64,000 nucleotides of DNA from Pseudoalteromonas spongiae UST010723-006. Its GTDB lineage: Bacteria > Pseudomonadota > Gammaproteobacteria > Enterobacterales > Alteromonadaceae. The stretch lies in the NCBI RefSeq assembly GCF_000238255.3, contig NZ_CP011039.1, positions 168,501-232,500 of the forward strand, written 5' to 3'. Below are positions 1 through 64,000 of this stretch, one piece after another. The notes beneath the pieces were generated by a model. That model worked only from the letters and a program-made list of their open reading frames with translations, made no database searches and had not been told where the DNA came from. Position 1 is the stretch's first letter. Each line of letters opens with the position of its first letter. A program made the position numbers and the translations under genes.

Positions 1-145
1 AGGCGTAGGTATAAGCAATCCCAACAAAATTATCATCAAAGTCATAAAGGTCAGACACACCAAAATCGATTTGATGTTGAATCGTGTCGCTTGCTAAGCC
101 ACTATTGCAGGCAAATAAAAGGGCTAAAGGCAGTAGTTTTTTCAT
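1..145 (-). CDS. N-terminal part of an exported, probable outer-membrane beta-barrel protein (partial)
   Basis: The reading frame starts at the ATG at 145 on the minus strand and runs off the left edge, so only 48 residues are visible. It opens with a signal peptide: two lysines, then a hydrophobic run LLPLALLFAC, with a likely cleavage after SGLAS. The mature part has alternating polar and hydrophobic residues rich in D, F and Y, as in the first strands of a porin-like barrel. The barrel assignment is inference; the signal peptide is seen. It is transcribed away from the thioesterase at 262. Confidence 0.6.
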   Translation of the reverse strand, partial: MKKLLPLALLFACNSGLASDTIQHQIDFGVSDLYDFDDNFVGIAYTYA

Positions 146-261
146 GTTAATTCCTTTTTGACAGTAGGATAAAGAAATAACTACCTATTGATAAGTTCAG
201 ACCTGTTTGAAATTGTTAGAGATTGTAAAAGTACCTAGCTTTGTATACGAGGGAACAATAA

Positions 262-699
262 ATGATTTGGTATAAAGAAATAGATAAAGCGTTATGCGAT
301 AAGCTAGATGAAGGTTTGCATGGTAAAGGCAGCTTAATGAAAACGTTAGGGATTGAAATATGTGAAGTTGGCGACGATTATCTTGTTGCTAGCATGCCAG
401 TTACACCTGATCACCACAACCCTATTGGTATGCTGCACGGAGGCGCGAATGTTGTGCTAGCTGAAACAGTAGCAAGCTACGCGGCAAACTTTGTTGTAGA
501 TACCGATAAGTATTACTGCGTAGGCCAAGAAATCAATGCGAATCATATTAAAGCGGCGCGCAAAGGTATGGTGTATGCCACAGCAAAAGCTGTTCACTTA
601 GGTAAACGTACCTCTGTGTGGGAAGTTAAAATTACCAACCAAGCCGGTGAGCTTACTTGCATTTCAAGAATGACCGCAGCGGTGGTTGAGCGACGATAG
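262..699 (+). CDS. Hotdog-fold acyl-CoA thioesterase (PaaI / EntH / MenI type)
   Basis: A 145-residue protein of the usual size for single-domain hotdog thioesterases, which hydrolyse acyl-CoA thioesters in the cytoplasm. The family signature is visible: the N-P-x-G-x-x-H-G-G segment with H59, G60 and G61, followed by the helix with the likely catalytic Glu E68 (LAETVAS). A purine-rich ribosome site (GAGGGAA) lies ahead of ATG 262. It stands alone, with its own upstream region, and the substrate cannot be told from sequence. Enteric relatives proofread siderophore synthesis (EntH) or cleave DHNA-CoA (MenI), but no such pathway is next door. Confidence 0.85.
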   Translation: MIWYKEIDKALCDKLDEGLHGKGSLMKTLGIEICEVGDDYLVASMPVTPDHHNPIGMLHGGANVVLAETVASYAANFVVDTDKYYCVGQEINANHIKAARKGMVYATAKAVHLGKRTSVWEVKITNQAGELTCISRMTAAVVERR

Positions 700-780
700 T
701 TGATCTACATCTAGTAACCGCGTTTTAGCGCTGGTATTTTATCTAGCGCTGGCATATACCTTAGCCAGAGGTATATGCAA

Positions 781-1014
781 ATGAGTGAAAAATCGTTAAT
801 TACGCTGCTTAAAGTAGTTATTGTGCTTGGATTATGCTTAATAGGACTTGGATATTATTTGATAAATGTCGCACATATTGAGCAAAGTATGGGTATCTCC
901 GGCATGATGATTGGCGGAGGGTGTTATGCGCTTGGATTAATCTTATCTTTGCCAACCAAAATGTACCTTACGTTTATTTGGGTTACCGCGGAACAAAGAA
1001 AAAAGAGCGGTTAA
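781..1014 (+). CDS. Small two-helix membrane protein of unknown function
   Basis: A 77-residue protein with two predicted transmembrane segments, around residues 6-30 and 38-62, and a short basic tail ending in AEQRKKSG. The ATG at 781 is preferred over the in-frame ATG at 775 because AGAGGT lies eight bases before 781 but only two before 775. I do not recognise a family. The intergenic DNA ahead of it carries two direct copies of TAGCGCTGG (around 726 and 744). It is upstream of and co-directional with the periplasmic protein at 1054, but a link is not shown. Confidence 0.55.
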   Translation: MSEKSLITLLKVVIVLGLCLIGLGYYLINVAHIEQSMGISGMMIGGGCYALGLILSLPTKMYLTFIWVTAEQRKKSG

Positions 1015-1053
1015 CAGGTTAGCTCAGCAGATTATTAAATAATCAGCCATACT

Positions 1054-1851
1054 ATGATTTATCACTCATTATTAGTGGCACTTGTGATTAGGTTTTTTTG
1101 TTTATTATTGTTGTGCTTTAACGCTCATGTGTATGCCCGCGATCTTAAAGTCGCTGCTGGTAATTTTACTCCGTACTTCAAGGCAAGTTCCTATCAACGC
1201 CATGTTGGCTTATACGAGCAGCTTTTGTCAGCAGGGCTTAATAGAGCAGGGTTCAGCCCGACTTACATCAATGTTTCAAACGATGCCATAAAACGCTACT
1301 ACGAAAAGCAAAGGGTTGATATTGCGGTGAATTGGACTGGTGCATTTACTGGGGACGGTTACCCGTCTCAGTATCGCTTGTTCTTTTACAATCGTGCAAT
1401 TTTAAGTAAAGACAATCGATGGGCTAAGGCTGAACATGTGCTTGATTTAAAAGGTGCGAGGTTAGCAAGTTTTTCAGGTGCAAGTTTAAACTTTGGTCAT
1501 GACTTCCAAATTCTAATCAATGACATAAATACACGTTATTTTGAAAGTGGCGACCAGCTCGCTGTAAATAAAATGCTGGTGGCAAATAAGATTGATGTAT
1601 TAGTGGCTGATTGGCTGAAGTTCTATCATTTTATTAAACCGCTGGGGCTAACAAATAAGTTTACACCGTTAGATGTTATCACAAATGCTGGTTCGCAGAT
1701 TATTTTTAGAGATGAGAAAGTACGCGATGCATTTGATACTGCAATTACGCAAATGTATGTTAGTGGTGAGCTAGATAAGCTCACCCTAACATGGTTGGCA
1801 AAAAATAATTTACCTAAGGTATCACATCGTTTTTTAGCAAAACGACCTTAA
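1054..1851 (+). CDS. Periplasmic solute-binding-like protein (SBP_bac_3 family)
   Basis: A 265-residue protein with a long hydrophobic signal peptide (cleavage probably after HVYA, near residue 28). The mature domain begins [12 protein letters not shown], the usual first strand of extracellular solute-binding family 3 proteins. Motifs such as VDIAVNWTG and [11 protein letters not shown] fit the two-lobed fold. No ABC permease or ATPase genes are adjacent. In Alteromonadales many such orphan proteins exist whose ligand and role (sensing or transport) are unknown. Its stop codon overlaps the cysH stop by four bases in a convergent arrangement. Confidence 0.75.
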
Positions 1852-2588
1852 ATACCGCCGCCGTCTGTGTGAAGGCCACATTCACGATTTAAACCAAAGA
1901 AACGCGTTTCTTCTTCGGTCATACCTGGCTCAAGCTTACGTGTGGTATGCACATCACCCATCGACACATAGCCTTGCTCCCATAACGGGTGGTAAGGTAA
2001 ATCGTGCTTGGTTAAGTATTGATACACATCACGGCTATGCCAATCAATAATTGGATAAACCTTAACAGTACCGCGGCTGATCTCAAGCACTTGCTTATCT
2101 GCTCGAGTTGATGATTGTTGACGACGCAAACCGCTAAACCAAGTGCCTGCATCGAGTTCTTTCAATGCACGTGTCATTGGTTCAACTTTATTTAAGGTAT
2201 TGTATTGTTTAATACCTTGTTCGCCTTGTTCCCATAATTTACCAAACTTAGCTTCTTGCCACGCAGGGCTTAGTTCTGATTTATACACTTTCAGATTGAG
2301 TTTCAATCGCTCAGTAAGCTCATCAATAAACTGATAAGTTTCTGGAAAAAGATAACCAGTATCTGTTAAAACCACTGGAATATCTGCTTTATGCGATGTT
2401 ACTAGGTGTAACATCACAGCCGCTTGAATGCCAAAGCTAGACGATAAAAAGTGTGTGCTTGGTAAATTTTCTAACGCCCATAAAACACGTTCTTCAGCCG
2501 AAAGCTCTGCTAGCATGCCATTTGCATCGGCAAGCATGGCATTCTGAACGTCTTTATCTAGCGTTAATATTTGCTTAAATTCACTCAT
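1848..2588 (-). CDS. cysH: Phosphoadenosine phosphosulfate (PAPS) reductase
   Basis: CysH reduces PAPS to sulfite with thioredoxin or glutaredoxin, in the cytoplasm, as a step of assimilatory sulfate reduction. At 246 residues it has the family length. Seen: the PP-loop [10 protein letters not shown], the [11 protein letters not shown] segment, and the C-terminal active-site motif ECGLH. There is only this single C-terminal Cys motif and no CC pairs typical of iron-sulfur APS reductases, which supports PAPS as substrate. It is the last gene of a cysJIH operon, 41 bases after cysI. Confidence 0.95.
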
Positions 2589-2629
2589 GCATAAATTCCA
2601 AATGAGGGCGGCTAACCGCCCTTAAAATA

Positions 2630-4348
2630 TTAAGCGTGGAAGTCTGTTTTAGAGACTTTCACTTCGGCAACGATTTCCTTACGGATAGCGAAGTCACCAA
2701 AACACTCGCCTTCGTTACGCTCTTTAGCCCATTGGCCAATTAATTCATCTAATGCTGGTAGGTAAACGTCTTCACCCACATTTTCTAGGTAAAGCTTAGG
2801 TACGCGCGTACCTTCACGGTTACCACCTAGGTAAACGTTGTATTTACCTGGGCCTTTACCTACGAAACCAATCTCAGCTAACATGGCACGACCACAACCA
2901 TTCGGGCAACCTACGACACGCATAATGATGTCGTCATTCGGGATTTCGTGCTTCGCTAAAATCGCTTCTGTTTTCTCGATAAGCTCTGGTAGATAACGTT
3001 CAGCTTCAGCCATCGCAAGTGGACAAGTCGGTAATGCCACACATGCCATTGAGTTAAAGCGTTGCTCTGAGTGTGAGTCGTCAATTAAACCGTGCTCACG
3101 AGCGATTTTTTCAATAATGTCTTTTTGGTCGGCTGGCACACCGGCAACAATTAAGTTTTGGTTAGCTGTCATGCGGAAGTCACCTTGGTGAATTTCTGCA
3201 ATCTTACGACAACCTGTTTTCAGCGGCTGACCTGGGTAATCAAGAATACGACCACTTTGGATAAATAGCGTTAGGTGGTGTTTACCATCAATGCCTTCTA
3301 CCCAGCCGATACGGTCACCACGGTGTGTGAACTCATACGGACGGCTTTCTTCAAATTTAACGCCAGCGCGGTTTTCTACTTCTGCTTTAAACGCATCTGT
3401 ACCGAAAGTATCTAATGTGTACTTAGTTTTAGCGTTCTTACGGTTAACACGGTTACCCCAGTCACGCTGCACAGACACTACGTGCTCGGCAATTTTTAGC
3501 GTGTGCTCAAGTGGGATAAAACCTAAATCATCGGCTTTGCGCGGGTAAGTGTTTACATCACCGTGGGTCATCGCAAGACCACCACCAACAAGTACGTTAA
3601 AACCAACTAGTTTGCCGTTATCAGCAATTGCAACAAAGTTAAGGTCGTTCGCGTGAACGTCTACTTCATTGTTTGGTGGAATAGTCACCGTCGTTTTGAA
3701 CTTACGTGGTAAGTAAGTAGACCCTAAAATTGGCTCTTCTGTTGTTTCTGTCTTTTCACCGTTTAACCAAATTTCAGCATACGCTTTAGTGTGTGGTAGT
3801 AAGTGCTCAGAGATCTTCGCAGCCCACTCGTAAGCTTCTTGGTGTAACTCAGACTCAACAGGGTTAGTGGTACATAGTACGTTACGGTTAACGTCACCGG
3901 CAGTTGCAATTGAGTCAATACCAACGCTGTTAAGCATTTGGTGCATTTCTTTAATGCCCGGCTTTAATACACCGTGGAACTGGAATGTTTGACGCGTTGT
4001 TAAACGAATACTGCCGTAAATTGTTTTATCGCCAGCAAACTCATCAATCGCTAGCCACTGCTTAGGCGTTATAATACCGCCTGGCATACGGGCGCGAAGC
4101 ATCACGTTGTGCATAGGCTCTAGCTTTTGCTTAGTACGCTCTGGACGAATATCACGGTCGTCTTGCTGGTACATACCGTGGAAACGGATTAGCTGGAAGT
4201 TATCCGCTGTAAAACCACCGGTAAGTTGGTCTTTTAAATCCGCTTCAATGGTACCGCGTAAAAAGTTACTTTGCGTTTTTAATCTTTCGTTATCAGCAAA
4301 CTTAGCATTTGGGTCTAGCTTGCTGTTAGGTTTGTAATCTGTGCTCAT
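2630..4348 (-). CDS. cysI: Sulfite reductase [NADPH] hemoprotein beta subunit
   Basis: CysI carries siroheme and a 4Fe-4S cluster and reduces sulfite to sulfide with electrons from CysJ. It is 572 residues, against 570 in E. coli. The cluster cysteines are present: C436 and C442 in CVALPTCP, and the CPNGCG motif near residues 481-485. The N-terminal ferredoxin-like half includes the RMPGG and RLTTRQ segments that contact siroheme. It lies 54 bases after cysJ and 41 before cysH. Confidence 0.97.
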
Positions 4349-4402
4349 GGCTTATCCTAAAATTTTACTGTGACGGTCAGTGTGGTGTACTAGCACTTGC
4401 TA

Positions 4403-6217
4403 CTAGTACACGTCTTTTTGATAACGGTTGTTGCTGCGAAGCTCTTTTAGGTAGCTTTCAGCTTGCTCGTCATCTTTGCCACCATGGGCTTTAATAATGT
4501 CGATAAGTGCTTGGTGTACGTCTTTCGCCATGCGGTTTGCGTCACCACAAATATAGAAATGTGCACCTTTTTCTAACCATGCAAATACTTCTTCGCCTTT
4601 CTCGCGAAGACGGTCTTGCACGTATACTTTTTCTGCTTGGTCGCGGCTAAATGCTAGGTCTACTTTGTTAAGTAAGCCAGACTTCACATAACCTTGGATC
4701 TCTACTTGATATAAGAAATCTTGCGTGAAGTGCGGGTTACCGAAGAATAACCAGTTATCACCTTCCGCTTCACGTGCATCACGCTCTTGCAAGAATGCGC
4801 GGAAAGGCGCAATACCCGTACCTGGGCCAACCATGATAACAGGTGTGTTATCGTCGTTTGGTAAACGGAAGTTGTCGTTATGCTCGCTAAATACTTTAAC
4901 TTGTACGCCTTCTTCAGCACGATTTGCTAGATAGCCAGAACAACCACCAAAGTGTTTTTCGCCAAAGGCATCAAACTCTACAAGGCCCACAGTTAAATGC
5001 ACTTCTTCTTCCACTTCAGCTTGGCTAGAAGCAATTGAATATAAACGTGCTTGTAGCTTACGTAAGCTGTTTGCTAGGTCTTGTGCGCTAATATCGCTTG
5101 GGTTTTGCTTAATGATATCGAAGATTTGACGTGCTTCGATGTATTCACGCATTGCTGCTTTATCTTCAACTAGCTTTAGTAGCTCAGCGTTATTAGTTGC
5201 TTGCGCGTACTTTTCAACGAAACCTGGGTAAGACTGAGTTAGCTCTAGTTTTTCAATAAGTGCTGTGCGAATTGATAACGTTTCTGCACCTAACGTGATT
5301 TCAGTCGCGCCATCAATGTTTAATAATGCCAGTGTTTCATCAACTAGTGCTTCGTCATTTAAGAAGTAAACACCTAAAGAGTCACCTGGAAGATACGTGA
5401 TATCAGAGCCTTCTAATGAAATCTCAATGTGGCGTACGTCTTTAGTTGAGTCGCGACCTGTGATCTTTTGTACCACACTTAGCTCAGCCGCAAATGGGTT
5501 TTGCTTAGTGTATTGGCTTTGCGCTGGTGCTGCACCGAAACTAGCCATAGGAATAACCTGTGCTGAACCTTGTGATTGTGCTTTAAGCTCAGGTTCGAAT
5601 GCTTCAACCGCACCACCGATCCAAGCAGTTGCTTGATCTTTGTAATCAACATCTAAATCAGCACGCGCAACCACTGTTTCTGCGCCGAGTGCTTTAAAGC
5701 GTTCTTCAAAATCAATCGCCGTTTGGCAGAAGAATTCGTAGCTTGAATCACCTAAACCGATAACCGCTACTTTAACGCCATCAAGTTTAGGTGCTTTCTT
5801 CGATGCTAAAAACGCATGTAAGTTTTCAGCGTCTTCTGGTGGCTCACCCTCACCATAAGTAGAAACAGCAACAGCAATAAACTTTTCTTTCTTAAGTTGA
5901 GCAGGCTTGTAGTCAGCCATGTTCACAAGCTTTACCGCTAAGCCTTTCGCTTCAGCTGCCGCTTTAAGTTGGTTAGCGACGCCTTTTGCATTACCTGTTT
6001 GTGAACCATAAAGAATGGTTAATGCTGCAGCTTCGCCTGCTTGTGGTGCTGCGCCCGCAATCTGACCTGATAATGCTGCTGTATTGGCATTCGCTGCTAA
6101 GTAACCACTCACCCAAGCTTGTTGAATTGGGTTCAGTTCAGCAGTAAGCGCTTGTAACTTCTGTACTTGCTCTGGCGTAAGCGGACTCGCTTGCGCAGAA
6201 AGTTGACTTAACAACAT
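4403..6217 (-). CDS. cysJ: Sulfite reductase [NADPH] flavoprotein alpha subunit
   Basis: CysJ moves electrons from NADPH through FAD and FMN to CysI. The 604 residues show the full order: an N-terminal flavodoxin domain (YGSQTGNAKG near residue 70, then VSTYGEGEPPEDA), an FAD-binding region with the RLYSIASS motif and GGCSGYLA, and a ferredoxin-reductase NADP module with GPGTGIAPFRAFLQ and YICGDA, ending in the usual DVY. It is the first gene of cysJIH; no other gene is on its strand directly upstream within 200 bases. Confidence 0.96.
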   Translation of the reverse strand: MLLSQLSAQASPLTPEQVQKLQALTAELNPIQQAWVSGYLAANANTAALSGQIAGAAPQAGEAAALTILYGSQTGNAKGVANQLKAAAEAKGLAVKLVNMADYKPAQLKKEKFIAVAVSTYGEGEPPEDAENLHAFLASKKAPKLDGVKVAVIGLGDSSYEFFCQTAIDFEERFKALGAETVVARADLDVDYKDQATAWIGGAVEAFEPELKAQSQGSAQVIPMASFGAAPAQSQYTKQNPFAAELSVVQKITGRDSTKDVRHIEISLEGSDITYLPGDSLGVYFLNDEALVDETLALLNIDGATEITLGAETLSIRTALIEKLELTQSYPGFVEKYAQATNNAELLKLVEDKAAMREYIEARQIFDIIKQNPSDISAQDLANSLRKLQARLYSIASSQAEVEEEVHLTVGLVEFDAFGEKHFGGCSGYLANRAEEGVQVKVFSEHNDNFRLPNDDNTPVIMVGPGTGIAPFRAFLQERDAREAEGDNWLFFGNPHFTQDFLYQVEIQGYVKSGLLNKVDLAFSRDQAEKVYVQDRLREKGEEVFAWLEKGAHFYICGDANRMAKDVHQALIDIIKAHGGKDDEQAESYLKELRSNNRYQKDVY

Positions 6218-6365
6218 GGAATTTTTTCCTCGACCACCAAATGGTTTATACGTTTCTTAACGGTGCTTGTTATACATCTAGTAACAACACACCTTTTTAA
6301 GCTTCTCTGATGGTGAAATATAACGATGTCATGGCAAAGAAAAAAATAATAGAAAGTGCTTTGTT

Positions 6366-6380
6366 ATTCCAAAAAGGAAT
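6366..6380. promoter_or_regulatory. Inverted repeat upstream of cysJIH, possible CysB site
   Basis: The palindrome ATTCC-AAAAA-GGAAT lies about 150 bases before the cysJ start, in the only gene-free stretch ahead of the operon. TTCC...GGAA half-sites are common in CysB-activated promoters. The palindrome is seen; the CysB assignment is inference from position. Confidence 0.3.
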
Positions 6381-6422
6381 GCATGGAGAGTTATTTATAA
6401 TTTTTGCAAAAAAATAATGCAG

Positions 6423-6998
6423 TTATCGATTATCTTCAAAAATAACCGAGCCGGTTGATGCGTTGTAGGTAATTTTTATTAACGCATTAATTCGGCCAGA
6501 AGTGTCGCCTAATTTGCGTAAAACATATGTGCAACTGTCACTTGCGCTTGGCGTAATTGGGTTTAAACCACTCGAAAAGCGATAAGAACGGTATTCTTGA
6601 TTATTGTTGTTATGCGCTATGGATGGCGCGTCTTCAAGTAGAGTGTTCCAAAGATCAGCACAGCCTCGGTTGCCCCGTCCAATTTGAAAAGGGTTGCCCA
6701 TGGTGCCTGTATTATTGTTACCTTTGTTTACGCCAACAGGGTAGCCAAAAGCATTTACATCAATACTGCCATCAAGGTAGTTAGCTAAGTTGACAACGTA
6801 ATTACGATTACCGCCAATTGCCCATTTGGTTTTTGCAAAATCAACAGCTTGTTTAAAGTTAGCTGCAAGAGCTTTCGTTTTTACAGCTTCTGCATCTTCG
6901 TTAAGTGATAAAAACTTGATACTTGCTGTAATGGATATTACCGCCAATATAACAATTACGATAATAAGCTCTATAATCGTAAATCCTTGGCTTTTCAT
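6423..6998 (-). CDS. Type IV pilin-like / pseudopilin protein
   Basis: A 191-residue protein with a class III signal: MKSQG before F-T-I-I-E-L, the prepilin peptidase site with Glu at mature position 5, then a long hydrophobic N-terminal helix. The C-terminal half has two cysteines (in GCADLW and SDSCTY) that could form the pilin disulfide loop. The start at 6998 is chosen over the longer frame because GGGAG sits just upstream and the longer frame would run into the preceding gene. No pilus or type II secretion assembly genes are nearby, so it is an orphan structural or minor pilin, cotranscribed with the gene at 7012. Confidence 0.85.
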   Translation of the reverse strand: MKSQGFTIIELIIVIVILAVISITASIKFLSLNEDAEAVKTKALAANFKQAVDFAKTKWAIGGNRNYVVNLANYLDGSIDVNAFGYPVGVNKGNNNTGTMGNPFQIGRGNRGCADLWNTLLEDAPSIAHNNNNQEYRSYRFSSGLNPITPSASDSCTYVLRKLGDTSGRINALIKITYNASTGSVIFEDNR

Positions 6999-7011
6999 GA
7001 TGCTCCCGTGG

Positions 7012-7389
7012 TTATTCAACGGGGTAAAGGGTGATTTCAATGCCCGCGCCTATGGCTGAAATTCTAAGCAGAGTATCGGCGTGAAGCGCCTGGTTAAAAC
7101 ACTTTGGATTTTGACCACTTTGAAAGCCAATATCGAATGTGCGTCTTGTACAGCTAAGCCATTGCTTTAAAGCGTTGCGAGAACAGGATTCGATCAATTC
7201 ACATAAGTGATTAATTGCACTGTCAGGAGAAGTTACGTCAATGTTTGCCTCTATACGCGCCAACTGACGAGTTTCATCTTTGTCGTAGTGAAGAACCATA
7301 GCCGACTTACCCAAGTCTGAAACTAATTGGGCAATATCTTGTTTTGACTCGATTTCTAGGTCGACATTAAGAAACTGAATATCTGACAT
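7012..7389 (-). CDS. Conserved-looking hypothetical protein upstream of orphan pilin
   Basis: A 125-residue soluble protein with no signal peptide or membrane segment. The sequence alternates short beta-like stretches (VDLEIES, LLRISAIGAGIEITLY) with a central helix containing three cysteines (HLCELIESCSRNA and SCTRRTF). I do not recognise a family. It ends 13 bases before the pilin start, so the two are probably one transcript; a chaperone or regulator role for that pilin is only a guess. Confidence 0.6.
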   Translation of the reverse strand: MSDIQFLNVDLEIESKQDIAQLVSDLGKSAMVLHYDKDETRQLARIEANIDVTSPDSAINHLCELIESCSRNALKQWLSCTRRTFDIGFQSGQNPKCFNQALHADTLLRISAIGAGIEITLYPVE

Positions 7390-7446
7390 TGATGTTTTCT
7401 CTGTAATTGCTTAATCGCTAACTTTACATTAGATTGGCTTTTATCT

Positions 7447-7716
7447 CTAGAGCGTGTTGACCTTTGCTGTTTATTTCTGCAGCAGTTTGTTTGGCATTTA
7501 GACGAGGCAGAGCGATTGTAGTGTAGTTATTTTACATAAATGAGCGATAACACAGTGTAAATGGCAAACAAGCGCTGCCAGTAGGGTTCAACCCCAAACC
7601 GTTGTGCTCTTTGTTGTTGCTTTTTGACTTAGCCCGCTAGGTCAACAAAGTGCCGCCGCGTTCAAAACGGTTTGGATTTGAACAGAATTTAGACCGTAAA
7701 GATTAACACGCTCTAG
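7447..7716. repeat. MITE-like palindromic repeat, copy 1 (270 bp)
   Basis: Terminal inverted repeats: left end CTAGAGCGTGTTGACCTTTG, and the right end reads CTAGAGCGTGTTAATCTTT on the other strand. Inside are two further self-complementary blocks: GCAGCAGTTTGTTTGGCATT pairs with AATGGCAAACAAGCGCTGC, and a second arm around AAACCGTT pairs with AACGGTTT. The central part holds a nested stem CTTTGTTG / CAACAAAG. There is no open reading frame. A second copy of nearly equal length is at 44243-44511. It fills the gap between the pilin pair and the PepSY gene. Confidence 0.85.
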
Positions 7717-7766
7717 CTTAGCAAAGACGATATTACGAGCGGAAAAACCCAATAACGAGAACAATA

Positions 7767-8486
7767 ATGAAAAAATCGTGGTTTAAATGGGCGCGTAAGT
7801 GCCACAAATGGTTAGGTTATTTACTCGCGTTACAAGTATTCGCATGGTTATTGGGTGGCTTAGTTATGAGTGCGATTCCACTGGAATATGTACACGGTAA
7901 ACACCTTGCCAAACGACAGTTAGAAAATCCTTTCTCGCAAAATGTATATACAAGTAATTTTGATAACTTTAAGCAATACAATATCGGATTGAAAAATGTC
8001 AATTTCTTACACTTCTTAGAGACTCCTGTAATTGAACTAGTCGGCCATAAAGAGCGAGTTTACTTGCATGGCGAAACGGGAGAGAAACTCGAGGCACCTA
8101 ATAAACAGCAAATTATCAGACAGGCAAAAGCTCATTACTTGGCTGATAGCCAAACCATAGACGCGACCGCATCACTGTTAAAAGAGGGACCGAGAGAGGT
8201 CGGTTATAAAAGCAATATTTGGCGTATAGACTTTGCGGATAATGTTAACACTACATTGTATATACAAGCTGATTCGGGTCAGGTAATTACTGTACGTAGC
8301 ACTATTTGGCGTATTTTTGATTTCTTTTGGATGCTGCACATAATGGATTATGACGAGCGTGAAGATTTTAATAATCCATTATTAATTAGCTTTGCCGCTG
8401 TTGCTGTATTGTTTTGTATGTCAGGAATGATGTTGTTGTTTCAAAATATGCCTTTTAGAAGAAAACGAAAAGTTCTGGCAAATTGA
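7767..8486 (+). CDS. PepSY-domain inner-membrane protein
   Basis: A 239-residue protein with an N-terminal transmembrane helix (about residues 18-38, starting WARKCHKWLGYLLALQ), a central periplasmic part with two weak PepSY-like stretches, and a C-terminal helix near residues 207-227 followed by a basic tail. The KxHKWLG pattern and the late helix resemble PepSY-TM proteins, which often sit with iron uptake or reductase functions. It is monocistronic in appearance, and its exact role is not known. Confidence 0.7.
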   Translation: MKKSWFKWARKCHKWLGYLLALQVFAWLLGGLVMSAIPLEYVHGKHLAKRQLENPFSQNVYTSNFDNFKQYNIGLKNVNFLHFLETPVIELVGHKERVYLHGETGEKLEAPNKQQIIRQAKAHYLADSQTIDATASLLKEGPREVGYKSNIWRIDFADNVNTTLYIQADSGQVITVRSTIWRIFDFFWMLHIMDYDEREDFNNPLLISFAAVAVLFCMSGMMLLFQNMPFRRKRKVLAN

Positions 8487-8576
8487 TTTGTTGTCATAAA
8501 GCTTTCTTATAAGTGCCGCTAATTTGTCATCGGATGTTTTTAGCGTAAGACTTATTACACATAAGGAAGCGCGAAT

Positions 8577-9371
8577 ATGGCAAAGCAATATTACTCCTGT
8601 ATTTGGATCTCAGATGTGCATTTGGGTTACAAAGACTGTAAGGCTGAATTCTTACTGGATTTTCTCACCAATACAGAATGCGATGTGCTTTACTTAGTTG
8701 GCGATATCATTGATTTATGGTCGATGAAACGACAATTTTACTGGCAACCAAGCCACTATCAAGTGTTAGAGTGTATTCGTAACAAAGCTAACTCTGGCAC
8801 ACGCGTTATTTATATTCCCGGCAACCATGATGAAACCTTTCGCGCTTATGTTGGCGAAGCATTTATGAATGTTGAAGTGCATCGCAGTTTTATTCACACA
8901 GCCAAAACCGGTAAGCGTTTTTTGCTTGTGCATGGCGATGATTTTGATTCTGCAACACGTTATAGCAAACTGATCAGTATTATTGGCGATAGCGCATACG
9001 ATTTTTTACTGTTTTTGAATCGTTGGCACAATCGTGTGCGGCGCTTATTCGGCACTCACTATTGGTCGCTTGCGTCTTGGATTAAAAACCGAATTCATAA
9101 AGCACGCCAAGCAATTGCTGCGTTTGAAAAGGCAGCCGTTCACGAAGCAAAAAAGCAAGGTGTTGATGGCATTATTTGCGGTCATATTCATCAACCAGAC
9201 ATTAAAAAAATCGATGGCATTTTGTATTGTAATGACGGTGATTGGATAGAAAACTGCACTGTGCTGGTGGAGGATGAGTCAGGCCGTATTGAGTTGTTGC
9301 ATTGGTCTGATATTCAAACCAGCTTGAAAGTGGTCGATTTAAGTCAGAAACACAGCGAGCAGGCTGCTTAA
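8577..9371 (+). CDS. Metallophosphoesterase, UDP-2,3-diacylglucosamine diphosphatase (LpxH) related
   Basis: A 264-residue calcineurin-type phosphoesterase. All metal motifs are visible in order: D13-x-H15 (SDVHLG), GDIIDLW near residue 42, GNHDE near 83, HGDDFD near 121 and GHIHQPD at about 202. This set, with no transmembrane region, fits the COG2908 family of LpxH-like enzymes that remove UMP from UDP-diacylglucosamine in lipid A synthesis. It resembles the longer LpxH paralogues of marine gammaproteobacteria more than canonical LpxH, so the substrate is uncertain. AAGGAAG precedes the ATG. Confidence 0.8.
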   Translation: MAKQYYSCIWISDVHLGYKDCKAEFLLDFLTNTECDVLYLVGDIIDLWSMKRQFYWQPSHYQVLECIRNKANSGTRVIYIPGNHDETFRAYVGEAFMNVEVHRSFIHTAKTGKRFLLVHGDDFDSATRYSKLISIIGDSAYDFLLFLNRWHNRVRRLFGTHYWSLASWIKNRIHKARQAIAAFEKAAVHEAKKQGVDGIICGHIHQPDIKKIDGILYCNDGDWIENCTVLVEDESGRIELLHWSDIQTSLKVVDLSQKHSEQAA

Positions 9372-9435
9372 ATTTGCTTTGATGCTTGAGTTTGTAGATG
9401 CTTTAGCTTGAGCTGCGGCATCTAACACCTACTTG

Positions 9436-9957
9436 CTACTCTTTTTCGATGGTAAGAATGACTTCACCTACTTTGATACCAAACTTAATAATTTCCGTTC
9501 GGTTGATAAGGCGTTTTTCATTAATCAAAAACATCCAATCGTCTAGCGTGACTTCGAGCGGTTCGCCTTGGTAGCTTATGACTAATTGATAACGCCAATA
9601 AAGTGCAGAGCCTTTAGCCGTGCCCATCGCAGTACCTACCACATCATTGGCGGTGCCTTTGTAATTGCCGCCGCCTAGGTTTTCTAAATACCAAGTACGT
9701 GTTTGTTTTTCCCCGTCGTCATAAACAAACCATTCTTCGAGTTTACCTTTATCGTCTTGCCACGTACCCACTAAATCAACACTAAAGCGTCGTGTTAATG
9801 CGCCTGAGCGGTCAAGCACTACACCGTGAGCCGTTAGTTTACCGTTAAAGAATTGCTCTAATTTAAGGTCGGGAGAAGTACTTGTGTAATCATTAATATC
9901 TGGGCTTGAACATGCTGACATTAATATGGTTAGTGCCACAATTAGCAATCGTTTCAT
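9436..9957 (-). CDS. DUF3833 family lipoprotein
   Basis: A 173-residue lipoprotein: signal peptide with lipobox LMSAC, Cys at residue 16. The mature part is the DUF3833 type (LEQFFNGKLTAHGVVLDRSG, then a beta-rich body). DUF3833 genes are a steady companion of cyclopropane synthase/DUF1365 clusters in ECF-ChrR regulons. It is the last gene of the minus-strand stress operon, overlapping the preceding stop by four bases. The function is unknown; a lipocalin-like lipid-handling role is plausible. Confidence 0.8.
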   Translation of the reverse strand: MKRLLIVALTILMSACSSPDINDYTSTSPDLKLEQFFNGKLTAHGVVLDRSGALTRRFSVDLVGTWQDDKGKLEEWFVYDDGEKQTRTWYLENLGGGNYKGTANDVVGTAMGTAKGSALYWRYQLVISYQGEPLEVTLDDWMFLINEKRLINRTEIIKFGIKVGEVILTIEKE

Positions 9958-10460
9958 TTTTTATCTCCAACAAGTTTTGCTCGCAATTTTGGGCGAGTGG
10001 TTTTTTCCGATAACCAAATATTTAAGAATGCATCGCCAAAATCAGGATCGTTTACTGTGCCTAAAAGCCCTTGGTGATTGAAAAAGCTTGCGCTGTTGTC
10101 TTCATTGCGCGTCACAATCAGCATGTCGTTCTTTTTAATGTTAGGCCAAATGGTAGCGAGTTCATCTAGCCACTTGGGTATGTTTTGATGGGTCACGCCA
10201 ATGTGTTGCCATTGGTCTGCAGTTGCTTCTATTAAGTCCTCTTTGTCTATGTCGCGGTAATAGGTGATTTTAAGCGCGAGTTTAGCGTCGTCAAAGGAGT
10301 AACGCGTTTTGCTGCCAAATAGTTCGGCTTTGTATAGGTGCCAAAATAGCACTTTCATTTCACCTTCACCGTATTTAGTAAGTTGGCTTGTTTGTATCGC
10401 AAACAGACTTGGGGCGAATAAAAAGGTCGCAAATAGTAATGTTTTAAACATGGCTAACAT
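9954..10460 (-). CDS. Exported chalcone isomerase-like domain protein
   Basis: A 168-residue protein with a signal peptide (hydrophobic run to about residue 21). The mature sequence has the pattern of bacterial chalcone isomerase-like proteins: GEGEMKVLFWHLYKAELF, ALKITYYRDI, and a late GDAFLNIWL. In bacteria these bind fatty acids or related lipids rather than flavonoids. It follows DUF2878 by four bases and overlaps the DUF3833 start, so it is cotranscribed in the stress operon. Confidence 0.8.
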   Translation of the reverse strand: MLAMFKTLLFATFLFAPSLFAIQTSQLTKYGEGEMKVLFWHLYKAELFGSKTRYSFDDAKLALKITYYRDIDKEDLIEATADQWQHIGVTHQNIPKWLDELATIWPNIKKNDMLIVTRNEDNSASFFNHQGLLGTVNDPDFGDAFLNIWLSEKTTRPKLRAKLVGDKK

Positions 10461-10464
10461 CCAG

Positions 10465-10965
10465 TTAGTTGTGTTTAGATTCTACGAGCCTTTGTTTAAA
10501 AACGATCAATGCGGGCAGCAGTAGTGCCCAAATAATTGCGTACACAGTAAAGAGTGATAGTTGGCTTAAAGATGTGATGATGGCAGAAAAATTAAGTGCA
10601 CCAAGGTAACTCAGTGCACCACCAAATGCGCCAATAATGGCAACTAGCCATAGCTTACAATTACCTAACCAACTTAATGAATGATTAATTGAAAGTACAA
10701 ACATAACCCACAGGCATAGCAGCCAAAGTGGGAATTGCTCGGCGGCAAAACTAATCACATTCAGTTGAAAGAGTATGTAATCAATCACGCAACCAAAAAG
10801 GGCAAAGGGTAATAGCTTTGCATCGCTTCGTTTTGTTGGCGATAAAGCAAAGTGAAGGGCAACGATTAATGGAGTCAGCCAGCTGGCATTTGCTGTGAGT
10901 AGCGCACAGCAAAACCAAGCTAGCTGAAATAAAACAAGGTTAGTAAGCCAAAATTTGCTGGTCAT
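10465..10965 (-). CDS. DUF2878 family integral membrane protein
   Basis: A 166-residue, strongly hydrophobic protein with about five transmembrane segments. The sequence (WLTNLVLFQLAWFCCAL, FGCVIDYILFQL) fits DUF2878, regularly found in cyclopropane synthase/DUF1365 clusters. Its first codons overlap the end of the preceding synthase gene by 26 bases. No biochemical role is established. Confidence 0.75.
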   Translation of the reverse strand: MTSKFWLTNLVLFQLAWFCCALLTANASWLTPLIVALHFALSPTKRSDAKLLPFALFGCVIDYILFQLNVISFAAEQFPLWLLCLWVMFVLSINHSLSWLGNCKLWLVAIIGAFGGALSYLGALNFSAIITSLSQLSLFTVYAIIWALLLPALIVFKQRLVESKHN

Positions 10966-12214
10966 GATTATCGCGATAATGAGGCTTACGCATAACGAGC
11001 TGATGGGTACTTATCACGCGCTCAATGAATGCGCCTTCGCAATAACATAAGTAGAAGTGCCACAGACGCTTAAATTGCTCATCAAAACCAAATTGAGTTA
11101 ACTCTGACCAGGCGTTATCAAATTTCATGCGCCAATCGTAAAGTGTTCGCGCATAATGTAAGCCAATGTCTTCCACGTTATCGATCATCATATTAGTTTG
11201 TTCGGCAATGTGCTGATTCATTACCGCATTAGACGGTAAACAGCCTCCCGGAAAAATATAACGTTGAATAAAATCAACATTATTGCGGTAGTGTTCGTAA
11301 CGGGCATCTAAAATGGTAATTGCTTGAATCAGCATTAGGCCTGAGTCTTTCAGCAGGTTGTTACATTTAGCAAAAACCTCCGCCATAAACTTGTGACCAA
11401 CTGCTTCAATCATTTCGATTGAAACTAGCTTGTCGTATTTACCTTCCAGTAAGCGGTAGTCTTTTTTCAGTAATGTGATTTTATCTTCTAACCCTTCGGC
11501 TTTTACTTTTTCGACGGCGTACTCGTATTGCGCGTCAGAAATTGTGGTTGTAGTAACCTTGCAGCCATAATTCTTAGCGGCAAAAATAGCTAATCCGCCC
11601 CAGCCGGTACCGATTTCAATTAAATGGTCACTTTCAGAGAGTTTAAGCTTGTCACAAATGGTTTTTAATTTATTAAGTTGTGCTGAATGCAAGTCTGTCG
11701 CTTCATTTGAATAGATGGCGCTTGAGTACATCATCGTGCTATCTAAAAAGCGGGTGTAGAGCTCGTTACCTAAATCATAATGGGCGAGAATGTTTTTCTT
11801 TGAGCCAGATTGTGTATTGGCATTGCCCCAGTGAAACAAAAAGTTTTTAATTTTAGTTAACAGCGATTTTTTAGCTTCTACCTGATCGAGCGTACTGCTG
11901 CTGCGGGCAAAAACACGGATTAACTCGGTTAAGTTAGGTGATGTCCACTTTTTGTTGAGGTAGCCTTCTGCTGCTGCAATGCTACCGCCTTTAATAAAAT
12001 CGATATATAGGCTTGGATCAAGCACTATTAACTTGCCGCGCAATTCACTGTCTTGGTTGCCTAGAAACGTAATCTGACCGTTTTCTTCAATTTCTACGCC
12101 GGCATTTTCAATTTGATTCAGTGCGTTTAAAACGAGTGAACGACAGCGTGATGTAAACCACGATAACTCGCTTTCCTGCGCTAGATTGGTTGAGCTGGTA
12201 CTTTGCTGCTCCAT
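10940..12214 (-). CDS. cfa: Cyclopropane-fatty-acyl-phospholipid synthase family methyltransferase
   Basis: A 424-residue SAM-dependent enzyme that would methylate membrane-lipid acyl chains. Seen: the AHYDLGNELY motif that places the lipid, and the SAM site IEIGTGWGGLA, followed by the catalytic-domain segments IEAVGH and FIQRYIFPGGCLPS. It is longer than E. coli Cfa (382) through an N-terminal extension. In ECF-ChrR clusters this paralogue may make cyclopropane or other modified (for example furan) fatty acids that help against singlet oxygen; which product is made cannot be read from sequence. Confidence 0.88.
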   Translation of the reverse strand: MEQQSTSSTNLAQESELSWFTSRCRSLVLNALNQIENAGVEIEENGQITFLGNQDSELRGKLIVLDPSLYIDFIKGGSIAAAEGYLNKKWTSPNLTELIRVFARSSSTLDQVEAKKSLLTKIKNFLFHWGNANTQSGSKKNILAHYDLGNELYTRFLDSTMMYSSAIYSNEATDLHSAQLNKLKTICDKLKLSESDHLIEIGTGWGGLAIFAAKNYGCKVTTTTISDAQYEYAVEKVKAEGLEDKITLLKKDYRLLEGKYDKLVSIEMIEAVGHKFMAEVFAKCNNLLKDSGLMLIQAITILDARYEHYRNNVDFIQRYIFPGGCLPSNAVMNQHIAEQTNMMIDNVEDIGLHYARTLYDWRMKFDNAWSELTQFGFDEQFKRLWHFYLCYCEGAFIERVISTHQLVMRKPHYRDNHDQQILAY

Positions 12215-12216
12215 AA

Positions 12217-12957
12217 TTATCCTCTCGCGTTTGGGTGCGCAATAAATGGGATGCGTTTGGCAAAAAGCTTAAGTGCTTGCCAGTAAATGCCAGCGACTAC
12301 TTTTAATGTCATTGCTGGTGTACTAAGCCATGTTTTAAGCATATTTCTGCGCGAAAATTCGCAGCGTGATAATGCTACTGTGGCGTCAAACACTTTCTCT
12401 GATTTATGGTTTTCGATATGAATAAGTACTTTTTCTTGTGGCGCTTTTACACGCCATACATATTGCATATCTAAATCCATAAACGGCGACACATGAAATG
12501 TTTTATCCATGCGTTGTTGTTTAGAAATATCCACCGCATAGTAGTGACGCTCTAACCAAGGCGTATTCGAAACTTCAACTAACATGGTTGTACAAACATT
12601 ATCTTGGTCGTAACAAAAGAAAAAATTTGCGGGGCTAAAATAGATACCGAAATTTCGGCATTGCCCCATAAAGGTTACTTTTGTGCCATCCCAGTTACCA
12701 CCTAACTGTGTAACTTTACTGGCAATACGTTGCTTTAAGTTGCCCGGTTCACCTTTAATATAATCGTCTTGAAAAAAGCTAATTGGCGCGAATTTTTTAA
12801 GGCTAAACAAACGGCTAGTTGTGGCGACTAAGTCTAGTTCGTCTAAATCAAGTGCCAGCATATACATGCTATAGCTAAAGGCATGTTGCTTAGGAGAAAA
12901 GCGTCGATGCCTAACTTGTCCACAGTATATGCCGCTATTCATAGTTATAGTTCGCAA
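12217..12957 (-). CDS. DUF1365 domain protein
   Basis: A 246-residue protein matching DUF1365: near the start YCGQVRHRRFSPKQHAFSY, then LDLDEL, and a central FWVSPF-like segment here written FHVSPFMDLD. DUF1365 proteins are almost always next to a Cfa-like synthase and an FAD amine-oxidase-like protein, as here, and are thought to act with them on lipids. It overlaps the FAD gene by 13 bases. The N-terminal MRTITMNSG could also begin at M6. Confidence 0.85.
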   Translation of the reverse strand: MRTITMNSGIYCGQVRHRRFSPKQHAFSYSMYMLALDLDELDLVATTSRLFSLKKFAPISFFQDDYIKGEPGNLKQRIASKVTQLGGNWDGTKVTFMGQCRNFGIYFSPANFFFCYDQDNVCTTMLVEVSNTPWLERHYYAVDISKQQRMDKTFHVSPFMDLDMQYVWRVKAPQEKVLIHIENHKSEKVFDATVALSRCEFSRRNMLKTWLSTPAMTLKVVAGIYWQALKLFAKRIPFIAHPNARG

Positions 12958-14195
12958 TCAAAGCGTTTACATACGTCGAGCGCACTGCGAACGCCATCTT
13001 CATGAAAGCCGTTATACCAGTACGCACCGCAAAAGTGGGTGTGATTGGTGCCGCAAATTGTGTCTCGTTGCTGCTGCGCCGCCATACTTTGTTTATTAAA
13101 CACTGGATGATGGTAAACAAAGCTGCGTAAAATTTTGCTTTTATCAATTTGTTCAGTTTGATTGAGCGTAACACAGTAAGTAGTGTCCGTTTTAAGTCCC
13201 TGTAATATATTCATATTATAGGTTACTGCAGCAGGGCGTGGGTTATTACTGTCTAAACGGTAATTCCAGCTTGCCCACGCAAGTTTGCGTTTTGGTAGCA
13301 TGTTTATGTCGGTGTGCAGTACCACTTCATTCTTGCTGTAAGGAATATTACCGAGTACAGATTGTTCTTGCTCGCTCGCATCGCCTAGTAGTTTTAATGC
13401 CTGATCGGAATGACAGGCAAATACAACGTCATCGAATATTTGAGTTGTACCATCTGTAAATTCTAAAGAAATACCGGTATTGCCGCGCGTAACTTGCTTA
13501 ATATCGCAGTTGAGGCGAATTTTATCGGCGAAGCGGCGCGTTAATGGCTTAATGTATTCTCGCGAGCCGCCTTTTATAACATGCCATTGCGGTCTATCGC
13601 TGATATTTAATAAGCCGTGGTTATAAAAAAAGCGAACAAAGAATTTCAGCTCGAAGTCTCGCATTTCTTGTAAGCTGGTGGACCAAATAGCCGCGCCCAT
13701 CGGCAAAATATAATGCTGGCAAAAGAAATCGCTAAAGGCGTGTTGGTCTAAAAAGTCGCCGAGTGTGAGCGCTGGATCTATATCGGTTTGATGTAGCTGC
13801 TTACAGAGTTTATTAAAGCGCAGAATATCTTTGATTAGCAACCAAAAACGAGGTTTAAAAATATTTGAACGCTGTGCAAATAATGAATTGAGACCGTGGC
13901 CATTATATTCCATTTGGCTTTGCACATTGTGCACGCTAAAGCTCATTTCAGTATCTTTGTAAGCAACTCCAATCTGCGATAATAGCTTTAAAAAATTAGG
14001 GTATGTTTTGTTATTACAAACAATAAAGCCGGTATCAATTGCGTGCTTTTCGCCGTTATGCTCAATATCAACAGTGGCTGTGTGTCCGCCAATATAGTCG
14101 TTTTTTTCAAATAGGGTGATATCGTACTTTTTTGATAGTAAATAAGCGCAGGTTAAGCCTGAGATACCACTGCCAATAATGGCTATTCTTTTCAT
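12945..14195 (-). CDS. FAD-dependent oxidoreductase (amine oxidase / phytoene desaturase-like)
   Basis: A 416-residue flavoprotein. The N-terminal dinucleotide fold is clear: GSGISG at residues 8-13, then FEKNDYIGGHTATV. A late FCGAYWYNGFHEDGVRSA segment matches the C-terminal FAD contact of this family. It belongs to the COG2907 group that accompanies DUF1365 and Cfa-like genes. The likely substrate is a membrane-lipid acyl chain, by inference from context. Its ATG overlaps the SDR stop by one base. Confidence 0.87.
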   Translation of the reverse strand: MKRIAIIGSGISGLTCAYLLSKKYDITLFEKNDYIGGHTATVDIEHNGEKHAIDTGFIVCNNKTYPNFLKLLSQIGVAYKDTEMSFSVHNVQSQMEYNGHGLNSLFAQRSNIFKPRFWLLIKDILRFNKLCKQLHQTDIDPALTLGDFLDQHAFSDFFCQHYILPMGAAIWSTSLQEMRDFELKFFVRFFYNHGLLNISDRPQWHVIKGGSREYIKPLTRRFADKIRLNCDIKQVTRGNTGISLEFTDGTTQIFDDVVFACHSDQALKLLGDASEQEQSVLGNIPYSKNEVVLHTDINMLPKRKLAWASWNYRLDSNNPRPAAVTYNMNILQGLKTDTTYCVTLNQTEQIDKSKILRSFVYHHPVFNKQSMAAQQQRDTICGTNHTHFCGAYWYNGFHEDGVRSALDVCKRFDCEL

Positions 14196-14917
14196 TATTT
14201 TGTCATCCTAATTGCAAGTTTGCGCCAGATAAAAAACGGTAACAGTGCGAGTGTTTTAAGTATTAAGGTAAAGCGTTTGGGAAAATGAATATCGTAGTGT
14301 TTGTTTTTCATACCTCGATAGATTGCCTGCGCAGCTTGTTCACTGGTAATACGGCTAGGCATCGGGAAATCATTTTTATCGGTTAGAGGTGTTGCGACAA
14401 ACCCCGGGTGAATTGTACTTACCCCAATATTGTGGCGTGCTAAATCAATGCTTAGAGTTTTCGCTAAATAGCTTACGCCAGCCTTTGACGCACCGTAGGC
14501 TTGTGAGCGAGTAAGTGGCACATAAACAGCACTTGAACTCATTAAACCAAGTTGCCCGCCCGTATTTAACTGGGGCAACCACGCCTCTAAACAATAACCA
14601 ACAGAAATAAGGTTGGTGTTGATCACGCGGGCAAACAAATCACCATTGAATTGTTTTGCGTTATCTATGTATTCACAGGTACCCGCGTTTAATATGATTT
14701 GATCGAGTTTGATGTTTTTATCTAACGCGCTAAATATTGCTTGCTTGTCATTTAGATCAAAAACCAGCGGTATGATGCTGTTAAATTCGCTTGCGAGCTT
14801 ATCGAGTTTCTCTTGGTTGCGCCCACACGCGTACACAGTAAAACCTTGAGTAGCATAGTATTTAGCGAGTGATTCACCAATGCCAGATGAGGCACCTGTA
14901 ATTAGTACCGTATTCAT
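14195..14917 (-). CDS. Short-chain dehydrogenase/reductase
   Basis: A 240-residue classical SDR: the cofactor motif TGASSGIGE at residues 6-14, the NAG motif (LNAGTCEY), a catalytic Ser in SSSAVY and the Y-x-x-x-K motif YGASK. The C-terminal end is basic and hydrophobic (LPFFIWRKLAIRMTK), which may dock on the membrane. It overlaps the neighbouring NTF2-like gene by four bases, so translation is coupled. The substrate is unknown. Confidence 0.88.
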   Translation of the reverse strand: MNTVLITGASSGIGESLAKYYATQGFTVYACGRNQEKLDKLASEFNSIIPLVFDLNDKQAIFSALDKNIKLDQIILNAGTCEYIDNAKQFNGDLFARVINTNLISVGYCLEAWLPQLNTGGQLGLMSSSAVYVPLTRSQAYGASKAGVSYLAKTLSIDLARHNIGVSTIHPGFVATPLTDKNDFPMPSRITSEQAAQAIYRGMKNKHYDIHFPKRFTLILKTLALLPFFIWRKLAIRMTK

Positions 14918-15345
14918 GCGGTGGCACGCTTTTTAACTAAATTTATTAACCCGCCAAGTACAGGAATATGTTGATAAAGCATGTCGGCAGCGTTGAAATA
15001 ATCGCGGTGAAAAATGACTTTGCCGTCTTGATACTCAAGGTAACTGTTGCCGTCAAATGACACTTCTTTGCCTGCTTTAATTTTGCTATGCGAGAAGTAC
15101 ATGGTCCAGTAGAGGCTAACGGCATTATCTTGTTGCAGTACCTTTTTCATTTCAAAACGCCCAGCGTCTAAGTTTTCGTACAGATTAGAAAAATACTTGG
15201 TAAGTGCAGATAGGCCATCAATGCGGTGTAGTGGGTCAATAAACACAACATCTTGATGATAAATATTAGCCAGTAGCGACAAGTTGGCGCGATCCAACTT
15301 GTTGTACATAGTTAAAAAGTCATCAATATGCTGTGTGTTACTCAT
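14914..15345 (-). CDS. NTF2-like / SnoaL-like fold protein
   Basis: A 143-residue single-domain protein with the NTF2-like pattern: an N-terminal helical stretch (DDFLTMYNKLD), VVFIDPLHRIDG, and beta strands ending in a YLEYQDGKVIFHRDYF segment. Such cone-shaped folds act as isomerases, hydrolases or binding proteins. In ECF-ChrR clusters it sits between photolyase and SDR, as here. It overlaps the photolyase start region by eight bases. Confidence 0.8.
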   Translation of the reverse strand: MSNTQHIDDFLTMYNKLDRANLSLLANIYHQDVVFIDPLHRIDGLSALTKYFSNLYENLDAGRFEMKKVLQQDNAVSLYWTMYFSHSKIKAGKEVSFDGNSYLEYQDGKVIFHRDYFNAADMLYQHIPVLGGLINLVKKRATA

Positions 15346-16741
15346 CGTTATTTAACTCTTTCTGATAATAATCAAGTGCCTGTAAGCGGGCTTCTTTTAA
15401 ATCTACCAGTTGTGGCCAGTAGCTGTGATTGCCAACCGAATTTAAATAGGTTTGTGGTTGATGAATATACTTAAGCGGTACATTCTCAAGTTCTGGTAAA
15501 TACTTACGAATAAAGCTGCCGTCAGGATCAAACTTTTCACTTTGCGTTATTGGGTTAAAAATTCTGAAATAGGGTTGTGCATCGCAGCCGGTGCCTGCTG
15601 CCCATTGCCAGCCACCGCTATTGGCGGCAAGGTCGCCATCAATAAGGTGCTGCATAAAAAAAGCTTCACCTAAGCGCCAATCAACCAATAAATGTTTGGT
15701 TAAAAAGCTTGCTACAATCATACGCAGGCGGTTATGCATCCAACCTGTTTGCTTTAACTGGCGCATAGCAGCATCAACGATCGGAAATCCAGTTTTTGCC
15801 TCACACCAAGCGGTAAACTTAGCGTGATCATTTGGCCAGTCGAAGCCTTTAAATTTGCCTTGAAAGTCGTGCAATTTGTTTAGATTTGGAAATGACAGCA
15901 GCACGTTGCGATAAAACTCACGCCAAATTAGCTCGTTTAGCCAAGTAAAAATAGGCGCTTTTACATCTTCAAGTATGTGCGGGTAATAGGATAATAGATC
16001 GTATAAAACCCTTTTAGGGCTAATTGCGCCAATGGTTAAGTAAGGTGAGATACCACTTGTACCTTTAATTGCTGGGAAATCCCGATCGCGCGCGTAGTCG
16101 ATAACTTTATCATTTAAAAAGCGAGGTAACACGTGTTGCATAAACTCGTGTGCCAAAGGCCATTTACTTGAATCTTGCTTGGCATAATTAAATGTAATGT
16201 TACTGGCTTGATTAGGGCTTTCTTCACTTTGTTTAATTGCTGCAAGATAATTTTGGTTAAAGCCATGCTGCTGCAGCGTTTTTACCCATGCTTTTTTGTA
16301 TGGCGTAAAAACTTTGAACATTTCATTTTGTTTATTAAGCACTGCGCCATAAGGCAAAATGGTGTCAGCATCGTATAGCGTTAGCTCCAGTTGCTGCGCA
16401 GCTTTGTTGTCACGTATTTTTTCACGTAATTCCGGTTCGCTGTTAGCTACCACCGAAGTAATGTCATTTTCTTGGCAAAACTCTGTTAGTTGGGCAATTT
16501 GTTGCTCAAAGGTATCGCATTCAATAAAGCTCACTTTAATTCCGAGCTTGGCAAGCTGGTCGCTAAACCAATTTAAATGACGCTCAATAAAATCAATTTG
16601 AATGCCTGAATGATTGTGAGCTTGCCAAGTTTCATAGGCAGTAATAAAAACTGCATGTTGGCAATTTTGTTGTAATGCATAAAATAAAGCGGGATTATCG
16701 TCTAAACGAAAATCCCGTCTAATCCAGTAAAGAGTACTCAT
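15338..16741 (-). CDS. phrB: Deoxyribodipyrimidine (CPD) photolyase
   Basis: A 467-residue class I photolyase that splits UV-induced pyrimidine dimers using blue light, with FAD and an antenna cofactor. Seen: the N-terminal alpha/beta domain beginning LYWIRRDFRLDDNPAL, and the C-terminal FAD-domain motifs ELIWREFY, DAAMRQLKQTGWMHNR and NSGGWQWAAGTGCDAQPY. The length equals that of E. coli PhrB within a few residues. It directly follows the YbgA-like gene, as in E. coli ybgA-phr. Confidence 0.95.
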   Translation of the reverse strand: MSTLYWIRRDFRLDDNPALFYALQQNCQHAVFITAYETWQAHNHSGIQIDFIERHLNWFSDQLAKLGIKVSFIECDTFEQQIAQLTEFCQENDITSVVANSEPELREKIRDNKAAQQLELTLYDADTILPYGAVLNKQNEMFKVFTPYKKAWVKTLQQHGFNQNYLAAIKQSEESPNQASNITFNYAKQDSSKWPLAHEFMQHVLPRFLNDKVIDYARDRDFPAIKGTSGISPYLTIGAISPKRVLYDLLSYYPHILEDVKAPIFTWLNELIWREFYRNVLLSFPNLNKLHDFQGKFKGFDWPNDHAKFTAWCEAKTGFPIVDAAMRQLKQTGWMHNRLRMIVASFLTKHLLVDWRLGEAFFMQHLIDGDLAANSGGWQWAAGTGCDAQPYFRIFNPITQSEKFDPDGSFIRKYLPELENVPLKYIHQPQTYLNSVGNHSYWPQLVDLKEARLQALDYYQKELNNDE

Positions 16742-17698
16742 TTATAATCCGTATCTGAGCTTTAAATCCTTTGGATAAGGGTCTAAATAAGCTTGATTTG
16801 CCAAATAATCGTTTGGATAAGTTTGCAAATGATGGTTGATCAATGTGAGTGGCACCATTAACGGCACTAGCCCATCGTGATAAGCGATAATGTTTTCGCT
16901 AAGTTCTTGTTTATTCTGCTTAGTTAGATGCTTTTTAAAATAACCTTGAAGGTGTTGCAAGGTATTCGTGTGATTTTTTCGAGATGCGGGCTTTTTAAGA
17001 GCCTGCATTAGCATCGAAATGTATTTATCTGCTAATTGTTCCACTGGTAAGTCGTTTTCTTCACCAAGCATTCTGCCAAGGGCTTTGTAGGCAGCTACAT
17101 TATGGCTCATAACTAAATACTTTTGCTGACCATGGAACGTTGTCAACTTATGTATCGTAAGCCCCGATGCCACAAGGTTTTGCCATTTTTTGTAGGTAAA
17201 CACCCGCAGTACAAAATTTTCGCGTAGGTGCGGATCGTTAAGGCGGCCATTTTCTTCACAGGGTAAATTTGGGTTAAGCGCCATTACTTGCTTAGCAAAT
17301 AAACCAACGCCATCGTGTTCACAACCTTTGCCGTGCTCATAGTACACTTTTACACGTTCCATACCGCAACTTGGGCTGCCTTTCATAAACACAAAACCAC
17401 TTAAATGCGACATTTTACTTGCTGATTTTTCAGCGTATTCGTTCATTTTTAGCGTAACGTCCATGCTGCCATCGGGACGTGACACATGGATCATATCGTC
17501 GCGCTTGATTTGCCTAATAGTAGGGCGCGGCACAGGTAACCCAACCGCGACCTCAGGGCAAAACTTTTGGTACTCGACAAACTTTCCTAGCTGGTTAACG
17601 CAAAAATCAGATTTTTTATGGCTTTTGTCAAAGCGTACTTGGTCACCTGTTAAGCAGGCGCTAATACCAAGTATAATTTTATCCTTATCTGTAACCAT
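16742..17698 (-). CDS. DUF523-DUF1722 fusion protein (YbgA-like)
   Basis: A 318-residue protein. The N-terminal half is DUF523, with SACLTGDQVRFDK and MKGSPSCGMERV carrying conserved cysteines. The C-terminal half, from about residue 190, is DUF1722 as in E. coli YbgA. The pair is linked to photolyase in many genomes, and recent family knowledge suggests a role in repair or sulfur/iron chemistry that is not settled. It abuts phrB with no gap. Confidence 0.87.
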   Translation of the reverse strand: MVTDKDKIILGISACLTGDQVRFDKSHKKSDFCVNQLGKFVEYQKFCPEVAVGLPVPRPTIRQIKRDDMIHVSRPDGSMDVTLKMNEYAEKSASKMSHLSGFVFMKGSPSCGMERVKVYYEHGKGCEHDGVGLFAKQVMALNPNLPCEENGRLNDPHLRENFVLRVFTYKKWQNLVASGLTIHKLTTFHGQQKYLVMSHNVAAYKALGRMLGEENDLPVEQLADKYISMLMQALKKPASRKNHTNTLQHLQGYFKKHLTKQNKQELSENIIAYHDGLVPLMVPLTLINHHLQTYPNDYLANQAYLDPYPKDLKLRYGL

Positions 17699-17706
17699 GG
17701 TCCCTC

Positions 17707-18375
17707 CTAGTAAATAAATTTACCGATTGGATTAAGTAACTTGCTTAAGCCTTGTGTAAAGTGCAGCGAATCACTTGAAACAGTTAAGCATAGGCAGCCG
17801 TGTTCTGTAATTGGATTATGTGTATGTTTTCCATCTAACCAAATAAAGTCGCCTTTATGATACTCACCCATATCGTCTTTGAAACTACCATCTAATAATA
17901 GTGTAATTTCAAAACCATTGTGAGTATGTTCAGGCACCGAGCCGCCACGGTCAATGTGCAACAAGCTAGTATGCAAATTAGCGTCTTCTAACCCAATGCG
18001 CGAACGTGATAGTTTGCCTAGGTTAGCCCAGCTACTTAGCTCTAAATTTTTCAACACTTGAGGCAAGTAATAGCTATTTTCTTTCAGTGATAACTCAATC
18101 GGTTGCGCTGCAACGACATCATCAATACTGTCATCAAGCGTAATATCGTTGATTAACGCATCTAAATCGATACCTGACGGTAAATCAAAGTTGTCGGTAT
18201 CATTATTGGTGTACGTAAACGCGCCTTTTGCCGCTTCAGCTGTGAGTGCTTCTACTTGCTGTTGGCAATGGGGGCACAATTCAATATGCGCAGCTATAAC
18301 AACAGAAATTGATGCTGGTAATTCACCTGCACAATAGGTTTTGAGCAGTGAAAGTTGTGGGTGGTGCTTAATCAT
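17707..18375 (-). CDS. chrR: ChrR-type zinc-binding anti-sigma factor with cupin domain
   Basis: ChrR holds its ECF sigma partner inactive until singlet oxygen or similar stress arrives. Both modules are visible in 222 residues: the N-terminal anti-sigma domain with the zinc motif H30-x3-C34-x2-C37, and the C-terminal cupin domain (about residues 135-210) with H150, H152 and E156 in EHTHNGFEI plus a later HTH (184-186). It overlaps the sigma gene by eight bases, typical of coupled sigma/anti-sigma pairs. Confidence 0.93.
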   Translation of the reverse strand: MIKHHPQLSLLKTYCAGELPASISVVIAAHIELCPHCQQQVEALTAEAAKGAFTYTNNDTDNFDLPSGIDLDALINDITLDDSIDDVVAAQPIELSLKENSYYLPQVLKNLELSSWANLGKLSRSRIGLEDANLHTSLLHIDRGGSVPEHTHNGFEITLLLDGSFKDDMGEYHKGDFIWLDGKHTHNPITEHGCLCLTVSSDSLHFTQGLSKLLNPIGKFIY

Positions 18376-18997
18376 TGTCTGCTCCTATGTGCTGTCTCAA
18401 TTTTGTTAGGGCTAAACGCAGTCGCGATTTAACGGTTCCTAACGGAATGCTTAAATTCTTTGCAAGTTGCTCTTGTGATAAGTCTTGAAAATATACGCCT
18501 TGAATAATTTGTCTTTGATTATCAGGAAGGCGGTTTAAATATTGCGCGATTTGCTTGTCCATTAAATGGTCGGCAAAAACATGTTCATCAGAGTTTTGCG
18601 CCTCCGCTAACGGCCAAATATCATCGCTTAAAGTGTCTTCGTGGTTAGCCTGAACTTTACGCAACATATCAAAGCTGATATTACGCATTACTGTGTAAAC
18701 CCAAGTTGTCGCAGCGCCTTTCTCTGGATTGTAAAGGTGAGCCTTGCGCCAAACGTTCGTCATTGTTTCTTGCAGTAATTCTGAAGCCATAACAGGGTTG
18801 TTAAATTGCTTTCTGCCAAAACCTAAAATTTTGGGTGAAAACCATTTAAACAGGGACGCGAAAGATTGCTTGTCTCGCCTCTCAGCTATGTCATTTAGCC
18901 AGCTAGATAGCGTTTTGCTGTCAATTTCTTGCCCATCTAAATTTGCGTTTTGCTTCATCGAAGATCGGTGATTATTGGTTGTTGTTGATATCATCAT
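18368..18997 (-). CDS. ECF RNA polymerase sigma factor, RpoE/ChrR (ECF11) type
   Basis: A 209-residue sigma-70-family factor with region 2 (LLQETMTNVWRKAHLY, AATTWVYTVMRNISFDMLRK) and region 4 (LPDNQRQIIQGVYFQDLS, SIPLGTVKSRLRLALTKLR). The partner anti-sigma and the photolyase/Cfa operon identify it as the photo-oxidative stress sigma. The start is uncertain: M1 at 18997, M2 at 18994 or M14 at 18958; none has a strong ribosome site. It has its own promoter at 19027-19053 and heads a run of twelve minus-strand genes. Confidence 0.92.
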   Translation of the reverse strand: MMISTTTNNHRSSMKQNANLDGQEIDSKTLSSWLNDIAERRDKQSFASLFKWFSPKILGFGRKQFNNPVMASELLQETMTNVWRKAHLYNPEKGAATTWVYTVMRNISFDMLRKVQANHEDTLSDDIWPLAEAQNSDEHVFADHLMDKQIAQYLNRLPDNQRQIIQGVYFQDLSQEQLAKNLSIPLGTVKSRLRLALTKLRQHIGADND

Positions 18998-19026
18998 AGC
19001 GCTCTGACAATAAAATCATAGTAGAC

Positions 19027-19053
19027 AATACGCTGTAATCACAAAAGCGATCA
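19027..19053 (-). promoter_or_regulatory. Candidate ECF11-type promoter of the sigma/chrR operon
   Basis: On the minus strand, TGATCG (19053-19048) is followed by CGTATT (19032-19027). GATC and CGTA are separated by 16 bases. TGATC...CGTA is the kind of -35/-10 pair used by RpoE/ChrR sigma factors, so autoregulation is likely. The TGA of the -35 element is also the stop codon of the LON-domain gene. Confidence 0.6.
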
Positions 19054-19611
19054 GTTTTCTTGACCTAAAATAATAGTTTTTAAAAAATCATCGGCTTGAG
19101 TAAAACTATCTGCGTTAGTAAAGAGTTGTTTTTTCTCGAAAGACAGCGGCAAAATTTCTAAAAACCGCGCACAAACCCAGTTAATATCGTCAAACTTTGT
19201 TTCAGGATACAAAGACGCCTGCTCAGGAAATTCTTCAAACACATGATGTAGCTTAGCGGCGAGCACTGAGTGGTGTTGTTGTTCGCATTGCTGCGGCCAG
19301 TGAGGCACTTCGCTGCAATCAGCGAAACGCAAGTTATCTTGATCCATAGTTACATTTTTGATGGTCACAAGGCTTTTCGCCTTAATATCAATATGCAGCA
19401 ATTCGCCTTCCTGGTAGAAGTTAATAATATCAACCCAGGCGCCGAGTTTAGGCACGTTTAGCTCAGCTTGATGATCGTACAAACACAACACAAAACCATT
19501 TTGTTGGCAGGCAATCGACACCATTTTGAGATAGCGAGGCTCAAAAATACGTAGTCGAGTTACACCTTCGGGCAACAAAAATATTGGCAATGGAAATACT
19601 GGTAGATTCAT
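19051..19611 (-). CDS. LON-protease substrate-binding domain protein (COG2802)
   Basis: A 186-residue stand-alone Lon N-terminal-like domain: the start PVFPLPIFLLPEGVTRLRIFEPRYL is typical, followed by the beta-rich body (GAWVDIINFYQEGELLHI) and a helical tail. It lacks ATPase and protease domains. The family has no firm function; it may bind unfolded proteins. It precedes the ECF sigma gene by 53 bases on the same strand and has its own candidate ECF promoter, so it may be part of the stress regulon. Confidence 0.85.
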   Translation of the reverse strand: MNLPVFPLPIFLLPEGVTRLRIFEPRYLKMVSIACQQNGFVLCLYDHQAELNVPKLGAWVDIINFYQEGELLHIDIKAKSLVTIKNVTMDQDNLRFADCSEVPHWPQQCEQQHHSVLAAKLHHVFEEFPEQASLYPETKFDDINWVCARFLEILPLSFEKKQLFTNADSFTQADDFLKTIILGQEN

Positions 19612-19644
19612 AAGTAGCTTATTTTGAACAACATAATATGCTTA

Positions 19645-19670
19645 TACGTATTGTTGCTAAAAAAGATCCA
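19645..19670 (-). promoter_or_regulatory. Candidate ECF-type promoter of the LON-domain gene
   Basis: On the minus strand, TGGATC (19670-19665) is followed by CGTATA. GATC and CGTA are separated by 16 bases, exactly the spacing seen ahead of the sigma gene. The first base of the -35 differs from TGATC, so this is weaker than the sigma-gene promoter. Confidence 0.45.
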
Positions 19671-19687
19671 TCTACAAGGAGATTACT

Positions 19688-20530
19688 TTGTCTTGGTTGT
19701 TTTTGTTGTTGGCAAGTTTTGCGTGGGTACCATTTGATTTTTGTCGAAAACGTCTGGTTGAAAATAATAGTCCTTTACTGGTTAGTTTTGTTTTTAGTTT
19801 GTTCACGTTACCTGTTTACTTGGTTTTTTGGCTGGCCACTGGTTCTTCCCAATTGCCTCAAGTAATTGCTTATTATGTGTTTGCCAGTCTAAGTGGCTTG
19901 TTGGCAGCGCTTGGTGCGGTATCCTTTATTTCGGCGCTTGGGCGAGGTCGTTTTTCTATTTTGCTGCCCATGCTCGCGCTGACCCCTTTGATTGCAGCGC
20001 TACTTAATGCAGTCGTTTTTTCAAATATTCTTAGCTGGCAGGCGTATACGATTATTGGTATTTGCGCTTATGCCACGTATCGGCTGCTTGGTGAGGGTTT
20101 TGCTATTACAGAGTCGGGCGCTGGATTTATGTTACTCGCGGCATTTTCTTGGGCGGGCTGTATTTGCCTCGATCAATTTGTATTACCACATACATCGGTG
20201 AGTTTTCATGCGTTGTGGGTTAACGTAATTATGGTCCTAGTGCTTTTTTGTTCGCTTGTTACTAGGCGAAAAAGTGCACTGTTGCCAAGGGGGCGTAAAA
20301 TCTATTGGGCGATTGGCTTGTGTGGTTTTGCAGCTGCGGTACTACTACAATTTAGTGCACTCAGATATTTAGATGCCAGTATTGTTGAGGCGGTAAAGCG
20401 TGCGATTGGCATTGTGGCTGCGATGATTGTGGGAAGCGTTTTTTTGCGAGAAAAACTGAAACCTTATCAGTATGTATACGGCGTGATTATCATCTTTTCA
20501 GTATTAATATTTAGCTTTGTAACTGAGTAA
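19688..20530 (+). CDS. EamA / DMT-superfamily transporter
   Basis: A 280-residue inner-membrane protein with about ten hydrophobic segments and the duplicated EamA architecture; the second half ends with the usual EAVKRAIGIVAAMIVGSVFL and a last helix. It starts at a TTG codon at 19688, supported by AAGGAG six bases upstream and by the absence of a better ATG. The substrate of such metabolite exporters cannot be predicted. It is divergent from the LON-domain gene. Confidence 0.82.
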   Translation: MSWLFLLLASFAWVPFDFCRKRLVENNSPLLVSFVFSLFTLPVYLVFWLATGSSQLPQVIAYYVFASLSGLLAALGAVSFISALGRGRFSILLPMLALTPLIAALLNAVVFSNILSWQAYTIIGICAYATYRLLGEGFAITESGAGFMLLAAFSWAGCICLDQFVLPHTSVSFHALWVNVIMVLVLFCSLVTRRKSALLPRGRKIYWAIGLCGFAAAVLLQFSALRYLDASIVEAVKRAIGIVAAMIVGSVFLREKLKPYQYVYGVIIIFSVLIFSFVTE

Positions 20531-20599
20531 CACAGATCATGTTATAAAATTAATTTAAATTTTTTTGAACTTCCTCAAAACGGCTGTGTCTATTGAAAT

Positions 20600-20688
20600 A
20601 CAAGAAAGAGATTTCTTGTTTAGATATTTCCCTGAAGCATTAGTTGTTGATGATGCACTTTCGGCTCACATCCCTGTGAGCCTTTTTT
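20600..20688 (+). ncRNA. Candidate small RNA with intrinsic terminator
   Basis: A promoter-like pair TTGAAC (20565) and TCTATT (20589), spaced by 18, lies just ahead of a segment that begins with a perfect 5-prime hairpin (ACAAGAAA-GAGA-TTTCTTGT). Next comes the single-stranded-looking stretch ATATTTCCCTGAAGCATT and a GCAT/ATGC stem. It ends in the terminator GGCTCACA-TCCC-TGTGAGCC followed by six Ts. An ATTTCCCTG box also occurs in Hfq-dependent sRNAs such as SdsR and ArcZ. Size is about 89 nt. Expression is not shown. Confidence 0.5.
20663..20688 (+). terminator. Intrinsic terminator of the candidate sRNA
   Basis: An eight-base-pair stem GGCTCACA/TGTGAGCC with a four-base loop, followed by a run of T. 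It could also stop readthrough from the DMT transporter gene. Confidence 0.85.
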
Positions 20689-20782
20689 ATGCCTGTAATA
20701 AATCTAAATTTACATTTTTCTCGGCAAAATTCTTTTTTATTTCCTATATTTGAAAGTACTTACTTGAGCGTTAAATATCTCT

Positions 20783-21397
20783 ATGGATAGCATCAAAAAA
20801 CATCCGGAAATAAAGTGTTTTGTTACCGTGGCGACAATTGTGGCACAACTAGAAGTGATTTTGACTGAAGCAAAAAGCTTATCGCTTACCTCCAAAAACG
20901 CCAGAGTTGTCGCAATTAGAGCGGGGGAGGCTGCTTTAGGCTTCAAATCGATCACCAATTTTATCAACGAATTTTCCGCGCGCACCATTCAAACAACAGA
21001 ACATATTAATCTACACGCTAGCCAGTTGTTTCGGCTCGCGTTACATCATTTGCGCGCTAGTCAATTCGAGCAGCATCTAGCTATTAGCCTTTCATTGCTT
21101 GATCATCCACAAAGTCGCGCATTACATCACAAGGCGGCAGGGCAAGTGAAAGATGCGATGACAGCGCTTAAACATGAGCTGCAAAACTTACAGTGGCAAT
21201 TTGAAGAAATAGAACAACAAATGCGCGCAGCCGAATACATCGCAGTGACGTCGCGCGTAGAAGCATCACAGGCAGGTGAGTTTTGTGCCAGTTTGGAATC
21301 TGTTTCAGACTATATAAGCTCCGCAGCAATGCGTATTAAAGGCGCGATAGAGACTAACCTCAGCACACTCGATGAGTTAGAAAGGGTATTTAAATGA
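20783..21397 (+). CDS. Miniature chemoreceptor-like coiled-coil protein
   Basis: A 204-residue, almost fully helical cytoplasmic protein without transmembrane segments. Residues 39-75 resemble the hairpin tip of methyl-accepting proteins: RAGEA at 46-50, GF at 53-54 and a following S-A-R-T-I-Q-T-T match the E-A-A-R-A-G-E...G-F...L-A-x-R-T-x-x-S-T pattern, but the tip is degenerate and lies near the N terminus. Its end overlaps the start of the diiron MBL protein by four bases. Likely a signalling partner of that oxygen sensor; this is inference from the match and the operon. Confidence 0.6.
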   Translation: MDSIKKHPEIKCFVTVATIVAQLEVILTEAKSLSLTSKNARVVAIRAGEAALGFKSITNFINEFSARTIQTTEHINLHASQLFRLALHHLRASQFEQHLAISLSLLDHPQSRALHHKAAGQVKDAMTALKHELQNLQWQFEEIEQQMRAAEYIAVTSRVEASQAGEFCASLESVSDYISSAAMRIKGAIETNLSTLDELERVFK

Positions 21398-22128
21398 AAT
21401 CGACCGATTTATACCAAGGTAAACATCACAAATGGATTGTGTTTGGCCGCGATCAGGGAAAATCAGAAAAAATAATTGATACCAACCAATATATGATTGT
21501 GACCAACCAGCAAACCATGTTGTTAGATCCGGGTGGCATAGAGCTATTTTCTGCGATGTTGGCTGGCATATTAAGTCATACTGAACTCGAAAAAGTGACC
21601 ACCTTATTTGCATCACATCAAGACCCAGATATCATTTCATCACTGGGTTTATGGGATAAAACTATTCCAAATGCCAAGCTATACGCGCCTTGGCTGTGGG
21701 AAGGGTTTATTCGCCACTTTGGTATGGATAATATTGAATACAAGTCGATCCCTGATGAAGGGCAAGAATTGCGCTTAGATGGTGTGACGTTTCGTTTTAT
21801 TCCAGCCCATTTTTTACATTCCTCGGGTAACTTTCATGTTTATGATGCTGAAGCCAAAATCCTGATGAGTGGTGATATTGGCGCTGCGCTTGAAGAGCCA
21901 GATGCCCCCATGTTTGTTGAAGACTTTGCCAAACACGCCGATAAAATGCGTTATTTTCACCAGCGCTGGATGCCGTCTAATAGCGCGAAAAAGAACTGGA
22001 TTGCGCGCGTACGTGAACTTGATATAGACCTGATGGCGCCACAGCACGGGCGGATCTTTAAAGGTGAGGCAGTACAAGAGTTTCTTGAGTGGTTTGATAA
22101 TTTGGAAGTTGGTATAGTGAATTCGTAA
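21394..22128 (+). CDS. Oxygen-binding diiron protein (ODP), metallo-beta-lactamase fold
   Basis: A 244-residue MBL-fold protein related to the diiron module of flavodiiron proteins but lacking the flavodoxin part. Candidate ligands are visible: H75-Q-D77-P-D79, H139/H142, D161 in MSGDIGAA and H218 in APQHGR. ODP proteins bind oxygen and feed chemotaxis or signalling proteins (known for Treponema denticola). Here the partner would be the mini-receptor encoded just upstream with an ATGA overlap. An oxygen-reducing enzyme role cannot be excluded. Confidence 0.82.
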   Translation: MKSTDLYQGKHHKWIVFGRDQGKSEKIIDTNQYMIVTNQQTMLLDPGGIELFSAMLAGILSHTELEKVTTLFASHQDPDIISSLGLWDKTIPNAKLYAPWLWEGFIRHFGMDNIEYKSIPDEGQELRLDGVTFRFIPAHFLHSSGNFHVYDAEAKILMSGDIGAALEEPDAPMFVEDFAKHADKMRYFHQRWMPSNSAKKNWIARVRELDIDLMAPQHGRIFKGEAVQEFLEWFDNLEVGIVNS

Positions 22129-22332
22129 GTTGATAACTTGAGCTCACAGTTAAAAACATTCTAAATTGCTGATAAATTATAATAAAACTTATGTAAGCGC
22201 TTATCTTATGCTTTTTGAAATTGCCTTTTGTGTTAGTTAATTTGGGATTCATTGCGAACCAGCATAATGAGTAATGCGTAAATTAAAACGTAATGTGTTT
22301 TTGAGTTCAGGAATACGATTAAAGGAAACGGT

Positions 22333-22668
22333 ATGACAAGGGTTTTAGTTGGATTAGCTGTATTGTTTGCATCATTGGCATTACATGCAAAAGACCAAGG
22401 AAAAGTACAAGCGCTGTATGATTTTGACCATAAAGTGCATTATCGCCAAACACAGTTGGCTGATAACAAATACAAGCTGTCTATTCGAGAAGGCAGTTAT
22501 CAAGAGTTTGCTAAGCAATCTGTATTTATGTTGCGCCACAGCGCAGCGCTGTGTAAAAGCGATAAATTTAATCTTAAGTTTGTGTCGGGAATTCAAGCGT
22601 TTGAAAAATTCCCAACAGAGCCTAGAGCAAATCCAGGCCCATTAGTCGCTGAGTTAACCTGTAGCTAA
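22333..22668 (+). CDS. Small exported hypothetical protein
   Basis: A 111-residue protein with a signal peptide (hydrophobic to LALHA, cleavage near residue 19) and two cysteines in the mature part (ALCKSD and ELTCS), which could form a disulfide in the periplasm. AAAGGAAACGGT precedes the ATG. I do not recognise a family. Short exported proteins of this size with a final Cys motif are frequent in Alteromonadales. Confidence 0.65.
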   Translation: MTRVLVGLAVLFASLALHAKDQGKVQALYDFDHKVHYRQTQLADNKYKLSIREGSYQEFAKQSVFMLRHSAALCKSDKFNLKFVSGIQAFEKFPTEPRANPGPLVAELTCS

Positions 22669-22678
22669 TTATGCAAGT

Positions 22679-22776
22679 GAAATAACGAATATGCTAATAG
22701 CGTTAAAGTTTTCGATGTAGATTAACTACATACGAAAATTCTACTTTGTTAGCTTTTCATCATCTCGCGTTATTTC
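22679..22776. repeat. Imperfect palindromic repeat (98 bp)
   Basis: Outer arms GAAATAACG and CGTTATTTC are exact complements. The inner arms GCTAATAGCGTTAAAGTTTT and the stretch CTACATACGAAAATTCTACT to TTGTTAGC pair imperfectly around an ATTAA loop. The inner-arm motif recurs at 44526-44553 (24 of 28 bases equal), so this is one member of a repeat family. No coding capacity. It lies between two convergent genes. Confidence 0.7.
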
Positions 22777-22808
22777 CGATTACGTAACTAGCATTATGGG
22801 TATCGCTG

Positions 22809-23444
22809 TTAATCTTGATAGCCCCATGGCGCAGCAGGTGGTGTAATGGGGTTAGTTAAATCAAAGTCTACTCTAAACTCGCGCCCTTCACGTACTAAGC
22901 GATAGGTATATGTCTCTGGGTAAATGAAAATCTGCCATGTATTTCCATTCGATTGTGGAATTCCTTGTTTTACAAATAACTCTTTTGAGTATTGATCGGC
23001 AGGAAAAGATTGTGCGTGCTGCCAGCCAGCATCAACCGTATGGCCGCCATACATAGTTGATACATCGTACTCACCGTTACTCATACGGTGATCGTGCTTC
23101 AAACTTAAGCCAGAACCAGTTTTGGTAATAATCCATGTGCGTGATGCATCGTCACCAACATGAAATGGAATTTGTAGTTCAGTATCACTGCATTTACGCA
23201 CGTGCATTACTAGTTTTTTACCGCTGAAAGAACCATTATCTTGGTTATCAACCGTTACTTTCCCTTGGTATGCTTTACCGCAATGAGCGCGTAATTTATC
23301 GAAAAAAGCGTCGTGGCTAGCAATACTAACTTGTGGTGCTGGTTTGACTACCGTTGGGCCGAGGTTTTTTGCGCTGCTCGCTGCAAGTGCTGAGGCAGGT
23401 ATTAAGCTGCTAATGAGTGCAGCGAAAGCAAATTTATATTTCAT
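22809..23444 (-). CDS. Exported hypothetical protein
   Basis: A 211-residue protein with a clear signal peptide (ending ASALA-A near residue 22). The mature region has a pair of cysteines (RAHCGKAYQG and VRKCSDTE) and a beta-rich C-terminal half with ETYTYRLVREGREFRVDFDL. A KHDHRM stretch might bind a metal. I do not recognise a named family. It is monocistronic, with a long upstream region. Confidence 0.65.
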   Translation of the reverse strand: MKYKFAFAALISSLIPASALAASSAKNLGPTVVKPAPQVSIASHDAFFDKLRAHCGKAYQGKVTVDNQDNGSFSGKKLVMHVRKCSDTELQIPFHVGDDASRTWIITKTGSGLSLKHDHRMSNGEYDVSTMYGGHTVDAGWQHAQSFPADQYSKELFVKQGIPQSNGNTWQIFIYPETYTYRLVREGREFRVDFDLTNPITPPAAPWGYQD

Positions 23445-23500
23445 CGTGTAATTCCATATTTCTATTTGGTAGCCCAGGGGGAGCTGTAAATTAAGTTATG

Positions 23501-23573
23501 AGGTGATCTTTCGTAACGCTGTGGAAAAGTACACTTGTAGATAGCACAGCAAAGATCAACTGCATCTAGCATA
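23501..23573. repeat. Probable short remnant of the MITE family
   Basis: The right side CACAGCAAAGATCAAC...CTAG matches the MITE terminal repeat seen at 44491-44511. The left side, GGTGATCTTTCG, is a weaker inverse copy about 55 bases away. The internal hairpins of the full-length element are missing. This suggests an internal deletion derivative or a decayed end. Confidence 0.4.
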
Positions 23574-23640
23574 ACATTCATTTAGCATAACAAAAGTGTG
23601 TTGAGATGAGGTTAACGATGTTCACTATGATGAAGCTAGC

Positions 23641-23672
23641 AAAATAGCAAAATAGCAAAATAGCAAAATAGC
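23641..23672 (+). repeat. Tandem repeat, AAAATAGC x 4
   Basis: Four exact head-to-tail copies of an eight-base unit, in the 470-base gap upstream of the chemoreceptor gene. Repeat-number change by slippage is possible. It lies about 130 bases ahead of the candidate sigma-28 promoter. Confidence 0.95.
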
Positions 23673-23808
23673 ATTAGTTAAAGTTATTTTTATTTGTTGC
23701 ATTTGCAACATAGGTGTTTGATTCAAAAATAAGTTTTTTAAAAACGGGTTGTGTTGTGTCTAATTTCGGTATTAAATGGTGTCAAGTAAACAAATGTTAC
23801 AATTTTTC

Positions 23809-23835
23809 TAAAGCTATGCTGTTTTTAGTCGACAA
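23809..23835 (+). promoter_or_regulatory. Candidate sigma-28 (FliA) promoter of the chemoreceptor
   Basis: TAAA, a 15-base spacer, then GTCGACAA; the flagellar sigma-28 consensus is TAAA-N15-GCCGATAA. Six of eight -10 bases agree. It is 80 bases before the chemoreceptor start, a fitting place for a chemotaxis gene. Confidence 0.45.
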
Positions 23836-23914
23836 CATATATGCGTTAGAACAATAAATTGTCTAATCAAGCCGTATACAATTTCCCCACCGTCACTGAA
23901 GTTTAGAGGTAAAA

Positions 23915-25774
23915 ATGTTTCAAGCCATAAAAATTAAAACTAAGTTGCAAATCCTTTCAGGGGTCGCGGTAGTTTCAATGGCTGCTCTCACGTTATTAAA
24001 TGTTTATATTGCAGGGAAGAAGCAAGTATTAGTGGATGCTACAGAAGATTTAATCGCTACTGAGCGTGCTGTCGCAGATACATTGCGTATTGAAGTTAAA
24101 TTTTTGGAAAAACCTGCATCAGGTTTCCGCCAAGAATTGGTAAATCGAGTCGATGAAGCTGAGTCGGCCTTAACTAAACTACAACAAAAACTATCTAGAT
24201 TTGATGTAACTTCACGCGCGCTTGCTGATACAAAAGAAATGTTGTCGTCGCTAGAGCGTGATTTTGTCAATTTAGATGAACTGTATATTGAGTATGGTTA
24301 CAACCAAAATGCGGGTCTGCGCAAAGAACTACGCGGTGCCGTTCATAAATTAGAAGAACAAGCAAAAGCGACTAATCGTCTTGATGTGAGTGTGTTAGTG
24401 CTGCAACTTCGCCGAAGTGAAAAAGATTTCATTATGCGAGGCGACAAGAAATACATTGCGCGTATCAACAGTACAGTTGCTGAGTTAGAAAAGCTGCTAC
24501 TTATCAGCAATGATAGAAATTTAATCAGCTTATTAAAGCAGTATCAAAATGCCTTTCTAAAAGCGTCTGAGCGTTATCTTGCAATTGGCTTTAACCAAAC
24601 AACAGGTTTAAAGAGCCAAGTTGCAGAAACCGAAGATAAGCTAAAAACATCACTTGAAGCGCTAGGGGTTGAGTTAGAAGCTATTCAAGAAGATATCTAT
24701 GCAGATGCTAAAGTGCAGCAAATTGCATTGAGTTTAATTTTGGCATTCGCATTAGTTGGCTTTTTATTTACCATCACACGCTCTGTTACAACGTCAATTG
24801 ATAGTGTTATTAAAGATATTGACCGCATTGCGCATTCGGGTGACTTGTCGATTAAGGTTCGCAAACACGGTAATGATGAATTGGCGATGTTGGCCGATAG
24901 TGTGAATGAATTGATGGCGAAGTTTTTATCCGTACTACAAACCATTCATCACTCGGTTGAAATTGTGAATACTGAATCGACTCGTGTTGCGCAAGTAGTG
25001 GAATCGAGTGGTCAACAACTGGTTCAGCAAAAATCGGAAGTTGAAACGGTAGCAAGTGCGGTAACTGAAATGGGTGCAGTTGCGCATGATATTGCCATAA
25101 ATGCTGAAACAACCTCAAACCGCGTGGATACAGTTTCACAAAATGCGACGATTGGACAGAAGCAAATCGAAACAACCGTTGATCAAATGACTTTGTTGAG
25201 TAATCAGTTGGTTGAATCGGCTGAGCAGGTTAATTTACTGCGTGAAAAGAGCAATGCAATTAATGCTGTGATGGAAGTAATTCGCGGTATTGCTGAGCAA
25301 ACTAACTTACTTGCATTAAATGCAGCTATTGAAGCAGCGCGTGCGGGTGAGCAAGGTCGAGGTTTCGCGGTTGTTGCGGATGAAGTTCGCTCTCTTGCAG
25401 TGAAAACCCAAGAATCAACACAAGAAATTACGCAGATCATTACCGACTTGCAATCAAGCACTGCGAACATTGTAGACAGTATTGAATTGTGTAAATCGCA
25501 AGGTTTAGAAACGGCTGAGCAAACGGATAAAGCGGGTAAAGCGTTCGCTGAAATTATTGCCGATATTCAGGAAATCTCAGAGATGACGTCAACCATTGCG
25601 GTGGCGGTTGAGCAGCAATCTACTGTGGCACAAGAGATAAACCAAAATATTGTACAAATCAGCGACTATGCAGATGAATTAGCAAATAGTTCACTGGCTA
25701 ACTCTGAAGCCTCAAATCAGGTTTCACATCAAGCTGATGAGCTCGATAATGCGATAAAGTGGTTTAAAATTTAA
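23915..25774 (+). CDS. Methyl-accepting chemotaxis protein (HBM-type sensor domain)
   Basis: A 619-residue inner-membrane chemoreceptor. Order: TM1 near residues 13-33; a long helical periplasmic domain with [16 protein letters not shown], the signature of helical bimodular sensors; TM2 near 268-288; a HAMP domain; and a cytoplasmic coiled coil with the standard tip [19 protein letters not shown] near residue 465. Ligands of such domains are often TCA intermediates or polyamines; the ligand here is unknown. GAGGT precedes the ATG. It signals through CheA/CheW encoded elsewhere. Confidence 0.93.
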
Positions 25775-25799
25775 CTACAAAATTAAATGGTTAGAGTAA

Positions 25800-25831
25800 A
25801 AGCGAGGTTAGTAATAGCCTCGCTTTTTTAT
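25800..25831 (+). terminator. Intrinsic terminator after the chemoreceptor gene
   Basis: Stem AGCGAGG/CCTCGCT with a ten-base loop, followed by a run of T. Confidence 0.85.
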
Positions 25832-25892
25832 TGCTTTTTAGAATATCTTGGTTAACTTTAATACAGAGCTGACAAACAATAAGGAAAAAGAC

Positions 25893-26669
25893 ATGGCAAG
25901 TTACACTAAGCACCAAGCTGGCACATTTTGCTGGACGGAATTATGCTCTCGCGATTGGGCATCAGCGAAAGCATTTTATACTCAACTATTTGACTGGCAA
26001 CATGATGATCAGCCGATAGGTGATGATTTGTATTACACCATGCTGCAACTTAATGGCAAAGATATTGGTGCTATGTACCAAATGGAAGCAGAGCGTTTAG
26101 AGCAGAAAGTACCAAGTCATTGGCTAAATTATATTGCGGTAGATAATGTTGATGAAACGGTTGAGAAAGCTAAGCAAGCAGGTGCACGTGTAATTGCTGG
26201 CCCCCATGATGTTATGGATGCAGGGCGCATGGCGATGTTCTTTGAGCCGAACGGGGCGATGTTTGCGATATGGCAAGGTAATCAGCATTGTGGTTCACAA
26301 ATCAAAAACGAAGCGCGCAGTGTATGTTGGAACGAGCTTGCATCAAAAGACGCAGAGGCAAGTAGACAGTTTTATTCATCTGTATTCGGCTGGCAATATA
26401 AAGTTGAAGATATGGATGGTATGCCATACACCATTTTTACGTTAGGTGATGAAGAAGTGGCGGGCATGCTGGAAATGAATGAAGAGTGGGGCGATATGCC
26501 AGCACACTGGATGACTTACTTCCAAGTAACCAATTGTGATGAAACCTTAGCAAAAGTCGAGGAGCTGGGTGGTACCGTATGCGTACCTGCAACCGACGTG
26601 CCCAATGTTGGTCGTTTTAGTGTGATCAACGACCCACAAGGCGGGTTTTTATCTGTGATTGAAATGTAG
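25893..26669 (+). CDS. Double VOC (glyoxalase-fold) domain protein
   Basis: A 258-residue cytoplasmic protein made of two VOC domains. Each half starts with a similar motif: FCWTELCSRDWASAKAFYT, and later SVCWNELASKDAEASRQFY. Each half ends in a GR-F/M-x-V/F-x-x-x-PxG-x-x segment. Such proteins include glyoxalases, dioxygenases and antibiotic-binding proteins, so the activity is open. The start at 25893 is preferred because AAGGAAAAAG lies just ahead; an upstream in-frame start at 25848 lacks a site. Confidence 0.82.
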   Translation: MASYTKHQAGTFCWTELCSRDWASAKAFYTQLFDWQHDDQPIGDDLYYTMLQLNGKDIGAMYQMEAERLEQKVPSHWLNYIAVDNVDETVEKAKQAGARVIAGPHDVMDAGRMAMFFEPNGAMFAIWQGNQHCGSQIKNEARSVCWNELASKDAEASRQFYSSVFGWQYKVEDMDGMPYTIFTLGDEEVAGMLEMNEEWGDMPAHWMTYFQVTNCDETLAKVEELGGTVCVPATDVPNVGRFSVINDPQGGFLSVIEM

Positions 26670-26689
26670 TTCAGTAGCATTACGTTATA

Positions 26690-28027
26690 TCAACTAAATG
26701 TTTTTAGTTGATATAACGATTTGGTATCTGTAAAACATACGCAAAGTAGCGATTTAATCCAAAACGAAATAATAGCAAGCGTCACTATAATCCAAACCGA
26801 CAAGAATAAAAGTGAGCCACTTGGTAAATTTGGTGCTTGCCCTGCAACGCCATAGCTCATAATGGTTTTGTAAGCATAATATCCAATCAAACTGAGTAAA
26901 CAGCAGCTAACTAATAATGACGTTTTAACCCCTTGCTGTGATTCTTTTCGTCTTAATTTGCTTTGTCGTTTTACATACATGTAGCTACCGCTGAGTGATA
27001 AAAATGATAACGCAATACCACAAAAAAACCATGCTAATTTAACCCACAAACCAGCAAAATTGCCAAAATGAAGAGGATCTGCAGTATCAGATAAACGCCA
27101 ATAGAACCCTTGGCTTGATGCTGTTTGGTTATAAACAACTTCACCACTGTATGGATTAATGTAAAGCTTATTGGCACGATCGCGTACTAAGATATCATCT
27201 GATTGCCCCTCAACATAAAAGTAACCACCAGAGAATCTCATCGCCCTAATATCTAAATCAGGCCGTGCATTTTGAGCTATTTTTTCTAGCGTAACAATTG
27301 ATAAGGGTTGCGTATTTTGCGCTTCTAACTCGGCTATAGGGTTGATGGCGAAGTTACCAACATCTGTAAATGCAGTTTTGCCATCGACTAAGTCCATGCG
27401 TACAAATTCGTACAAGTACCAAATACTAGTCAGCGAAATTATTACGGCGAACCATAAACTCCAAACACCAGAAAATTTATGCAAACTGGCTAGTTTTGCG
27501 CGGCTATCGCCATTCCATGAAAGTTGTAGCCACTTTTTCCACCATCCTTGATATAGATAAACGGCACTTACGGTTGAGAAACATAAGGGTAATGCAAAAA
27601 TAAGTACCAAATAGTACGAGACGATACTATCGAATATGCCGAAAAAATGCATATGAAAGTCACGAAAGAAACGTTGAATATTTAAAAAGCTAGTGGCTCC
27701 GGTAACTTCTCCATTAACGGGGTCAACGTAAACATGTTGCCAAGGTTTACCTTTGAATCTAACGACAAAATCGTGTGCAAAATAAGGTTCACCTGAAGAA
27801 AATGCAATACCTATTTGCGCGTTTGGAAACTGTGTTTGAACCTTTTGATAGGCTTCGCCTAAGCTAACATTATGAGCTTGTGGCTGTGCTCTAACCTTGC
27901 TATCAAATAGCCAATCTAACTCATATGAAATGGTTGCAAAAGCGCCAGTCCAGCAGATAAAAAACAATATTAGACCAAACCACACGCCGCTTAGACTATG
28001 CCAGTTAAACCATTGCTTTTTTGTCAT
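26690..28027 (-). CDS. PepSY-TM protein, iron-regulated reductase-like
   Basis: A 445-residue membrane protein of the PepSY-associated TM family: an N-terminal WFNWHSLSGVWFGLIL helix, a large periplasmic PepSY region, and further helices near residues 140, 185, 330 and 375-420. The histidines in the first and third helices may bind heme, as proposed for siderophore-reducing members. It faces a TonB receptor gene across a Fur box, the usual pairing for ferric-siderophore uptake and reduction. Confidence 0.85.
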   Translation of the reverse strand: MTKKQWFNWHSLSGVWFGLILFFICWTGAFATISYELDWLFDSKVRAQPQAHNVSLGEAYQKVQTQFPNAQIGIAFSSGEPYFAHDFVVRFKGKPWQHVYVDPVNGEVTGATSFLNIQRFFRDFHMHFFGIFDSIVSYYLVLIFALPLCFSTVSAVYLYQGWWKKWLQLSWNGDSRAKLASLHKFSGVWSLWFAVIISLTSIWYLYEFVRMDLVDGKTAFTDVGNFAINPIAELEAQNTQPLSIVTLEKIAQNARPDLDIRAMRFSGGYFYVEGQSDDILVRDRANKLYINPYSGEVVYNQTASSQGFYWRLSDTADPLHFGNFAGLWVKLAWFFCGIALSFLSLSGSYMYVKRQSKLRRKESQQGVKTSLLVSCCLLSLIGYYAYKTIMSYGVAGQAPNLPSGSLLFLSVWIIVTLAIISFWIKSLLCVCFTDTKSLYQLKTFS

Positions 28028-28179
28028 TAAGTAATCTTCCTTGCATTCTTAAAGCGACGTTTAATAATGTTTGGTTTGTTGTGAAATAACCCGATTTGTA
28101 TTTTTTCGATTTATTACACTTACTCGCAATAAAACGAAGTTCACATAGTGTATCAATTTGAAATTTAAAGTATTGTAGT

Positions 28180-28198
28180 GATAATGATTTGCATTTAC
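28180..28198. promoter_or_regulatory. Fur box between the PepSY gene and the TonB receptor
   Basis: GATAATGATTTGCATTTAC closely matches the 19-base Fur consensus (GATAATGATAATCATTATC), especially its left half. It sits between divergent iron-related genes, so both are probably repressed by Fur with iron. Confidence 0.75.
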
Positions 28199-28232
28199 AA
28201 TCTTGCGCGACGTTTTTTTATTAAGGATTAAT

Positions 28233-30329
28233 ATGAAGTTTAGTCGCCTAGCTTTGGCTGTATCAGCTATTTTAATGTTACCTCATATCGTATTTGCTAA
28301 CGAACCGAGTGATACCAGCCAAAAAACTAAAAAAGATCTAAAAGACATAGAAGTAATTGAGATTTTAGGTCGAAGCTCGCAATCCACTTTCTCCGATTAT
28401 AGCTATTCAGTAACGCGCACAGCAGCAGATATTTTAGAAATTCCCCAATCAATAAGTGCAGTAACAAAAGAAGTGATTCAAGACCAAGCTATGATGCGTC
28501 TTAATGACGTAACCCCTTTTGTTAGTGGCGCAAATGAATATTCTGTTTATGACGATATCACAATTCGCGGTTTTCGCAGTCAGGACGATCGTCGGGTTAA
28601 CGGAATGCGAACTCATAATAACTTTTGGAACCAAACATTAATTGCCCACGTTGAGCGTGTTGAAGTAATTAAAGGACCTGCTTCTGCTGTTTTTGGTGAT
28701 GCAAGTCCTGGTGGTACCGTTAATACCGTTACTAAAAAACCGCTTGCGGAAAGTCGTCATAGTATTAGTGCGCGTGTCGGTAGTTATTCAGATAAGTACA
28801 TCGCATTAGATTCGACAGGGCAAATCGCTCACAGTGACGATTTATTGTATCGCTTTAACGGTGGTTATGAAGATTCAGACACATTTAGAGACAATATTTT
28901 CAATAAAAGTTTATTGCTCTCACCAAGCTTAACTTACTTACTTGGCCAAGACACAAAATTAAACTTTGAAGTAGTTTACTCTGATAGTAAAGGCTTACTT
29001 GACCGAGGGCAGCCAAATCTTAGGGGAGCGACCGACTTTTCAAAAATTCCTATGTCACTCTCGTCAAACCAGCCGGGTGATAAACTTGATACTACATCGC
29101 TTTCAGCAAGTTTGACGCTAGATCATCACTTTAATGATTATTGGTCACTCGGCTTTAAATACATGCATTTAGACAGTGAACAAAAATTAGTAGAGCACCG
29201 AGCTGCAACTTACATTGCCGATTCTGATTCTGTGTTTAATGTATGGTATACCGATCGCGATATTGATGCTGACTCAGATAATGTGACAGCATATGTAACC
29301 GGCAAACTATACACGGGCGATATCGAACACAATATTGTTGTAGGTGGTGATTATATTGATAATCATAAAGTTAATTCGCAAAGAATGAGCCGCTCAGCAG
29401 GGACTTTTGATATTTTGAATCCAACATATCAACAGCCTAATGTAGACAGTTACAACTTAGGTGATGTGTTTGAATTTGGTGGAGGGTTAACAAGTAATGG
29501 TTTATATATTCAAGACCATATTAAGTTTGAAGACTTGTCTATTCTTGCGAGTTTACGTCGTGAGGATTATAAACTAACAGACCTTAACGGCAACGAGAGT
29601 TCAGATAGCGATATTTTACCGCGCTTAGGTGTTGTATATAACCTGTCGTTAGACTCGAGTGTTTACGCTAGTTGGGTTACGGGTTTTGAACCGCCATCAA
29701 CGTTTTTAAATACAGAGGAACAAGGTGGTCCATTTGGACCGATTGATAGTTATTTATACGAAGTCGGCTATAAAACAAAACTGTTTGATGAAAAAGTCTT
29801 ACTAACAACGTCTTTGTATCAAATCACTAAACAAAATGTACTAGTGCAAGACTTAGAGCGTTCAACCGAGCTAGGATACCGAGTGTATCGCCAACGTGGT
29901 GAAGAACAAGCTAAGGGCTTTGAGTTTGATATAAACGGCCAAATCACCGAAGACTGGCTTGTAATTGCAAATTACGCCTACAACCGAGCAGAAATTACGG
30001 AAGATTCTGACCCTACGCTAATTGGTAAGCAAAAAGAAAATGCACCAAAGAATTCTGCGACTTTGTGGAGTAAATATACGCTTACTGACACATGGCAAAT
30101 TGCTGGTGGTGCAACCTTTATTGATGAACGCAATACGTCAGACGACGCTGTATTACCTTCATACACGATCTTACAAGCAGGCGTTTATTTTACGCAACCA
30201 AAGTGGCAAGCTGCTTTATTAATTGACAACTTACTCGACAAAGATCATTGGACTGGTGGCTATTCTTACGGTCAGCTATTTCCAGGCGACCCAAGAACGG
30301 TAAGCTTAACAATGAACTACACTTGGTAA
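28233..30329 (+). CDS. TonB-dependent siderophore receptor
   Basis: A 698-residue outer-membrane receptor. Signal peptide ending VFA-N; an N-terminal TonB-box-like region (DIEVIEILGR); a plug with IPQSISAVT and DVTPFVSGANEY plus RGF, EVIKGPASAVFGDASPGG and TVTKKP; and a beta-barrel with terminal W as expected for barrel assembly. The IPQS segment groups it with FhuA/FpvA-type siderophore receptors. The start at 28233 (AAGGAT ahead) is preferred over an upstream TTG. The exact siderophore is unknown. Confidence 0.93.
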   Translation: MKFSRLALAVSAILMLPHIVFANEPSDTSQKTKKDLKDIEVIEILGRSSQSTFSDYSYSVTRTAADILEIPQSISAVTKEVIQDQAMMRLNDVTPFVSGANEYSVYDDITIRGFRSQDDRRVNGMRTHNNFWNQTLIAHVERVEVIKGPASAVFGDASPGGTVNTVTKKPLAESRHSISARVGSYSDKYIALDSTGQIAHSDDLLYRFNGGYEDSDTFRDNIFNKSLLLSPSLTYLLGQDTKLNFEVVYSDSKGLLDRGQPNLRGATDFSKIPMSLSSNQPGDKLDTTSLSASLTLDHHFNDYWSLGFKYMHLDSEQKLVEHRAATYIADSDSVFNVWYTDRDIDADSDNVTAYVTGKLYTGDIEHNIVVGGDYIDNHKVNSQRMSRSAGTFDILNPTYQQPNVDSYNLGDVFEFGGGLTSNGLYIQDHIKFEDLSILASLRREDYKLTDLNGNESSDSDILPRLGVVYNLSLDSSVYASWVTGFEPPSTFLNTEEQGGPFGPIDSYLYEVGYKTKLFDEKVLLTTSLYQITKQNVLVQDLERSTELGYRVYRQRGEEQAKGFEFDINGQITEDWLVIANYAYNRAEITEDSDPTLIGKQKENAPKNSATLWSKYTLTDTWQIAGGATFIDERNTSDDAVLPSYTILQAGVYFTQPKWQAALLIDNLLDKDHWTGGYSYGQLFPGDPRTVSLTMNYTW

Positions 30330-30337
30330 CCAAATCA

Positions 30338-30393
30338 TTAGGGGCTATTGGTTTTTGTTGCAAAAACAAACTTTAAAGATTAATAGACCCTAG
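30338..30393. repeat. Probable short MITE derivative
   Basis: Both ends resemble the terminal repeats of the 270-bp element: TTAGGGGCTATTGGTTTTTG on the left and AAAGATTAATAGACCCTAG on the right, with only a few bases between. The internal hairpins are gone. It could be a deletion derivative, or a terminator-like structure for the receptor gene. Confidence 0.45.
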
Positions 30394-30414
30394 ACACACC
30401 TTGTATTTTGTCTA

Positions 30415-30445
30415 AAAGATACCAATGTCTATTAGTATCTTTTTT
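30415..30445 (+). terminator. Intrinsic terminator after the TonB receptor
   Basis: Stem AAAGATAC/GTATCTTT with a loop, followed by a T run; it sits just ahead of the SDR gene at 30460. Confidence 0.75.
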
Positions 30446-30459
30446 ATTGGGAAAAAATT

Positions 30460-31125
30460 ATGACACAACACGTGGTTATTACGGGCGCAAACCGTGGTAT
30501 TGGGCTTGCGTTTGTTGAGCAATATATTGCACAAGGTTTTAATGTGACTGCTGTAGTGCGCACTGCAAGTGAAAAACTTAATGTAAGTGGCGCAAACGTG
30601 ATTGAGGGAGTTGATGTTGCAAATGCAGATGATATTGCCAAACTTAAAACGCAACTTGGTGATCAAGCAATTGATATTCTAATAAATAATGCGGGGGTGT
30701 TTCATAATGAAAGCCTAAGCAATATGGATTTTTCGAACCTAGAGCAGCAAATTAATATTAATGCGGTTGCGCCAGTCCGCGTGACACATGCACTGCAATC
30801 AAACTTGCGTGCTGGCAGCAAAGTGGCAATGATCACAAGCCGTATGGGGTCAATTGAAGATAATGGCTCAGGCGCATATATTGGTTATCGCATGTCAAAA
30901 GCCGCGCTTAATGCCGCGAGTAAAAGTATGGCGATTGAACTTGCATCGCGTGATATTAGCCTAGCAATTTTACATCCAGGTTTTGTACAAACCGCAATGG
31001 TAGGGTTTGCTGGCGATATTTCCCCAGAGCTTGCTGCTAGTCGTTTAATTACGCGCATTGATGAGCTAAATTTAAATAACACAGGCACTTTTTGGCACTC
31101 GAATGGCGAAGTGTTGCCTTGGTAA
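30460..31125 (+). CDS. Short-chain dehydrogenase/reductase
   Basis: A 221-residue SDR with TGANRGIG near residue 8, NNAGVF, a catalytic SRMGS segment and the Y-R-M-S-K active-site motif (Tyr about residue 145). It is close to the carbonyl-reductase-like group (CsgA/YciK type) of unknown substrate. An SD-like GGGAAAA precedes the ATG. It converges with the M48 gene with one base between them. Confidence 0.87.
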   Translation: MTQHVVITGANRGIGLAFVEQYIAQGFNVTAVVRTASEKLNVSGANVIEGVDVANADDIAKLKTQLGDQAIDILINNAGVFHNESLSNMDFSNLEQQININAVAPVRVTHALQSNLRAGSKVAMITSRMGSIEDNGSGAYIGYRMSKAALNAASKSMAIELASRDISLAILHPGFVQTAMVGFAGDISPELAASRLITRIDELNLNNTGTFWHSNGEVLPW

Positions 31126-31126
31126 T

Positions 31127-33016
31127 TTAACGCTCTACCGGGCTGGGTAAATCAAGTAACAGCGCAAAGCTGTAAAGCATTGTTTGCTCCGCCTCGGTTA
31201 ATTGATTATCCCATTTAGCTGTAAACTCGATAGCTTGCAAAAAAGCATTGCGATTTTTCAGTGGTAAACGAGTGAGTACAGCAAAAAACTGATGTGCGTG
31301 CTCAATATTAAACAGATTAAACTCAATTACCTCCAACCCTTCCATATTAAACTGCTGACACGTTGCTTTAAACGCTTGCTGTTGCTCATGTTCTGATTCG
31401 TGACCAATCGCTGCAATTAAACTCACAAAGTACCGCCATGCGAGAATCAGTTTTTTACTATTACGAGTGGTAACGGCAAGGGTACGTTTCGCTTTAGTGA
31501 CTTGCATTAAGATAATTTCTAAATACAACCAAGTAATTAAATGCTGATTGCGTTGTTTGGTATTCGTTTTAGGCGATGGATTTTTTTGCTTAACAACTTG
31601 CCAGCACAACTCAGTGAAGTCGTGTTTTTGCTTTTCCCCTAGGCTGGTAAGACTTGGCGATGCTAACTCGATAAGTTGAAAGCGTTCGTTTTCAGATAGT
31701 TTAGCAAGTTCGCTTTCGGCGCAATCAAGGGTATATGCATCAACGTAGTGTGATGCTAATAAGCAATTTAGTTGTAAACTTCGTAACTCAAACTCGTCAC
31801 TAATTAATAACAGAGGAATAAGTGTAAAACACGCGTAAGGGTCGTGTACTAAATGCGATAGTTTGTCTGATAAATGACTGGTATCGGCAGTGATGGTTTG
31901 ATTGATGATAGGCGTGCTGTTTTCAGTTAAAAACTCGCGTGTTGCGCTTAATTGCATTGCTTGGTAGTTGGCAACACTCGGCCTTTCACGAAAACCGGCA
32001 CTTGGCGGTTGCCAACTTGGGTCTAGCTTAGCAATTCGTTTAACAATTGGCGGATGAGTCGAAAATGAACTGACCCAAGGGGTTCTTATTTGATTAAAAA
32101 ATAAATGGCTGTATTGATGAAAGTGAGCATTGCGATGGGGCTTTCGAAGTCCTGCGGCTACTTTTAGCGCATCTGCGAGCGCTGCTGGATTACGATTAAA
32201 CTGACAGGCGCTGGCATCCGCTAGATATTCACGGCGACGGCAAATCGCAGCTTTAATAAAATCGGCCATTAATGTGCCAATATAGCCGTAACAAATAAGC
32301 ATAAGTGCAATTACCAACTCCAAGCCACCAGAGCCTTTAGCGTTACCACGCCCCGCAGCGGCGGCTCGTTCGAGTATCCATTCACCGGCTAAACCGATAA
32401 AACTAATAGCAAAGGTAGCTGCAACCAATCGGTTATTCAGTTTTATATCGCCATTAACAATATGACTAAATTCATGGGCGACAACCGCTTGTAGTTCGTC
32501 ACGGGTTAGTTTTTCAAGTGCACCTCGGGTTACCGTAATTACCGCATTATGGCTATTATGACCCGCCGCAAATGCGTTTACTTGGCTATGATGCAATTGT
32601 AGGTAAACGCGAGGTACTGTGGTACGTGCTGCTATTGCCATTTCTTCGACCACATTGAGCAATTGCTTTTCTAACGGATGAAAGGTGTTGGGCTGTATAC
32701 GTGTTGCACCTAATTGCTCAGCAATTTTGCTGCCACCCGTACGCAGTTGGCGGTATTTATAAATGCCCGTAGTGAAAATAAGTATTGCAGTAATGAGTGC
32801 TGATGGAATATGCCATTGATATGGATTTTGTGCACGAAATACATCCCAACCTTGGTATAAAATAAGGTTTAGGTTACTGGCTATTCGGGCATCGAAAATA
32901 AGACCAAAAAACCATTGTGCAAGCAACACAATTAGGCCAACGGCAATACAAAATAAGCAAACCAGCATAGCGCTGGCACGCCGGTTTGCAGCTTGTTGCT
33001 GAAAAAAGTTTTTCAT
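31127..33016 (-). CDS. M48 family membrane metalloprotease
   Basis: A 629-residue protein with two N-terminal transmembrane segments (residues 17-42 and 70-88), the zinc motif HEFSH at about 181-185 (HExxH) followed by a further pair of hydrophobic segments, and the downstream glutamate-containing YLADASACQF region. This is HtpX-like, but with a long C-terminal extension of about 290 residues, absent from HtpX, holding helical repeats. It is encoded three bases after LemA, a common pairing. Confidence 0.87.
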   Translation of the reverse strand: MKNFFQQQAANRRASAMLVCLFCIAVGLIVLLAQWFFGLIFDARIASNLNLILYQGWDVFRAQNPYQWHIPSALITAILIFTTGIYKYRQLRTGGSKIAEQLGATRIQPNTFHPLEKQLLNVVEEMAIAARTTVPRVYLQLHHSQVNAFAAGHNSHNAVITVTRGALEKLTRDELQAVVAHEFSHIVNGDIKLNNRLVAATFAISFIGLAGEWILERAAAAGRGNAKGSGGLELVIALMLICYGYIGTLMADFIKAAICRRREYLADASACQFNRNPAALADALKVAAGLRKPHRNAHFHQYSHLFFNQIRTPWVSSFSTHPPIVKRIAKLDPSWQPPSAGFRERPSVANYQAMQLSATREFLTENSTPIINQTITADTSHLSDKLSHLVHDPYACFTLIPLLLISDEFELRSLQLNCLLASHYVDAYTLDCAESELAKLSENERFQLIELASPSLTSLGEKQKHDFTELCWQVVKQKNPSPKTNTKQRNQHLITWLYLEIILMQVTKAKRTLAVTTRNSKKLILAWRYFVSLIAAIGHESEHEQQQAFKATCQQFNMEGLEVIEFNLFNIEHAHQFFAVLTRLPLKNRNAFLQAIEFTAKWDNQLTEAEQTMLYSFALLLDLPSPVER

Positions 33017-33019
33017 TAA

Positions 33020-33634
33020 TTAAAGTTGTACAGAGGGGGCTTGTCGTATACTGGTTTTTTCTAGCTCTAACACGCTGGCATCATTTTTGTGGCCAAATTT
33101 AGCTGCGACTAAGTTGTTTGGAAAGCTTTGTTTGTAGGTGTTATATTGCATAACTTCATCGTTATAAGCCTGGCGTGCAAAGGCTATTTTATTTTCTGTT
33201 GAAACCAGCTCTTCATGTAAATCTTTTACTGTTTCATTGGCTTTTAATTCGGGGTAATCCTCAATAGTAATTTGTAAACCTGAAAGGGCCTGCGTTAAGG
33301 TGTTTTCAGCGTTAGCTAATTGTTTAATCAGTGCACCATTGTTTGGAGCTTGTTTTGCCTGCTCTAAACAACTTAACGCGGCATTTCGCGCTTTGGTGAC
33401 TTGTTCAAGCGTACTGCTTTCATGTTTTAAGTAAGCTTGGCAGGTGTTGACTAAATTTGGGATTAAGTCATGACGTCGGTGTAGCTGCACATCAATTTGT
33501 GCAAAAGCGTTAATCACGTAATTGCGATACTTAACGAGTGTATTAAATATCACAATAACAAACACTGCTAATAACGCGAGTATAAGTAATAAAATACCAA
33601 TAGTTGAGAAGAAGTTATCAATTACACTGGTCAT
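33020..33634 (-). CDS. lemA: LemA family protein
   Basis: A 204-residue protein with one N-terminal transmembrane helix (about residues 9-30) and a helical-bundle domain: VKYRNYVINAFAQIDVQLHR and RRHDLIPNLVNT, then QAYNDEVMQYNTYKQSFP near the end. These motifs define LemA (COG1704). Its cellular role is unclear; it is commonly cotranscribed with membrane proteases, as here with M48. Confidence 0.92.
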   Translation of the reverse strand: MTSVIDNFFSTIGILLLILALLAVFVIVIFNTLVKYRNYVINAFAQIDVQLHRRHDLIPNLVNTCQAYLKHESSTLEQVTKARNAALSCLEQAKQAPNNGALIKQLANAENTLTQALSGLQITIEDYPELKANETVKDLHEELVSTENKIAFARQAYNDEVMQYNTYKQSFPNNLVAAKFGHKNDASVLELEKTSIRQAPSVQL

Positions 33635-33747
33635 TAAATTTCCTTGAGAAATGTCTCTAAATTGTCAACACAATGGCTAAAAGCGCCAAAAAATTCAACT
33701 ATTTTGCTATCATATCGACAATTACCCAAATTTAATACGAGAACAAT

Positions 33748-34125
33748 ATGGCAGATGATACGCTAGCGACCGAAAATATAGATATTCCAGTGTTTTTTTT
33801 GGCGCCTGAGATGCCTATAACGCAAGACGCAGAACCTGCGTTTTTTGTTTCAGTGGCACTTACCGAAATGGTAATGGCTGAAATGTGCCAAAAAATTACC
33901 GATGAAGAGACACATACGGTATTTCTAACAGATTACGCGTTTAACGACGTAACAGCCGATTGGCAGCGTGCAGTGACAAATATTGAATCAGTGCAATTGC
34001 ACCTTAAAAAAGGCCCGCAATTAGCGGTGATGGTTTGTAGCGAAAACGAGCAACAGTTTATTTCACCATGGTTGGAATTTGCTCCTGAGTTTGATTTAGG
34101 ACTTGATGACGAGGACGTTGAGTAA
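33748..34125 (+). CDS. Acidic hypothetical protein upstream of cis/trans isomerase
   Basis: A 125-residue, strongly acidic cytoplasmic protein (ends LGLDDEDVE) with a middle segment TDYAFNDVTADWQRAV. I do not recognise a family. The next gene begins immediately after its stop codon, so translation is coupled with the isomerase gene. GAGAACAAT precedes the ATG. Confidence 0.6.
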   Translation: MADDTLATENIDIPVFFLAPEMPITQDAEPAFFVSVALTEMVMAEMCQKITDEETHTVFLTDYAFNDVTADWQRAVTNIESVQLHLKKGPQLAVMVCSENEQQFISPWLEFAPEFDLGLDDEDVE

Positions 34126-36456
34126 ATGAAAAAGTTCGTTGTTTTATTTTTCATAATTGTGGTTTCTGGCTGTACAGCTTTGGCGGTCAATAACTGGCAT
34201 AACAAATATGGCAAACCTGCAGTAAAACAACGAATAGTTGCGCATCATAGCAGTGATGGGCACTTTTATCAGAGTGCGGTAAAACCCGTATTAGAAAGCC
34301 GTTGTGTGGTGTGTCACGGCTGTTATGATGCGCCTTGCCAGTTAAAGTTAACATCGGCAGCCGGTATTGATCGCGGCATTAGCAAAGAACTCGTTTACGA
34401 TGGTACGCGATTAGTCGCAGCAAAGCCGCATCGATTATTTATTGATGCCGATTCAACGTCTGAATGGCGAGAACTTGGTTTTTCACCGGTTTTAAACGAA
34501 TACCCCGAGTCACCTGCGAACAACCTTGCAGCAAGTTTGCTCTATAATACATTACTTGTAAAAAAATCAAACCCTTTGCCACAAGTGGCGCAGCTTGGTG
34601 ATGAATATGATTTTTCGCTAGATAGAACGGCGACCTGTGCCAGCATTGAAAGCTATCAGCAAGTCGCTGAGCATCAACCATCACTGGGTATGCCATATGG
34701 TTTTCCTGCCATTGATGATAGTGAATTTAACGTGCTGCAGCATTGGTTAATGCAGGGCGCAAAAATGACCAATTTAGCGCCGGTGGATCAGTTTACTGCA
34801 CAGCAGGTTGAAAAGTGGGAAGCATTTTTAAACCAAGCACCTGCTAAGCATCAACTTATGGCGCGCTATATTTATGAGCACTGGTTTTTAACAAATATTT
34901 ATTTCAGTAACGCTAAAGAGCAGCATTTTTATAAGCTGGTGCGTTCGACAACACCACCGGGCGAACCAATTGATGTAATTGCAACACGCAGGCCATTTGA
35001 TGAGCCAAATGTGGCGCGCGTGTATTATCGCTTACAGCGCAATCAAGCCAGCATATTGGCGAAAAACCATATTCCATTAGCACTGAATAACAAAGAGTTA
35101 GCGCGATTACATCAGCTGTTTATTGCAACCGATTATACCGTGTCGGAATTGCCTAGCTACGCAGTAGATGTTGCCTCCAACCCATTTAAAAGCTTTGCTC
35201 AGATCCCGACCGAAGTGAAATACCAATTTTTACTCGACCATTCTCAAACCATTATTATGGGCTTTATTAAAGGGCCGGTTTGTCGTGGCCAAGTGGCGCT
35301 AAATGTAATTAATGATCACTTTTGGGTGGCATTTGTTGAACCCAAACGTGTTGCCAATGCCAATATGGATGAGTTTTTTCATCAAGTAGATGATTTATTG
35401 GCAATGCCGGCAGAGGAACAAAGTAATGCGCTGCCAATTAGCAGTTGGGTTAAATATGCCAGATTACAAGCTAAGTTTTTAGCGCGCAAAACAGCGAAAA
35501 TGAATGAGTCGTTTGCTGGTGGCAAAGGGCTTGATATGTCGCTGCTATGGCAAGGTGAAGGGCATAATGATAATGCCGCACTGACTATTTTCCGTCATTT
35601 TGATAGTGCCACTGTAGTTAAAGGGTTAGTTGGGCAAGCACCAAAAACCATGTGGGTACTTGATTACAGCTTATTTGAACGCATTCATTATTTGCTGGTG
35701 GCTGGATTTGATGTGTACGGTAACGTTGGGCATCAGTTGGTAACACGCCTATATATGGACTTTTTACGCATGGAAGGAGAGCAAAATTTCTTAGCGTTTT
35801 TGCCATTAGAAGAGCGTAAAAAATTACGTAATCATTGGTATCGAAAAGCGCCTAAAAATTTAGTTGAGCATTTAGAGTCTAATGCCCAGTTTAACCAAGA
35901 AACAGGCATTAAATATCAAACTAATGCGCCAAAGACGGAACTTTATAGCAATATTAAGCAGCACTTGTCAGCGGTGTTAAACACGCGACATGAGCTGGCA
36001 AATGATGAAATTAGCCAGGCACTTGGGGAGCTTAATTCGCTGCCAAATGCGGCAGTGCAGCAACTTGCACAAATCTCGTTTATTTTAGTTAAGCAACAAG
36101 GCCAGCATAAAGCCTTTAGTCTGCTGCATCATAATGCACACTTTAATATTTCAAGCTTACTTAATGAAGGTGCGCAGCGTGCACCGCGCGAAGACACAGC
36201 AAGTTTGGTAAATGGTTTTATTGGTGATTACCCTGCGGTGCTGTTTTATCTTGAGCAGCATCAGGTGAATGAGTTTGTAACGCAATTTAGCAAGGTGAAA
36301 ACAGAGAAAGACTACATTCAGCTCAAAGCTCAGTTCGCAATTAGGCGTACACATCCCGATTTTTGGCGTTATAGCGACATTCTGCATAAAACAGCCAAAC
36401 AGAATTTACAAATTGAATACGGAATCTTTGATTACAATCGTTTTGAGAACAAATAG
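34126..36456 (+). CDS. cti: Fatty acid cis/trans isomerase
   Basis: A 776-residue periplasmic enzyme that turns cis-unsaturated acyl chains of phospholipids into trans isomers, stiffening the membrane under solvent or heat stress. Seen: an export signal with a lipobox-like VVSGC (C16) and a heme c motif C60-V-V-C63-H64, the hallmark of Cti. Length agrees with Pseudomonas Cti (about 760-780). It is preceded directly by the acidic protein gene, an unusual partner. Confidence 0.9.
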   Translation: MKKFVVLFFIIVVSGCTALAVNNWHNKYGKPAVKQRIVAHHSSDGHFYQSAVKPVLESRCVVCHGCYDAPCQLKLTSAAGIDRGISKELVYDGTRLVAAKPHRLFIDADSTSEWRELGFSPVLNEYPESPANNLAASLLYNTLLVKKSNPLPQVAQLGDEYDFSLDRTATCASIESYQQVAEHQPSLGMPYGFPAIDDSEFNVLQHWLMQGAKMTNLAPVDQFTAQQVEKWEAFLNQAPAKHQLMARYIYEHWFLTNIYFSNAKEQHFYKLVRSTTPPGEPIDVIATRRPFDEPNVARVYYRLQRNQASILAKNHIPLALNNKELARLHQLFIATDYTVSELPSYAVDVASNPFKSFAQIPTEVKYQFLLDHSQTIIMGFIKGPVCRGQVALNVINDHFWVAFVEPKRVANANMDEFFHQVDDLLAMPAEEQSNALPISSWVKYARLQAKFLARKTAKMNESFAGGKGLDMSLLWQGEGHNDNAALTIFRHFDSATVVKGLVGQAPKTMWVLDYSLFERIHYLLVAGFDVYGNVGHQLVTRLYMDFLRMEGEQNFLAFLPLEERKKLRNHWYRKAPKNLVEHLESNAQFNQETGIKYQTNAPKTELYSNIKQHLSAVLNTRHELANDEISQALGELNSLPNAAVQQLAQISFILVKQQGQHKAFSLLHHNAHFNISSLLNEGAQRAPREDTASLVNGFIGDYPAVLFYLEQHQVNEFVTQFSKVKTEKDYIQLKAQFAIRRTHPDFWRYSDILHKTAKQNLQIEYGIFDYNRFENK

Positions 36457-36572
36457 TTAATCTGTTTTATTGGTTTTATCGTTGTGAAACTGATGTAAAC
36501 AACATGCTAACACTTGATTTGTTCCTAAAAAATTTGGCAAAATCCTATAGTTCGTACTAGTTGAGAATAACA

Positions 36573-37073
36573 ATGAAGATTTTACTAGCGATAAGCATTC
36601 TTTTATTACCTTTTTTTGCCCAAGCTGGGAAAGTTCAGCGTAAATGTTACAGTTCCGATGGCACCGTTAAATTCACAACACGTCGTTGCGGACCAGGTGA
36701 ACGCGAAGAAATTGTTAACAGTGGTCAGTCACTTACACAGTTTGCTCAAAAAGCCAGCAATAATGTGAGCACTTTAGGTTCGGGATTAGATAACTCTGAT
36801 CTGACTTATTTTTTAACGCAAAACTACTCACAAACTGCGTGGAGTGAAAATATTGTGCGCAGTTACCTTGAGCCTGAGCAGGCGGTTGTTGTGGTTGATA
36901 CCTTTCGTATTTATAAGTTAGAGGAAATTTGTCAAGCCACTATGCAGTGGATTGATCGTTACCCACACTCTCGTTTTGATTTGTCATCAATGCGCCTTGA
37001 ATTTAATACGGGTGAAACCTTTGATGCGCGTTATGTGAAGAAGTCACAATGTGATTTTGAGCTGAGACAGTAA
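36573..37073 (+). CDS. Exported DUF4124-like protein
   Basis: A 166-residue protein with a signal peptide (ending FAQA-G) and a start KVQRKCYSSDGTVKFTTRRC that has the two-cysteine pattern of small exported DUF4124-type domains, though this match is only by look. The C-terminal half has another Cys pair (EEICQA and SQCDFE). The start at 36573 has GAGAATAAC ahead; an upstream TTG frame at 36561 is less likely. Confidence 0.6.
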   Translation: MKILLAISILLLPFFAQAGKVQRKCYSSDGTVKFTTRRCGPGEREEIVNSGQSLTQFAQKASNNVSTLGSGLDNSDLTYFLTQNYSQTAWSENIVRSYLEPEQAVVVVDTFRIYKLEEICQATMQWIDRYPHSRFDLSSMRLEFNTGETFDARYVKKSQCDFELRQ

Positions 37074-37118
37074 TCGCTTTTTGATACACTACGCCCAATT
37101 TAATTTTAGAGAAAGATT

Positions 37119-37739
37119 ATGTCTGCCAATGTAAACAAAATTTGCACTATGCTAGAGATGCAAAACGCGATGAATACTAAAGTCCATGCCGAATGGTTTA
37201 ATCAGGGATTTGAGTGGTATCGTGCGATTTGGGTTGAGTGTGCTGAAATGCTAGATCACTACGGTTGGAAGTGGTGGAAGAAACAAACACCTGACACTGA
37301 ACAAGTAATTCTTGAGCTGGTAGATATTTTCCATTTTGGTTTATCGCTTCGAATCGATGGCGAAACAAGTTATCAAGAGTTAGCAGAGCAATTAACTGCT
37401 GAGCTAGAAAAGCCAACTCAAGCTGATGATTTTAAGCAAACACTTGAGCTACTTGCTGCAAGTGCCGTAGCAAACAAGACATTTGATGCGGCTGCATTTG
37501 CCGGGTGTATGGCGCAAATTGGCATGGATATCGACGATTTATATCGTGGTTATGTTGGTAAAAACACACTTAACTTTTTCCGCCAAGATCATGGCTATAA
37601 AGATGGCAGCTACATTAAAATGTGGAACGGTCAAGAAGATAACGAACACTTAGTTGAAGTAGTTAAATCACTCGACATTAATCAAGAAAACTTTGCTGAG
37701 CTGGTATACAAAGGCTTAGAGGCTCGCTACCCAGCGTAA
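37119..37739 (+). CDS. Dimeric dUTP diphosphatase
   Basis: A 206-residue all-alpha NTP pyrophosphatase of the dUTPase_2 family, hydrolysing dUTP to dUMP. Seen: the helix WYRAIWVECAEMLDHYGWKWWKK with metal-binding E-x-x-E-like spacing and ELVDIFHF. The C-terminal half has GKNTLNFFRQDHGYKDGSY, the family's signature. It is distinct from trimeric Dut. A strong terminator follows. Confidence 0.93.
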   Translation: MSANVNKICTMLEMQNAMNTKVHAEWFNQGFEWYRAIWVECAEMLDHYGWKWWKKQTPDTEQVILELVDIFHFGLSLRIDGETSYQELAEQLTAELEKPTQADDFKQTLELLAASAVANKTFDAAAFAGCMAQIGMDIDDLYRGYVGKNTLNFFRQDHGYKDGSYIKMWNGQEDNEHLVEVVKSLDINQENFAELVYKGLEARYPA

Positions 37740-37763
37740 GTTATAAAACAAATTAAAGAGTAC

Positions 37764-37792
37764 AAAAAGGCCACTAATGTGGCCTTTTTTTA
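37764..37792 (+). terminator. Intrinsic terminator after dUTPase
   Basis: Stem AAAAGGCCAC/GTGGCCTTTT with a TAAT loop and a T run. The A-run on the other side lets it also end yrfG on the minus strand. Confidence 0.9.
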
Positions 37793-37796
37793 TGAG

Positions 37797-38453
37797 TTAA
37801 GTTATTGGCAGTAAAGTGCGGTAGTCTTCAATTGATAAGTAGTTATCAATAGTGCGGGTTGCTTTGGTGGAATCTGGGTTTGCAACCGCAAGAAGATGTT
37901 TAATACCATACTGTTTTGCCGCATCAAGCACAGGCAAGCTGTCATCAACAAATAAAGTTCTGGTTTTATCAAAGCCAAGTTGTTGCTCCACTTGTTGCCA
38001 CAAGCGCTGAGATTCTTTACTTACGCCAAACTCATGGGTTGAAATAAGCGCATCTAAATGCACATCAAAAGCTGTTTGTTCAATTTTGAGTGACAGGCTA
38101 TCTGGATGCGCATTGGTCAGTAAAATAAGTTTTTTACCGGCCTCTTTAAGCGCTTTTAAAAAGTCAGGCACGTCTTCTCGAATGCTAATTAAGTGCTTAA
38201 TTTCTTGCTTTAACTCGACAATTGGCAAATCGAGTTCCTGCTGCCAATAATCTAAGCAATACCACTGTATTTGTCCTTCCACTTGTTGGTATTTTTCTGA
38301 CAGCTGTGCAAACGCTTGTTGTTTAGTGATACCGTGTTTTTCTGCAAGTTTTTGTGGGATTAGTTCAAGCCAATAATGGTTATCGAAATGAAGGTCTAAT
38401 AATGTGCCGTCCATATCAAATAAAACGGTATCGATTTCCTGCCAATTTAACAT
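37797..38453 (-). CDS. yrfG: GMP/IMP nucleotidase, HAD family
   Basis: A 218-residue HAD phosphatase with motif I DMDGTLLDL (residues 13-21), motif II LTNAHPDS, a catalytic Lys region and motif III VDDSLPVLDAA. This matches YrfG, which dephosphorylates GMP and IMP. It is divergent from nudE with 60 bases between, an arrangement kept in many gammaproteobacteria. Confidence 0.9.
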   Translation of the reverse strand: MLNWQEIDTVLFDMDGTLLDLHFDNHYWLELIPQKLAEKHGITKQQAFAQLSEKYQQVEGQIQWYCLDYWQQELDLPIVELKQEIKHLISIREDVPDFLKALKEAGKKLILLTNAHPDSLSLKIEQTAFDVHLDALISTHEFGVSKESQRLWQQVEQQLGFDKTRTLFVDDSLPVLDAAKQYGIKHLLAVANPDSTKATRTIDNYLSIEDYRTLLPIT

Positions 38454-38513
38454 AGGTTTTTTAGTTTAAAAGTTTTATTATAAATTTAGACTGTAGTTTA
38501 ACAGAGTTTCAAG

Positions 38514-39068
38514 ATGGCCGAGAATAAAGGATTAACACTCCCCCAAATTACAAACGTTACCGAGGTGTCGCACAGTAAATTATTTACGGTAGAAGCGATG
38601 GACTTAACGTTTTCAAATGGCGTTAAAAGGCAATATGAAAGGGTAAAAGGCGGGGGGCGAGGTGCGGTGCTTGTAGTGCCTGTGGATAGTGAAAATAATC
38701 TAATTTTAGTGCGAGAGTACTGTGCTGGTACCCATGACTATCAACTCGGGTTCCCAAAAGGTCTAATTGATCCTGGTGAAACTGCGGTGCAAGCTGGTAA
38801 TCGTGAGCTAAAAGAAGAGGCTGGATTTGGTGCAAAGCAACTTGCTGAGCTAAAGTTAGTATCGTTAGCCCCGAGTTATTTTAACGCCAAAATGCACATA
38901 TTGTTGGCGCAAGATTTATACCCCGAGAAGTTAGAAGGGGATGAACCTGAACCACTTGAAGTTATTAAGTGGCCATTAAGCGATTGGCAAACACTATTAC
39001 AGCAAACCGACTTTACCGAAGCGCGCAGCGTTGCTGCACTATTATTAGCAAAACAGTATTTATCTTAA
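38514..39068 (+). CDS. nudE: ADP compounds hydrolase, Nudix family
   Basis: A 184-residue Nudix hydrolase for ADP-ribose, Ap3A and NADH-type substrates. The Nudix box G-x5-E-x7-R-E-x-x-E-E is intact (GLIDPGE...RELKEEAGFG). The N-terminal region has VKGGGRGAVLVVP, as in NudE. Start context is GTTTCAAG-ATG. It is followed by cysQ after 21 bases, making a likely two-gene unit that recycles nucleotide by-products. Confidence 0.92.
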   Translation: MAENKGLTLPQITNVTEVSHSKLFTVEAMDLTFSNGVKRQYERVKGGGRGAVLVVPVDSENNLILVREYCAGTHDYQLGFPKGLIDPGETAVQAGNRELKEEAGFGAKQLAELKLVSLAPSYFNAKMHILLAQDLYPEKLEGDEPEPLEVIKWPLSDWQTLLQQTDFTEARSVAALLLAKQYLS

Positions 39069-39089
39069 TTTAATTTACAGTAGTACCGA

Positions 39090-39881
39090 ATGAAAGAATT
39101 TATTGAGCCTTGTATTGAAATAGCGCGACAAGCAGGCGACGCTATTTTAGATGTATACCATCAAGATGACATTCAACTATGTGAAAAGTCAGATAACACG
39201 CCTGTAACAAAAGCAGATTTAGCGGCAAATGAGGTGCTATTAGCGGGTTTAAAAGCGCTAGCACCAAATATCCCGATTATGTCTGAAGAAACGCCAATTC
39301 CTGCGCTTTCAGACCGTGAATCGTGGCAGCGATACTGGCTGCTAGATCCGCTAGATGGCACAGGTGAGTTTGTGCTTAAAAGTGGTGACTTTGCAGTAAA
39401 TATTGCGCTTGTTGAAAACAATAAACCGGTGTTTGGCGTTATTTTTTGGCCAACCGAAGGGGTTACATATTGGGCGATGCAAGGTGTTGGTTCATTTAAA
39501 CGTGAAAATGGCGAAGATGTTCAGCTGCAAGTTCAAAAGCAATCTCAATTAAAGTTAGCTGTCAGTAGGCGACAAAATATTGCAACGGTAAGTCAGTACA
39601 TTGACTCAGAGTTTGATACTTTGCCATTAGGTTCGTGCTCATTAAAAGCGTGTGCAATCGCTGAAGGACGTGCTGATGCTTTTATGCGAATAGGGCCAAC
39701 TGGAGAGTGGGACACTGGCGCATCACAAATAATTGTGGAAATGGCAGGTGGTAAGCTTTTTGATGCGGAATTCAATCCTATTACCTATAACCAGCGCGAA
39801 ACAACTGAAAACCCTGACTTTATTATTACGGGCGATCAAAGTTACCCTTGGCAAGAAATGATCAAACCGCATAAGCGTTGA
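39090..39881 (+). CDS. cysQ: 3'(2'),5'-bisphosphate nucleotidase
   Basis: A 263-residue inositol-monophosphatase-fold enzyme that turns PAP (3'-phosphoadenosine 5'-phosphate) into AMP, removing the by-product of PAPS reductase. Seen: the metal site D-P-L-D-G-T (LLDPLDGTGEF) and the later GEWDTGASQIIVEMAGG. It follows nudE, and its substrate PAP is made by CysH at the left side of this window. Confidence 0.94.
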   Translation: MKEFIEPCIEIARQAGDAILDVYHQDDIQLCEKSDNTPVTKADLAANEVLLAGLKALAPNIPIMSEETPIPALSDRESWQRYWLLDPLDGTGEFVLKSGDFAVNIALVENNKPVFGVIFWPTEGVTYWAMQGVGSFKRENGEDVQLQVQKQSQLKLAVSRRQNIATVSQYIDSEFDTLPLGSCSLKACAIAEGRADAFMRIGPTGEWDTGASQIIVEMAGGKLFDAEFNPITYNQRETTENPDFIITGDQSYPWQEMIKPHKR

Positions 39882-39986
39882 TGCTAATTTGAGCGGTTAA
39901 ACAGTTTTTAAAAGAAAACACTTGCATAACTGTCATAAATCCTTATTATAGCGCCTCACTTAAGCAGCAAAGCTTAAGAATACAGG

Positions 39987-40063
<77 letters not shown>

Positions 40064-40136
40064 ACTCTTTGGTAGCCAATTCCTTTAGAATGAATTAAAA
40101 CTTCTAAGGCTTGTTCACATTCGTGAACCATTCTGA

Positions 40137-40213
<77 letters not shown>

Positions 40214-40466
40214 TTTCTTAATTCTCCCAATTTTTAAATCTTTATAAATAGTTTATTTCGCCCTACGGTCGTCGTTGGTGGCCAACGCGTATCATTTCCA
40301 GCTCCTTTAATCATTTCTTAATATTTCAACTTTTCAGTTTATTTAGATAGTTTTCTTCTCTAGAAATTACCCCTTTATATTTAACGCTTTTAGCTTTGCG
40401 GCAAATTATCATTAGCGCTTAATATCGCGTTAAGTTGAATTCAATAAGTCGTAAACTATTAATTTT

Positions 40467-40926
40467 CTATGAAATACCTTTCAAACAAAGCGTTAGTCTA
40501 AGCATATCTTTGTGCTGAATTCCATTTTCGAAAATTGGCTCAGGGTAGTTGTCTAAAAAGTGGTTTTTAATCACACTTTCAACACGAAACCCTAATTTTT
40601 GATAAAAGCTAAGTTGATGACCAAAAGTTCCAGTGCCTAATTCAATAATTTCAACGCCTTTGTATTTTATCTCGGCAATCGCATATGCCAGCAACTTAGA
40701 ACCGATCCCCTGCGCTTGATGAGTTGGTTGCACCGCAATATTCATTAGTTCAATAGAGGTGTGTGAGCGTCGTTGAAAGATACAAGCAGCAGTTACAGTA
40801 TTATCGATAACTGCGGCAAAGCAGATGCCATTTGCTAAATATGCCTGTACTTTTTCAATGCCTTGGGTCGGCTTCGAGTAAAAGAGCTAAAGGAAGCTTT
40901 TCAGGCTCAATGGGTATTAGCTGCAT
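40467..40926 (-). pseudogene. GNAT acetyltransferase, broken by a frameshift
   Basis: The minus-strand frame from ATG 40926 reads MQLIPIEPEKLPLALLLEAD and then meets a stop. In another frame from about 40865 the sequence continues QGIEKVQAYLANGICFAAVI and then the acetyl-CoA-binding region QPTHQAQGIGSKLLAYA down to 40467. Deleting one C in a CCC run near 40868 restores a full GNAT protein of about 150 residues. Either a true frameshift or a sequencing error. The start is six bases after the J-domain stop. Confidence 0.75.
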
Positions 40927-40931
40927 CAGAG

Positions 40932-41558
40932 TTACTTACTTTGCGTGAAATGTTTTACCAGTAACTGATAGGCATGGTTTGCTGTAATGTAGTCGCTAGT
41001 ATGCTGGTTATTTTGTTTATCTGGATGTGATGCGAGTGCAATTTTATACCAAGCACGCTTTATCTGTTTCAAATTAGCGTCACGAGCTAAGCCAAGCGTG
41101 TTAAATGCAGTAGTTAAATCATCTGATGTTATTGTGCTATGTTCAGCGTAGTACTGCCAAAAGTTATCCAGTAACTTGTTTATTTCATCGTTTGAGATAG
41201 CGATATTGTTAAAGTCTAAATAATACTCTGAAAGCGCAGGGTTATGATTTGTGACTTGGTTTTCTTGATACTTAACAAGCTTTATATTGATTGATTCAAT
41301 AATTAAACTATACCCTAACTCTTTTGCATCATGTTGAAGGTTGAATAGGGCATTCATTACCAGAAAGTTTTGCTTAAACAGGTTTTGCTCTGGGTTTGAA
41401 TCTAGGGTGTGCAGTAGCTTTTGTTGCTTCAATTGGCTAAAAAGCGCGTTGAGTTTGCAATTCGAGCATTGCAAAAGCGTTACTAAAATAGCTTGTTGTA
41501 GTGTTAATGAGAGTGCTTCAAAGTTGCTATTCAAAATGTTCACTTCCTGTTTTAACAC
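40932..41558 (-). CDS. DNAJ-related J-domain protein
   Basis: A 208-residue protein. The N-terminal two thirds match the DNAJ-related domain (DUF-type region found only with J domains in gammaproteobacteria: LQQAILVTLLQCSNCKLN). The C-terminal J domain has HPDK at residues 178-181. It would stimulate DnaK ATPase; the client is unknown. The acetyltransferase gene follows within six bases. Confidence 0.88.
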   Translation of the reverse strand: MLKQEVNILNSNFEALSLTLQQAILVTLLQCSNCKLNALFSQLKQQKLLHTLDSNPEQNLFKQNFLVMNALFNLQHDAKELGYSLIIESINIKLVKYQENQVTNHNPALSEYYLDFNNIAISNDEINKLLDNFWQYYAEHSTITSDDLTTAFNTLGLARDANLKQIKRAWYKIALASHPDKQNNQHTSDYITANHAYQLLVKHFTQSK

Positions 41559-41605
41559 TTGCTGAGAAAGTCAGGCGACACAATGCCGCCTAACATTTGT
41601 AACCT

Positions 41606-42811
41606 TTAGTGCTTTTTAGCGTAGCTTTCGGCTTCGCGCCAAACACGCATTGTGTTACCGCCTAATAACTTAATAATATCTTTATCAGAGTAACCGCGAT
41701 CTAATAAACCTTGCACTAGGTTAGGGTAGCTTGCTACGTCTTTCAAACCGATCGGCAGTGAGTCACCAACGCCGTCGTAGTCAGAACCAATACCAACGTA
41801 ATCAATACCAATTAGTTTTACTACATGGTCAATATGATTCAGCACTTGCTCTAAACTTGCAAACGGGTATGGGTTTTTAGCACTGTATGCTTTTCTGAAA
41901 TCTTTTACTTGTGAACTATTTTCGCCGAAAGTCTCTTTGGCCTGTTTACGTGCCGCTTTCATTTTATCGCCCCACGCACCCGCTGCAGAGGTTACAAAGC
42001 TTGAACCAAAGTTAATCTGAATAACACCGCCGTTTTCTTTGAGAGCAAGCAGCATTTTGTCATCCATATTGCGCTCAAAACCCGGTGTATATTTACGCAG
42101 TGATGAGTGCGATGCAATCACTGGCACTTCAGATAATTCCATAACCTGATAAAACGCATCGTCTGAAATATGCGAAACATCAATCAGCATGCCGATTTTA
42201 TTCATTTCTTTTACTAGATCTTTGCCAAACGGGCTTAACCCCTTCCACTTACGACGAATATCATAGGACGAGTCAGAAATATGGTTGCTTTGTGAGTGCG
42301 CAAGGGTAATGTAACGCACACCACGGTCAAAGAAATGCTTTAGGTTTGCCATTTCCCCTTCCATTGGCGAGCCGTTTTCCATACCCATAGCAAGTGACAT
42401 TAATCCTTGCTTAAACTGTGCTTCAACGTCGGCAGTACTGGTTGCAATAGCAAACTTATCCGGTGCACGTTGTGCTAATGCTTCCATGCCATCAATTAAT
42501 TGATTGGCTAGTTGATAACTTTTCCCTTTGCCTTCAAATTCGAGGTTTGCTGGAATGTAAATCGACATAAAAGGCACATTTAAACCGCCTTTGACACCTC
42601 TAGGATAGTCAAAATCACCACCTTCCGTGGCTTTTGAGACATCATCCCATTTGTGGTAAATGCGGTAAGGTACATCGATATGGGTGTCGATTAATAAGTT
42701 CTCCTGTGCGAGTTTTACTGCTTTTTCTGATGCTGTGTATTGGGTTGCACCTGCTGTGAAGGTTGCCATTATGGCACTTGCGATTAAGCTTGTTTTTATT
42801 AGATATTTCAT
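41606..42811 (-). CDS. M19 family membrane dipeptidase
   Basis: A 401-residue exported zinc dipeptidase with a signal peptide ending FTAGA-T. Metal ligands are visible: the HID in DTHIDVPYR, the GMENG segment with its Glu, SHSSLR and a C-terminal GIGSDYDGVG. This is the renal-dipeptidase family, acting on dipeptides in the periplasm, where it often works with cell wall or small-peptide uptake. It is monocistronic. Confidence 0.93.
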   Translation of the reverse strand: MKYLIKTSLIASAIMATFTAGATQYTASEKAVKLAQENLLIDTHIDVPYRIYHKWDDVSKATEGGDFDYPRGVKGGLNVPFMSIYIPANLEFEGKGKSYQLANQLIDGMEALAQRAPDKFAIATSTADVEAQFKQGLMSLAMGMENGSPMEGEMANLKHFFDRGVRYITLAHSQSNHISDSSYDIRRKWKGLSPFGKDLVKEMNKIGMLIDVSHISDDAFYQVMELSEVPVIASHSSLRKYTPGFERNMDDKMLLALKENGGVIQINFGSSFVTSAAGAWGDKMKAARKQAKETFGENSSQVKDFRKAYSAKNPYPFASLEQVLNHIDHVVKLIGIDYVGIGSDYDGVGDSLPIGLKDVASYPNLVQGLLDRGYSDKDIIKLLGGNTMRVWREAESYAKKH

Positions 42812-42933
42812 AGTGGATTCTGTGTCGTTGTTTTCTTTATTGTGCTTGCTTTAATGAGTAAAGCAATAGAATCGCGATAGAAATGTTGTGAGCTGTTGGT
42901 AATCGAAGTTGTGAATAAGAAAGTGAAAAGTTA

Positions 42934-42960
42934 AAAAATAGAAAAGGCGCTGCCTTTTCT
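42934..42960 (-). terminator. Intrinsic terminator after yheU
   Basis: On the minus strand the stem AGAAAAGGC/GCCTTTTCT is followed by ATTTTTT. It overlaps the yheU stop codon. Confidence 0.85.
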
Positions 42961-43192
42961 ATTCATAATCTGGGTGTGATTCAAAGTCACTGGCTGGCAT
43001 AATATTAATTGTTTCGTGTAATTCAGAAAATACTAATACCGCTGTGCCAGTTTTGAGCTGTGCTCTCACTTGCTCAACTTTTAAGTTGAGTGCTGCCTCT
43101 TCTTCACCGTAGTCAGTGCCTTCTCGCAGAACAAATTCTTTAATTAAATTAGTCAGAGTATCTGGGTCAATTTGTTCAATCGGAACGATCAT
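42959..43192 (-). CDS. yheU: YheU family protein
   Basis: A 77-residue protein that begins [13 protein letters not shown], contains [11 protein letters not shown] and ends SHPDYE; this is the UPF0270 (YheU) family of small proteins of unknown function. The start at 43192 is preferred to a longer frame because the ATG overlaps the yheT stop as ATGA, and E. coli YheU starts the same way. Same order as E. coli yheT-yheU. Confidence 0.93.
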
Positions 43193-44175
43193 TTTAATTT
43201 GCCTAAAAGTTGTTGCTGGAAAAAATGGGGAACTTGCTGCTCTAGCCAAAAAATCGGCTTAAATGGGTTTTTACCGCTTATAAAGCCAACATGTCCACCT
43301 TGCTTGGAAACCATCAGTTTAACCGCGTTGCTTACGTCTTCTTTTTGCGGAATAGCTTCTTGTGACAACATAGGGTCATCTTTTGCATGAATCACTAAAG
43401 TGGGAGTTGTGATGCGTTTTAAATACTGTTTGCCGCTTGATTTTAGGTAGTAATCGGCCGCATCTATAAAACCATGTAATGGGGCTGTTACTTTGTTGTC
43501 GAATTCCCATAAATCGTAAATGTTTTCTAGTTGCTTTGCCGTTAAATTTATTGATTCTTTAATGTTATCAAGCTTTCTTGCTGTGGACTTTTTTAGCCTA
43601 TCCAGTAAATATTTTTGATAAAGCTTAAAGCAACTTTTTTGAATCACTTTACATGATGACGCCAAGGCAAACGGGGCTGAAACAACGGCTGCGGCATCTA
43701 GCTGACATTCGTCTTCATACTCACCTAGGTACTTGGTTAATACATTGCCACCGAGTGAAAAGCCAACAGCCATTAATGGCTTATTTGGAAAGCGTTGCTT
43801 TAATATATTAACTAAAAAATGCAAATCGCTGGTTTCGCCGCTGTGATAGGCGCGTGCCTGCAAATTAGCTTTTTGTCCACAGTTTCTAAAGTGTAATAAC
43901 ACTACATCAAAACCGGCCAAAGTTAGGGCTTTCATCATGCCTTTAGCGTAGAAGCTATCAATATTTCCTTCTAAGCCATGCAGCACAATTGCTAATGGTT
44001 TGTCGTCGGCAGCAATATGCTGAGAACTCCATATCAGTTGCAGAAAGTCGTGATCGGGCGTAGTGATTTCTTCAATATTGTAATCAACGGTAAGGTTTGG
44101 GCGAAAAAAGCGCGGTAAAATGGTTTGTGCGTGCCGATTGGTCATCCACCAAGCTGGCTTAAAGTTTTGATCCAT
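43189..44175 (-). CDS. yheT: Alpha/beta hydrolase (YheT type)
   Basis: A 328-residue alpha/beta-hydrolase. Nucleophile elbow [15 protein letters not shown] near the oxyanion region, a DDP segment (IHAKDDPML) and a late catalytic His in QGGHVGF. Family COG0429 (YheT) is of unknown substrate. The ATG at 44175 is taken as the start; the longer frame would need a TTG at 44187. It overlaps yheU by four bases. Confidence 0.9.
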
Positions 44176-44207
44176 GGCTGTGTACAAAAGAAAAATATTT
44201 GTTCAGT

Positions 44208-44632
44208 GTATCATACCAATTCGCAATTATAATTATTCATTTTTAGGGACTGTTGACCTTTTAAGTTCGTTTTTGCAGCAGTTTGATTGGGTTTTATACA
44301 AGGCAGAGGCTGCGTGGCATAGTTATTCTATGTGAGCCAGCCGATAACACAGTATAAAAGCCAATCAAGCGCTGCCGAACGGTTCTTTTGAGCGCACTTT
44401 TCTCATTGTTGCTCGATATTCGCTTAGGTTGCTAGGCCACACATCGAGCGCCGCGATAAAAGCACGCTCAATGAGAACAAAAATAGAACAGCAAAGATCA
44501 ACAGACCCTAGGCATTAAATCTGTTGCTAACCGCGTTAAAGTTTTTTATGTAGCGCAGCTTTATAGTGAAATGCTTGCCGTGCTACCAGCGCTTAAAATA
44601 GAGCGCTTAATTATCCAAATTGGTATTAGAAA
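44208..44632. repeat. Host repeat with MITE inserted (TACCAATT ends)
   Basis: Left end ATACCAATTCGCAATTATAA and right end CCAAATTGGTATTA are inverse to each other at the termini (ATACCAATT/AATTGGTAT). Between them lies MITE copy 2. To the right of it sits a stretch GCTAACCGCGTTAAAGTTTT shared with the 22679-22776 palindrome. This looks like an older repeat split by the MITE. Confidence 0.5.
44243..44511. repeat. MITE-like palindromic repeat, copy 2 (269 bp)
   Basis: Same size and plan as copy 1 at 7447-7716. Terminal repeats are TAGGGACTGTTGACC on the left and GATCAACAGACCCTAG on the right. The first inner stem (GCAGCAGTTTGATTGG with CCAATCAAGCGCTGC) carries changes relative to copy 1 on both arms. 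The second inner stem, around TTTTGAGCGCACTTT and AAAAGCACGCTCAATGAG, has sequence unlike copy 1 but still pairs with itself. No open reading frame. Confidence 0.85.
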
Positions 44633-44670
44633 AAATAAAGCACCAAACTAGTTGCCTAGTTTGATGCTTT
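44628..44670 (-). terminator. Intrinsic terminator after the DUF3149 gene
   Basis: Near-perfect stem AAAGCA-CAAACTAG / CTAGTTTG-TGCTTT with a TTGC loop; on the minus strand it is followed by ATTTTTTC. It ends the yheS-side transcript. Confidence 0.8.
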
Positions 44671-44745
44671 AGTGCGTCGTGCTTAATTCTAACAGGGTTT
44701 TTCAAATGCCGGCCCAAGCCCACATTATCAAATTTATAAAACTGG

Positions 44746-44889
44746 TTATGACTCGCTAGGCTGATCGTTCTTAATCTTATTGATAAAGAAGCCTACGTAG
44801 AAAAGGCAAAGAACAATAACAACACCTAAAATGCCAAATGATAAAAAGAGCACAGGGTCCTGGAAAAAGTCTCTAAATAAATTGCTCAT
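44746..44889 (-). CDS. DUF3149-type 47-residue membrane protein
   Basis: A short frame from ATG 44889 on the minus strand, with GGAGAAACACA before it. The protein begins MSNLFRDFFQDPVLFLSFGI and has one transmembrane segment (residues 14-36) and a polar tail ending PSES. The xLFxxFFxDPVLxLSFG pattern matches DUF3149 proteins of gammaproteobacteria, which lie near the same neighbours. No known function; likely an inner-membrane helper. Confidence 0.8.
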   Translation of the reverse strand: MSNLFRDFFQDPVLFLSFGILGVVIVLCLFYVGFFINKIKNDQPSES

Positions 44890-44986
44890 TGTGTTTCTCC
44901 TCTAACGTCAACACGAAAGAGAATAGAATAAGGTGAGCATAATGATCATGACTTAGATCAATATTTATCCCGCGTATTTACGCGTG

Positions 44987-45460
44987 TTACGCAAGTTGAG
45001 TTAATGTTTGATCTAGGTCAGTTTTTGGCACTGCTAAAATGCTTTCTAGGTAGTATTTAAGCGGGCAGGTGGGAGGCGAATCGTTTGCTGTTGCGCGATT
45101 AAAGGCGTCTACTAGCAATTGCTGTTCTTGTTTTTCAAGCTCTAACTCGGCATTGAGCATATGGGTTCGCAATGCTGAATAATTATCCATTGTTTGCAAC
45201 GACTGTTTGAAGTTGGCTCGTATTTGGCGAAGCGGTTGCGTGTAGTTTTGGCTAAATTCCGTAACGTGTGCATGTAATACGGTAATGGTTGAGGTGCTTA
45301 CGATTATGTTTTGATGCGATAGGTATTTAAGTAGTAAGCACAAATTGATATTGGCAGCGTATTTATCTTGCAGCTGTAAAAGCGCGCGGCTATGCGCGCT
45401 TTTGCTGTAATACTGCAAAGCAAACTGCCAGAGGTTGCTACTCTGCAAATTGGGCTGCAA
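44987..45460 (-). CDS. TIGR02444 family protein
   Basis: The C-terminal part of this frame, from SNLWQFALQYYSKSA on, is the TIGR02444 (DUF2390) family found beside yheS. Two TTG codons (45460, 45448) are the plausible starts; 45460 has GAGGAAG six bases ahead. It then has 157 residues and overlaps the yheS end by 23 bases. A start further upstream (45535) lies deep in yheS and is unlikely. The function is unknown. Confidence 0.75.
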   Translation of the reverse strand: MQPNLQSSNLWQFALQYYSKSAHSRALLQLQDKYAANINLCLLLKYLSHQNIIVSTSTITVLHAHVTEFSQNYTQPLRQIRANFKQSLQTMDNYSALRTHMLNAELELEKQEQQLLVDAFNRATANDSPPTCPLKYYLESILAVPKTDLDQTLTQLA

Positions 45461-47366
45461 AGTCAGCTTCCTCTTGTTCAAGTGTTTCGAGTTTTTCAAG
45501 CAGGCTTTCTTCAATCTCATTGAGCTGTGGCGCAAGTTTCGCCTGTTCCGCTAGCTGTTTATTAAGCTCTGCCTTATTTTCATCTTGATAGATGCTGGCG
45601 TCCGCAAGTGCGCTTTCAACGTTTTGCAGTGCATCACTAACTGTTTCTAACTGCTTTTCAAGTTTTTCAATTTCACGCTTTAATGGCTGCATTTGTTTTC
45701 TAAACTCAGCTTCAAGGCGTTTTTGCTCTTTGCGGTTTTGCACCTTGTTAGGTTTGCTTTCAACTGGCGCTATATCACTTTCAGGTGTTTTAGCAACGTC
45801 TTTGTTGGCAAGCCATGCGTAGTAATCTTCAATCTCGTAACCTAGTTGAGTTACTTGACCGCTATCCACTAAATAAAACTGATCTGAAGTGTTTTTTAAT
45901 AAATGACGATCGTGCGATACCGTAACCATTGCCCCTTCAAACCCTTGCAGTGCCATTACGAGAGCATGACGCATTTCTAAATCTAAGTGGTTGGTTGGTT
46001 CATCGAGTAGCAAGATGTTAGGTTTTTGATACACCAATAATGCCAACACTAAACGCGCTTTTTCGCCACCAGAGAATGGCGCTACAGGCTCAAGGGCTTT
46101 GTCGCCATGAAACGCAAAGCAACCAAGAAAGTCTCTTAGTTCTTGCTCTGTCGCTTTGCTATCCAGACGTTGCAAATGCAAAATGGCCGATGCACTTGGG
46201 TCGAGCGATTCGAGTTGATGCTGCGCAAAGTAACCTATACGCAAGCCTTGGTGGTGCACAAATTCGCCTGATTGCGCGTTTAACTCGCCTGCTAATAATT
46301 TGATTAACGTTGATTTACCCGCGCCGTTTTTACCAAGTAGCGCAATGCGGCTACCTGGAACAAGGTTTAGTTTGATGTCTTGTAAAATGGTGACATCGCC
46401 ATAACCCGCTTTCACTTTTTCTAAAGAAATAAGTGGGTTTGGTAAGCTAGGTGGCTCTTTAAAACTAAAGTTAAATGGCGAGTCGATATGTGCTGGCGCC
46501 AGTTTTTCCATTCGCTCGAGTGCTTTAACACGACTTTGCGCTTGTTTGGCTTTGCTGGCTTTGGCCTTAAAGCGGCGAATAAAGTTTTCTAAGTGTGCTA
46601 TTTGTTCTTGTTGCTTTTCAAAGTTACTTTGCTGCTGAGCTAGTTTTTCAGCCTTAATACGCTCAAACTGGCTATAGTTACCTTTGTAAGTGTGAATTTG
46701 CTGCTGATAAACGTGCCAGATTTCGCCGACAATGGCGTCTAAGAATTCACGGTCGTGTGATATTAGCACTAATGTACCTGGGTAGGTTTTCAAAAACTTT
46801 TCTAGCCAGTAAACCGCATCTAAATCTAAGTGGTTGGTTGGCTCATCCAGCAGTAATAAATCTGCTTCTTGTAATAACGCTTGGGCAAGGTTTAAGCGCA
46901 TGCGCCAACCACCCGAAAATGATTTTACCGGCAGAGATATTTGCTGCTGCGAAAAGCCTAAACCATGCAGTAACTCACCCGCTTTGGCCTCAATGTGATA
47001 GGCCTGTAGTTCTTCTAAAGCAAGGTGAAGCTCAGCTTGTTTTGCCCCGTCGTTGGTACGTTCGGCTACATGAAGTTGCTCTCGCAGTGCGTAATACTCT
47101 TCGTACCCTTGCAGCACATACTCTAGTGCTGAAATATCTAATCCGGGCGTTTCTTGTTTTACTGATGCAATACGCCACTCTTTAGGAATACTACATTCGC
47201 CCATATCTGGTGATAGCTCATTGCGAATAAGTGCAAACAGGCTTGATTTACCACAGCCATTATTGCCAACAAGACCTACTTTGTGGCCCGCAAATAAGGT
47301 TGCATTGGTATTTTTTAATAGTGGCTTGCCACCACGCAGTAATTCTAGATTAGAGATTTGAATCAT
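45438..47366 (-). CDS. yheS: ABC-F family ATPase (YheS)
   Basis: A 642-residue soluble ABC-F protein with two ATPase domains and no membrane segments. Walker A GNNGCGKSS (about 35) and GKNGAGKST (about 345); signatures FSGGWRMRL and FSGGEKARL; Walker B LLLLDEPTNHLD in both. The linker and C-terminal coiled coil (rich in E, K and Q) fit ribosome-bound YheS, which helps translation at difficult sequences. It is first of a minus-strand unit. Confidence 0.94.
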   Translation of the reverse strand: MIQISNLELLRGGKPLLKNTNATLFAGHKVGLVGNNGCGKSSLFALIRNELSPDMGECSIPKEWRIASVKQETPGLDISALEYVLQGYEEYYALREQLHVAERTNDGAKQAELHLALEELQAYHIEAKAGELLHGLGFSQQQISLPVKSFSGGWRMRLNLAQALLQEADLLLLDEPTNHLDLDAVYWLEKFLKTYPGTLVLISHDREFLDAIVGEIWHVYQQQIHTYKGNYSQFERIKAEKLAQQQSNFEKQQEQIAHLENFIRRFKAKASKAKQAQSRVKALERMEKLAPAHIDSPFNFSFKEPPSLPNPLISLEKVKAGYGDVTILQDIKLNLVPGSRIALLGKNGAGKSTLIKLLAGELNAQSGEFVHHQGLRIGYFAQHQLESLDPSASAILHLQRLDSKATEQELRDFLGCFAFHGDKALEPVAPFSGGEKARLVLALLVYQKPNILLLDEPTNHLDLEMRHALVMALQGFEGAMVTVSHDRHLLKNTSDQFYLVDSGQVTQLGYEIEDYYAWLANKDVAKTPESDIAPVESKPNKVQNRKEQKRLEAEFRKQMQPLKREIEKLEKQLETVSDALQNVESALADASIYQDENKAELNKQLAEQAKLAPQLNEIEESLLEKLETLEQEEADFAAQFAE

Positions 47367-47466
47367 TTAGTAAGCATTTTTGAAAACTTTTCTTGCGCTA
47401 GTATATCAAGTAATCAGTGTTGTTTGTTAAAATCGCTTTATCAACATTGTGATTAATTTGAAAACC

Positions 47467-47667
47467 ATGAAACAGAAAAAACGTTTTATCGCAGGCGCAA
47501 CCTGCCCAGAGTGTAAAAAGCAAGATACCATGATGCTATACAAAGAAATGGATGTTGAAAAAGTAGAGTGTGTTGAATGTGGTCATACGATGACGCAGGC
47601 TGAAGGCCAAGTTCAAGCGTCAACACGCCAGTTTGAACAAGTAATTGGTGTATTTAAGCCTGAGTGA
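47467..47667 (+). CDS. yheV: YheV family zinc-ribbon protein
   Basis: A 66-residue protein with two C-x2-C motifs, CPECKK and CVECGH, of zinc-ribbon type, after KKRFIAGATC. This is the YheV (DUF2387) family. The start at 47467 (ATG) is preferred over a GTG at 47449. It lies next to yheS and slyX as in E. coli. Function unknown. Confidence 0.88.
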   Translation: MKQKKRFIAGATCPECKKQDTMMLYKEMDVEKVECVECGHTMTQAEGQVQASTRQFEQVIGVFKPE

Positions 47668-47684
47668 TCAGGCTTTACGTCAAT

Positions 47685-47912
47685 TTAGTAATGCGGTGGC
47701 GGGGTTTCATGCTCTTCACTGACGACCGAGGACGGCTTCATTTCTTTTAGCTTTTCACCTACCAACTCAATTTGACGGGTCATTTTTGCCATCGCCATTT
47801 GATGCTGCTTTAGCTCGTCATTTAAAATGTCGATAGTTTCATCTTGGTACGCTACCTTTGTTTCAAGTTCGGTAATACGCGCTTCAAGACTGGTTATTTG
47901 TTCATTTGCCAT
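47685..47912 (-). CDS. slyX: SlyX family protein
   Basis: A 75-residue coiled-coil protein: SLEARITELETKVAYQDETI, then NDELKQHQMAMAKM and a proline-rich PPPHY tail, the SlyX family. It is encoded near fkpA as in enteric bacteria. Its ATG overlaps the end of the WD40 lipoprotein gene by 19 bases. No function established. Confidence 0.92.
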   Translation of the reverse strand: MANEQITSLEARITELETKVAYQDETIDILNDELKQHQMAMAKMTRQIELVGEKLKEMKPSSVVSEEHETPPPHY

Positions 47913-48874
47913 GTTTCAGATAAACCGTTAGAACTTTCACTGATAATCTGCCCATTATCGCTAAAAGCGATGTCATATACTACTGCTGATTTTGGGCGCG
48001 AGTCTTTGCGCGGTGCTACTTGCCATGTTTGTAGCTCTTTTCCTGAGTTTACATCCCATAATGCAATGGTGCGAGCCGGCGAACCTGTGAGTAGTTGATT
48101 AGCATCTGGGCTAAAGCGCACAGCGCTAAATACTTTTTGCCGTGCTCTGAATTGCAGGTTACTAATTTGCTCGCCTGTTTGTAAGTTCCATACACTTGCT
48201 TGTTTTTTACTGTCGGCGGTAAAGGCTCTGCGGCCTTCTCGGTCTAAACTTACTTGGGTTACGCGACTTGGATGATTAAAACGGTGAACTACCTGTGCAC
48301 TGCGGGTATCCCACAAATATGCGGTGTAGTCATTGGCACCAGTTAGCGCGTAATAGCCATTGGGTGATAAATCGACGGCGTTAATTTTTTCGGTGTGACC
48401 CAAAAATTCGATTCTGCGACCAGTAATTAGATCGATATGAATTACTTTTCCGTCACCTCGTCCATAAAGCACGTAACGGCCGTTATTGCTGATAGCTATA
48501 TCGCGAATGCTCGATTCTTGGATTTTCCAAAAGCCGATATTCTCACCATTTTCTAGGCTCCAGACAGCAAAATTAGTGCGATCTGCTGTAACCGCGAACT
48601 TATTATCATCACTAATGTCTATAGCGAGAACGAGGTTGTCTTCGCTTTGTTGGTGGCTCCATTGGTAAAGCAATGCATTGTCATTCAAATTCCATACTGA
48701 AATGCCATGATTGATAGAGGAGACAACTGCAAGGCTGCCATTGGCGTTAAGGGCCGCTGCGTAACTGCCTTGTACGGCATGTTCTTGCGCATTTTTTGGT
48801 ACGACATCGGTGTTATCGCACGCCGTTAAGGTAAATAGGATAAAAATTAATAAAGTTATACTAAATGGCTTCAT
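47894..48874 (-). CDS. WD40-repeat lipoprotein
   Basis: A 326-residue lipoprotein: lipobox LTAC with C19, then six or so repeats with W-x-L/V endings (SVWNLN, AVWSLE, YLWDTR, SVWNLQ, ALWDVN), a beta-propeller. Such proteins are scaffolds at the membrane; a partner is not known. It overlaps slyX by 19 bases and is divergent from fkpA. Confidence 0.85.
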   Translation of the reverse strand: MKPFSITLLIFILFTLTACDNTDVVPKNAQEHAVQGSYAAALNANGSLAVVSSINHGISVWNLNDNALLYQWSHQQSEDNLVLAIDISDDNKFAVTADRTNFAVWSLENGENIGFWKIQESSIRDIAISNNGRYVLYGRGDGKVIHIDLITGRRIEFLGHTEKINAVDLSPNGYYALTGANDYTAYLWDTRSAQVVHRFNHPSRVTQVSLDREGRRAFTADSKKQASVWNLQTGEQISNLQFRARQKVFSAVRFSPDANQLLTGSPARTIALWDVNSGKELQTWQVAPRKDSRPKSAVVYDIAFSDNGQIISESSNGLSETWQMNK

Positions 48875-49098
48875 TTTTAATCTAATTTCCCTTAACTCTT
48901 AGACTGTGAGAGGTTAGACTAGGACGAGTTTTGAGAACAAGGTAGTTACAGATAATAATTATCGGCGTTGTCTCAGGTTAACGTCTTTGTCGTCATTATT
49001 TGTGTTTTACATCGATGTTTGTCAGCCTATCATGTAACTCATTTAATTTTAACTTAGATAATTGTAGATAAAAGGCATTTTATTTGCCGGAGAAAAAG

Positions 49099-49851
49099 AT
49101 GAAAAAAGTATTTAAACTTTCATTCGTTGCTGCATCAGTGCTTGCACTTGCTGCATGTAATAAAGAAGCACCGAAAGCTGAAGTAAAATTAGAGACCGAA
49201 GTACAAAAACAAGCATATGGTCTTGGCGCTTCAATCGGTGAGTTTGTTAAGAAAGATCTAGAAGGTAAAACTGAAGTTGGCTTTGAACTAGATAAAGCAC
49301 TTATCGTTGCTGGTTTAGAAGAGTCTCTAGCGGGTAAATCACAGCTAACAGAAGAAGAAATTAAAGAGCTTCTAACGAAACTAAATACTGAAGTTGCTGA
49401 AAAGCAGCAAGCTGCGGCGCAAGCAAAAGCTGAAGAAGTTAAAGCACAAGGCGTTGCTTTCTTAGCTGAAAACGGCAAAAAAGACGGCGTTGTAACAACT
49501 GATTCAGGTCTTCAGTATCAAATTCTTTCTGAAGGTGAAGGTAAGAAGCCGTTAGCAACAGATACGGTTGAAGTTCACTATAAAGGTACATTAATTGACG
49601 GTACTGAGTTTGATAGCTCTTACTCTCACGGTGAGCCAATTACTTTCCCACTAAATCGCGTTATTAAAGGTTGGACTGAAGGTGTTCAACTTATGGCAGA
49701 AGGTTCAAAGTACAAGTTCTTTATCCCTTCTGAACTTGCGTACGGCGAGCGCGATCTTGGTAAGATCCCTGCAAACTCAACGCTAATTTTTGAAGTTGAG
49801 CTTTTAAAAGTAGTTCAGCCTGAAGCTGAAAAAGAAGCTGCTTCTGAGTAA
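49099..49851 (+). CDS. fkpA: FKBP-type peptidyl-prolyl isomerase lipoprotein
   Basis: A 250-residue periplasmic chaperone and prolyl isomerase. Signal with an L-A-A-C lipobox (ALAACN) makes it lipid-anchored, unlike soluble E. coli FkpA. Residues about 30-125 are the helical dimerisation domain, the rest the FKBP domain (VEVHYKGTLIDGTEFDSS, GWTEGVQLM, FIPSELAYGERDLG). The start at 49099 has CCGGAGAAA ahead. A terminator follows. Confidence 0.93.
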   Translation: MKKVFKLSFVAASVLALAACNKEAPKAEVKLETEVQKQAYGLGASIGEFVKKDLEGKTEVGFELDKALIVAGLEESLAGKSQLTEEEIKELLTKLNTEVAEKQQAAAQAKAEEVKAQGVAFLAENGKKDGVVTTDSGLQYQILSEGEGKKPLATDTVEVHYKGTLIDGTEFDSSYSHGEPITFPLNRVIKGWTEGVQLMAEGSKYKFFIPSELAYGERDLGKIPANSTLIFEVELLKVVQPEAEKEAASE

Positions 49852-49868
49852 TTTTAATTACCAGTTTT

Positions 49869-49898
49869 AAAAAGCCACCCAAGTCGGGTGGCTTTTTT
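49869..49898 (+). terminator. Intrinsic terminator after fkpA
   Basis: Stem AAAAAGCCACCC/GGGTGGCTTTTT with an AAGTC loop and T run. Confidence 0.9.
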
Positions 49899-49929
49899 AT
49901 TTGCCTTTGTTGAATTATTGCTCTAAATT

Positions 49930-49951
49930 AAACTGACTAATCAGTCGGTTT
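49930..49951. promoter_or_regulatory. TetR-type operator before the aldehyde dehydrogenase gene
   Basis: The palindrome ACTGACTAATCAGTCGGT lies 25 bases before the start codon. The TetR gene immediately downstream of the dehydrogenase is the natural ligand of this site, giving autoregulation. The palindrome is seen; binding is inferred. Confidence 0.6.
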
Positions 49952-49973
49952 TTTTATTTGGTTTAGAACTTTT

Positions 49974-51434
49974 ATGAATTCATCCACCTCACATCCAGTT
50001 AACCTTGAGTCTGTCGACGCATCAGCACAACAAGATGTTAATGCAATTGATCTTGAAGCATCATTTTCAACACTAAAACAACAATACCTTGCGAATAAGC
50101 AGCCAAGTTTAATTGAGCGTAAAACCCTACTTAATAGCTTGAAAAATGCGCTGATTGAAAACCAACAAAGTTTGCTAGTTGCATTAAACCGAGACTATGG
50201 AAAGCGCCCTGATTTTGATAGTTTGATGGCGGATATATTACCGAGTGTTCAGCATCTTAATTATACCTTAAAGCACATAAAAACATGGTTAAAACCAGAA
50301 AGGCGCAGTGCTGGTTTGCTGCTCGCGCCATCATCCATTTATGTTCACAAACAATCTAAAGGTGTGGTGGGTGTAATTGTGCCTTGGAATTTCCCTGTAT
50401 TTTTAAGTATTGGGCCAATTGCAACGGCGTTGGCGGCTGGGAACAAAGTAATGGTTAAACTTAGCGAATATACGCCATTTACTAATCAGGTATTACGTAA
50501 GATTTTTTCATCGCTAAGCGATAGCGTGACGATTATTGAGGGCGGGCCTGATGTCGCCGCTAAATTTACTCAGCTTCCTTTTGATCATGTGTTTTTTACT
50601 GGCTCGACGTCTGTCGGGCGCTTAGTGGCAAAGTCGTGTGCCGAACGATTAATACCGAATACCTTGGAGCTTGGCGGAAAATCTCCGGTAGTGATTACGC
50701 CTGATTCTGATTTAGAAAAGGCGGCTGATGCGATTATTCTTGGCAAATCGGTTAATGCGGGTCAAATTTGTGTTGCGCCTGATTACGTGCTTGTTGAACA
50801 ATCTCAGCATTTAGCATTTTGTCAGACTTATTTAGAAAGATTCGCTGCTTTATATGATGTTGATAAGTTTAATGATGAGTACGGTGCAGTTATCAATTTA
50901 GCGCAGTTTGAACGACTGCAAGCCTTGTTAGATGATGCAAAAAGTAAAGGTGCTCGCGTGTTATCGCCTAAAGGCTATGAGATTGACGTGCAAAATCGCA
51001 TTATGCCACCACAATTACTGGTTGATGTGAATGAGCAAATGCTGGCGTGTCAGAGTGAAATATTTGGACCTGTGCTGCCCGTAATTGCCTACAGTGAACT
51101 TAGCGAAGCGATAAACTATATCAATAACAAAGCGCGTCCATTGGCGCTTTATATTATGTCCAAGGACAAGTTGGCAATTAATCAGATTTTGCAGCAAACA
51201 CACAGTGGCGGTGTATGTATTAATGATACCTTAATGCATGTGGGGGCTGATGATGCACCATTTGGTGGAATAGGCGAGTCGGGCGTTGGTAATTACCATG
51301 GTCGTGAAGGGTTTGAAACGTTTTGCCATAAGCGTACAGTATTAAAGACACCATTATGGTTACCGCGCGTTAAGCTTATTTTAAAATTTAAGGGATTGGC
51401 AAAGTCATTATTAACAAAGTTGTTTGTTCGTTAA
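49974..51434 (+). CDS. Aldehyde dehydrogenase (coniferyl-aldehyde-type)
   Basis: A 486-residue NAD(P)-dependent aldehyde dehydrogenase. Catalytic Glu is in LELGGKSPVV (about residue 232) and catalytic Cys in NAGQICVAPD (about 266). The ALDH group with a C-terminal hydrophobic tail (WLPRVKLILKFKG) includes coniferyl aldehyde and long-chain aldehyde dehydrogenases; a membrane contact is likely. It is followed directly by its TetR gene. Substrate open: fatty or aromatic aldehydes. Confidence 0.85.
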   Translation: MNSSTSHPVNLESVDASAQQDVNAIDLEASFSTLKQQYLANKQPSLIERKTLLNSLKNALIENQQSLLVALNRDYGKRPDFDSLMADILPSVQHLNYTLKHIKTWLKPERRSAGLLLAPSSIYVHKQSKGVVGVIVPWNFPVFLSIGPIATALAAGNKVMVKLSEYTPFTNQVLRKIFSSLSDSVTIIEGGPDVAAKFTQLPFDHVFFTGSTSVGRLVAKSCAERLIPNTLELGGKSPVVITPDSDLEKAADAIILGKSVNAGQICVAPDYVLVEQSQHLAFCQTYLERFAALYDVDKFNDEYGAVINLAQFERLQALLDDAKSKGARVLSPKGYEIDVQNRIMPPQLLVDVNEQMLACQSEIFGPVLPVIAYSELSEAINYINNKARPLALYIMSKDKLAINQILQQTHSGGVCINDTLMHVGADDAPFGGIGESGVGNYHGREGFETFCHKRTVLKTPLWLPRVKLILKFKGLAKSLLTKLFVR

Positions 51435-52007
51435 ATGAGTAACTCAAAAAAACAAAACTTACTGGACGCGGCATTAACACTATTTGTTGCACAAGGTATC
51501 TCTGAAACATCGACCGCGAGCATTGCAAAGCATGCTGGTGTCGCGACGGGAACATTATTTCATCACTTTGAAAATAAGAAGGTGTTAGTAGAAGCTCTGT
51601 ATTTAAGCCTGAAGCAGGAGTTGGTGGCAAGTTTACAGTTAAGTAACGCAATCAATAGTGATGAGCAGGCATTAAGTGTATGGCGAAGCGTAATAAAATG
51701 GGGGCTTGATAATCCAGAAAAGTTTTCATTTTTTACTATTTATTATGCGAGTCCATGGCTTGAAATGGACTTTAAACAAGGTGTTTTGAATAGTGTCTTT
51801 TATTTTTTGACTGAGTATATTGAATTGCAAAAACAGCAAGGTAACTTTGTGGCTTTGCCAACTGACTTTATTGCAATGCATATTCAACAAAGCCTTATTA
51901 ATACAGTGCTTTACTTAAGTCACGAGCAGGCAAATATTTTGGATGTTGAGAAGCTTATTGATAATAGCTTTAACACTTGTTTGTTTGGGCTAATCTGCAG
52001 AAATTAA
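51435..52007 (+). CDS. TetR family transcriptional regulator
   Basis: A 190-residue repressor with an N-terminal helix-turn-helix (TSTASIAKHAGVATGTLFHHF). The start codon follows the dehydrogenase stop by a single base, so they are one transcript. The likely target is the palindrome at 49930. The inducer is presumably an aldehyde or acyl compound handled by the dehydrogenase. Confidence 0.85.
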   Translation: MSNSKKQNLLDAALTLFVAQGISETSTASIAKHAGVATGTLFHHFENKKVLVEALYLSLKQELVASLQLSNAINSDEQALSVWRSVIKWGLDNPEKFSFFTIYYASPWLEMDFKQGVLNSVFYFLTEYIELQKQQGNFVALPTDFIAMHIQQSLINTVLYLSHEQANILDVEKLIDNSFNTCLFGLICRN

Positions 52008-52028
52008 AATGGCGTTAATTAACGCCAC

Positions 52029-52499
52029 TTATTCACTGTGATGAGTGTATAGATTCTCAATAAGCTCATCTTCAAGTTCGAAGCGTTGCTCAAGAACTTG
52101 ACCTAATGTTGAAAGGTCTTCGTCAAACTTAGGCATTAAGCTTTTTTCTTTTGCGTTGGCGTAATCATCGTTAAAGCTAAGTGCTATATCTGTTGAAGCT
52201 GAAATTTGCGGATAAAGCGATTGTGCAAGTTTAAGGCTTTCAGGGCCTTTTTCAGCGCATGCCTTCACTAAGTTGTCGTAAATCTCAAAATGACCCGCAG
52301 ATAGGTAGTCCATCAGAATCTGACAAAACTCAAGGATTTCAGACTTTTGCGGTAGCGCTTGGTCGCTTCGTTCATAGGGAGGTAAACCTGCAAGCTTACA
52401 GTAAATTACGAGTAAATCTTGACGCTCTTGCAACCAGTTATCGATTGCCGAGTGAGCTCCACCCCATTCTTCTTTGGCTTTTTCTAATCTCGTAAGCAT
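52029..52499 (-). CDS. rsd: Rsd/AlgQ anti-sigma-70 regulator
   Basis: A 156-residue helical protein of Rsd size (E. coli 158): MLTRLEKAKEEWGGAHSAID, VIYCKLAGLPP, and SAGHFEIYDNLVKA. Rsd binds sigma-70 region 4 and shifts RNA polymerase to alternative sigma factors in stationary phase. It is close to hemE and nfi, as in E. coli. A candidate transcript from 52741 ends 174 bases ahead and may form its leader. Confidence 0.9.
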   Translation of the reverse strand: MLTRLEKAKEEWGGAHSAIDNWLQERQDLLVIYCKLAGLPPYERSDQALPQKSEILEFCQILMDYLSAGHFEIYDNLVKACAEKGPESLKLAQSLYPQISASTDIALSFNDDYANAKEKSLMPKFDEDLSTLGQVLEQRFELEDELIENLYTHHSE

Positions 52500-52673
52500 A
52501 TATTTGTCCCTTTACTTCAATCTAATAGCTATAACAATGAAATCTTGATGAAAGGTCAACTGATTTTTAACATATTTAATTAAGATTAGATTAAGTTGCT
52601 GATAGTTATGAGGATTTTTAATATGCTATTTTGTGCTTAGAAAAAGTTCTTTATTTTCAATGTGCATAAAAAG

Positions 52674-52741
52674 AAAAAACCACCCAATAGGGTGGTTATA
52701 AAACTTTTTCTGACTTGATTAATTCAAGCTCTTATTTTTGT
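52674..52741 (-). ncRNA. Candidate small RNA or rsd leader with intrinsic terminator
   Basis: On the minus strand, TTGTTA (52776-52771), a 17-base spacer and TATAAA (52753-52748) form a near-consensus promoter. About 68 nt follow: a hairpin CTTGA-ATTAA-TCAAG, then the stem AACCACCC-TATT-GGGTGGTT with TTTTTTC. The rest of the 432-base gap to hemE holds no gene or other feature I can support. It may be an independent sRNA, or an attenuator in front of rsd. Confidence 0.45.
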
Positions 52742-52931
52742 ATCTATTTTATAACAAACTATTTTCATTTTAACAACGTTAAATTTCAAAAATAGGCGAT
52801 TAATAGCAAAATAAGGGTAAAAAGATGAATAATTACGCATTTAAAGCGTTAGCGCTTGATCTTTCGCATAGTTAGTTAGCGTTCTAAATGATACAATTCG
52901 CGCAGTTTTATTTTTTAGGTTTTACACTACC

Positions 52932-53999
52932 ATGAGTGAATTAAAGAACGATCGCTATTTACGTGCGCTACTTAAACAACCTGTAGATCAAACTCCAGTA
53001 TGGATGATGCGTCAGGCTGGACGTTATTTACCAGAATACCGTGCAACACGCGCACAAGCTGGCGACTTTATGAGCTTATGTAAAAATGCTGAATTAGCGT
53101 GTGAAGTAACGCTTCAGCCACTACGTCGTTATCCACTGGATGCAGCGATTCTTTTCAGTGATATTCTGACGATCCCTGATGCGATGGGTTTAGGCTTATA
53201 CTTTGAAACAGGTGAAGGTCCTAAATTTGAACGTCCAATTCAGTCAATGGCCGACGTTGCTAATCTACCAATTCCAGATCCAGAAGATGAACTGGGCTAT
53301 GTGATGAATGCCGTGCGTACAATTCGCCGTGAATTAAAAGGTGAAGTACCGTTAATTGGTTTCTCAGGTTCGCCTTGGACACTTGCAACTTATATGATTG
53401 AAGGTGGTAGCAGTAAAACATTTGGCAAAATTAAAAAAATGGCTTTCTCAGAGCCTGAGATTTTGCACATGCTACTCGATAAGCTTGCTGATTCAGTTAT
53501 TAGTTACCTTAACGCACAAGTTAAAGCCGGTGCGCAATCGCTGATGATTTTTGATTCATGGGGTGGTGTATTATCGCCGCGCGATTACAAAGAGTTCTCA
53601 TTAACTTACATGCAGAAAATTGTAGATGGGTTAATTCGTGAAAACGATGGTCGTAAAGTACCTGTTACTCTATTCACTAAGAATGGCGGTTTAAACCTAG
53701 AAGCGATCGCAGCGACAGGCTGTGATGCAGTAGGCCTTGATTGGACTGTTGATATTGCTGACGCGCGTCGTCGTATCGGTGATAAAGTAGCGCTACAGGG
53801 TAATATGGATCCTGCAATGCTTCATGGTACGCCTGAGCGTATTCGTCAAGAAGTACAGCGCATTCTAGAGGGCTATGGTGACGGAACTGGTCATGTATTT
53901 AACTTAGGTCATGGTATTACACCAGAAGTTGACCCTGAAAACGCTGGAGTGTTTATCAACTCGGTAGGTGAACTAAGTAAACAGTACCACAACAAATAA
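52932..53999 (+). CDS. hemE: Uroporphyrinogen decarboxylase
   Basis: A 355-residue enzyme that removes four carboxyl groups of uroporphyrinogen III to make coproporphyrinogen III, in heme synthesis. The N-terminal signature [16 protein letters not shown] is present, as are [15 protein letters not shown] and [16 protein letters not shown]. Length equals the E. coli enzyme. A strong terminator follows, running up to the nfi start. Confidence 0.97.
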
Positions 54000-54005
54000 T
54001 GTACA

Positions 54006-54032
54006 GAGCCTTGCACTAGCAAGGCTTTTTTC
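54006..54032 (+). terminator. Intrinsic terminator after hemE
   Basis: Stem AGCCTTGC/GCAAGGCT with an ACTA loop and TTTTTT; it ends four bases ahead of the nfi ATG. Confidence 0.9.
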
Positions 54033-54035
54033 TTT

Positions 54036-54701
54036 ATGGCGATTACAGATTCTATTACTTGGCCTGGCAGCGTTGCCAATGCGAAGTTAATTCAACAAGA
54101 ATTAGCTGCTAAAGTTAAATTAACAGCAATGCAAAACTCTGTTCGATACATTGCGGGTATTGATGTTGCATTTCCTAACAAGGGTAAAACAACACGAGCT
54201 GCCATTGTGGTGCTCAGCTTTCCTAGTCTAGAAGTGGTTGAGCTGACTGTTTATGAAGCGCCGACCGTAATTCCATATATTCCTGGAGTATTAAGCTTTC
54301 GAGAAGGTGGTGCAATACTAAGTGCGCTTGCGCAACTCAAAACCTTACCTGATGTTTTAATGTTTGATGGTCAGGGTATTGCGCATCCGTTGGGACTCGG
54401 AGTAGCGAGTCATATAGGCGTTATTTTAAATGTGCCGACACTAGGCATTGCGAAAAGCTGTTTGGTTGGTAAATTTGATGAGCCGGAGTTAACTAAAGGG
54501 TCGATTTCAGACCTGGTGATTAATTATAAGAAGAGTGGTTATGTGGTGCGTTCACGGGATAAAGTGAAGCCGCTTTTTGTTTCGCCTGGTCACTTAATAA
54601 CAAAAGAGCAAGCTTTGCAGCTTGCTCTTCAATGTGTTACTAAATATCGTTTACCAGAGCCAACTCGGCTCGCCGATAAGCTTAGTAAGAATCAGATGTA
54701 G
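54036..54701 (+). CDS. nfi: Endonuclease V (deoxyinosine 3'-endonuclease)
   Basis: A 221-residue DNA-repair enzyme that nicks one base 3-prime of deoxyinosine. Seen: AGIDVAFPNKG with a catalytic Asp, YIPGVLSFREGGA, and FDGQGIAHPLGLGVASH. E. coli Nfi has 223 residues. There is no good ribosome site; a terminator hairpin sits immediately upstream of the ATG. It ends 20 bases inside the convergent Sel1 gene. Confidence 0.93.
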   Translation: MAITDSITWPGSVANAKLIQQELAAKVKLTAMQNSVRYIAGIDVAFPNKGKTTRAAIVVLSFPSLEVVELTVYEAPTVIPYIPGVLSFREGGAILSALAQLKTLPDVLMFDGQGIAHPLGLGVASHIGVILNVPTLGIAKSCLVGKFDEPELTKGSISDLVINYKKSGYVVRSRDKVKPLFVSPGHLITKEQALQLALQCVTKYRLPEPTRLADKLSKNQM

Positions 54702-56067
54702 TATCAGCCATCATTGATGCTTCACTAAGTTCAATTAACTTAATGTAGTTTTGCGCTGGCCAACTTCGATTATTCGCTTCATTCAGTGCTTGTTGCAGTA
54801 ACACTTGACCTTCTTGTACACGGCCAAGTTCAGAATGTGCACTACCAAGTACTGATAATAGCACTGGGTGATTATTATCAACCGCACGCGCTAACTCTGC
54901 ATATTTAATTGCACTTTGTGCGTCACGTAACTCAGCAACGTCAGAAAATGCAAGTAAGCGAGAATATTCGATCATTGCCGGTAAATACTGGCTATGCGCT
55001 GCAGTTTTTAGCATTTCAGCAGCGGTTTCAACATCATAATGAATACTGCCGTAATTTAGCATGATGCGTGCTAGTTGATATTGCGCGCGTTCATTGCCAG
55101 ATTCTGAAGCACGTTGTAACCAGTTAAATGCTTTTTCTTCATCAGGTTGGCAACCTTCACCATTTTCAAAACAGTGCATTAAGCGCATTTGTGCATCATG
55201 ATTTCCATTAATAGCGGCTTTGTAATACCAATCGATATGCTCGTTTTCAGATGCTTTTTCAAGTACACCGTGTTCTAACATTAATGCATAGCGATTTTGT
55301 GCAACACTGTTGCCTTTATCTGCAAGCTCGACAAGCTTGGTTTTGTATTCAGTAAGTGCACGCTCAAATTCACGTTTAACTTTGCTATTTTCAGAGCCAA
55401 GCGTAAATGAAGCAACCAGATCAAATACGCGACGCGGTTCACCTGTTGGGCTTACATCAGGCTCGAATTTCCATTTTTTCACTGCTTCTAAAGCAGCTTC
55501 ATCGATAACGCCTTTTGGAAATGATGCTAGAATTCGGCTATCTTCAACGACCCCACTTTCGTTGACATTATAGCCAATTGTTACCCAAGCTTTAGACGCT
55601 GAACGAGTGTTGCCATCGATTTCAGGTTCTACACGTTCTAATAATTTAGCGCGCTCAGGAAAGAAATTGGTATGCTTTGAAATAGGCGCATAGCGTAAAT
55701 CATGAAGCTTTTTACCAAAGCTATCTTTTAAGTCGATATATGCTTCTTTTGCTTCTCGGCGCGAAGGTACCTGCTTACGTAATTCGCGATATTTATCTTT
55801 CGCTTGTGGGTGGCCAAAATCTTTAGCTAATAAGTACCAAGCGTAGGCTTTGGTGATATCTTTTTCGACGCCTTGGCCATTTAAATAGGCAGTTGCGAGA
55901 TCGTATTGCGCATTAACATGACCAAGTTTTGCAATCTTGGTTAGTTCGCTCACATATTTTTCAACATCTCCCTGTTTTTCATAATACTTTGCAGTTGAAT
56001 AGTCCGCAAAACTGCTTACAGAAAACAAAGATAGTGCTGAGGCAAGTAATAGAGTGGGGGTTTTCAT
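54682..56067 (-). CDS. Exported Sel1-repeat protein with internal TonB-like domain
   Basis: A 461-residue protein with a signal peptide (ending SSFA-D). Residues about 40-95 are Sel1 repeats (AQYDLATAYLNGQGVEKD), residues about 145-225 resemble a TonB C-terminal domain (VEPEIDGNTR, EAALEAVKKWKFEPD), and residues about 245-450 are again Sel1/TPR-type repeats. Order Sel1-TonB-Sel1 is unusual. A role in periplasmic protein interactions is likely. Confidence 0.8.
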   Translation of the reverse strand: MKTPTLLLASALSLFSVSSFADYSTAKYYEKQGDVEKYVSELTKIAKLGHVNAQYDLATAYLNGQGVEKDITKAYAWYLLAKDFGHPQAKDKYRELRKQVPSRREAKEAYIDLKDSFGKKLHDLRYAPISKHTNFFPERAKLLERVEPEIDGNTRSASKAWVTIGYNVNESGVVEDSRILASFPKGVIDEAALEAVKKWKFEPDVSPTGEPRRVFDLVASFTLGSENSKVKREFERALTEYKTKLVELADKGNSVAQNRYALMLEHGVLEKASENEHIDWYYKAAINGNHDAQMRLMHCFENGEGCQPDEEKAFNWLQRASESGNERAQYQLARIMLNYGSIHYDVETAAEMLKTAAHSQYLPAMIEYSRLLAFSDVAELRDAQSAIKYAELARAVDNNHPVLLSVLGSAHSELGRVQEGQVLLQQALNEANNRSWPAQNYIKLIELSEASMMADTTSDSY

Positions 56068-56150
56068 ACTTAACAGCCTATTATTATTTTTTTAGGCTTT
56101 TAAGTTTACAATAATTTTACACGATCTCAAGCATTAGTTTAAAAAATCGG

Positions 56151-56192
56151 CACTTTATGTGAATGTTTGTAATAAACCTGACATAAAGTACC
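56151..56192. terminator. Bidirectional terminator-like hairpin after sthA
   Basis: Arms GGCACTTTATGT and ACATAAAGTACC pair imperfectly around a loop. Both sides carry T runs on their strand, so it can end sthA on the minus strand. Confidence 0.6.
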
Positions 56193-56200
56193 TTTTTGCT

Positions 56201-57622
56201 TTATTTAATTAACCGATTCAATCCGTTAAGCGCAGCTACTCGATAAGCTTCTGCCATTGTTGGGTAGTTAAATGTCGTATTAACAAAGTATTCTATGGTG
56301 TTGCCACCATTTTTTTGTTCCATTACTGCTTGTCCAATGTGAATTATCTCAGCGGCACGCTCACCAAACACGTGAATGCCTAGAATCTCTTTCGTTTCAA
56401 TATGGAATAGGATTTTTAGACTGCCAACTTCTGTACCTGCAATTTGTGCACGAGCTAAATGCTTAAACTGTGCGCGACCTACCTCATACGGTACTTTTGC
56501 AGCGGTGAGTTCTTGTTCTGAACGACCAACTGAACTGATTTCTGGAATAGTATAAATACCGCTTGGAATATCACGAATGAGTTTTTTATTACATTCGCCT
56601 GTGGTGATGGCATCTGCTGCGATTCGACCTTGATCAAATGCCGCACTTGCAAGGCTGGGGTAACCAATTACATCGCCAACTGCGTATATATTTTCAACTT
56701 CAGTTTGATAGTTTTCATTTACTTTCAAATTGCCTCGGCTATCTGAGCTTAAACCAATCGCTGATAAGTTAAGCTTGTCGGTGTTACCTGTTCGGCCGTT
56801 GGCAAATAGTAGGCAGTCAGCTTGCATTTTTTTACCAGATTGCATATGCATAATGACGCAATCATCGCGGGTTTCTACTTTTTTAAACTCTTCGTTATGG
56901 CGAATTAAAATGCCGCTATTCCAAAAGTGGTAACTTAATGAATCAGATGTTTCTGCATCAAGGAAAGCGAGTAGGCGATCACGGGTGTTTATAAGATCTA
57001 CTTTTGCGCCTAGGCCGCGAAAAATAGAAGCGTACTCACAGCCAATTACACCTGCACCGTAAATAATAATATGACGAGGGTCGTGCTTGAGACCTAAAAT
57101 GGTATCGCTGTCGTAAACGCGTTTATGATTAAAGTCGATTTCAGCAGGGCGATACGGACGAGAGCCTGTCGCAATGACAATTGTTTGCGCTGATAATGAT
57201 TCGCTCGAGCCGTCATCTTTTAAAATTGAAATCGTATTTTTATCAACAAAGCTCGCCTCGCCATGAATTAAGGTAATACGGTTACGATCATAAAAGCTGG
57301 TGCGTAAATTAACCTGCTTTGAAATTACGTTACTCGCATGATCTAAAATATCTGGGTAGGTCATGCGCTCTCTGTGAGCTTGTGAATTAAACAGCGGGTT
57401 TGAATTAAACTCAATCAAGCGACTAACCGAGTGGCGCAGTGCTTTAGATGGAATTGTACCCCAGTGAGCACAACCACCACCCACTTTCGGTTGTTTTTCA
57501 ACAACCGCTACGCGCTTGCCACTTTTCGCAAGGTTCATAGCCGTACCCTCACCACCAGGGCCAGTACCAATTATAATGGCATCATAATCATACTGTTTTT
57601 TAGTCGCTTGTTTTTTTGTCAC
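56201..57622 (-). CDS. sthA: Soluble pyridine nucleotide transhydrogenase
   Basis: A 473-residue flavoprotein that moves electrons between NADPH and NAD. FAD site [15 protein letters not shown]; the segment [17 protein letters not shown] resembles dihydrolipoamide dehydrogenases but has only one Cys where those enzymes have the redox pair, as in SthA. The NAD-binding motif [13 protein letters not shown] and the C-terminal [18 protein letters not shown] follow. It neighbours the fabR side, as in E. coli. Confidence 0.95.
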
Positions 57623-57637
57623 AGAGTGTTCCTTTAA

Positions 57638-58774
57638 CTAGTTTATTGCGAGCCCTTTAATTAAGGCTTTGTTTAACGCCAGCCAGTTTTGTTGTTGGTT
57701 TATTAAAGACGCTTTAATGTCATTATACTGCTTTTTCAATTGTGATTGCTCACATTGCTGTATCACTTTGTTTTTGCGCATCTCTAGTAAGCGTTTTCTT
57801 ACTTTATAATAGTGCTGTATTTTACTTAATAACAACTCATATTCGTGCTGCAGTTTATCTAATTGCACATGACTGTCTTGCTTTTCAAGCAAGGTGCGTT
57901 TGGTTTTTTCCATTAACGTTGCCGCTTTTGCACGTTCAATTCGCTCTTGCGGTGTTTTGCGTAACTTTGAGGCTAATCCCAAAAATGCTAGTGATTTTAT
58001 CAGCCATTTTGTCGGATCGTAATGCCACCATCGGATACCATTGCGGTAATCAGATGCAAAAATATGATGGAAGTTGTGATACCCCTCTCCGTATGTGAAT
58101 AACGCTAAAAAGCCGTTGTCGCGGGCGGTGTTTGATTCCGTATACGGGCGAGAACCCCAAATATGTGCCAGCGAGTTAATGAAAAAGGTGAAGTGTTGGC
58201 TCAGTACTAAACGTAATAAACCCGCAAGAAGTAACATTCCCCATACATTGCCAAACACCAAACCAAGTACCAGTGGGATACCCAAGTTGGTAATCAGAGT
58301 AAGCGTCAAATAATGTTTATGTTGCCACATAACAACACGATTTTTTTGTAAATCTCGGCAGTTTGAGTAGTCGTTGTATCGATGTGCTTGATATTCGCGC
58401 AGCATCCAACCAATGTGGCTATACCAAAACCCGCGAGTCGCAGCGTAAGGGTCGTGTTCAGTGTCATCAACTTTGCCATGATGCAGGCGGTGATCTGAAC
58501 TCCAATGTAACGCGCTATTTTGAATTGAGAACGCACCGCCGATGGCAAAAATAAATTCAATCACAGGATGGGTTTCATAAGTTTTGTGCGCCCATAAACG
58601 GTGATAACCGGCAGTAATTGATAAACCGCAATAAAACATACACGCAATAAATGCGATCCAGTTTGCGCTACTGTAGCCATACGCTAGACCGTACCAGGGC
58701 ACGATGGTAACAGCAGCCAAAAAAGTGATGGTAAAAAAGAGGGTATTAAGCCAAATAATAGGTGGTTTTTTCAT
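57638..58774 (-). CDS. Acyl-CoA / acyl-lipid delta-9 desaturase
   Basis: A 378-residue membrane desaturase with three His boxes: HRLWAH (58-63), HRLHH (95-99), HNFHH (near 235), and four hydrophobic segments, which would place a double bond in fatty acyl chains using diiron and oxygen. A long basic, Q-rich coiled-coil tail follows. The start at 58774 is taken because the longer frame reads through a FabR operator and has no good site. Confidence 0.88.
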   Translation of the reverse strand: MKKPPIIWLNTLFFTITFLAAVTIVPWYGLAYGYSSANWIAFIACMFYCGLSITAGYHRLWAHKTYETHPVIEFIFAIGGAFSIQNSALHWSSDHRLHHGKVDDTEHDPYAATRGFWYSHIGWMLREYQAHRYNDYSNCRDLQKNRVVMWQHKHYLTLTLITNLGIPLVLGLVFGNVWGMLLLAGLLRLVLSQHFTFFINSLAHIWGSRPYTESNTARDNGFLALFTYGEGYHNFHHIFASDYRNGIRWWHYDPTKWLIKSLAFLGLASKLRKTPQERIERAKAATLMEKTKRTLLEKQDSHVQLDKLQHEYELLLSKIQHYYKVRKRLLEMRKNKVIQQCEQSQLKKQYNDIKASLINQQQNWLALNKALIKGLAIN

Positions 58775-58787
58775 TCTTAAAAATCTC

Positions 58788-58805
58788 AGCGTACACTTGT
58801 ACGCT
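58788..58805. promoter_or_regulatory. FabR operator upstream of the desaturase
   Basis: AGCGTACA-CT-TGTACGCT is a perfect palindrome, very close to the known FabR binding site in front of E. coli fabA and fabB. It lies 13 bases ahead of the desaturase ATG and 97 bases from the divergent fabR start, so FabR probably represses the desaturase. Confidence 0.75.
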
Positions 58806-58901
58806 AAAATAGTTTTATATGGCCTTTTAATCAAGTGAATTCGACAAAATTCATAAATATTTTTTCTGTGGTAAACTGCGTGCAAATTAGATGGGGGACG
58901 T

Positions 58902-59522
58902 ATGTCGGGTATTCGCGCACAACAAAAAGAAAAGACAAGACAGGCTTTAATTGCAGCGGCTTTTAACCAGCTAAGTGCTGAGCATAGCTTTTCTAATCTA
59001 AGTTTACGTGAGGTCGCTCGTGAAGCGGGAATTGCACCTACGTCTTTTTATCGCCACTTTAAAGATATGAATGAGCTTGGGTTAACCTTAGTTGATGAAG
59101 CAGGCTTGATGTTGCGTCAATTGATGCGTCAGGCTCGCCGTCGTATTGAAAGCGGTGGCAGTATTATCAATATATCTGTGTTGACGTTTATGGAGTTTAT
59201 TGATGAGTCGAGTAACCAATTCCGTTTATTATTGCGAGAGCGTTCGGGTACATCAAAAGCTTTTAGGGCGGCAGTTGCTCGTGAAATTAAGCACTTTATT
59301 CTAGAACTCGCGCATTATTTAGAAAACGAGACTGGTTGTGATGCTAATCATGCGTATATACAAGCAGAAGCAATGGTTACGTTAGTATTTAACGCAGGCG
59401 CTGAAGCGCTTGATCTCACTAAGCCACAGCGTGAACAACTTACCGAGCGTATTATTTGGCAATTGCGTTATATTGCTAAAGGGGCATCAAGCTATATCAA
59501 AGAAAAAAAAGCAGCTAAATAG
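58902..59522 (+). CDS. fabR: FabR-type HTH transcriptional repressor
   Basis: A 206-residue TetR-family protein with helix-turn-helix [19 protein letters not shown], which matches E. coli FabR closely. It senses the unsaturated-to-saturated acyl pool and represses unsaturated fatty acid synthesis genes. GGGGGAC precedes the ATG. It is divergent from the desaturase across one operator. Its stop codon lies inside a terminator hairpin. Confidence 0.92.
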
Positions 59523-59533
59523 CTGCTTTTTTT
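59508..59533. terminator. Bidirectional terminator overlapping the fabR stop
   Basis: A-run, stem AGCAGCTA/TAGCTGCT, T-run: reads as an intrinsic terminator on both strands between convergent fabR and trmA. Confidence 0.9.
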
Positions 59534-59543
59534 GATGGATGTT

Positions 59544-60641
59544 TTACTTGCGCGTTAAAAATACGCCGGATTCGATATGATGGGTATACGGGAACTGATC
59601 AAAAATGGCAAAACGCGCGATGGTATGAGTTTCAGTTAGTTGCTGCAAATCTCTTTCCAGCGTATCTGGATTACATGAAATATAGATAATGTTGTCATAC
59701 CCTTGCACTAAATCAGTGGTGTCTTTGTCTAAACCTGCACGGGGCGGATCAACTAATATACTTTGACAGTTGTAACTTTTAAGGTCGATACCATTTAAGC
59801 GGGAAAACTCTTTTTCACCATTCATTGCCATAGTGAACTCTTCACTCGACATACGGATTATATCGAGGTTGTTGATTTTGTTTTCGGCAATATTAAATTG
59901 CGCAGACTTAACCGAAGACTTGGAAATTTCGGTGGCTAGTACGCGATTAAAGCTTGGCGCTAATGCAATTGAAAAGTTACCGTTACCACAATAAAGTTCC
60001 AGCAGATCGTTATTAAGAGGTTTTGAGACATCAATTGCCCACTCGAGCATTTGCTCATTTAGCTTGGCGTTTGGCTGAGTAAAGCTATTTTCAACTTGCT
60101 GATAAACAAGTTCACGATTATCTACATTCAGCTTTTCAATGACATATTCTTCACCAAGCACAATTTTTTGCTTGCGAGCTCGGCCAATAAAATCGATATC
60201 AAACTCTTCTTTTAGTAACGCCTTTAGCTTATTAGCCTCGTTTACCCATTCGTCATCAAGTTGCTTGTGATAAATCAAGCTAACAAGAATTTGTCCGCTT
60301 AATGTCGACAAATAATCAATTTGAAAGAGTTTACGACGTAAAATTTCATTCGGTTTTAGTAGCTCTAACAAACGAGGCATTAATTCACAAATTAATGGTG
60401 CTGCAGGATCAAACTGATCAACTCTGATTTTCTCTTTTGTTTCAGGGTCAAACATAATGTGAAATAAATCTTCACCTTCATGCCACACGCGAAACTCTGC
60501 ACGTTGTCTGTAATTTTTTGCTTCAGACGCAAATACTTCTAATTTTGGCGCGTTAAACTGCGCAAATTGTTGGCTGATACGTTGTTCTTTTTCAGCAAGT
60601 TGTTCGTCGTATTGTGAAGTATCTATTTGAATTACAGGCAT
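59544..60641 (-). CDS. trmA: tRNA (uracil-5-)-methyltransferase
   Basis: A 365-residue SAM-dependent enzyme that makes m5U54 in tRNA. Seen: [19 protein letters not shown], as in E. coli TrmA's start, [48 protein letters not shown] and the catalytic Cys in SCNPDTL. The start is M30 of the longer frame (60641) by comparison with E. coli and by GAGGT upstream. Confidence 0.95.
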
Positions 60642-60976
60642 ATGCTTTTTAACCTCTAGTGTGCGAGTCGCGCTATTGTAGGTTGTGGTTTTTCTTTGTC
60701 CAGTTATAGCATAGAAAAAATGTGACATACTTATACTGACTCACTTAAATAGCGAATCATTTGCGCGGGCTTTTTTGATTGCTAATCACGTTGTTATTTA
60801 TCGATTTAGAAGGACTACATCAGAAAACTCCGCCTTAGCAACATCGAATAACATACTTAGCTAAGTGGTTATTACCATTATAGAAGGAAAACGAATAGTG
60901 CTTAAATTAATGATTTATACTTAAGTTGTTCACTATTTGGTCGATAAGTAGATGTTCTGAAATGGAGGCAATGATT

Positions 60977-62092
60977 ATGAAAGTTGGTGGATTGGGGTAT
61001 CAACCTGAAAACAAGTATGGTTTTTCTCAAAATAAACCAAACGAAATAGCACAAAACGCATCGTCTAAAGATGTTTTTACCATGTCTCAACGAATAACAA
61101 TTGCAAGTCAGATCTCCTATCAAAAAATGATGGGGACAATACCATTTGAAAGTAAAGTGGAACCGCCAGCCACAAGTAATACGTTTGATTTTGAAGAAGT
61201 GGCTAAAAATGTACTGTCCTTTGTTAAAGGTGCCATTTTAGGTGCTCAAGCGGACGGAGCTGATGAAGGCTCACTGGCCAATATGCTTGAGCAAGCACGT
61301 AAAGGGATAAAGCAAGGTCTGGGTGAGGCAATTGAAGAGCTTAAAGACAGCGATTTGTTTAGTGATGATATTGAAAAAGGGGTCGAAAAAAGCCGTGAAT
61401 TTATTTTTGATGGCCTAGACGAATTTGAAGAATCTTTATTTAACCCAGTAAGCGAGCAGTCAAAGTCTACGAGTTTTAATGCGCAGAATTATTATAAGCT
61501 AGAAAATGGTGCGAGTTACGAGATTAAAACAGCTGAAGGCGATGTAATTAAGTTAACATACAATAGTCAGTATCAGTCGTCGGAACAATTCTCTTATAGT
61601 AAAGATGGTAATGACGAGTCGTTCAGTTATTCGTCTTCTCAGTCGAGTTCACAAGCTTACTCATTTTCAGTCGAAGGTGATTTGAATGAAGATGAAGTAG
61701 CAGCAATTAATGAACTTATGTCAGATTTGCAAGAAGTTAGTAACGAGTTCTTTAATGGCTCGCTTGATGAAGCGTTTGAGCAAGCAAAAAATCTAAACTT
61801 GGATTCTCCACAATTGGTGGCTATGTCGATGAACTTGCAGCAAACAGAAGTAAGAGCAAGTGTGAGAGAATATCAAACGACGCAACCAGGTCGAGAAATT
61901 GCTAAGCAATTTGAACCAATAAATGAAGGGCTAAAAGAAAGCTATGACAAAGCGAAGCCACTCAATATTGAGAATCAATTGACGCAATTATTAAATTGGC
62001 TGAATCAACAGCAGGCTAATAAAGAGAATCTGTTGGATTACAGTACTAGCTTTTTTGAACAGCTAAATCAAAAGCAACAGAAAGAAAGCTAG
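60977..62092 (+). CDS. DUF5610 domain protein
   Basis: A 371-residue protein with no signal. Its N-terminal third has FVKGAILGAQADGADEGS and LANMLEQARKGIKQGLGEA, matching DUF5610; the C-terminal two thirds are rich in Q, S and E. The start at 60977 has GGAGG eight bases ahead; the longer frame from a TTG lacks one. Function unknown; regions of low complexity (SSSQAY-like serine runs) suggest an unfolded middle. Confidence 0.8.
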   Translation: MKVGGLGYQPENKYGFSQNKPNEIAQNASSKDVFTMSQRITIASQISYQKMMGTIPFESKVEPPATSNTFDFEEVAKNVLSFVKGAILGAQADGADEGSLANMLEQARKGIKQGLGEAIEELKDSDLFSDDIEKGVEKSREFIFDGLDEFEESLFNPVSEQSKSTSFNAQNYYKLENGASYEIKTAEGDVIKLTYNSQYQSSEQFSYSKDGNDESFSYSSSQSSSQAYSFSVEGDLNEDEVAAINELMSDLQEVSNEFFNGSLDEAFEQAKNLNLDSPQLVAMSMNLQQTEVRASVREYQTTQPGREIAKQFEPINEGLKESYDKAKPLNIENQLTQLLNWLNQQQANKENLLDYSTSFFEQLNQKQQKES

Positions 62093-62160
62093 GTCATCGC
62101 TTGTGAATTAAAAAATCTATGGCAAACTACTCGGGTTAATAACGTATTAGGTCGGGTAGT

Positions 62161-62922
62161 TTGGCTAAGCACATTGTTGTATTTGATTCTGGCATTGGTG
62201 GCACATCGGTACTTGAACATATTCAAGCGAGTTTACCGAGTGCGAAATTCAGCTATCTTATGGACAACAAATACCTGCCGTACGGAAAACGTTCTTCACA
62301 ATTTTTAACGCAGCGTATTACTAGTCTGTTAACTCAATTTATTAAAGTAATTGAGCCTGTCGATATATTGGTTGTTGCCTGTAATACTGCGAGCACACAA
62401 ACATTAGTGCAACTTCGCGCACAATTTGATTTTCCAATAGTAGGCGTTGTACCTGCAATTAAACCAGCAGCAGAGAAATCCCTAAGCAAACGAATTGGCG
62501 TATTAGCAACGCCTGCCACAGTTGCAAATGAATACACCGCGACATTGATTAATGATTTTGCAAGAAGCTGTGAAGTTGACTTATATGGTTCTAGCGAACT
62601 AGTAAGATTAGCTGAATACAAGTTCTGGTTTAATACATTAGATATGCAAGCGTTAGCTCAAGAACTCGATAAATTAGCAATAAACAGTGAAATTGATCAT
62701 TTAGTTTTGGGGTGTACGCATTTTCCTATTATTGCAAATGAACTTAAACAGTTAATAAAGCATGATTTACAACTACTCGACTCTGGTGAGGCTATTGCAA
62801 ATCGTGTATCGAGTCTCATTGGCGAGTGTAATGTAGTAGATAATAAAAAGCAGCCAGTAGATTATTATGCTACGGCTGCTTTAGAACAGACTAAATTACA
62901 AATCTCAGTGATTAATGATTAA
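62161..62922 (+). CDS. murI: Glutamate racemase
   Basis: A 253-residue enzyme making D-glutamate for peptidoglycan. Both catalytic cysteines are seen: C74 in VVACNTAST and C185 in VLGCTHFP, and FDSGIGGTSV near the start. It begins at a TTG codon at 62161 with a G-rich site ahead. It stands upstream of an rRNA operon, as in E. coli murI-rrnB, and converges with the RRM gene, overlapping it by 11 bases. Confidence 0.94.
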   Translation: MAKHIVVFDSGIGGTSVLEHIQASLPSAKFSYLMDNKYLPYGKRSSQFLTQRITSLLTQFIKVIEPVDILVVACNTASTQTLVQLRAQFDFPIVGVVPAIKPAAEKSLSKRIGVLATPATVANEYTATLINDFARSCEVDLYGSSELVRLAEYKFWFNTLDMQALAQELDKLAINSEIDHLVLGCTHFPIIANELKQLIKHDLQLLDSGEAIANRVSSLIGECNVVDNKKQPVDYYATAALEQTKLQISVIND

Positions 62923-63379
62923 CACTATCATCCGAAGAATTATTGTCATCTGACTTTTGTTTCGCTTCACGTACTTTTAAAGTGCGCTGTTGAAACTCTT
63001 TATCATTTAATGCCGAGATAATTTTATCGGCATCCTTTTCTGCGACTTCTACAAAACCAAAGCCGCGACGTTTACCAGTATGCTTATCCTTTAATAGGCG
63101 AACAGAGAATATTTTCCCGTGTTGTTCAAATAAACTTCTAACAACCGCTTCGTTTGCCTTATAAGGTAAATTACCCACATAAAGTGATTTACTTGCCTCT
63201 TTCTTTTCAGTTGCACCATTAGCAGAAAAGGTTGCAAGAACACCACCAATCAAAATGCCTACAGCAATAGCCAAAGATGAACTTGTAAGTACTGATGATA
63301 ATGCAAAATGAACTACGGCATAGCCGATAAGAGATGCGATAAAAATTATTATTAATGATTTTTGTTGCGATGAACTCAT
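62912..63379 (-). CDS. Membrane-anchored RRM RNA-binding protein
   Basis: A 155-residue protein with two transmembrane segments (about residues 8-29 and 36-54), then an RRM domain: RNP2 LYVGNLP at 66-72 and RNP1 RGFGFVEV at 105-112. The RRM is typical of small bacterial RNA-binding proteins, but the membrane anchor is unusual. A short acidic tail (DDNNSSDDSVNH) follows. It faces the rRNA promoters and overlaps the end of murI. Function unknown; membrane-linked RNA handling is inferred. Confidence 0.88.
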   Translation of the reverse strand: MSSSQQKSLIIIFIASLIGYAVVHFALSSVLTSSSLAIAVGILIGGVLATFSANGATEKKEASKSLYVGNLPYKANEAVVRSLFEQHGKIFSVRLLKDKHTGKRRGFGFVEVAEKDADKIISALNDKEFQQRTLKVREAKQKSDDNNSSDDSVNH

Positions 63380-63530
63380 TTTAAAGATTCCGAATTACAC
63401 AAATTAAACATAAAATTAACAAATGTTCATGCTTATCTTATCTTACTTTGCTCACAAGGCAATAATATCAGAACAAATAAGCGGTAAAATTATTTAAGTT
63501 AAGTTTAAAAAGCCCATTAAACGGCCAAAA

Positions 63531-63558
63531 ACGTACAAAAATGAGCTGTTTTGTACGT
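63531..63558. promoter_or_regulatory. Perfect palindrome upstream of rRNA promoters
   Basis: ACGTACAAAA-atgagctg-TTTTGTACGT, a perfect ten-base stem with an eight-base spacer, 48 bases ahead of the first rRNA promoter. It could be a regulator binding site or a hairpin. No match to a known operator is claimed. Confidence 0.45.
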
Positions 63559-63605
63559 ATTTCACCCAAACGATCCAAAAAACTAAAAAAAGTTTGAAAT
63601 AGGGG

Positions 63606-63633
63606 TTGATCCAAATTCGGATCTCTCTATAAT
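63606..63633 (+). promoter_or_regulatory. rRNA operon promoter P1
   Basis: TTGATC, spacer 16, TATAAT, then a GC-rich discriminator (GCGCC) typical of stringently controlled rRNA promoters. Confidence 0.75.
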
Positions 63634-63752
63634 GCGCCTCCACCAACACGGGGAACGACGCAGCATAGCAGCGAATCACGAGTTGGTTGAGTCAAGTAAA
63701 ACTGAGTTTTGAAACCTTCTTAAAATAAAAAGAAAATAATCAAAATTAAGTG

Positions 63753-63780
63753 TTGACAAAAAAATAGGAAAGCGTAATAT
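63753..63780 (+). promoter_or_regulatory. rRNA operon promoter P2
   Basis: TTGACA, spacer 16, TAATAT; preceded by an A-rich UP-like stretch (63722-63750). Confidence 0.75.
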
Positions 63781-63789
63781 ACGCAGCCC

Positions 63790-64000
63790 TAACAGCGACG
63801 AAGCGTCGCGGCAAACACTAAGTTGTTTGCAAATGCTCTTTAAAAATTTAAGCAATCATCTGTGTGGGCACTCGTACAGATTAAGTTCTAACATACGCTT
63901 TTAAAGCGTAACAAAATTTAGACTTAATTGAACTGAGTGACCATAGCTATTAAACAATTCAGCCTTGAGCTGTTTTGAGTTCACTTTTTTAAAAGTGAAA
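63790..64000 (+). other. rRNA operon leader (5-prime of 16S rRNA)
   Basis: Two hairpins (GCGACG/CGTCGC near 63794; GCAAACA/TGTTTGC near 63811), the boxA-like TGCTCTTTAAAAA at 63834, and TCTGTGTGGGCACTCG match enteric 16S leaders. The window ends in an inverse repeat (TTCACTTTTTTAAAAGTGAA) that probably starts the processing stem; 16S itself begins beyond the edge. Confidence 0.88.

Follow-up and report, generated by a model that had tools for sequence, protein, structure and literature searches.

Elements in the window and their relatives

The window, i.e., the whole 64,000-nt stretch of Pseudoalteromonas spongiae UST010723-006 that was analysed (contig NZ_CP011039.1, positions 168,501 to 232,500), contains two MITEs with terminal inverted repeats (TIRs) and a TA target-site duplication. 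An earlier sequence-only reading had placed them at 7447–7716 and 44243–44511. These places are right, but the elements proper are shorter, 264 bp (copy 1) and 263 bp (copy 2). TA flanks both copies, although the borders were set at TA and the duplication is thus partly assumed.

Copy 1 follows a TA (7448–7449, within CTAG) and starts with the left TIR on the plus strand (7450–7478, GAGCGTGTTGACCTTTG...). Next comes a structured hairpin motif in plus sense, hp1 (7479–7579), which has 94.5 bits in the R3 search (64 chosen source loci) and shows covariation. The spacer (7580–7584), which by eye is part of a mini-hairpin in many relatives, is followed by hp2, the motif inverted in minus sense (7585–7683; R3 39.0 bits, E = 1e-7), the right TIR (7684–7713, minus strand), and the right TA (7714–7715). 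Copy 2 has the same layout: TA (44244–44245), left TIR (44246–44274, plus strand, GGGACTGTTGACCTTT...), hp1 in plus sense (44275–44376; R3 99.0 bits), spacer (44377–44380), hp2 in minus sense (44381–44478; R3 62.0 bits, E = 3.5e-14), right TIR (44479–44508, minus strand), and TA (44509–44510). Copy 1 is flanked by two ORFs in divergent orientation. Loci of four relatives that correspond to its site have neither TIR1 nor the AAGGCAGAG pattern, which fits an empty site, the loci being unaligned.

According to the genome-wide count, the 4.75-Mb host genome has about 36 copies that are full or nearly so, and these form two subfamilies. Subfamily A comprises 5 full copies (L001–L005). Subfamily B has 30 (L031–L060), including one that an insertion interrupts, and also the degenerate L062; subfamily B copies that bear inserts reach 311 bp. 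The two window copies, which had been compared simply as a pair, thus represent subfamilies A and B of one family. Size and copy number agree with what is usual for MITEs (70–300 bp, many copies). A two-hairpin insert of about 47 nt lies directly after TGTT of hp2 in all 8 distinct contexts found, and its exact 40-nt core occurs in 13 of 403 loci. One element copy also has a Y1 (IS200-like) transposase gene within it.

A transposase with matching ends, which the earlier reading proposed to look for, was found in sister species, where the TIRs and CTAG/TA sites of an IS5-family IS (IS5_3) match those of the MITE; a search of the host's own genome yielded no relative of this transposase. An autonomous 885-bp IS with the same ends (GGGCGTGTTGATCTTTG, transposase NF033580) is present at L089 (G016), and similar IS ends occur in L098–L100 and L102. 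Judging by these shared ends, TIR1-type copies were likely moved in trans by an IS5-family (IS5_3) transposase. The MITE does not look like an IS that has simply lost its interior, since by eye the IS and the neighbouring MITE at L089 have only their ends in common. As for the genus, the motif is found in 21 of the 24 genomes with an IS match (any match counted, fragments included) and in 63 of the 84 without one (Fisher p = 0.27), so no association was found that would make the IS the reason for the motif's presence in a genome. The same two-hairpin cassette is also located between other terminal repeats, including ERIC-like TIR2 ends, and therefore no single transposase can be its reader.

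Structure, covariation and distribution of the motif

The earlier description of three hairpins holds as a plan; the three, however, are a stem of terminal repeats and two inverted copies of one motif. On sequence grounds, hp2 is homologous to hp1 in inverted orientation, though diverged from it. Wherever motif matches are neighbours (46 of 46 cases), they face inward with a gap of 4–10 nt; 24 of the 116 matches have no detected partner. Copies lacking hp2 or its tip (L136, L261, L277, and L295) imply that two motifs are not always required.

The motif is about 100 nt long and consists of a variable 20-bp stem, a strongly conserved internal loop CAAGGC / AACNNNG, and variable inner stems. The internal loops are asymmetric and strongly conserved between freely changing stems, a conservation that is partly ascertained, as the pattern, regex and models demanded or favoured CAAGGC / AACNNNG loops. 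Compensatory changes let the stem sequences drift while the loops stay constant. The stem arms in the window match their previous description except for one G.G mismatch in each first stem (A1 column pairs 16–87 and 17–86). Both copies fold more stably than shuffled sequences (z of −6.7 for copy 1 and −9.5 for copy 2), with 0 of 200 shuffles equally stable in either case.

Locus collection yielded at least 120 stretches, of which 73 were used in some later analyses and 39 in another. In a plain MAFFT alignment (31 rows), 14 of the 32 pairs vary on both sides and 96.9% of cells are paired; two-sided covariation reaches 28 of 32 pairs in a further analysis and 31 of 32 among the 116 motif matches (score 0.922 vs 0.214 shuffled). 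The covariation claimed from two copies proved real, as a tree-based null leaves 26 of 4753 column pairs significant, 25 of them within stems and one beside. The first such null singled out only 5 pairs, 4 from the drawn structure and 1 where the same helix has a mismatch. Three further tests gave 7, 11, and 3 significant pairs, of which 6, 10, and 3 belong to the structure; the pair left over lengthens a helix. In the second tree-based round, hp1 was represented by the first 68 of 143 A3 rows (66 distinct), with 13 lower-scoring hp1 rows left out.

Many unmatched arms had been named as the observation that would speak against structural constraint. Instead, 91.8% of the 3645 pair cells from the 116 matches hold standard pairs, the structure model having served both to select and to align these matches, and the value falls to 44.2% or less when partners are slid by 1–3 columns. 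Non-Watson-Crick cells include 213 G.T and 67 A.C, and at column pair 62–121, beside an internal loop, a G.U pair recurs (GU in 55 of 114 cells).

Counted by genomes with matches, the motif is present in 84 of the 108 genomes searched at genus level (per-genome E limit 0.01), in 226 of 395 at family level (0.01), in 175 of 394 at order level (0.001), and in 78 of 398 at phylum level (0.0001). At most 37, 10, 10, and 10 candidates were scored per genome at these levels, so that copies per genome are lower bounds. In plasmids, best matches fall outside listed genes in all 14 records found, the gene table omitting RNA genes and repeats. A phage origin was rejected, with no match in viral contigs (one strict pattern) or in phages (blastn with copy 2). 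No paper listed in the open-access literature searched was recognised as describing this family of MITEs with a hairpin cassette, an earlier mention being possible.

Covariation beyond the tree-based null, conserved asymmetric loops, and the phylum-wide upkeep of the plan together argue that selection, and not drift, shapes the fold, in agreement with the sequence-only reading; we are highly confident in both the identity of the family and the selection acting on its fold.

What the conserved fold may do

Changes private to one copy and changes shared by copies behave differently at paired sites. Private changes break pairs in 33 of 61 cases (64% expected, p = 0.11), and shared ones in 6 of 24 (63% expected, p = 2e-4), the two differing at Fisher p = 0.017. 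This test kept 27 of 30, 17 of 20, and 16 of 16 copies and left out those more than 6% diverged; on a reduced set (copies lost: 5 of 27, 8 of 20, and 7 of 16) Fisher p is 0.16. For 26 copies, 28 private changes break pairs vs 33.1 expected, and 3 shared ones vs 10.5 expected. Since private breakage is near neutral and shared breakage rare, selection seems to act on the copies that spread.

The strand that folds appears to have a polarity. With conserved G.T pairs excluded, G.T exceeds A.C by 67:35 in hp1 (first 68 of 143 A3 rows, 13 lower-scoring hp1 rows omitted) and by 46:24 in hp2, there on the opposite strand; a wider count that includes the 13 rows gives 174:52 and 59:23. The bias is perhaps slightly inflated, as model alignment prefers G.U to A.C. 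Because it sits on opposite strands, one transcript needing both hairpins equally is unlikely, and a single RNA with both hairpins equally active is disfavoured.

Our preferred reading, held tentatively and at somewhat less than even chances, is that the motif acts in cis, in the form of a folded single strand of DNA. Such a strand would present the same polarity at each end of the element and could fold, e.g., while the lagging-strand template lies exposed. The folded motif would then raise the odds of a copy being mobilised. Copies with a broken fold would remain as fossils while intact ones seed new copies, and the fold would be conserved along source lineages and not in each insertion. Between DNA and RNA as the folding strand we lean only slightly to single-stranded DNA. 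Several points count against the preferred reading: the host genome yielded no IS5_3 relative, IS and motif presence show no association in the genus, the cassette occurs with different TIRs, some copies lack hp2 or its tip, double-stranded ends are generally taken to be the substrate of IS5-type DDE transposases, and G.T pairs are also expected from RNA.

The latter agrees with a plausible though still tentative alternative, in which transcripts that read through gene ends contain the motif as a working RNA hairpin; it would stabilise or insulate 3' ends and make insertions tolerable. As the copies face inward, a transcript from either side would meet a sense motif first, and the behaviour would be independent of orientation. 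The recurrent G.U pair beside an internal loop and the G.T bias in motif sense fit this reading, and RNA of ERIC repeats is reported to alter mRNA stability (PMC2229807). The genomic setting also fits. Among elements with intact loops and ends, the only ones parsed, and with mechanically called ORFs, none of 69 lies within a called ORF (17 of 68 overlap an ORF edge), and median distances to the nearest ORFs are 35.5 and 46 bp. Set against 361 other gaps of at least 60 bp, the 96 gaps with elements are more often convergent (30, compared with 53 of the others; p = 5e-4) and less often divergent (11, compared with 89; p = 0.005), but the depletion does not hold when the 609 remaining pairs of adjacent ORFs all serve as reference (p = 0.23). 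Enrichment at 3' ends, however, is expected from any insertion that avoids promoters, and copy 1 itself sits between divergently oriented ORFs. Orientation bias is absent (14 vs 16 co-directional), and single copies are not clearly constrained. A Rho-independent terminator was rejected, as no T-run stands straight after either motif in the copies inspected by eye, and a terminator scan, run near copy 2 only, gave 2 sites vs 1.2 expected, one overlapping the right end. Rfam (4227 families, gathering score) has no match to the elements either: it reports two tRNAs only in the window and nothing in five other carrier loci, and none of 14 sub-threshold matches lies within an element.

It is unlikely that the hairpins are sites of a single-strand nuclease (HUH/RAYT) or a site-specific recombinase (REPIN- or attC-like) to which TIRs were added later. 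Inverted hairpin pairs with strand-specific G.T resemble REPINs, the insert after TGTT of hp2 is placed as a single-strand-specific element might place itself, and one copy holds the Y1 gene mentioned above. In contrast, TIRs with a TA duplication are typical of DDE transposons, and the motif has about 100 nt instead of 20–40.

Less probable still is a mutational origin, in which template switching within hairpins copies one arm to the other and produces matching without selection. Template-switch correction is known to act on long inverted repeats that are nearly perfect, and private changes yield 10 Watson-Crick pairs vs 4.4 expected. The asymmetric unpaired loops inside the hairpin, however, are not homogenised, the common G.T and the A.C cells suggest stepwise change, and over half of the private changes were left uncorrected. 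Wholesale exchange of hairpin arms, which the sequence-only reading had offered beside selection, is disfavoured by the same loops and G.T intermediates. As for an ordinary MITE with a functionless interior and covariation as an artefact of shared ancestry and structure-fitted alignments, this is very improbable: alignments A3, A4, and A5 were indeed fitted to the model and shuffles ignore relatedness, but plain MAFFT alignments covary too, the tree-based null retains its structure pairs, and sliding the partners destroys pairing.

Significance and comparison with known systems

MITEs are usually viewed as transposon shells with nothing inside, their hairpins merely following from the terminal repeats. 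In this family, by contrast, the interior has a clear covariation signal, occurs phylum-wide, and is common to several end types. Two questions thus become testable: what lets some MITEs outnumber the IS they derive from, and whether folding of a single strand serves spread or harmless insertion. One can speculate, at odds well short of even, that the inverted pair of covarying hairpins of about 100 nt is a phylum-wide selfish structured module, carried by several unrelated transposon-end systems and conserved by selection that acts on propagation and not on the host; bacterial MITEs would then share a single-strand (DNA or RNA) step in their life cycle. The covariance model can be used for annotating intergenic repeats that have no Rfam entry.

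Among known systems, ERIC is a single hairpin with no inverted pair. TIR2 relatives bear ERIC-like ends (TATACCC...CTTCAAG.TGC, judged against E. coli L376), which are absent from the window copies with their TIR1 ends. Short AAGGC and AACGCAG words occur inside the E. coli ERIC (L376), but R3 gives no match at ERIC position 601–727 of L376 and L377 (up to E of 10, filters off). Neither the terminal repeats nor the core hairpin therefore place the window family in ERIC. According to PMC2229807 and PMC2267715, ERIC or IRU (127 bp) is, like the window family, an intergenic MITE-like repeat able to fold as RNA. CIR elements of Caulobacter and Brucella, compared by description, share paired long inverted arms with the window family; PMC2229807 gives them two long inverted-repeat arms with a linker, GANTC sites, and only partial resemblance to MITEs.

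The family shares an inverted hairpin pair and many copies with REPINs. REPINs of the REP-RAYT system, however, have no TIR or TA duplication and are moved by a Y1 transposase. Size and TIRs argue against REPIN status, REP hairpins being 20–40 bp long (PMC3733652). Integron attC sites, the other recombination-type comparison, are marked by RYYYAAC/GTTRRRY core boxes. The R0 and R2 repeats of Pseudomonas fluorescens SBW25 resemble the window MITEs in having IS-type inverted repeats; according to PMC2718517, an IS has the same repeats, and recognition in trans is assumed. In R0 and R2, the inverted repeats form the stem and the core forms the loop, whereas the window family has a conserved, covarying interior cassette combined with several types of ends.

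Covariation in the two elements and their relatives

Both MITEs noticed by the sequence-only reading were located in the window sequence at the positions it had given. With ends set at the flanking TA, copy 1 spans 7450-7713 (264 bp) and copy 2 spans 44246-44508 (263 bp), each with a TA duplication on either side. Folded as single strands, they have z-scores of -6.7 and -9.5 against shuffled sequence, respectively, and none of 200 shuffles was as stable in either case. According to a search of the window's own genome (4,752,413 bases in two contigs), copy 1 belongs to subfamily A (5 full copies) and copy 2 to subfamily B (30 copies, L031-L060, one split by an insertion, plus one degenerate); partial copies are also present. 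The two window copies have a common plan and are 75% identical across the first half (blastn). Five subfamily A remnants (L007-L010 and L013) retain only the right end and part of the second inner hairpin (hp2), having broken off somewhere in positions 150-166 of 270; this may be chance, or a half-element may be its own unit. The window also carries a tandem pair of tRNA genes with equal Rfam scores at 39987-40210.

The matching changes on opposite stem arms, which that reading had called compensatory, are real covariation. When 31 first hairpins (hp1) of the genus are aligned by MAFFT alone, two-sided change is seen in 14/32 pairs, 96.9% of cells are paired, and the covariation score is matched by 0/500 shuffles. 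With distant and second hairpins added (62 rows), two-sided change is seen in 28/32 pairs, and among 116 phylum-wide motif matches in 31/32 (91.8% paired; score 0.922 vs 0.214 +/- 0.008 for shuffled and at most 0.196 for slid partners). Since the structure model guided the motif alignments A4 and A5, and shuffles ignore relatedness, a tree-based null was added, using a custom script rather than R-scape, which places the inferred changes of each column randomly on a FastTree tree. For a MAFFT alignment of 79 representatives it reports 5 significant pairs: 4 belong to the drawn structure, and the other falls on a mismatch within the same helix. Structure-fitted rows yield 7, 11, and 3 significant pairs (6, 10, and 3 in structure), the remaining pair extending a helix. 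For the 116 rows, 26 of 4753 column pairs are significant and 25 lie in the structure, the exception (columns 32-69) being near a helix.

Changes at paired sites were compared among element copies of three Pseudoalteromonas genomes. Those private to a single copy broke 33/61 affected pairs vs 64% expected (p 0.11), and those common to several copies broke 6/24 vs 63% expected (p 2e-4). The two classes differ (p 0.017); with a parser that lost copies, the difference pointed the same way but at p 0.16. We read this, from small counts, as selection acting on copies that found new copies and not on each insertion.

An inward-facing pair of one motif

The second hairpin is the first hairpin inverted. 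R3, a covariance model of this ~100-nt motif, has 116 matches in 64 sources, forming 46 neighbouring pairs, all inward-facing (46/46) and spaced by exactly 5 nt in 34; no partner was detected for the other 24 matches. The hp2 of copies 1 and 2 scores 39.0 and 62.0 bits, respectively. Thus, the second stems, earlier described as unrelated between copies, do differ in sequence, but they belong to an inverted homologue of hp1; stems change freely while the motif does not, which explains the first impression. In many relatives a CCC-NNN-GGG mini-hairpin is visible by eye between both motifs. The best-conserved parts are unpaired, namely the internal loop CAAGGC (5' side) and AACNNNG (3' side), a conservation partly ascertained because the locus pattern search and models selected for those loops. 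Several genomes have derivatives that lack hp2 or its tip (L136, L261, L277, and L295), and in G448, the source of L136, many hp1 matches share one score.

Some elements carry inserts. In 8/8 distinct contexts, TGTT of hp2 is followed by a ~47-nt insert with two hairpins (GCCTACATGGATGTAGG...GACGCGGAAGCTTT), in host elements differing in stem sequence (L049, L051, and L053 in the window's own genome; L090, L092, L095, L128, L142, L160, L212, L216, and L266 besides). The exact 40-nt core of this insert is present at 13/403 loci, and the insert has the look of a small passenger, IS200/IS605-type or REP-like. Other short inserts lie in hp1 between GATAA and CAC (L006, L064, and L005); the former two resemble the hp2 insert, again after GTT on the opposite strand, and that of L005 appears unrelated. 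In the window's genome, an insertion coding for a Y1 (IS200-like) transposase (PF01797, E 1.3e-38) splits one element copy (L065:2558-2998; G000:C2, about 563 kb).

The motif was matched in 84/108 genomes of the genus, 226/395 of the family (45/52 genera), 175/394 of the order (47/114 genera), and 78/398 of the phylum (38/213 genera, families beyond the class included), at E limits per genome of 0.01, 0.01, 0.001, and 0.0001, respectively. Named carriers among the matches listed for the locus pattern search are, among others, Pseudoalteromonas, Shewanella, Parashewanella, Psychromonas, Alishewanella, Thalassotalea, Colwellia, and a Vibrio. Viral contigs (one strict pattern) and phages gave no hit, and no Rfam family matches the motif or element.

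Element ends, strand of folding, and possible mechanisms

Most of the 46 inward pairs have TIR1 ends (TAGGG..TGTT...). The same pair also lies within TIR2 ends (TATACCC...CTTCAAG.TGC; L153, L183, L340, L344, and L358) and TIR4 ends (AGGCTGTGTCCC-like; L342, L343, L359, and L360). By eye, further end types surround the motif at L200 (TIR3) and at L351 and L363 (TIR5).

A transposase with matching ends, which the sequence-only reading had proposed looking for, was found in an 885-bp IS of genome G016 (L089), a TIR1 partner with GGGCGTGTTGATCTTTG ends within CTAG. Its transposase is of the IS5 family (NF033580, 274 bits, cut-off 110), and, judging by its ends, the IS is a likely candidate mover of TIR1 elements. 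Matching sequences occur in 24/108 genus genomes, many as fragments or with stops. No match was found in the window's genome, and presence is not associated with the motif across the 108 genomes (motif in 21/24 vs 63/84, p 0.27), so any role of the IS in present-day copies is putative. At L089, L097, L098, and L124 an element of this IS type (IS5_3) abuts a MITE copy with a CTAG junction common to both, as though the target site were restored by the ends of an element.

With each hairpin read in motif sense and positions with frequent G.T left out, G.T:A.C counts are 67:35 in hp1 and 46:24 in hp2, so that the excess falls on a different strand in each; for hp1 the reverse strand gives 6:51. 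Each half thus seems to fold on the strand running inward from its own end. This is compatible with transposon ends, which are mirror-symmetric throughout, and also with RNA that convergent genes would transcribe from both flanks. None of 69 parsed elements lies inside a called ORF, 17/68 overlap an ORF edge, and gaps with elements lie between convergent ORFs more often than other gaps do (30/96 vs 53/361), a distribution for which insertion tolerance alone could suffice.

We tentatively favour a reading in which folded single-stranded DNA would act in cis on mobilisation of the element. For eukaryotic MITEs, amplification via fold-back of single-stranded DNA has been proposed. Two points chiefly stand against this reading: DDE transposases are generally regarded as acting on double-stranded ends, and the cassette, i.e. 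the inward-facing pair, is not bound to one end set, an indication of a host factor or of some general step involving a single strand. An RNA role of the motif at gene ends, with which the strand-specific G.T pattern is compatible, is a serious and only slightly less probable alternative.

Comparison with known systems

The element shows the MITE features tested. No description of the family was recognised in the open-access literature searched; an earlier mention is possible. By the test made, the element is distinct from ERIC, as R3 has no match at either of two ERIC loci from E. coli; TIR2 relatives nevertheless have ERIC-like ends, and similar short words occur inside ERIC. REPINs and CIR elements likewise have two arms; in size, ends, or sequence the element differs from them.
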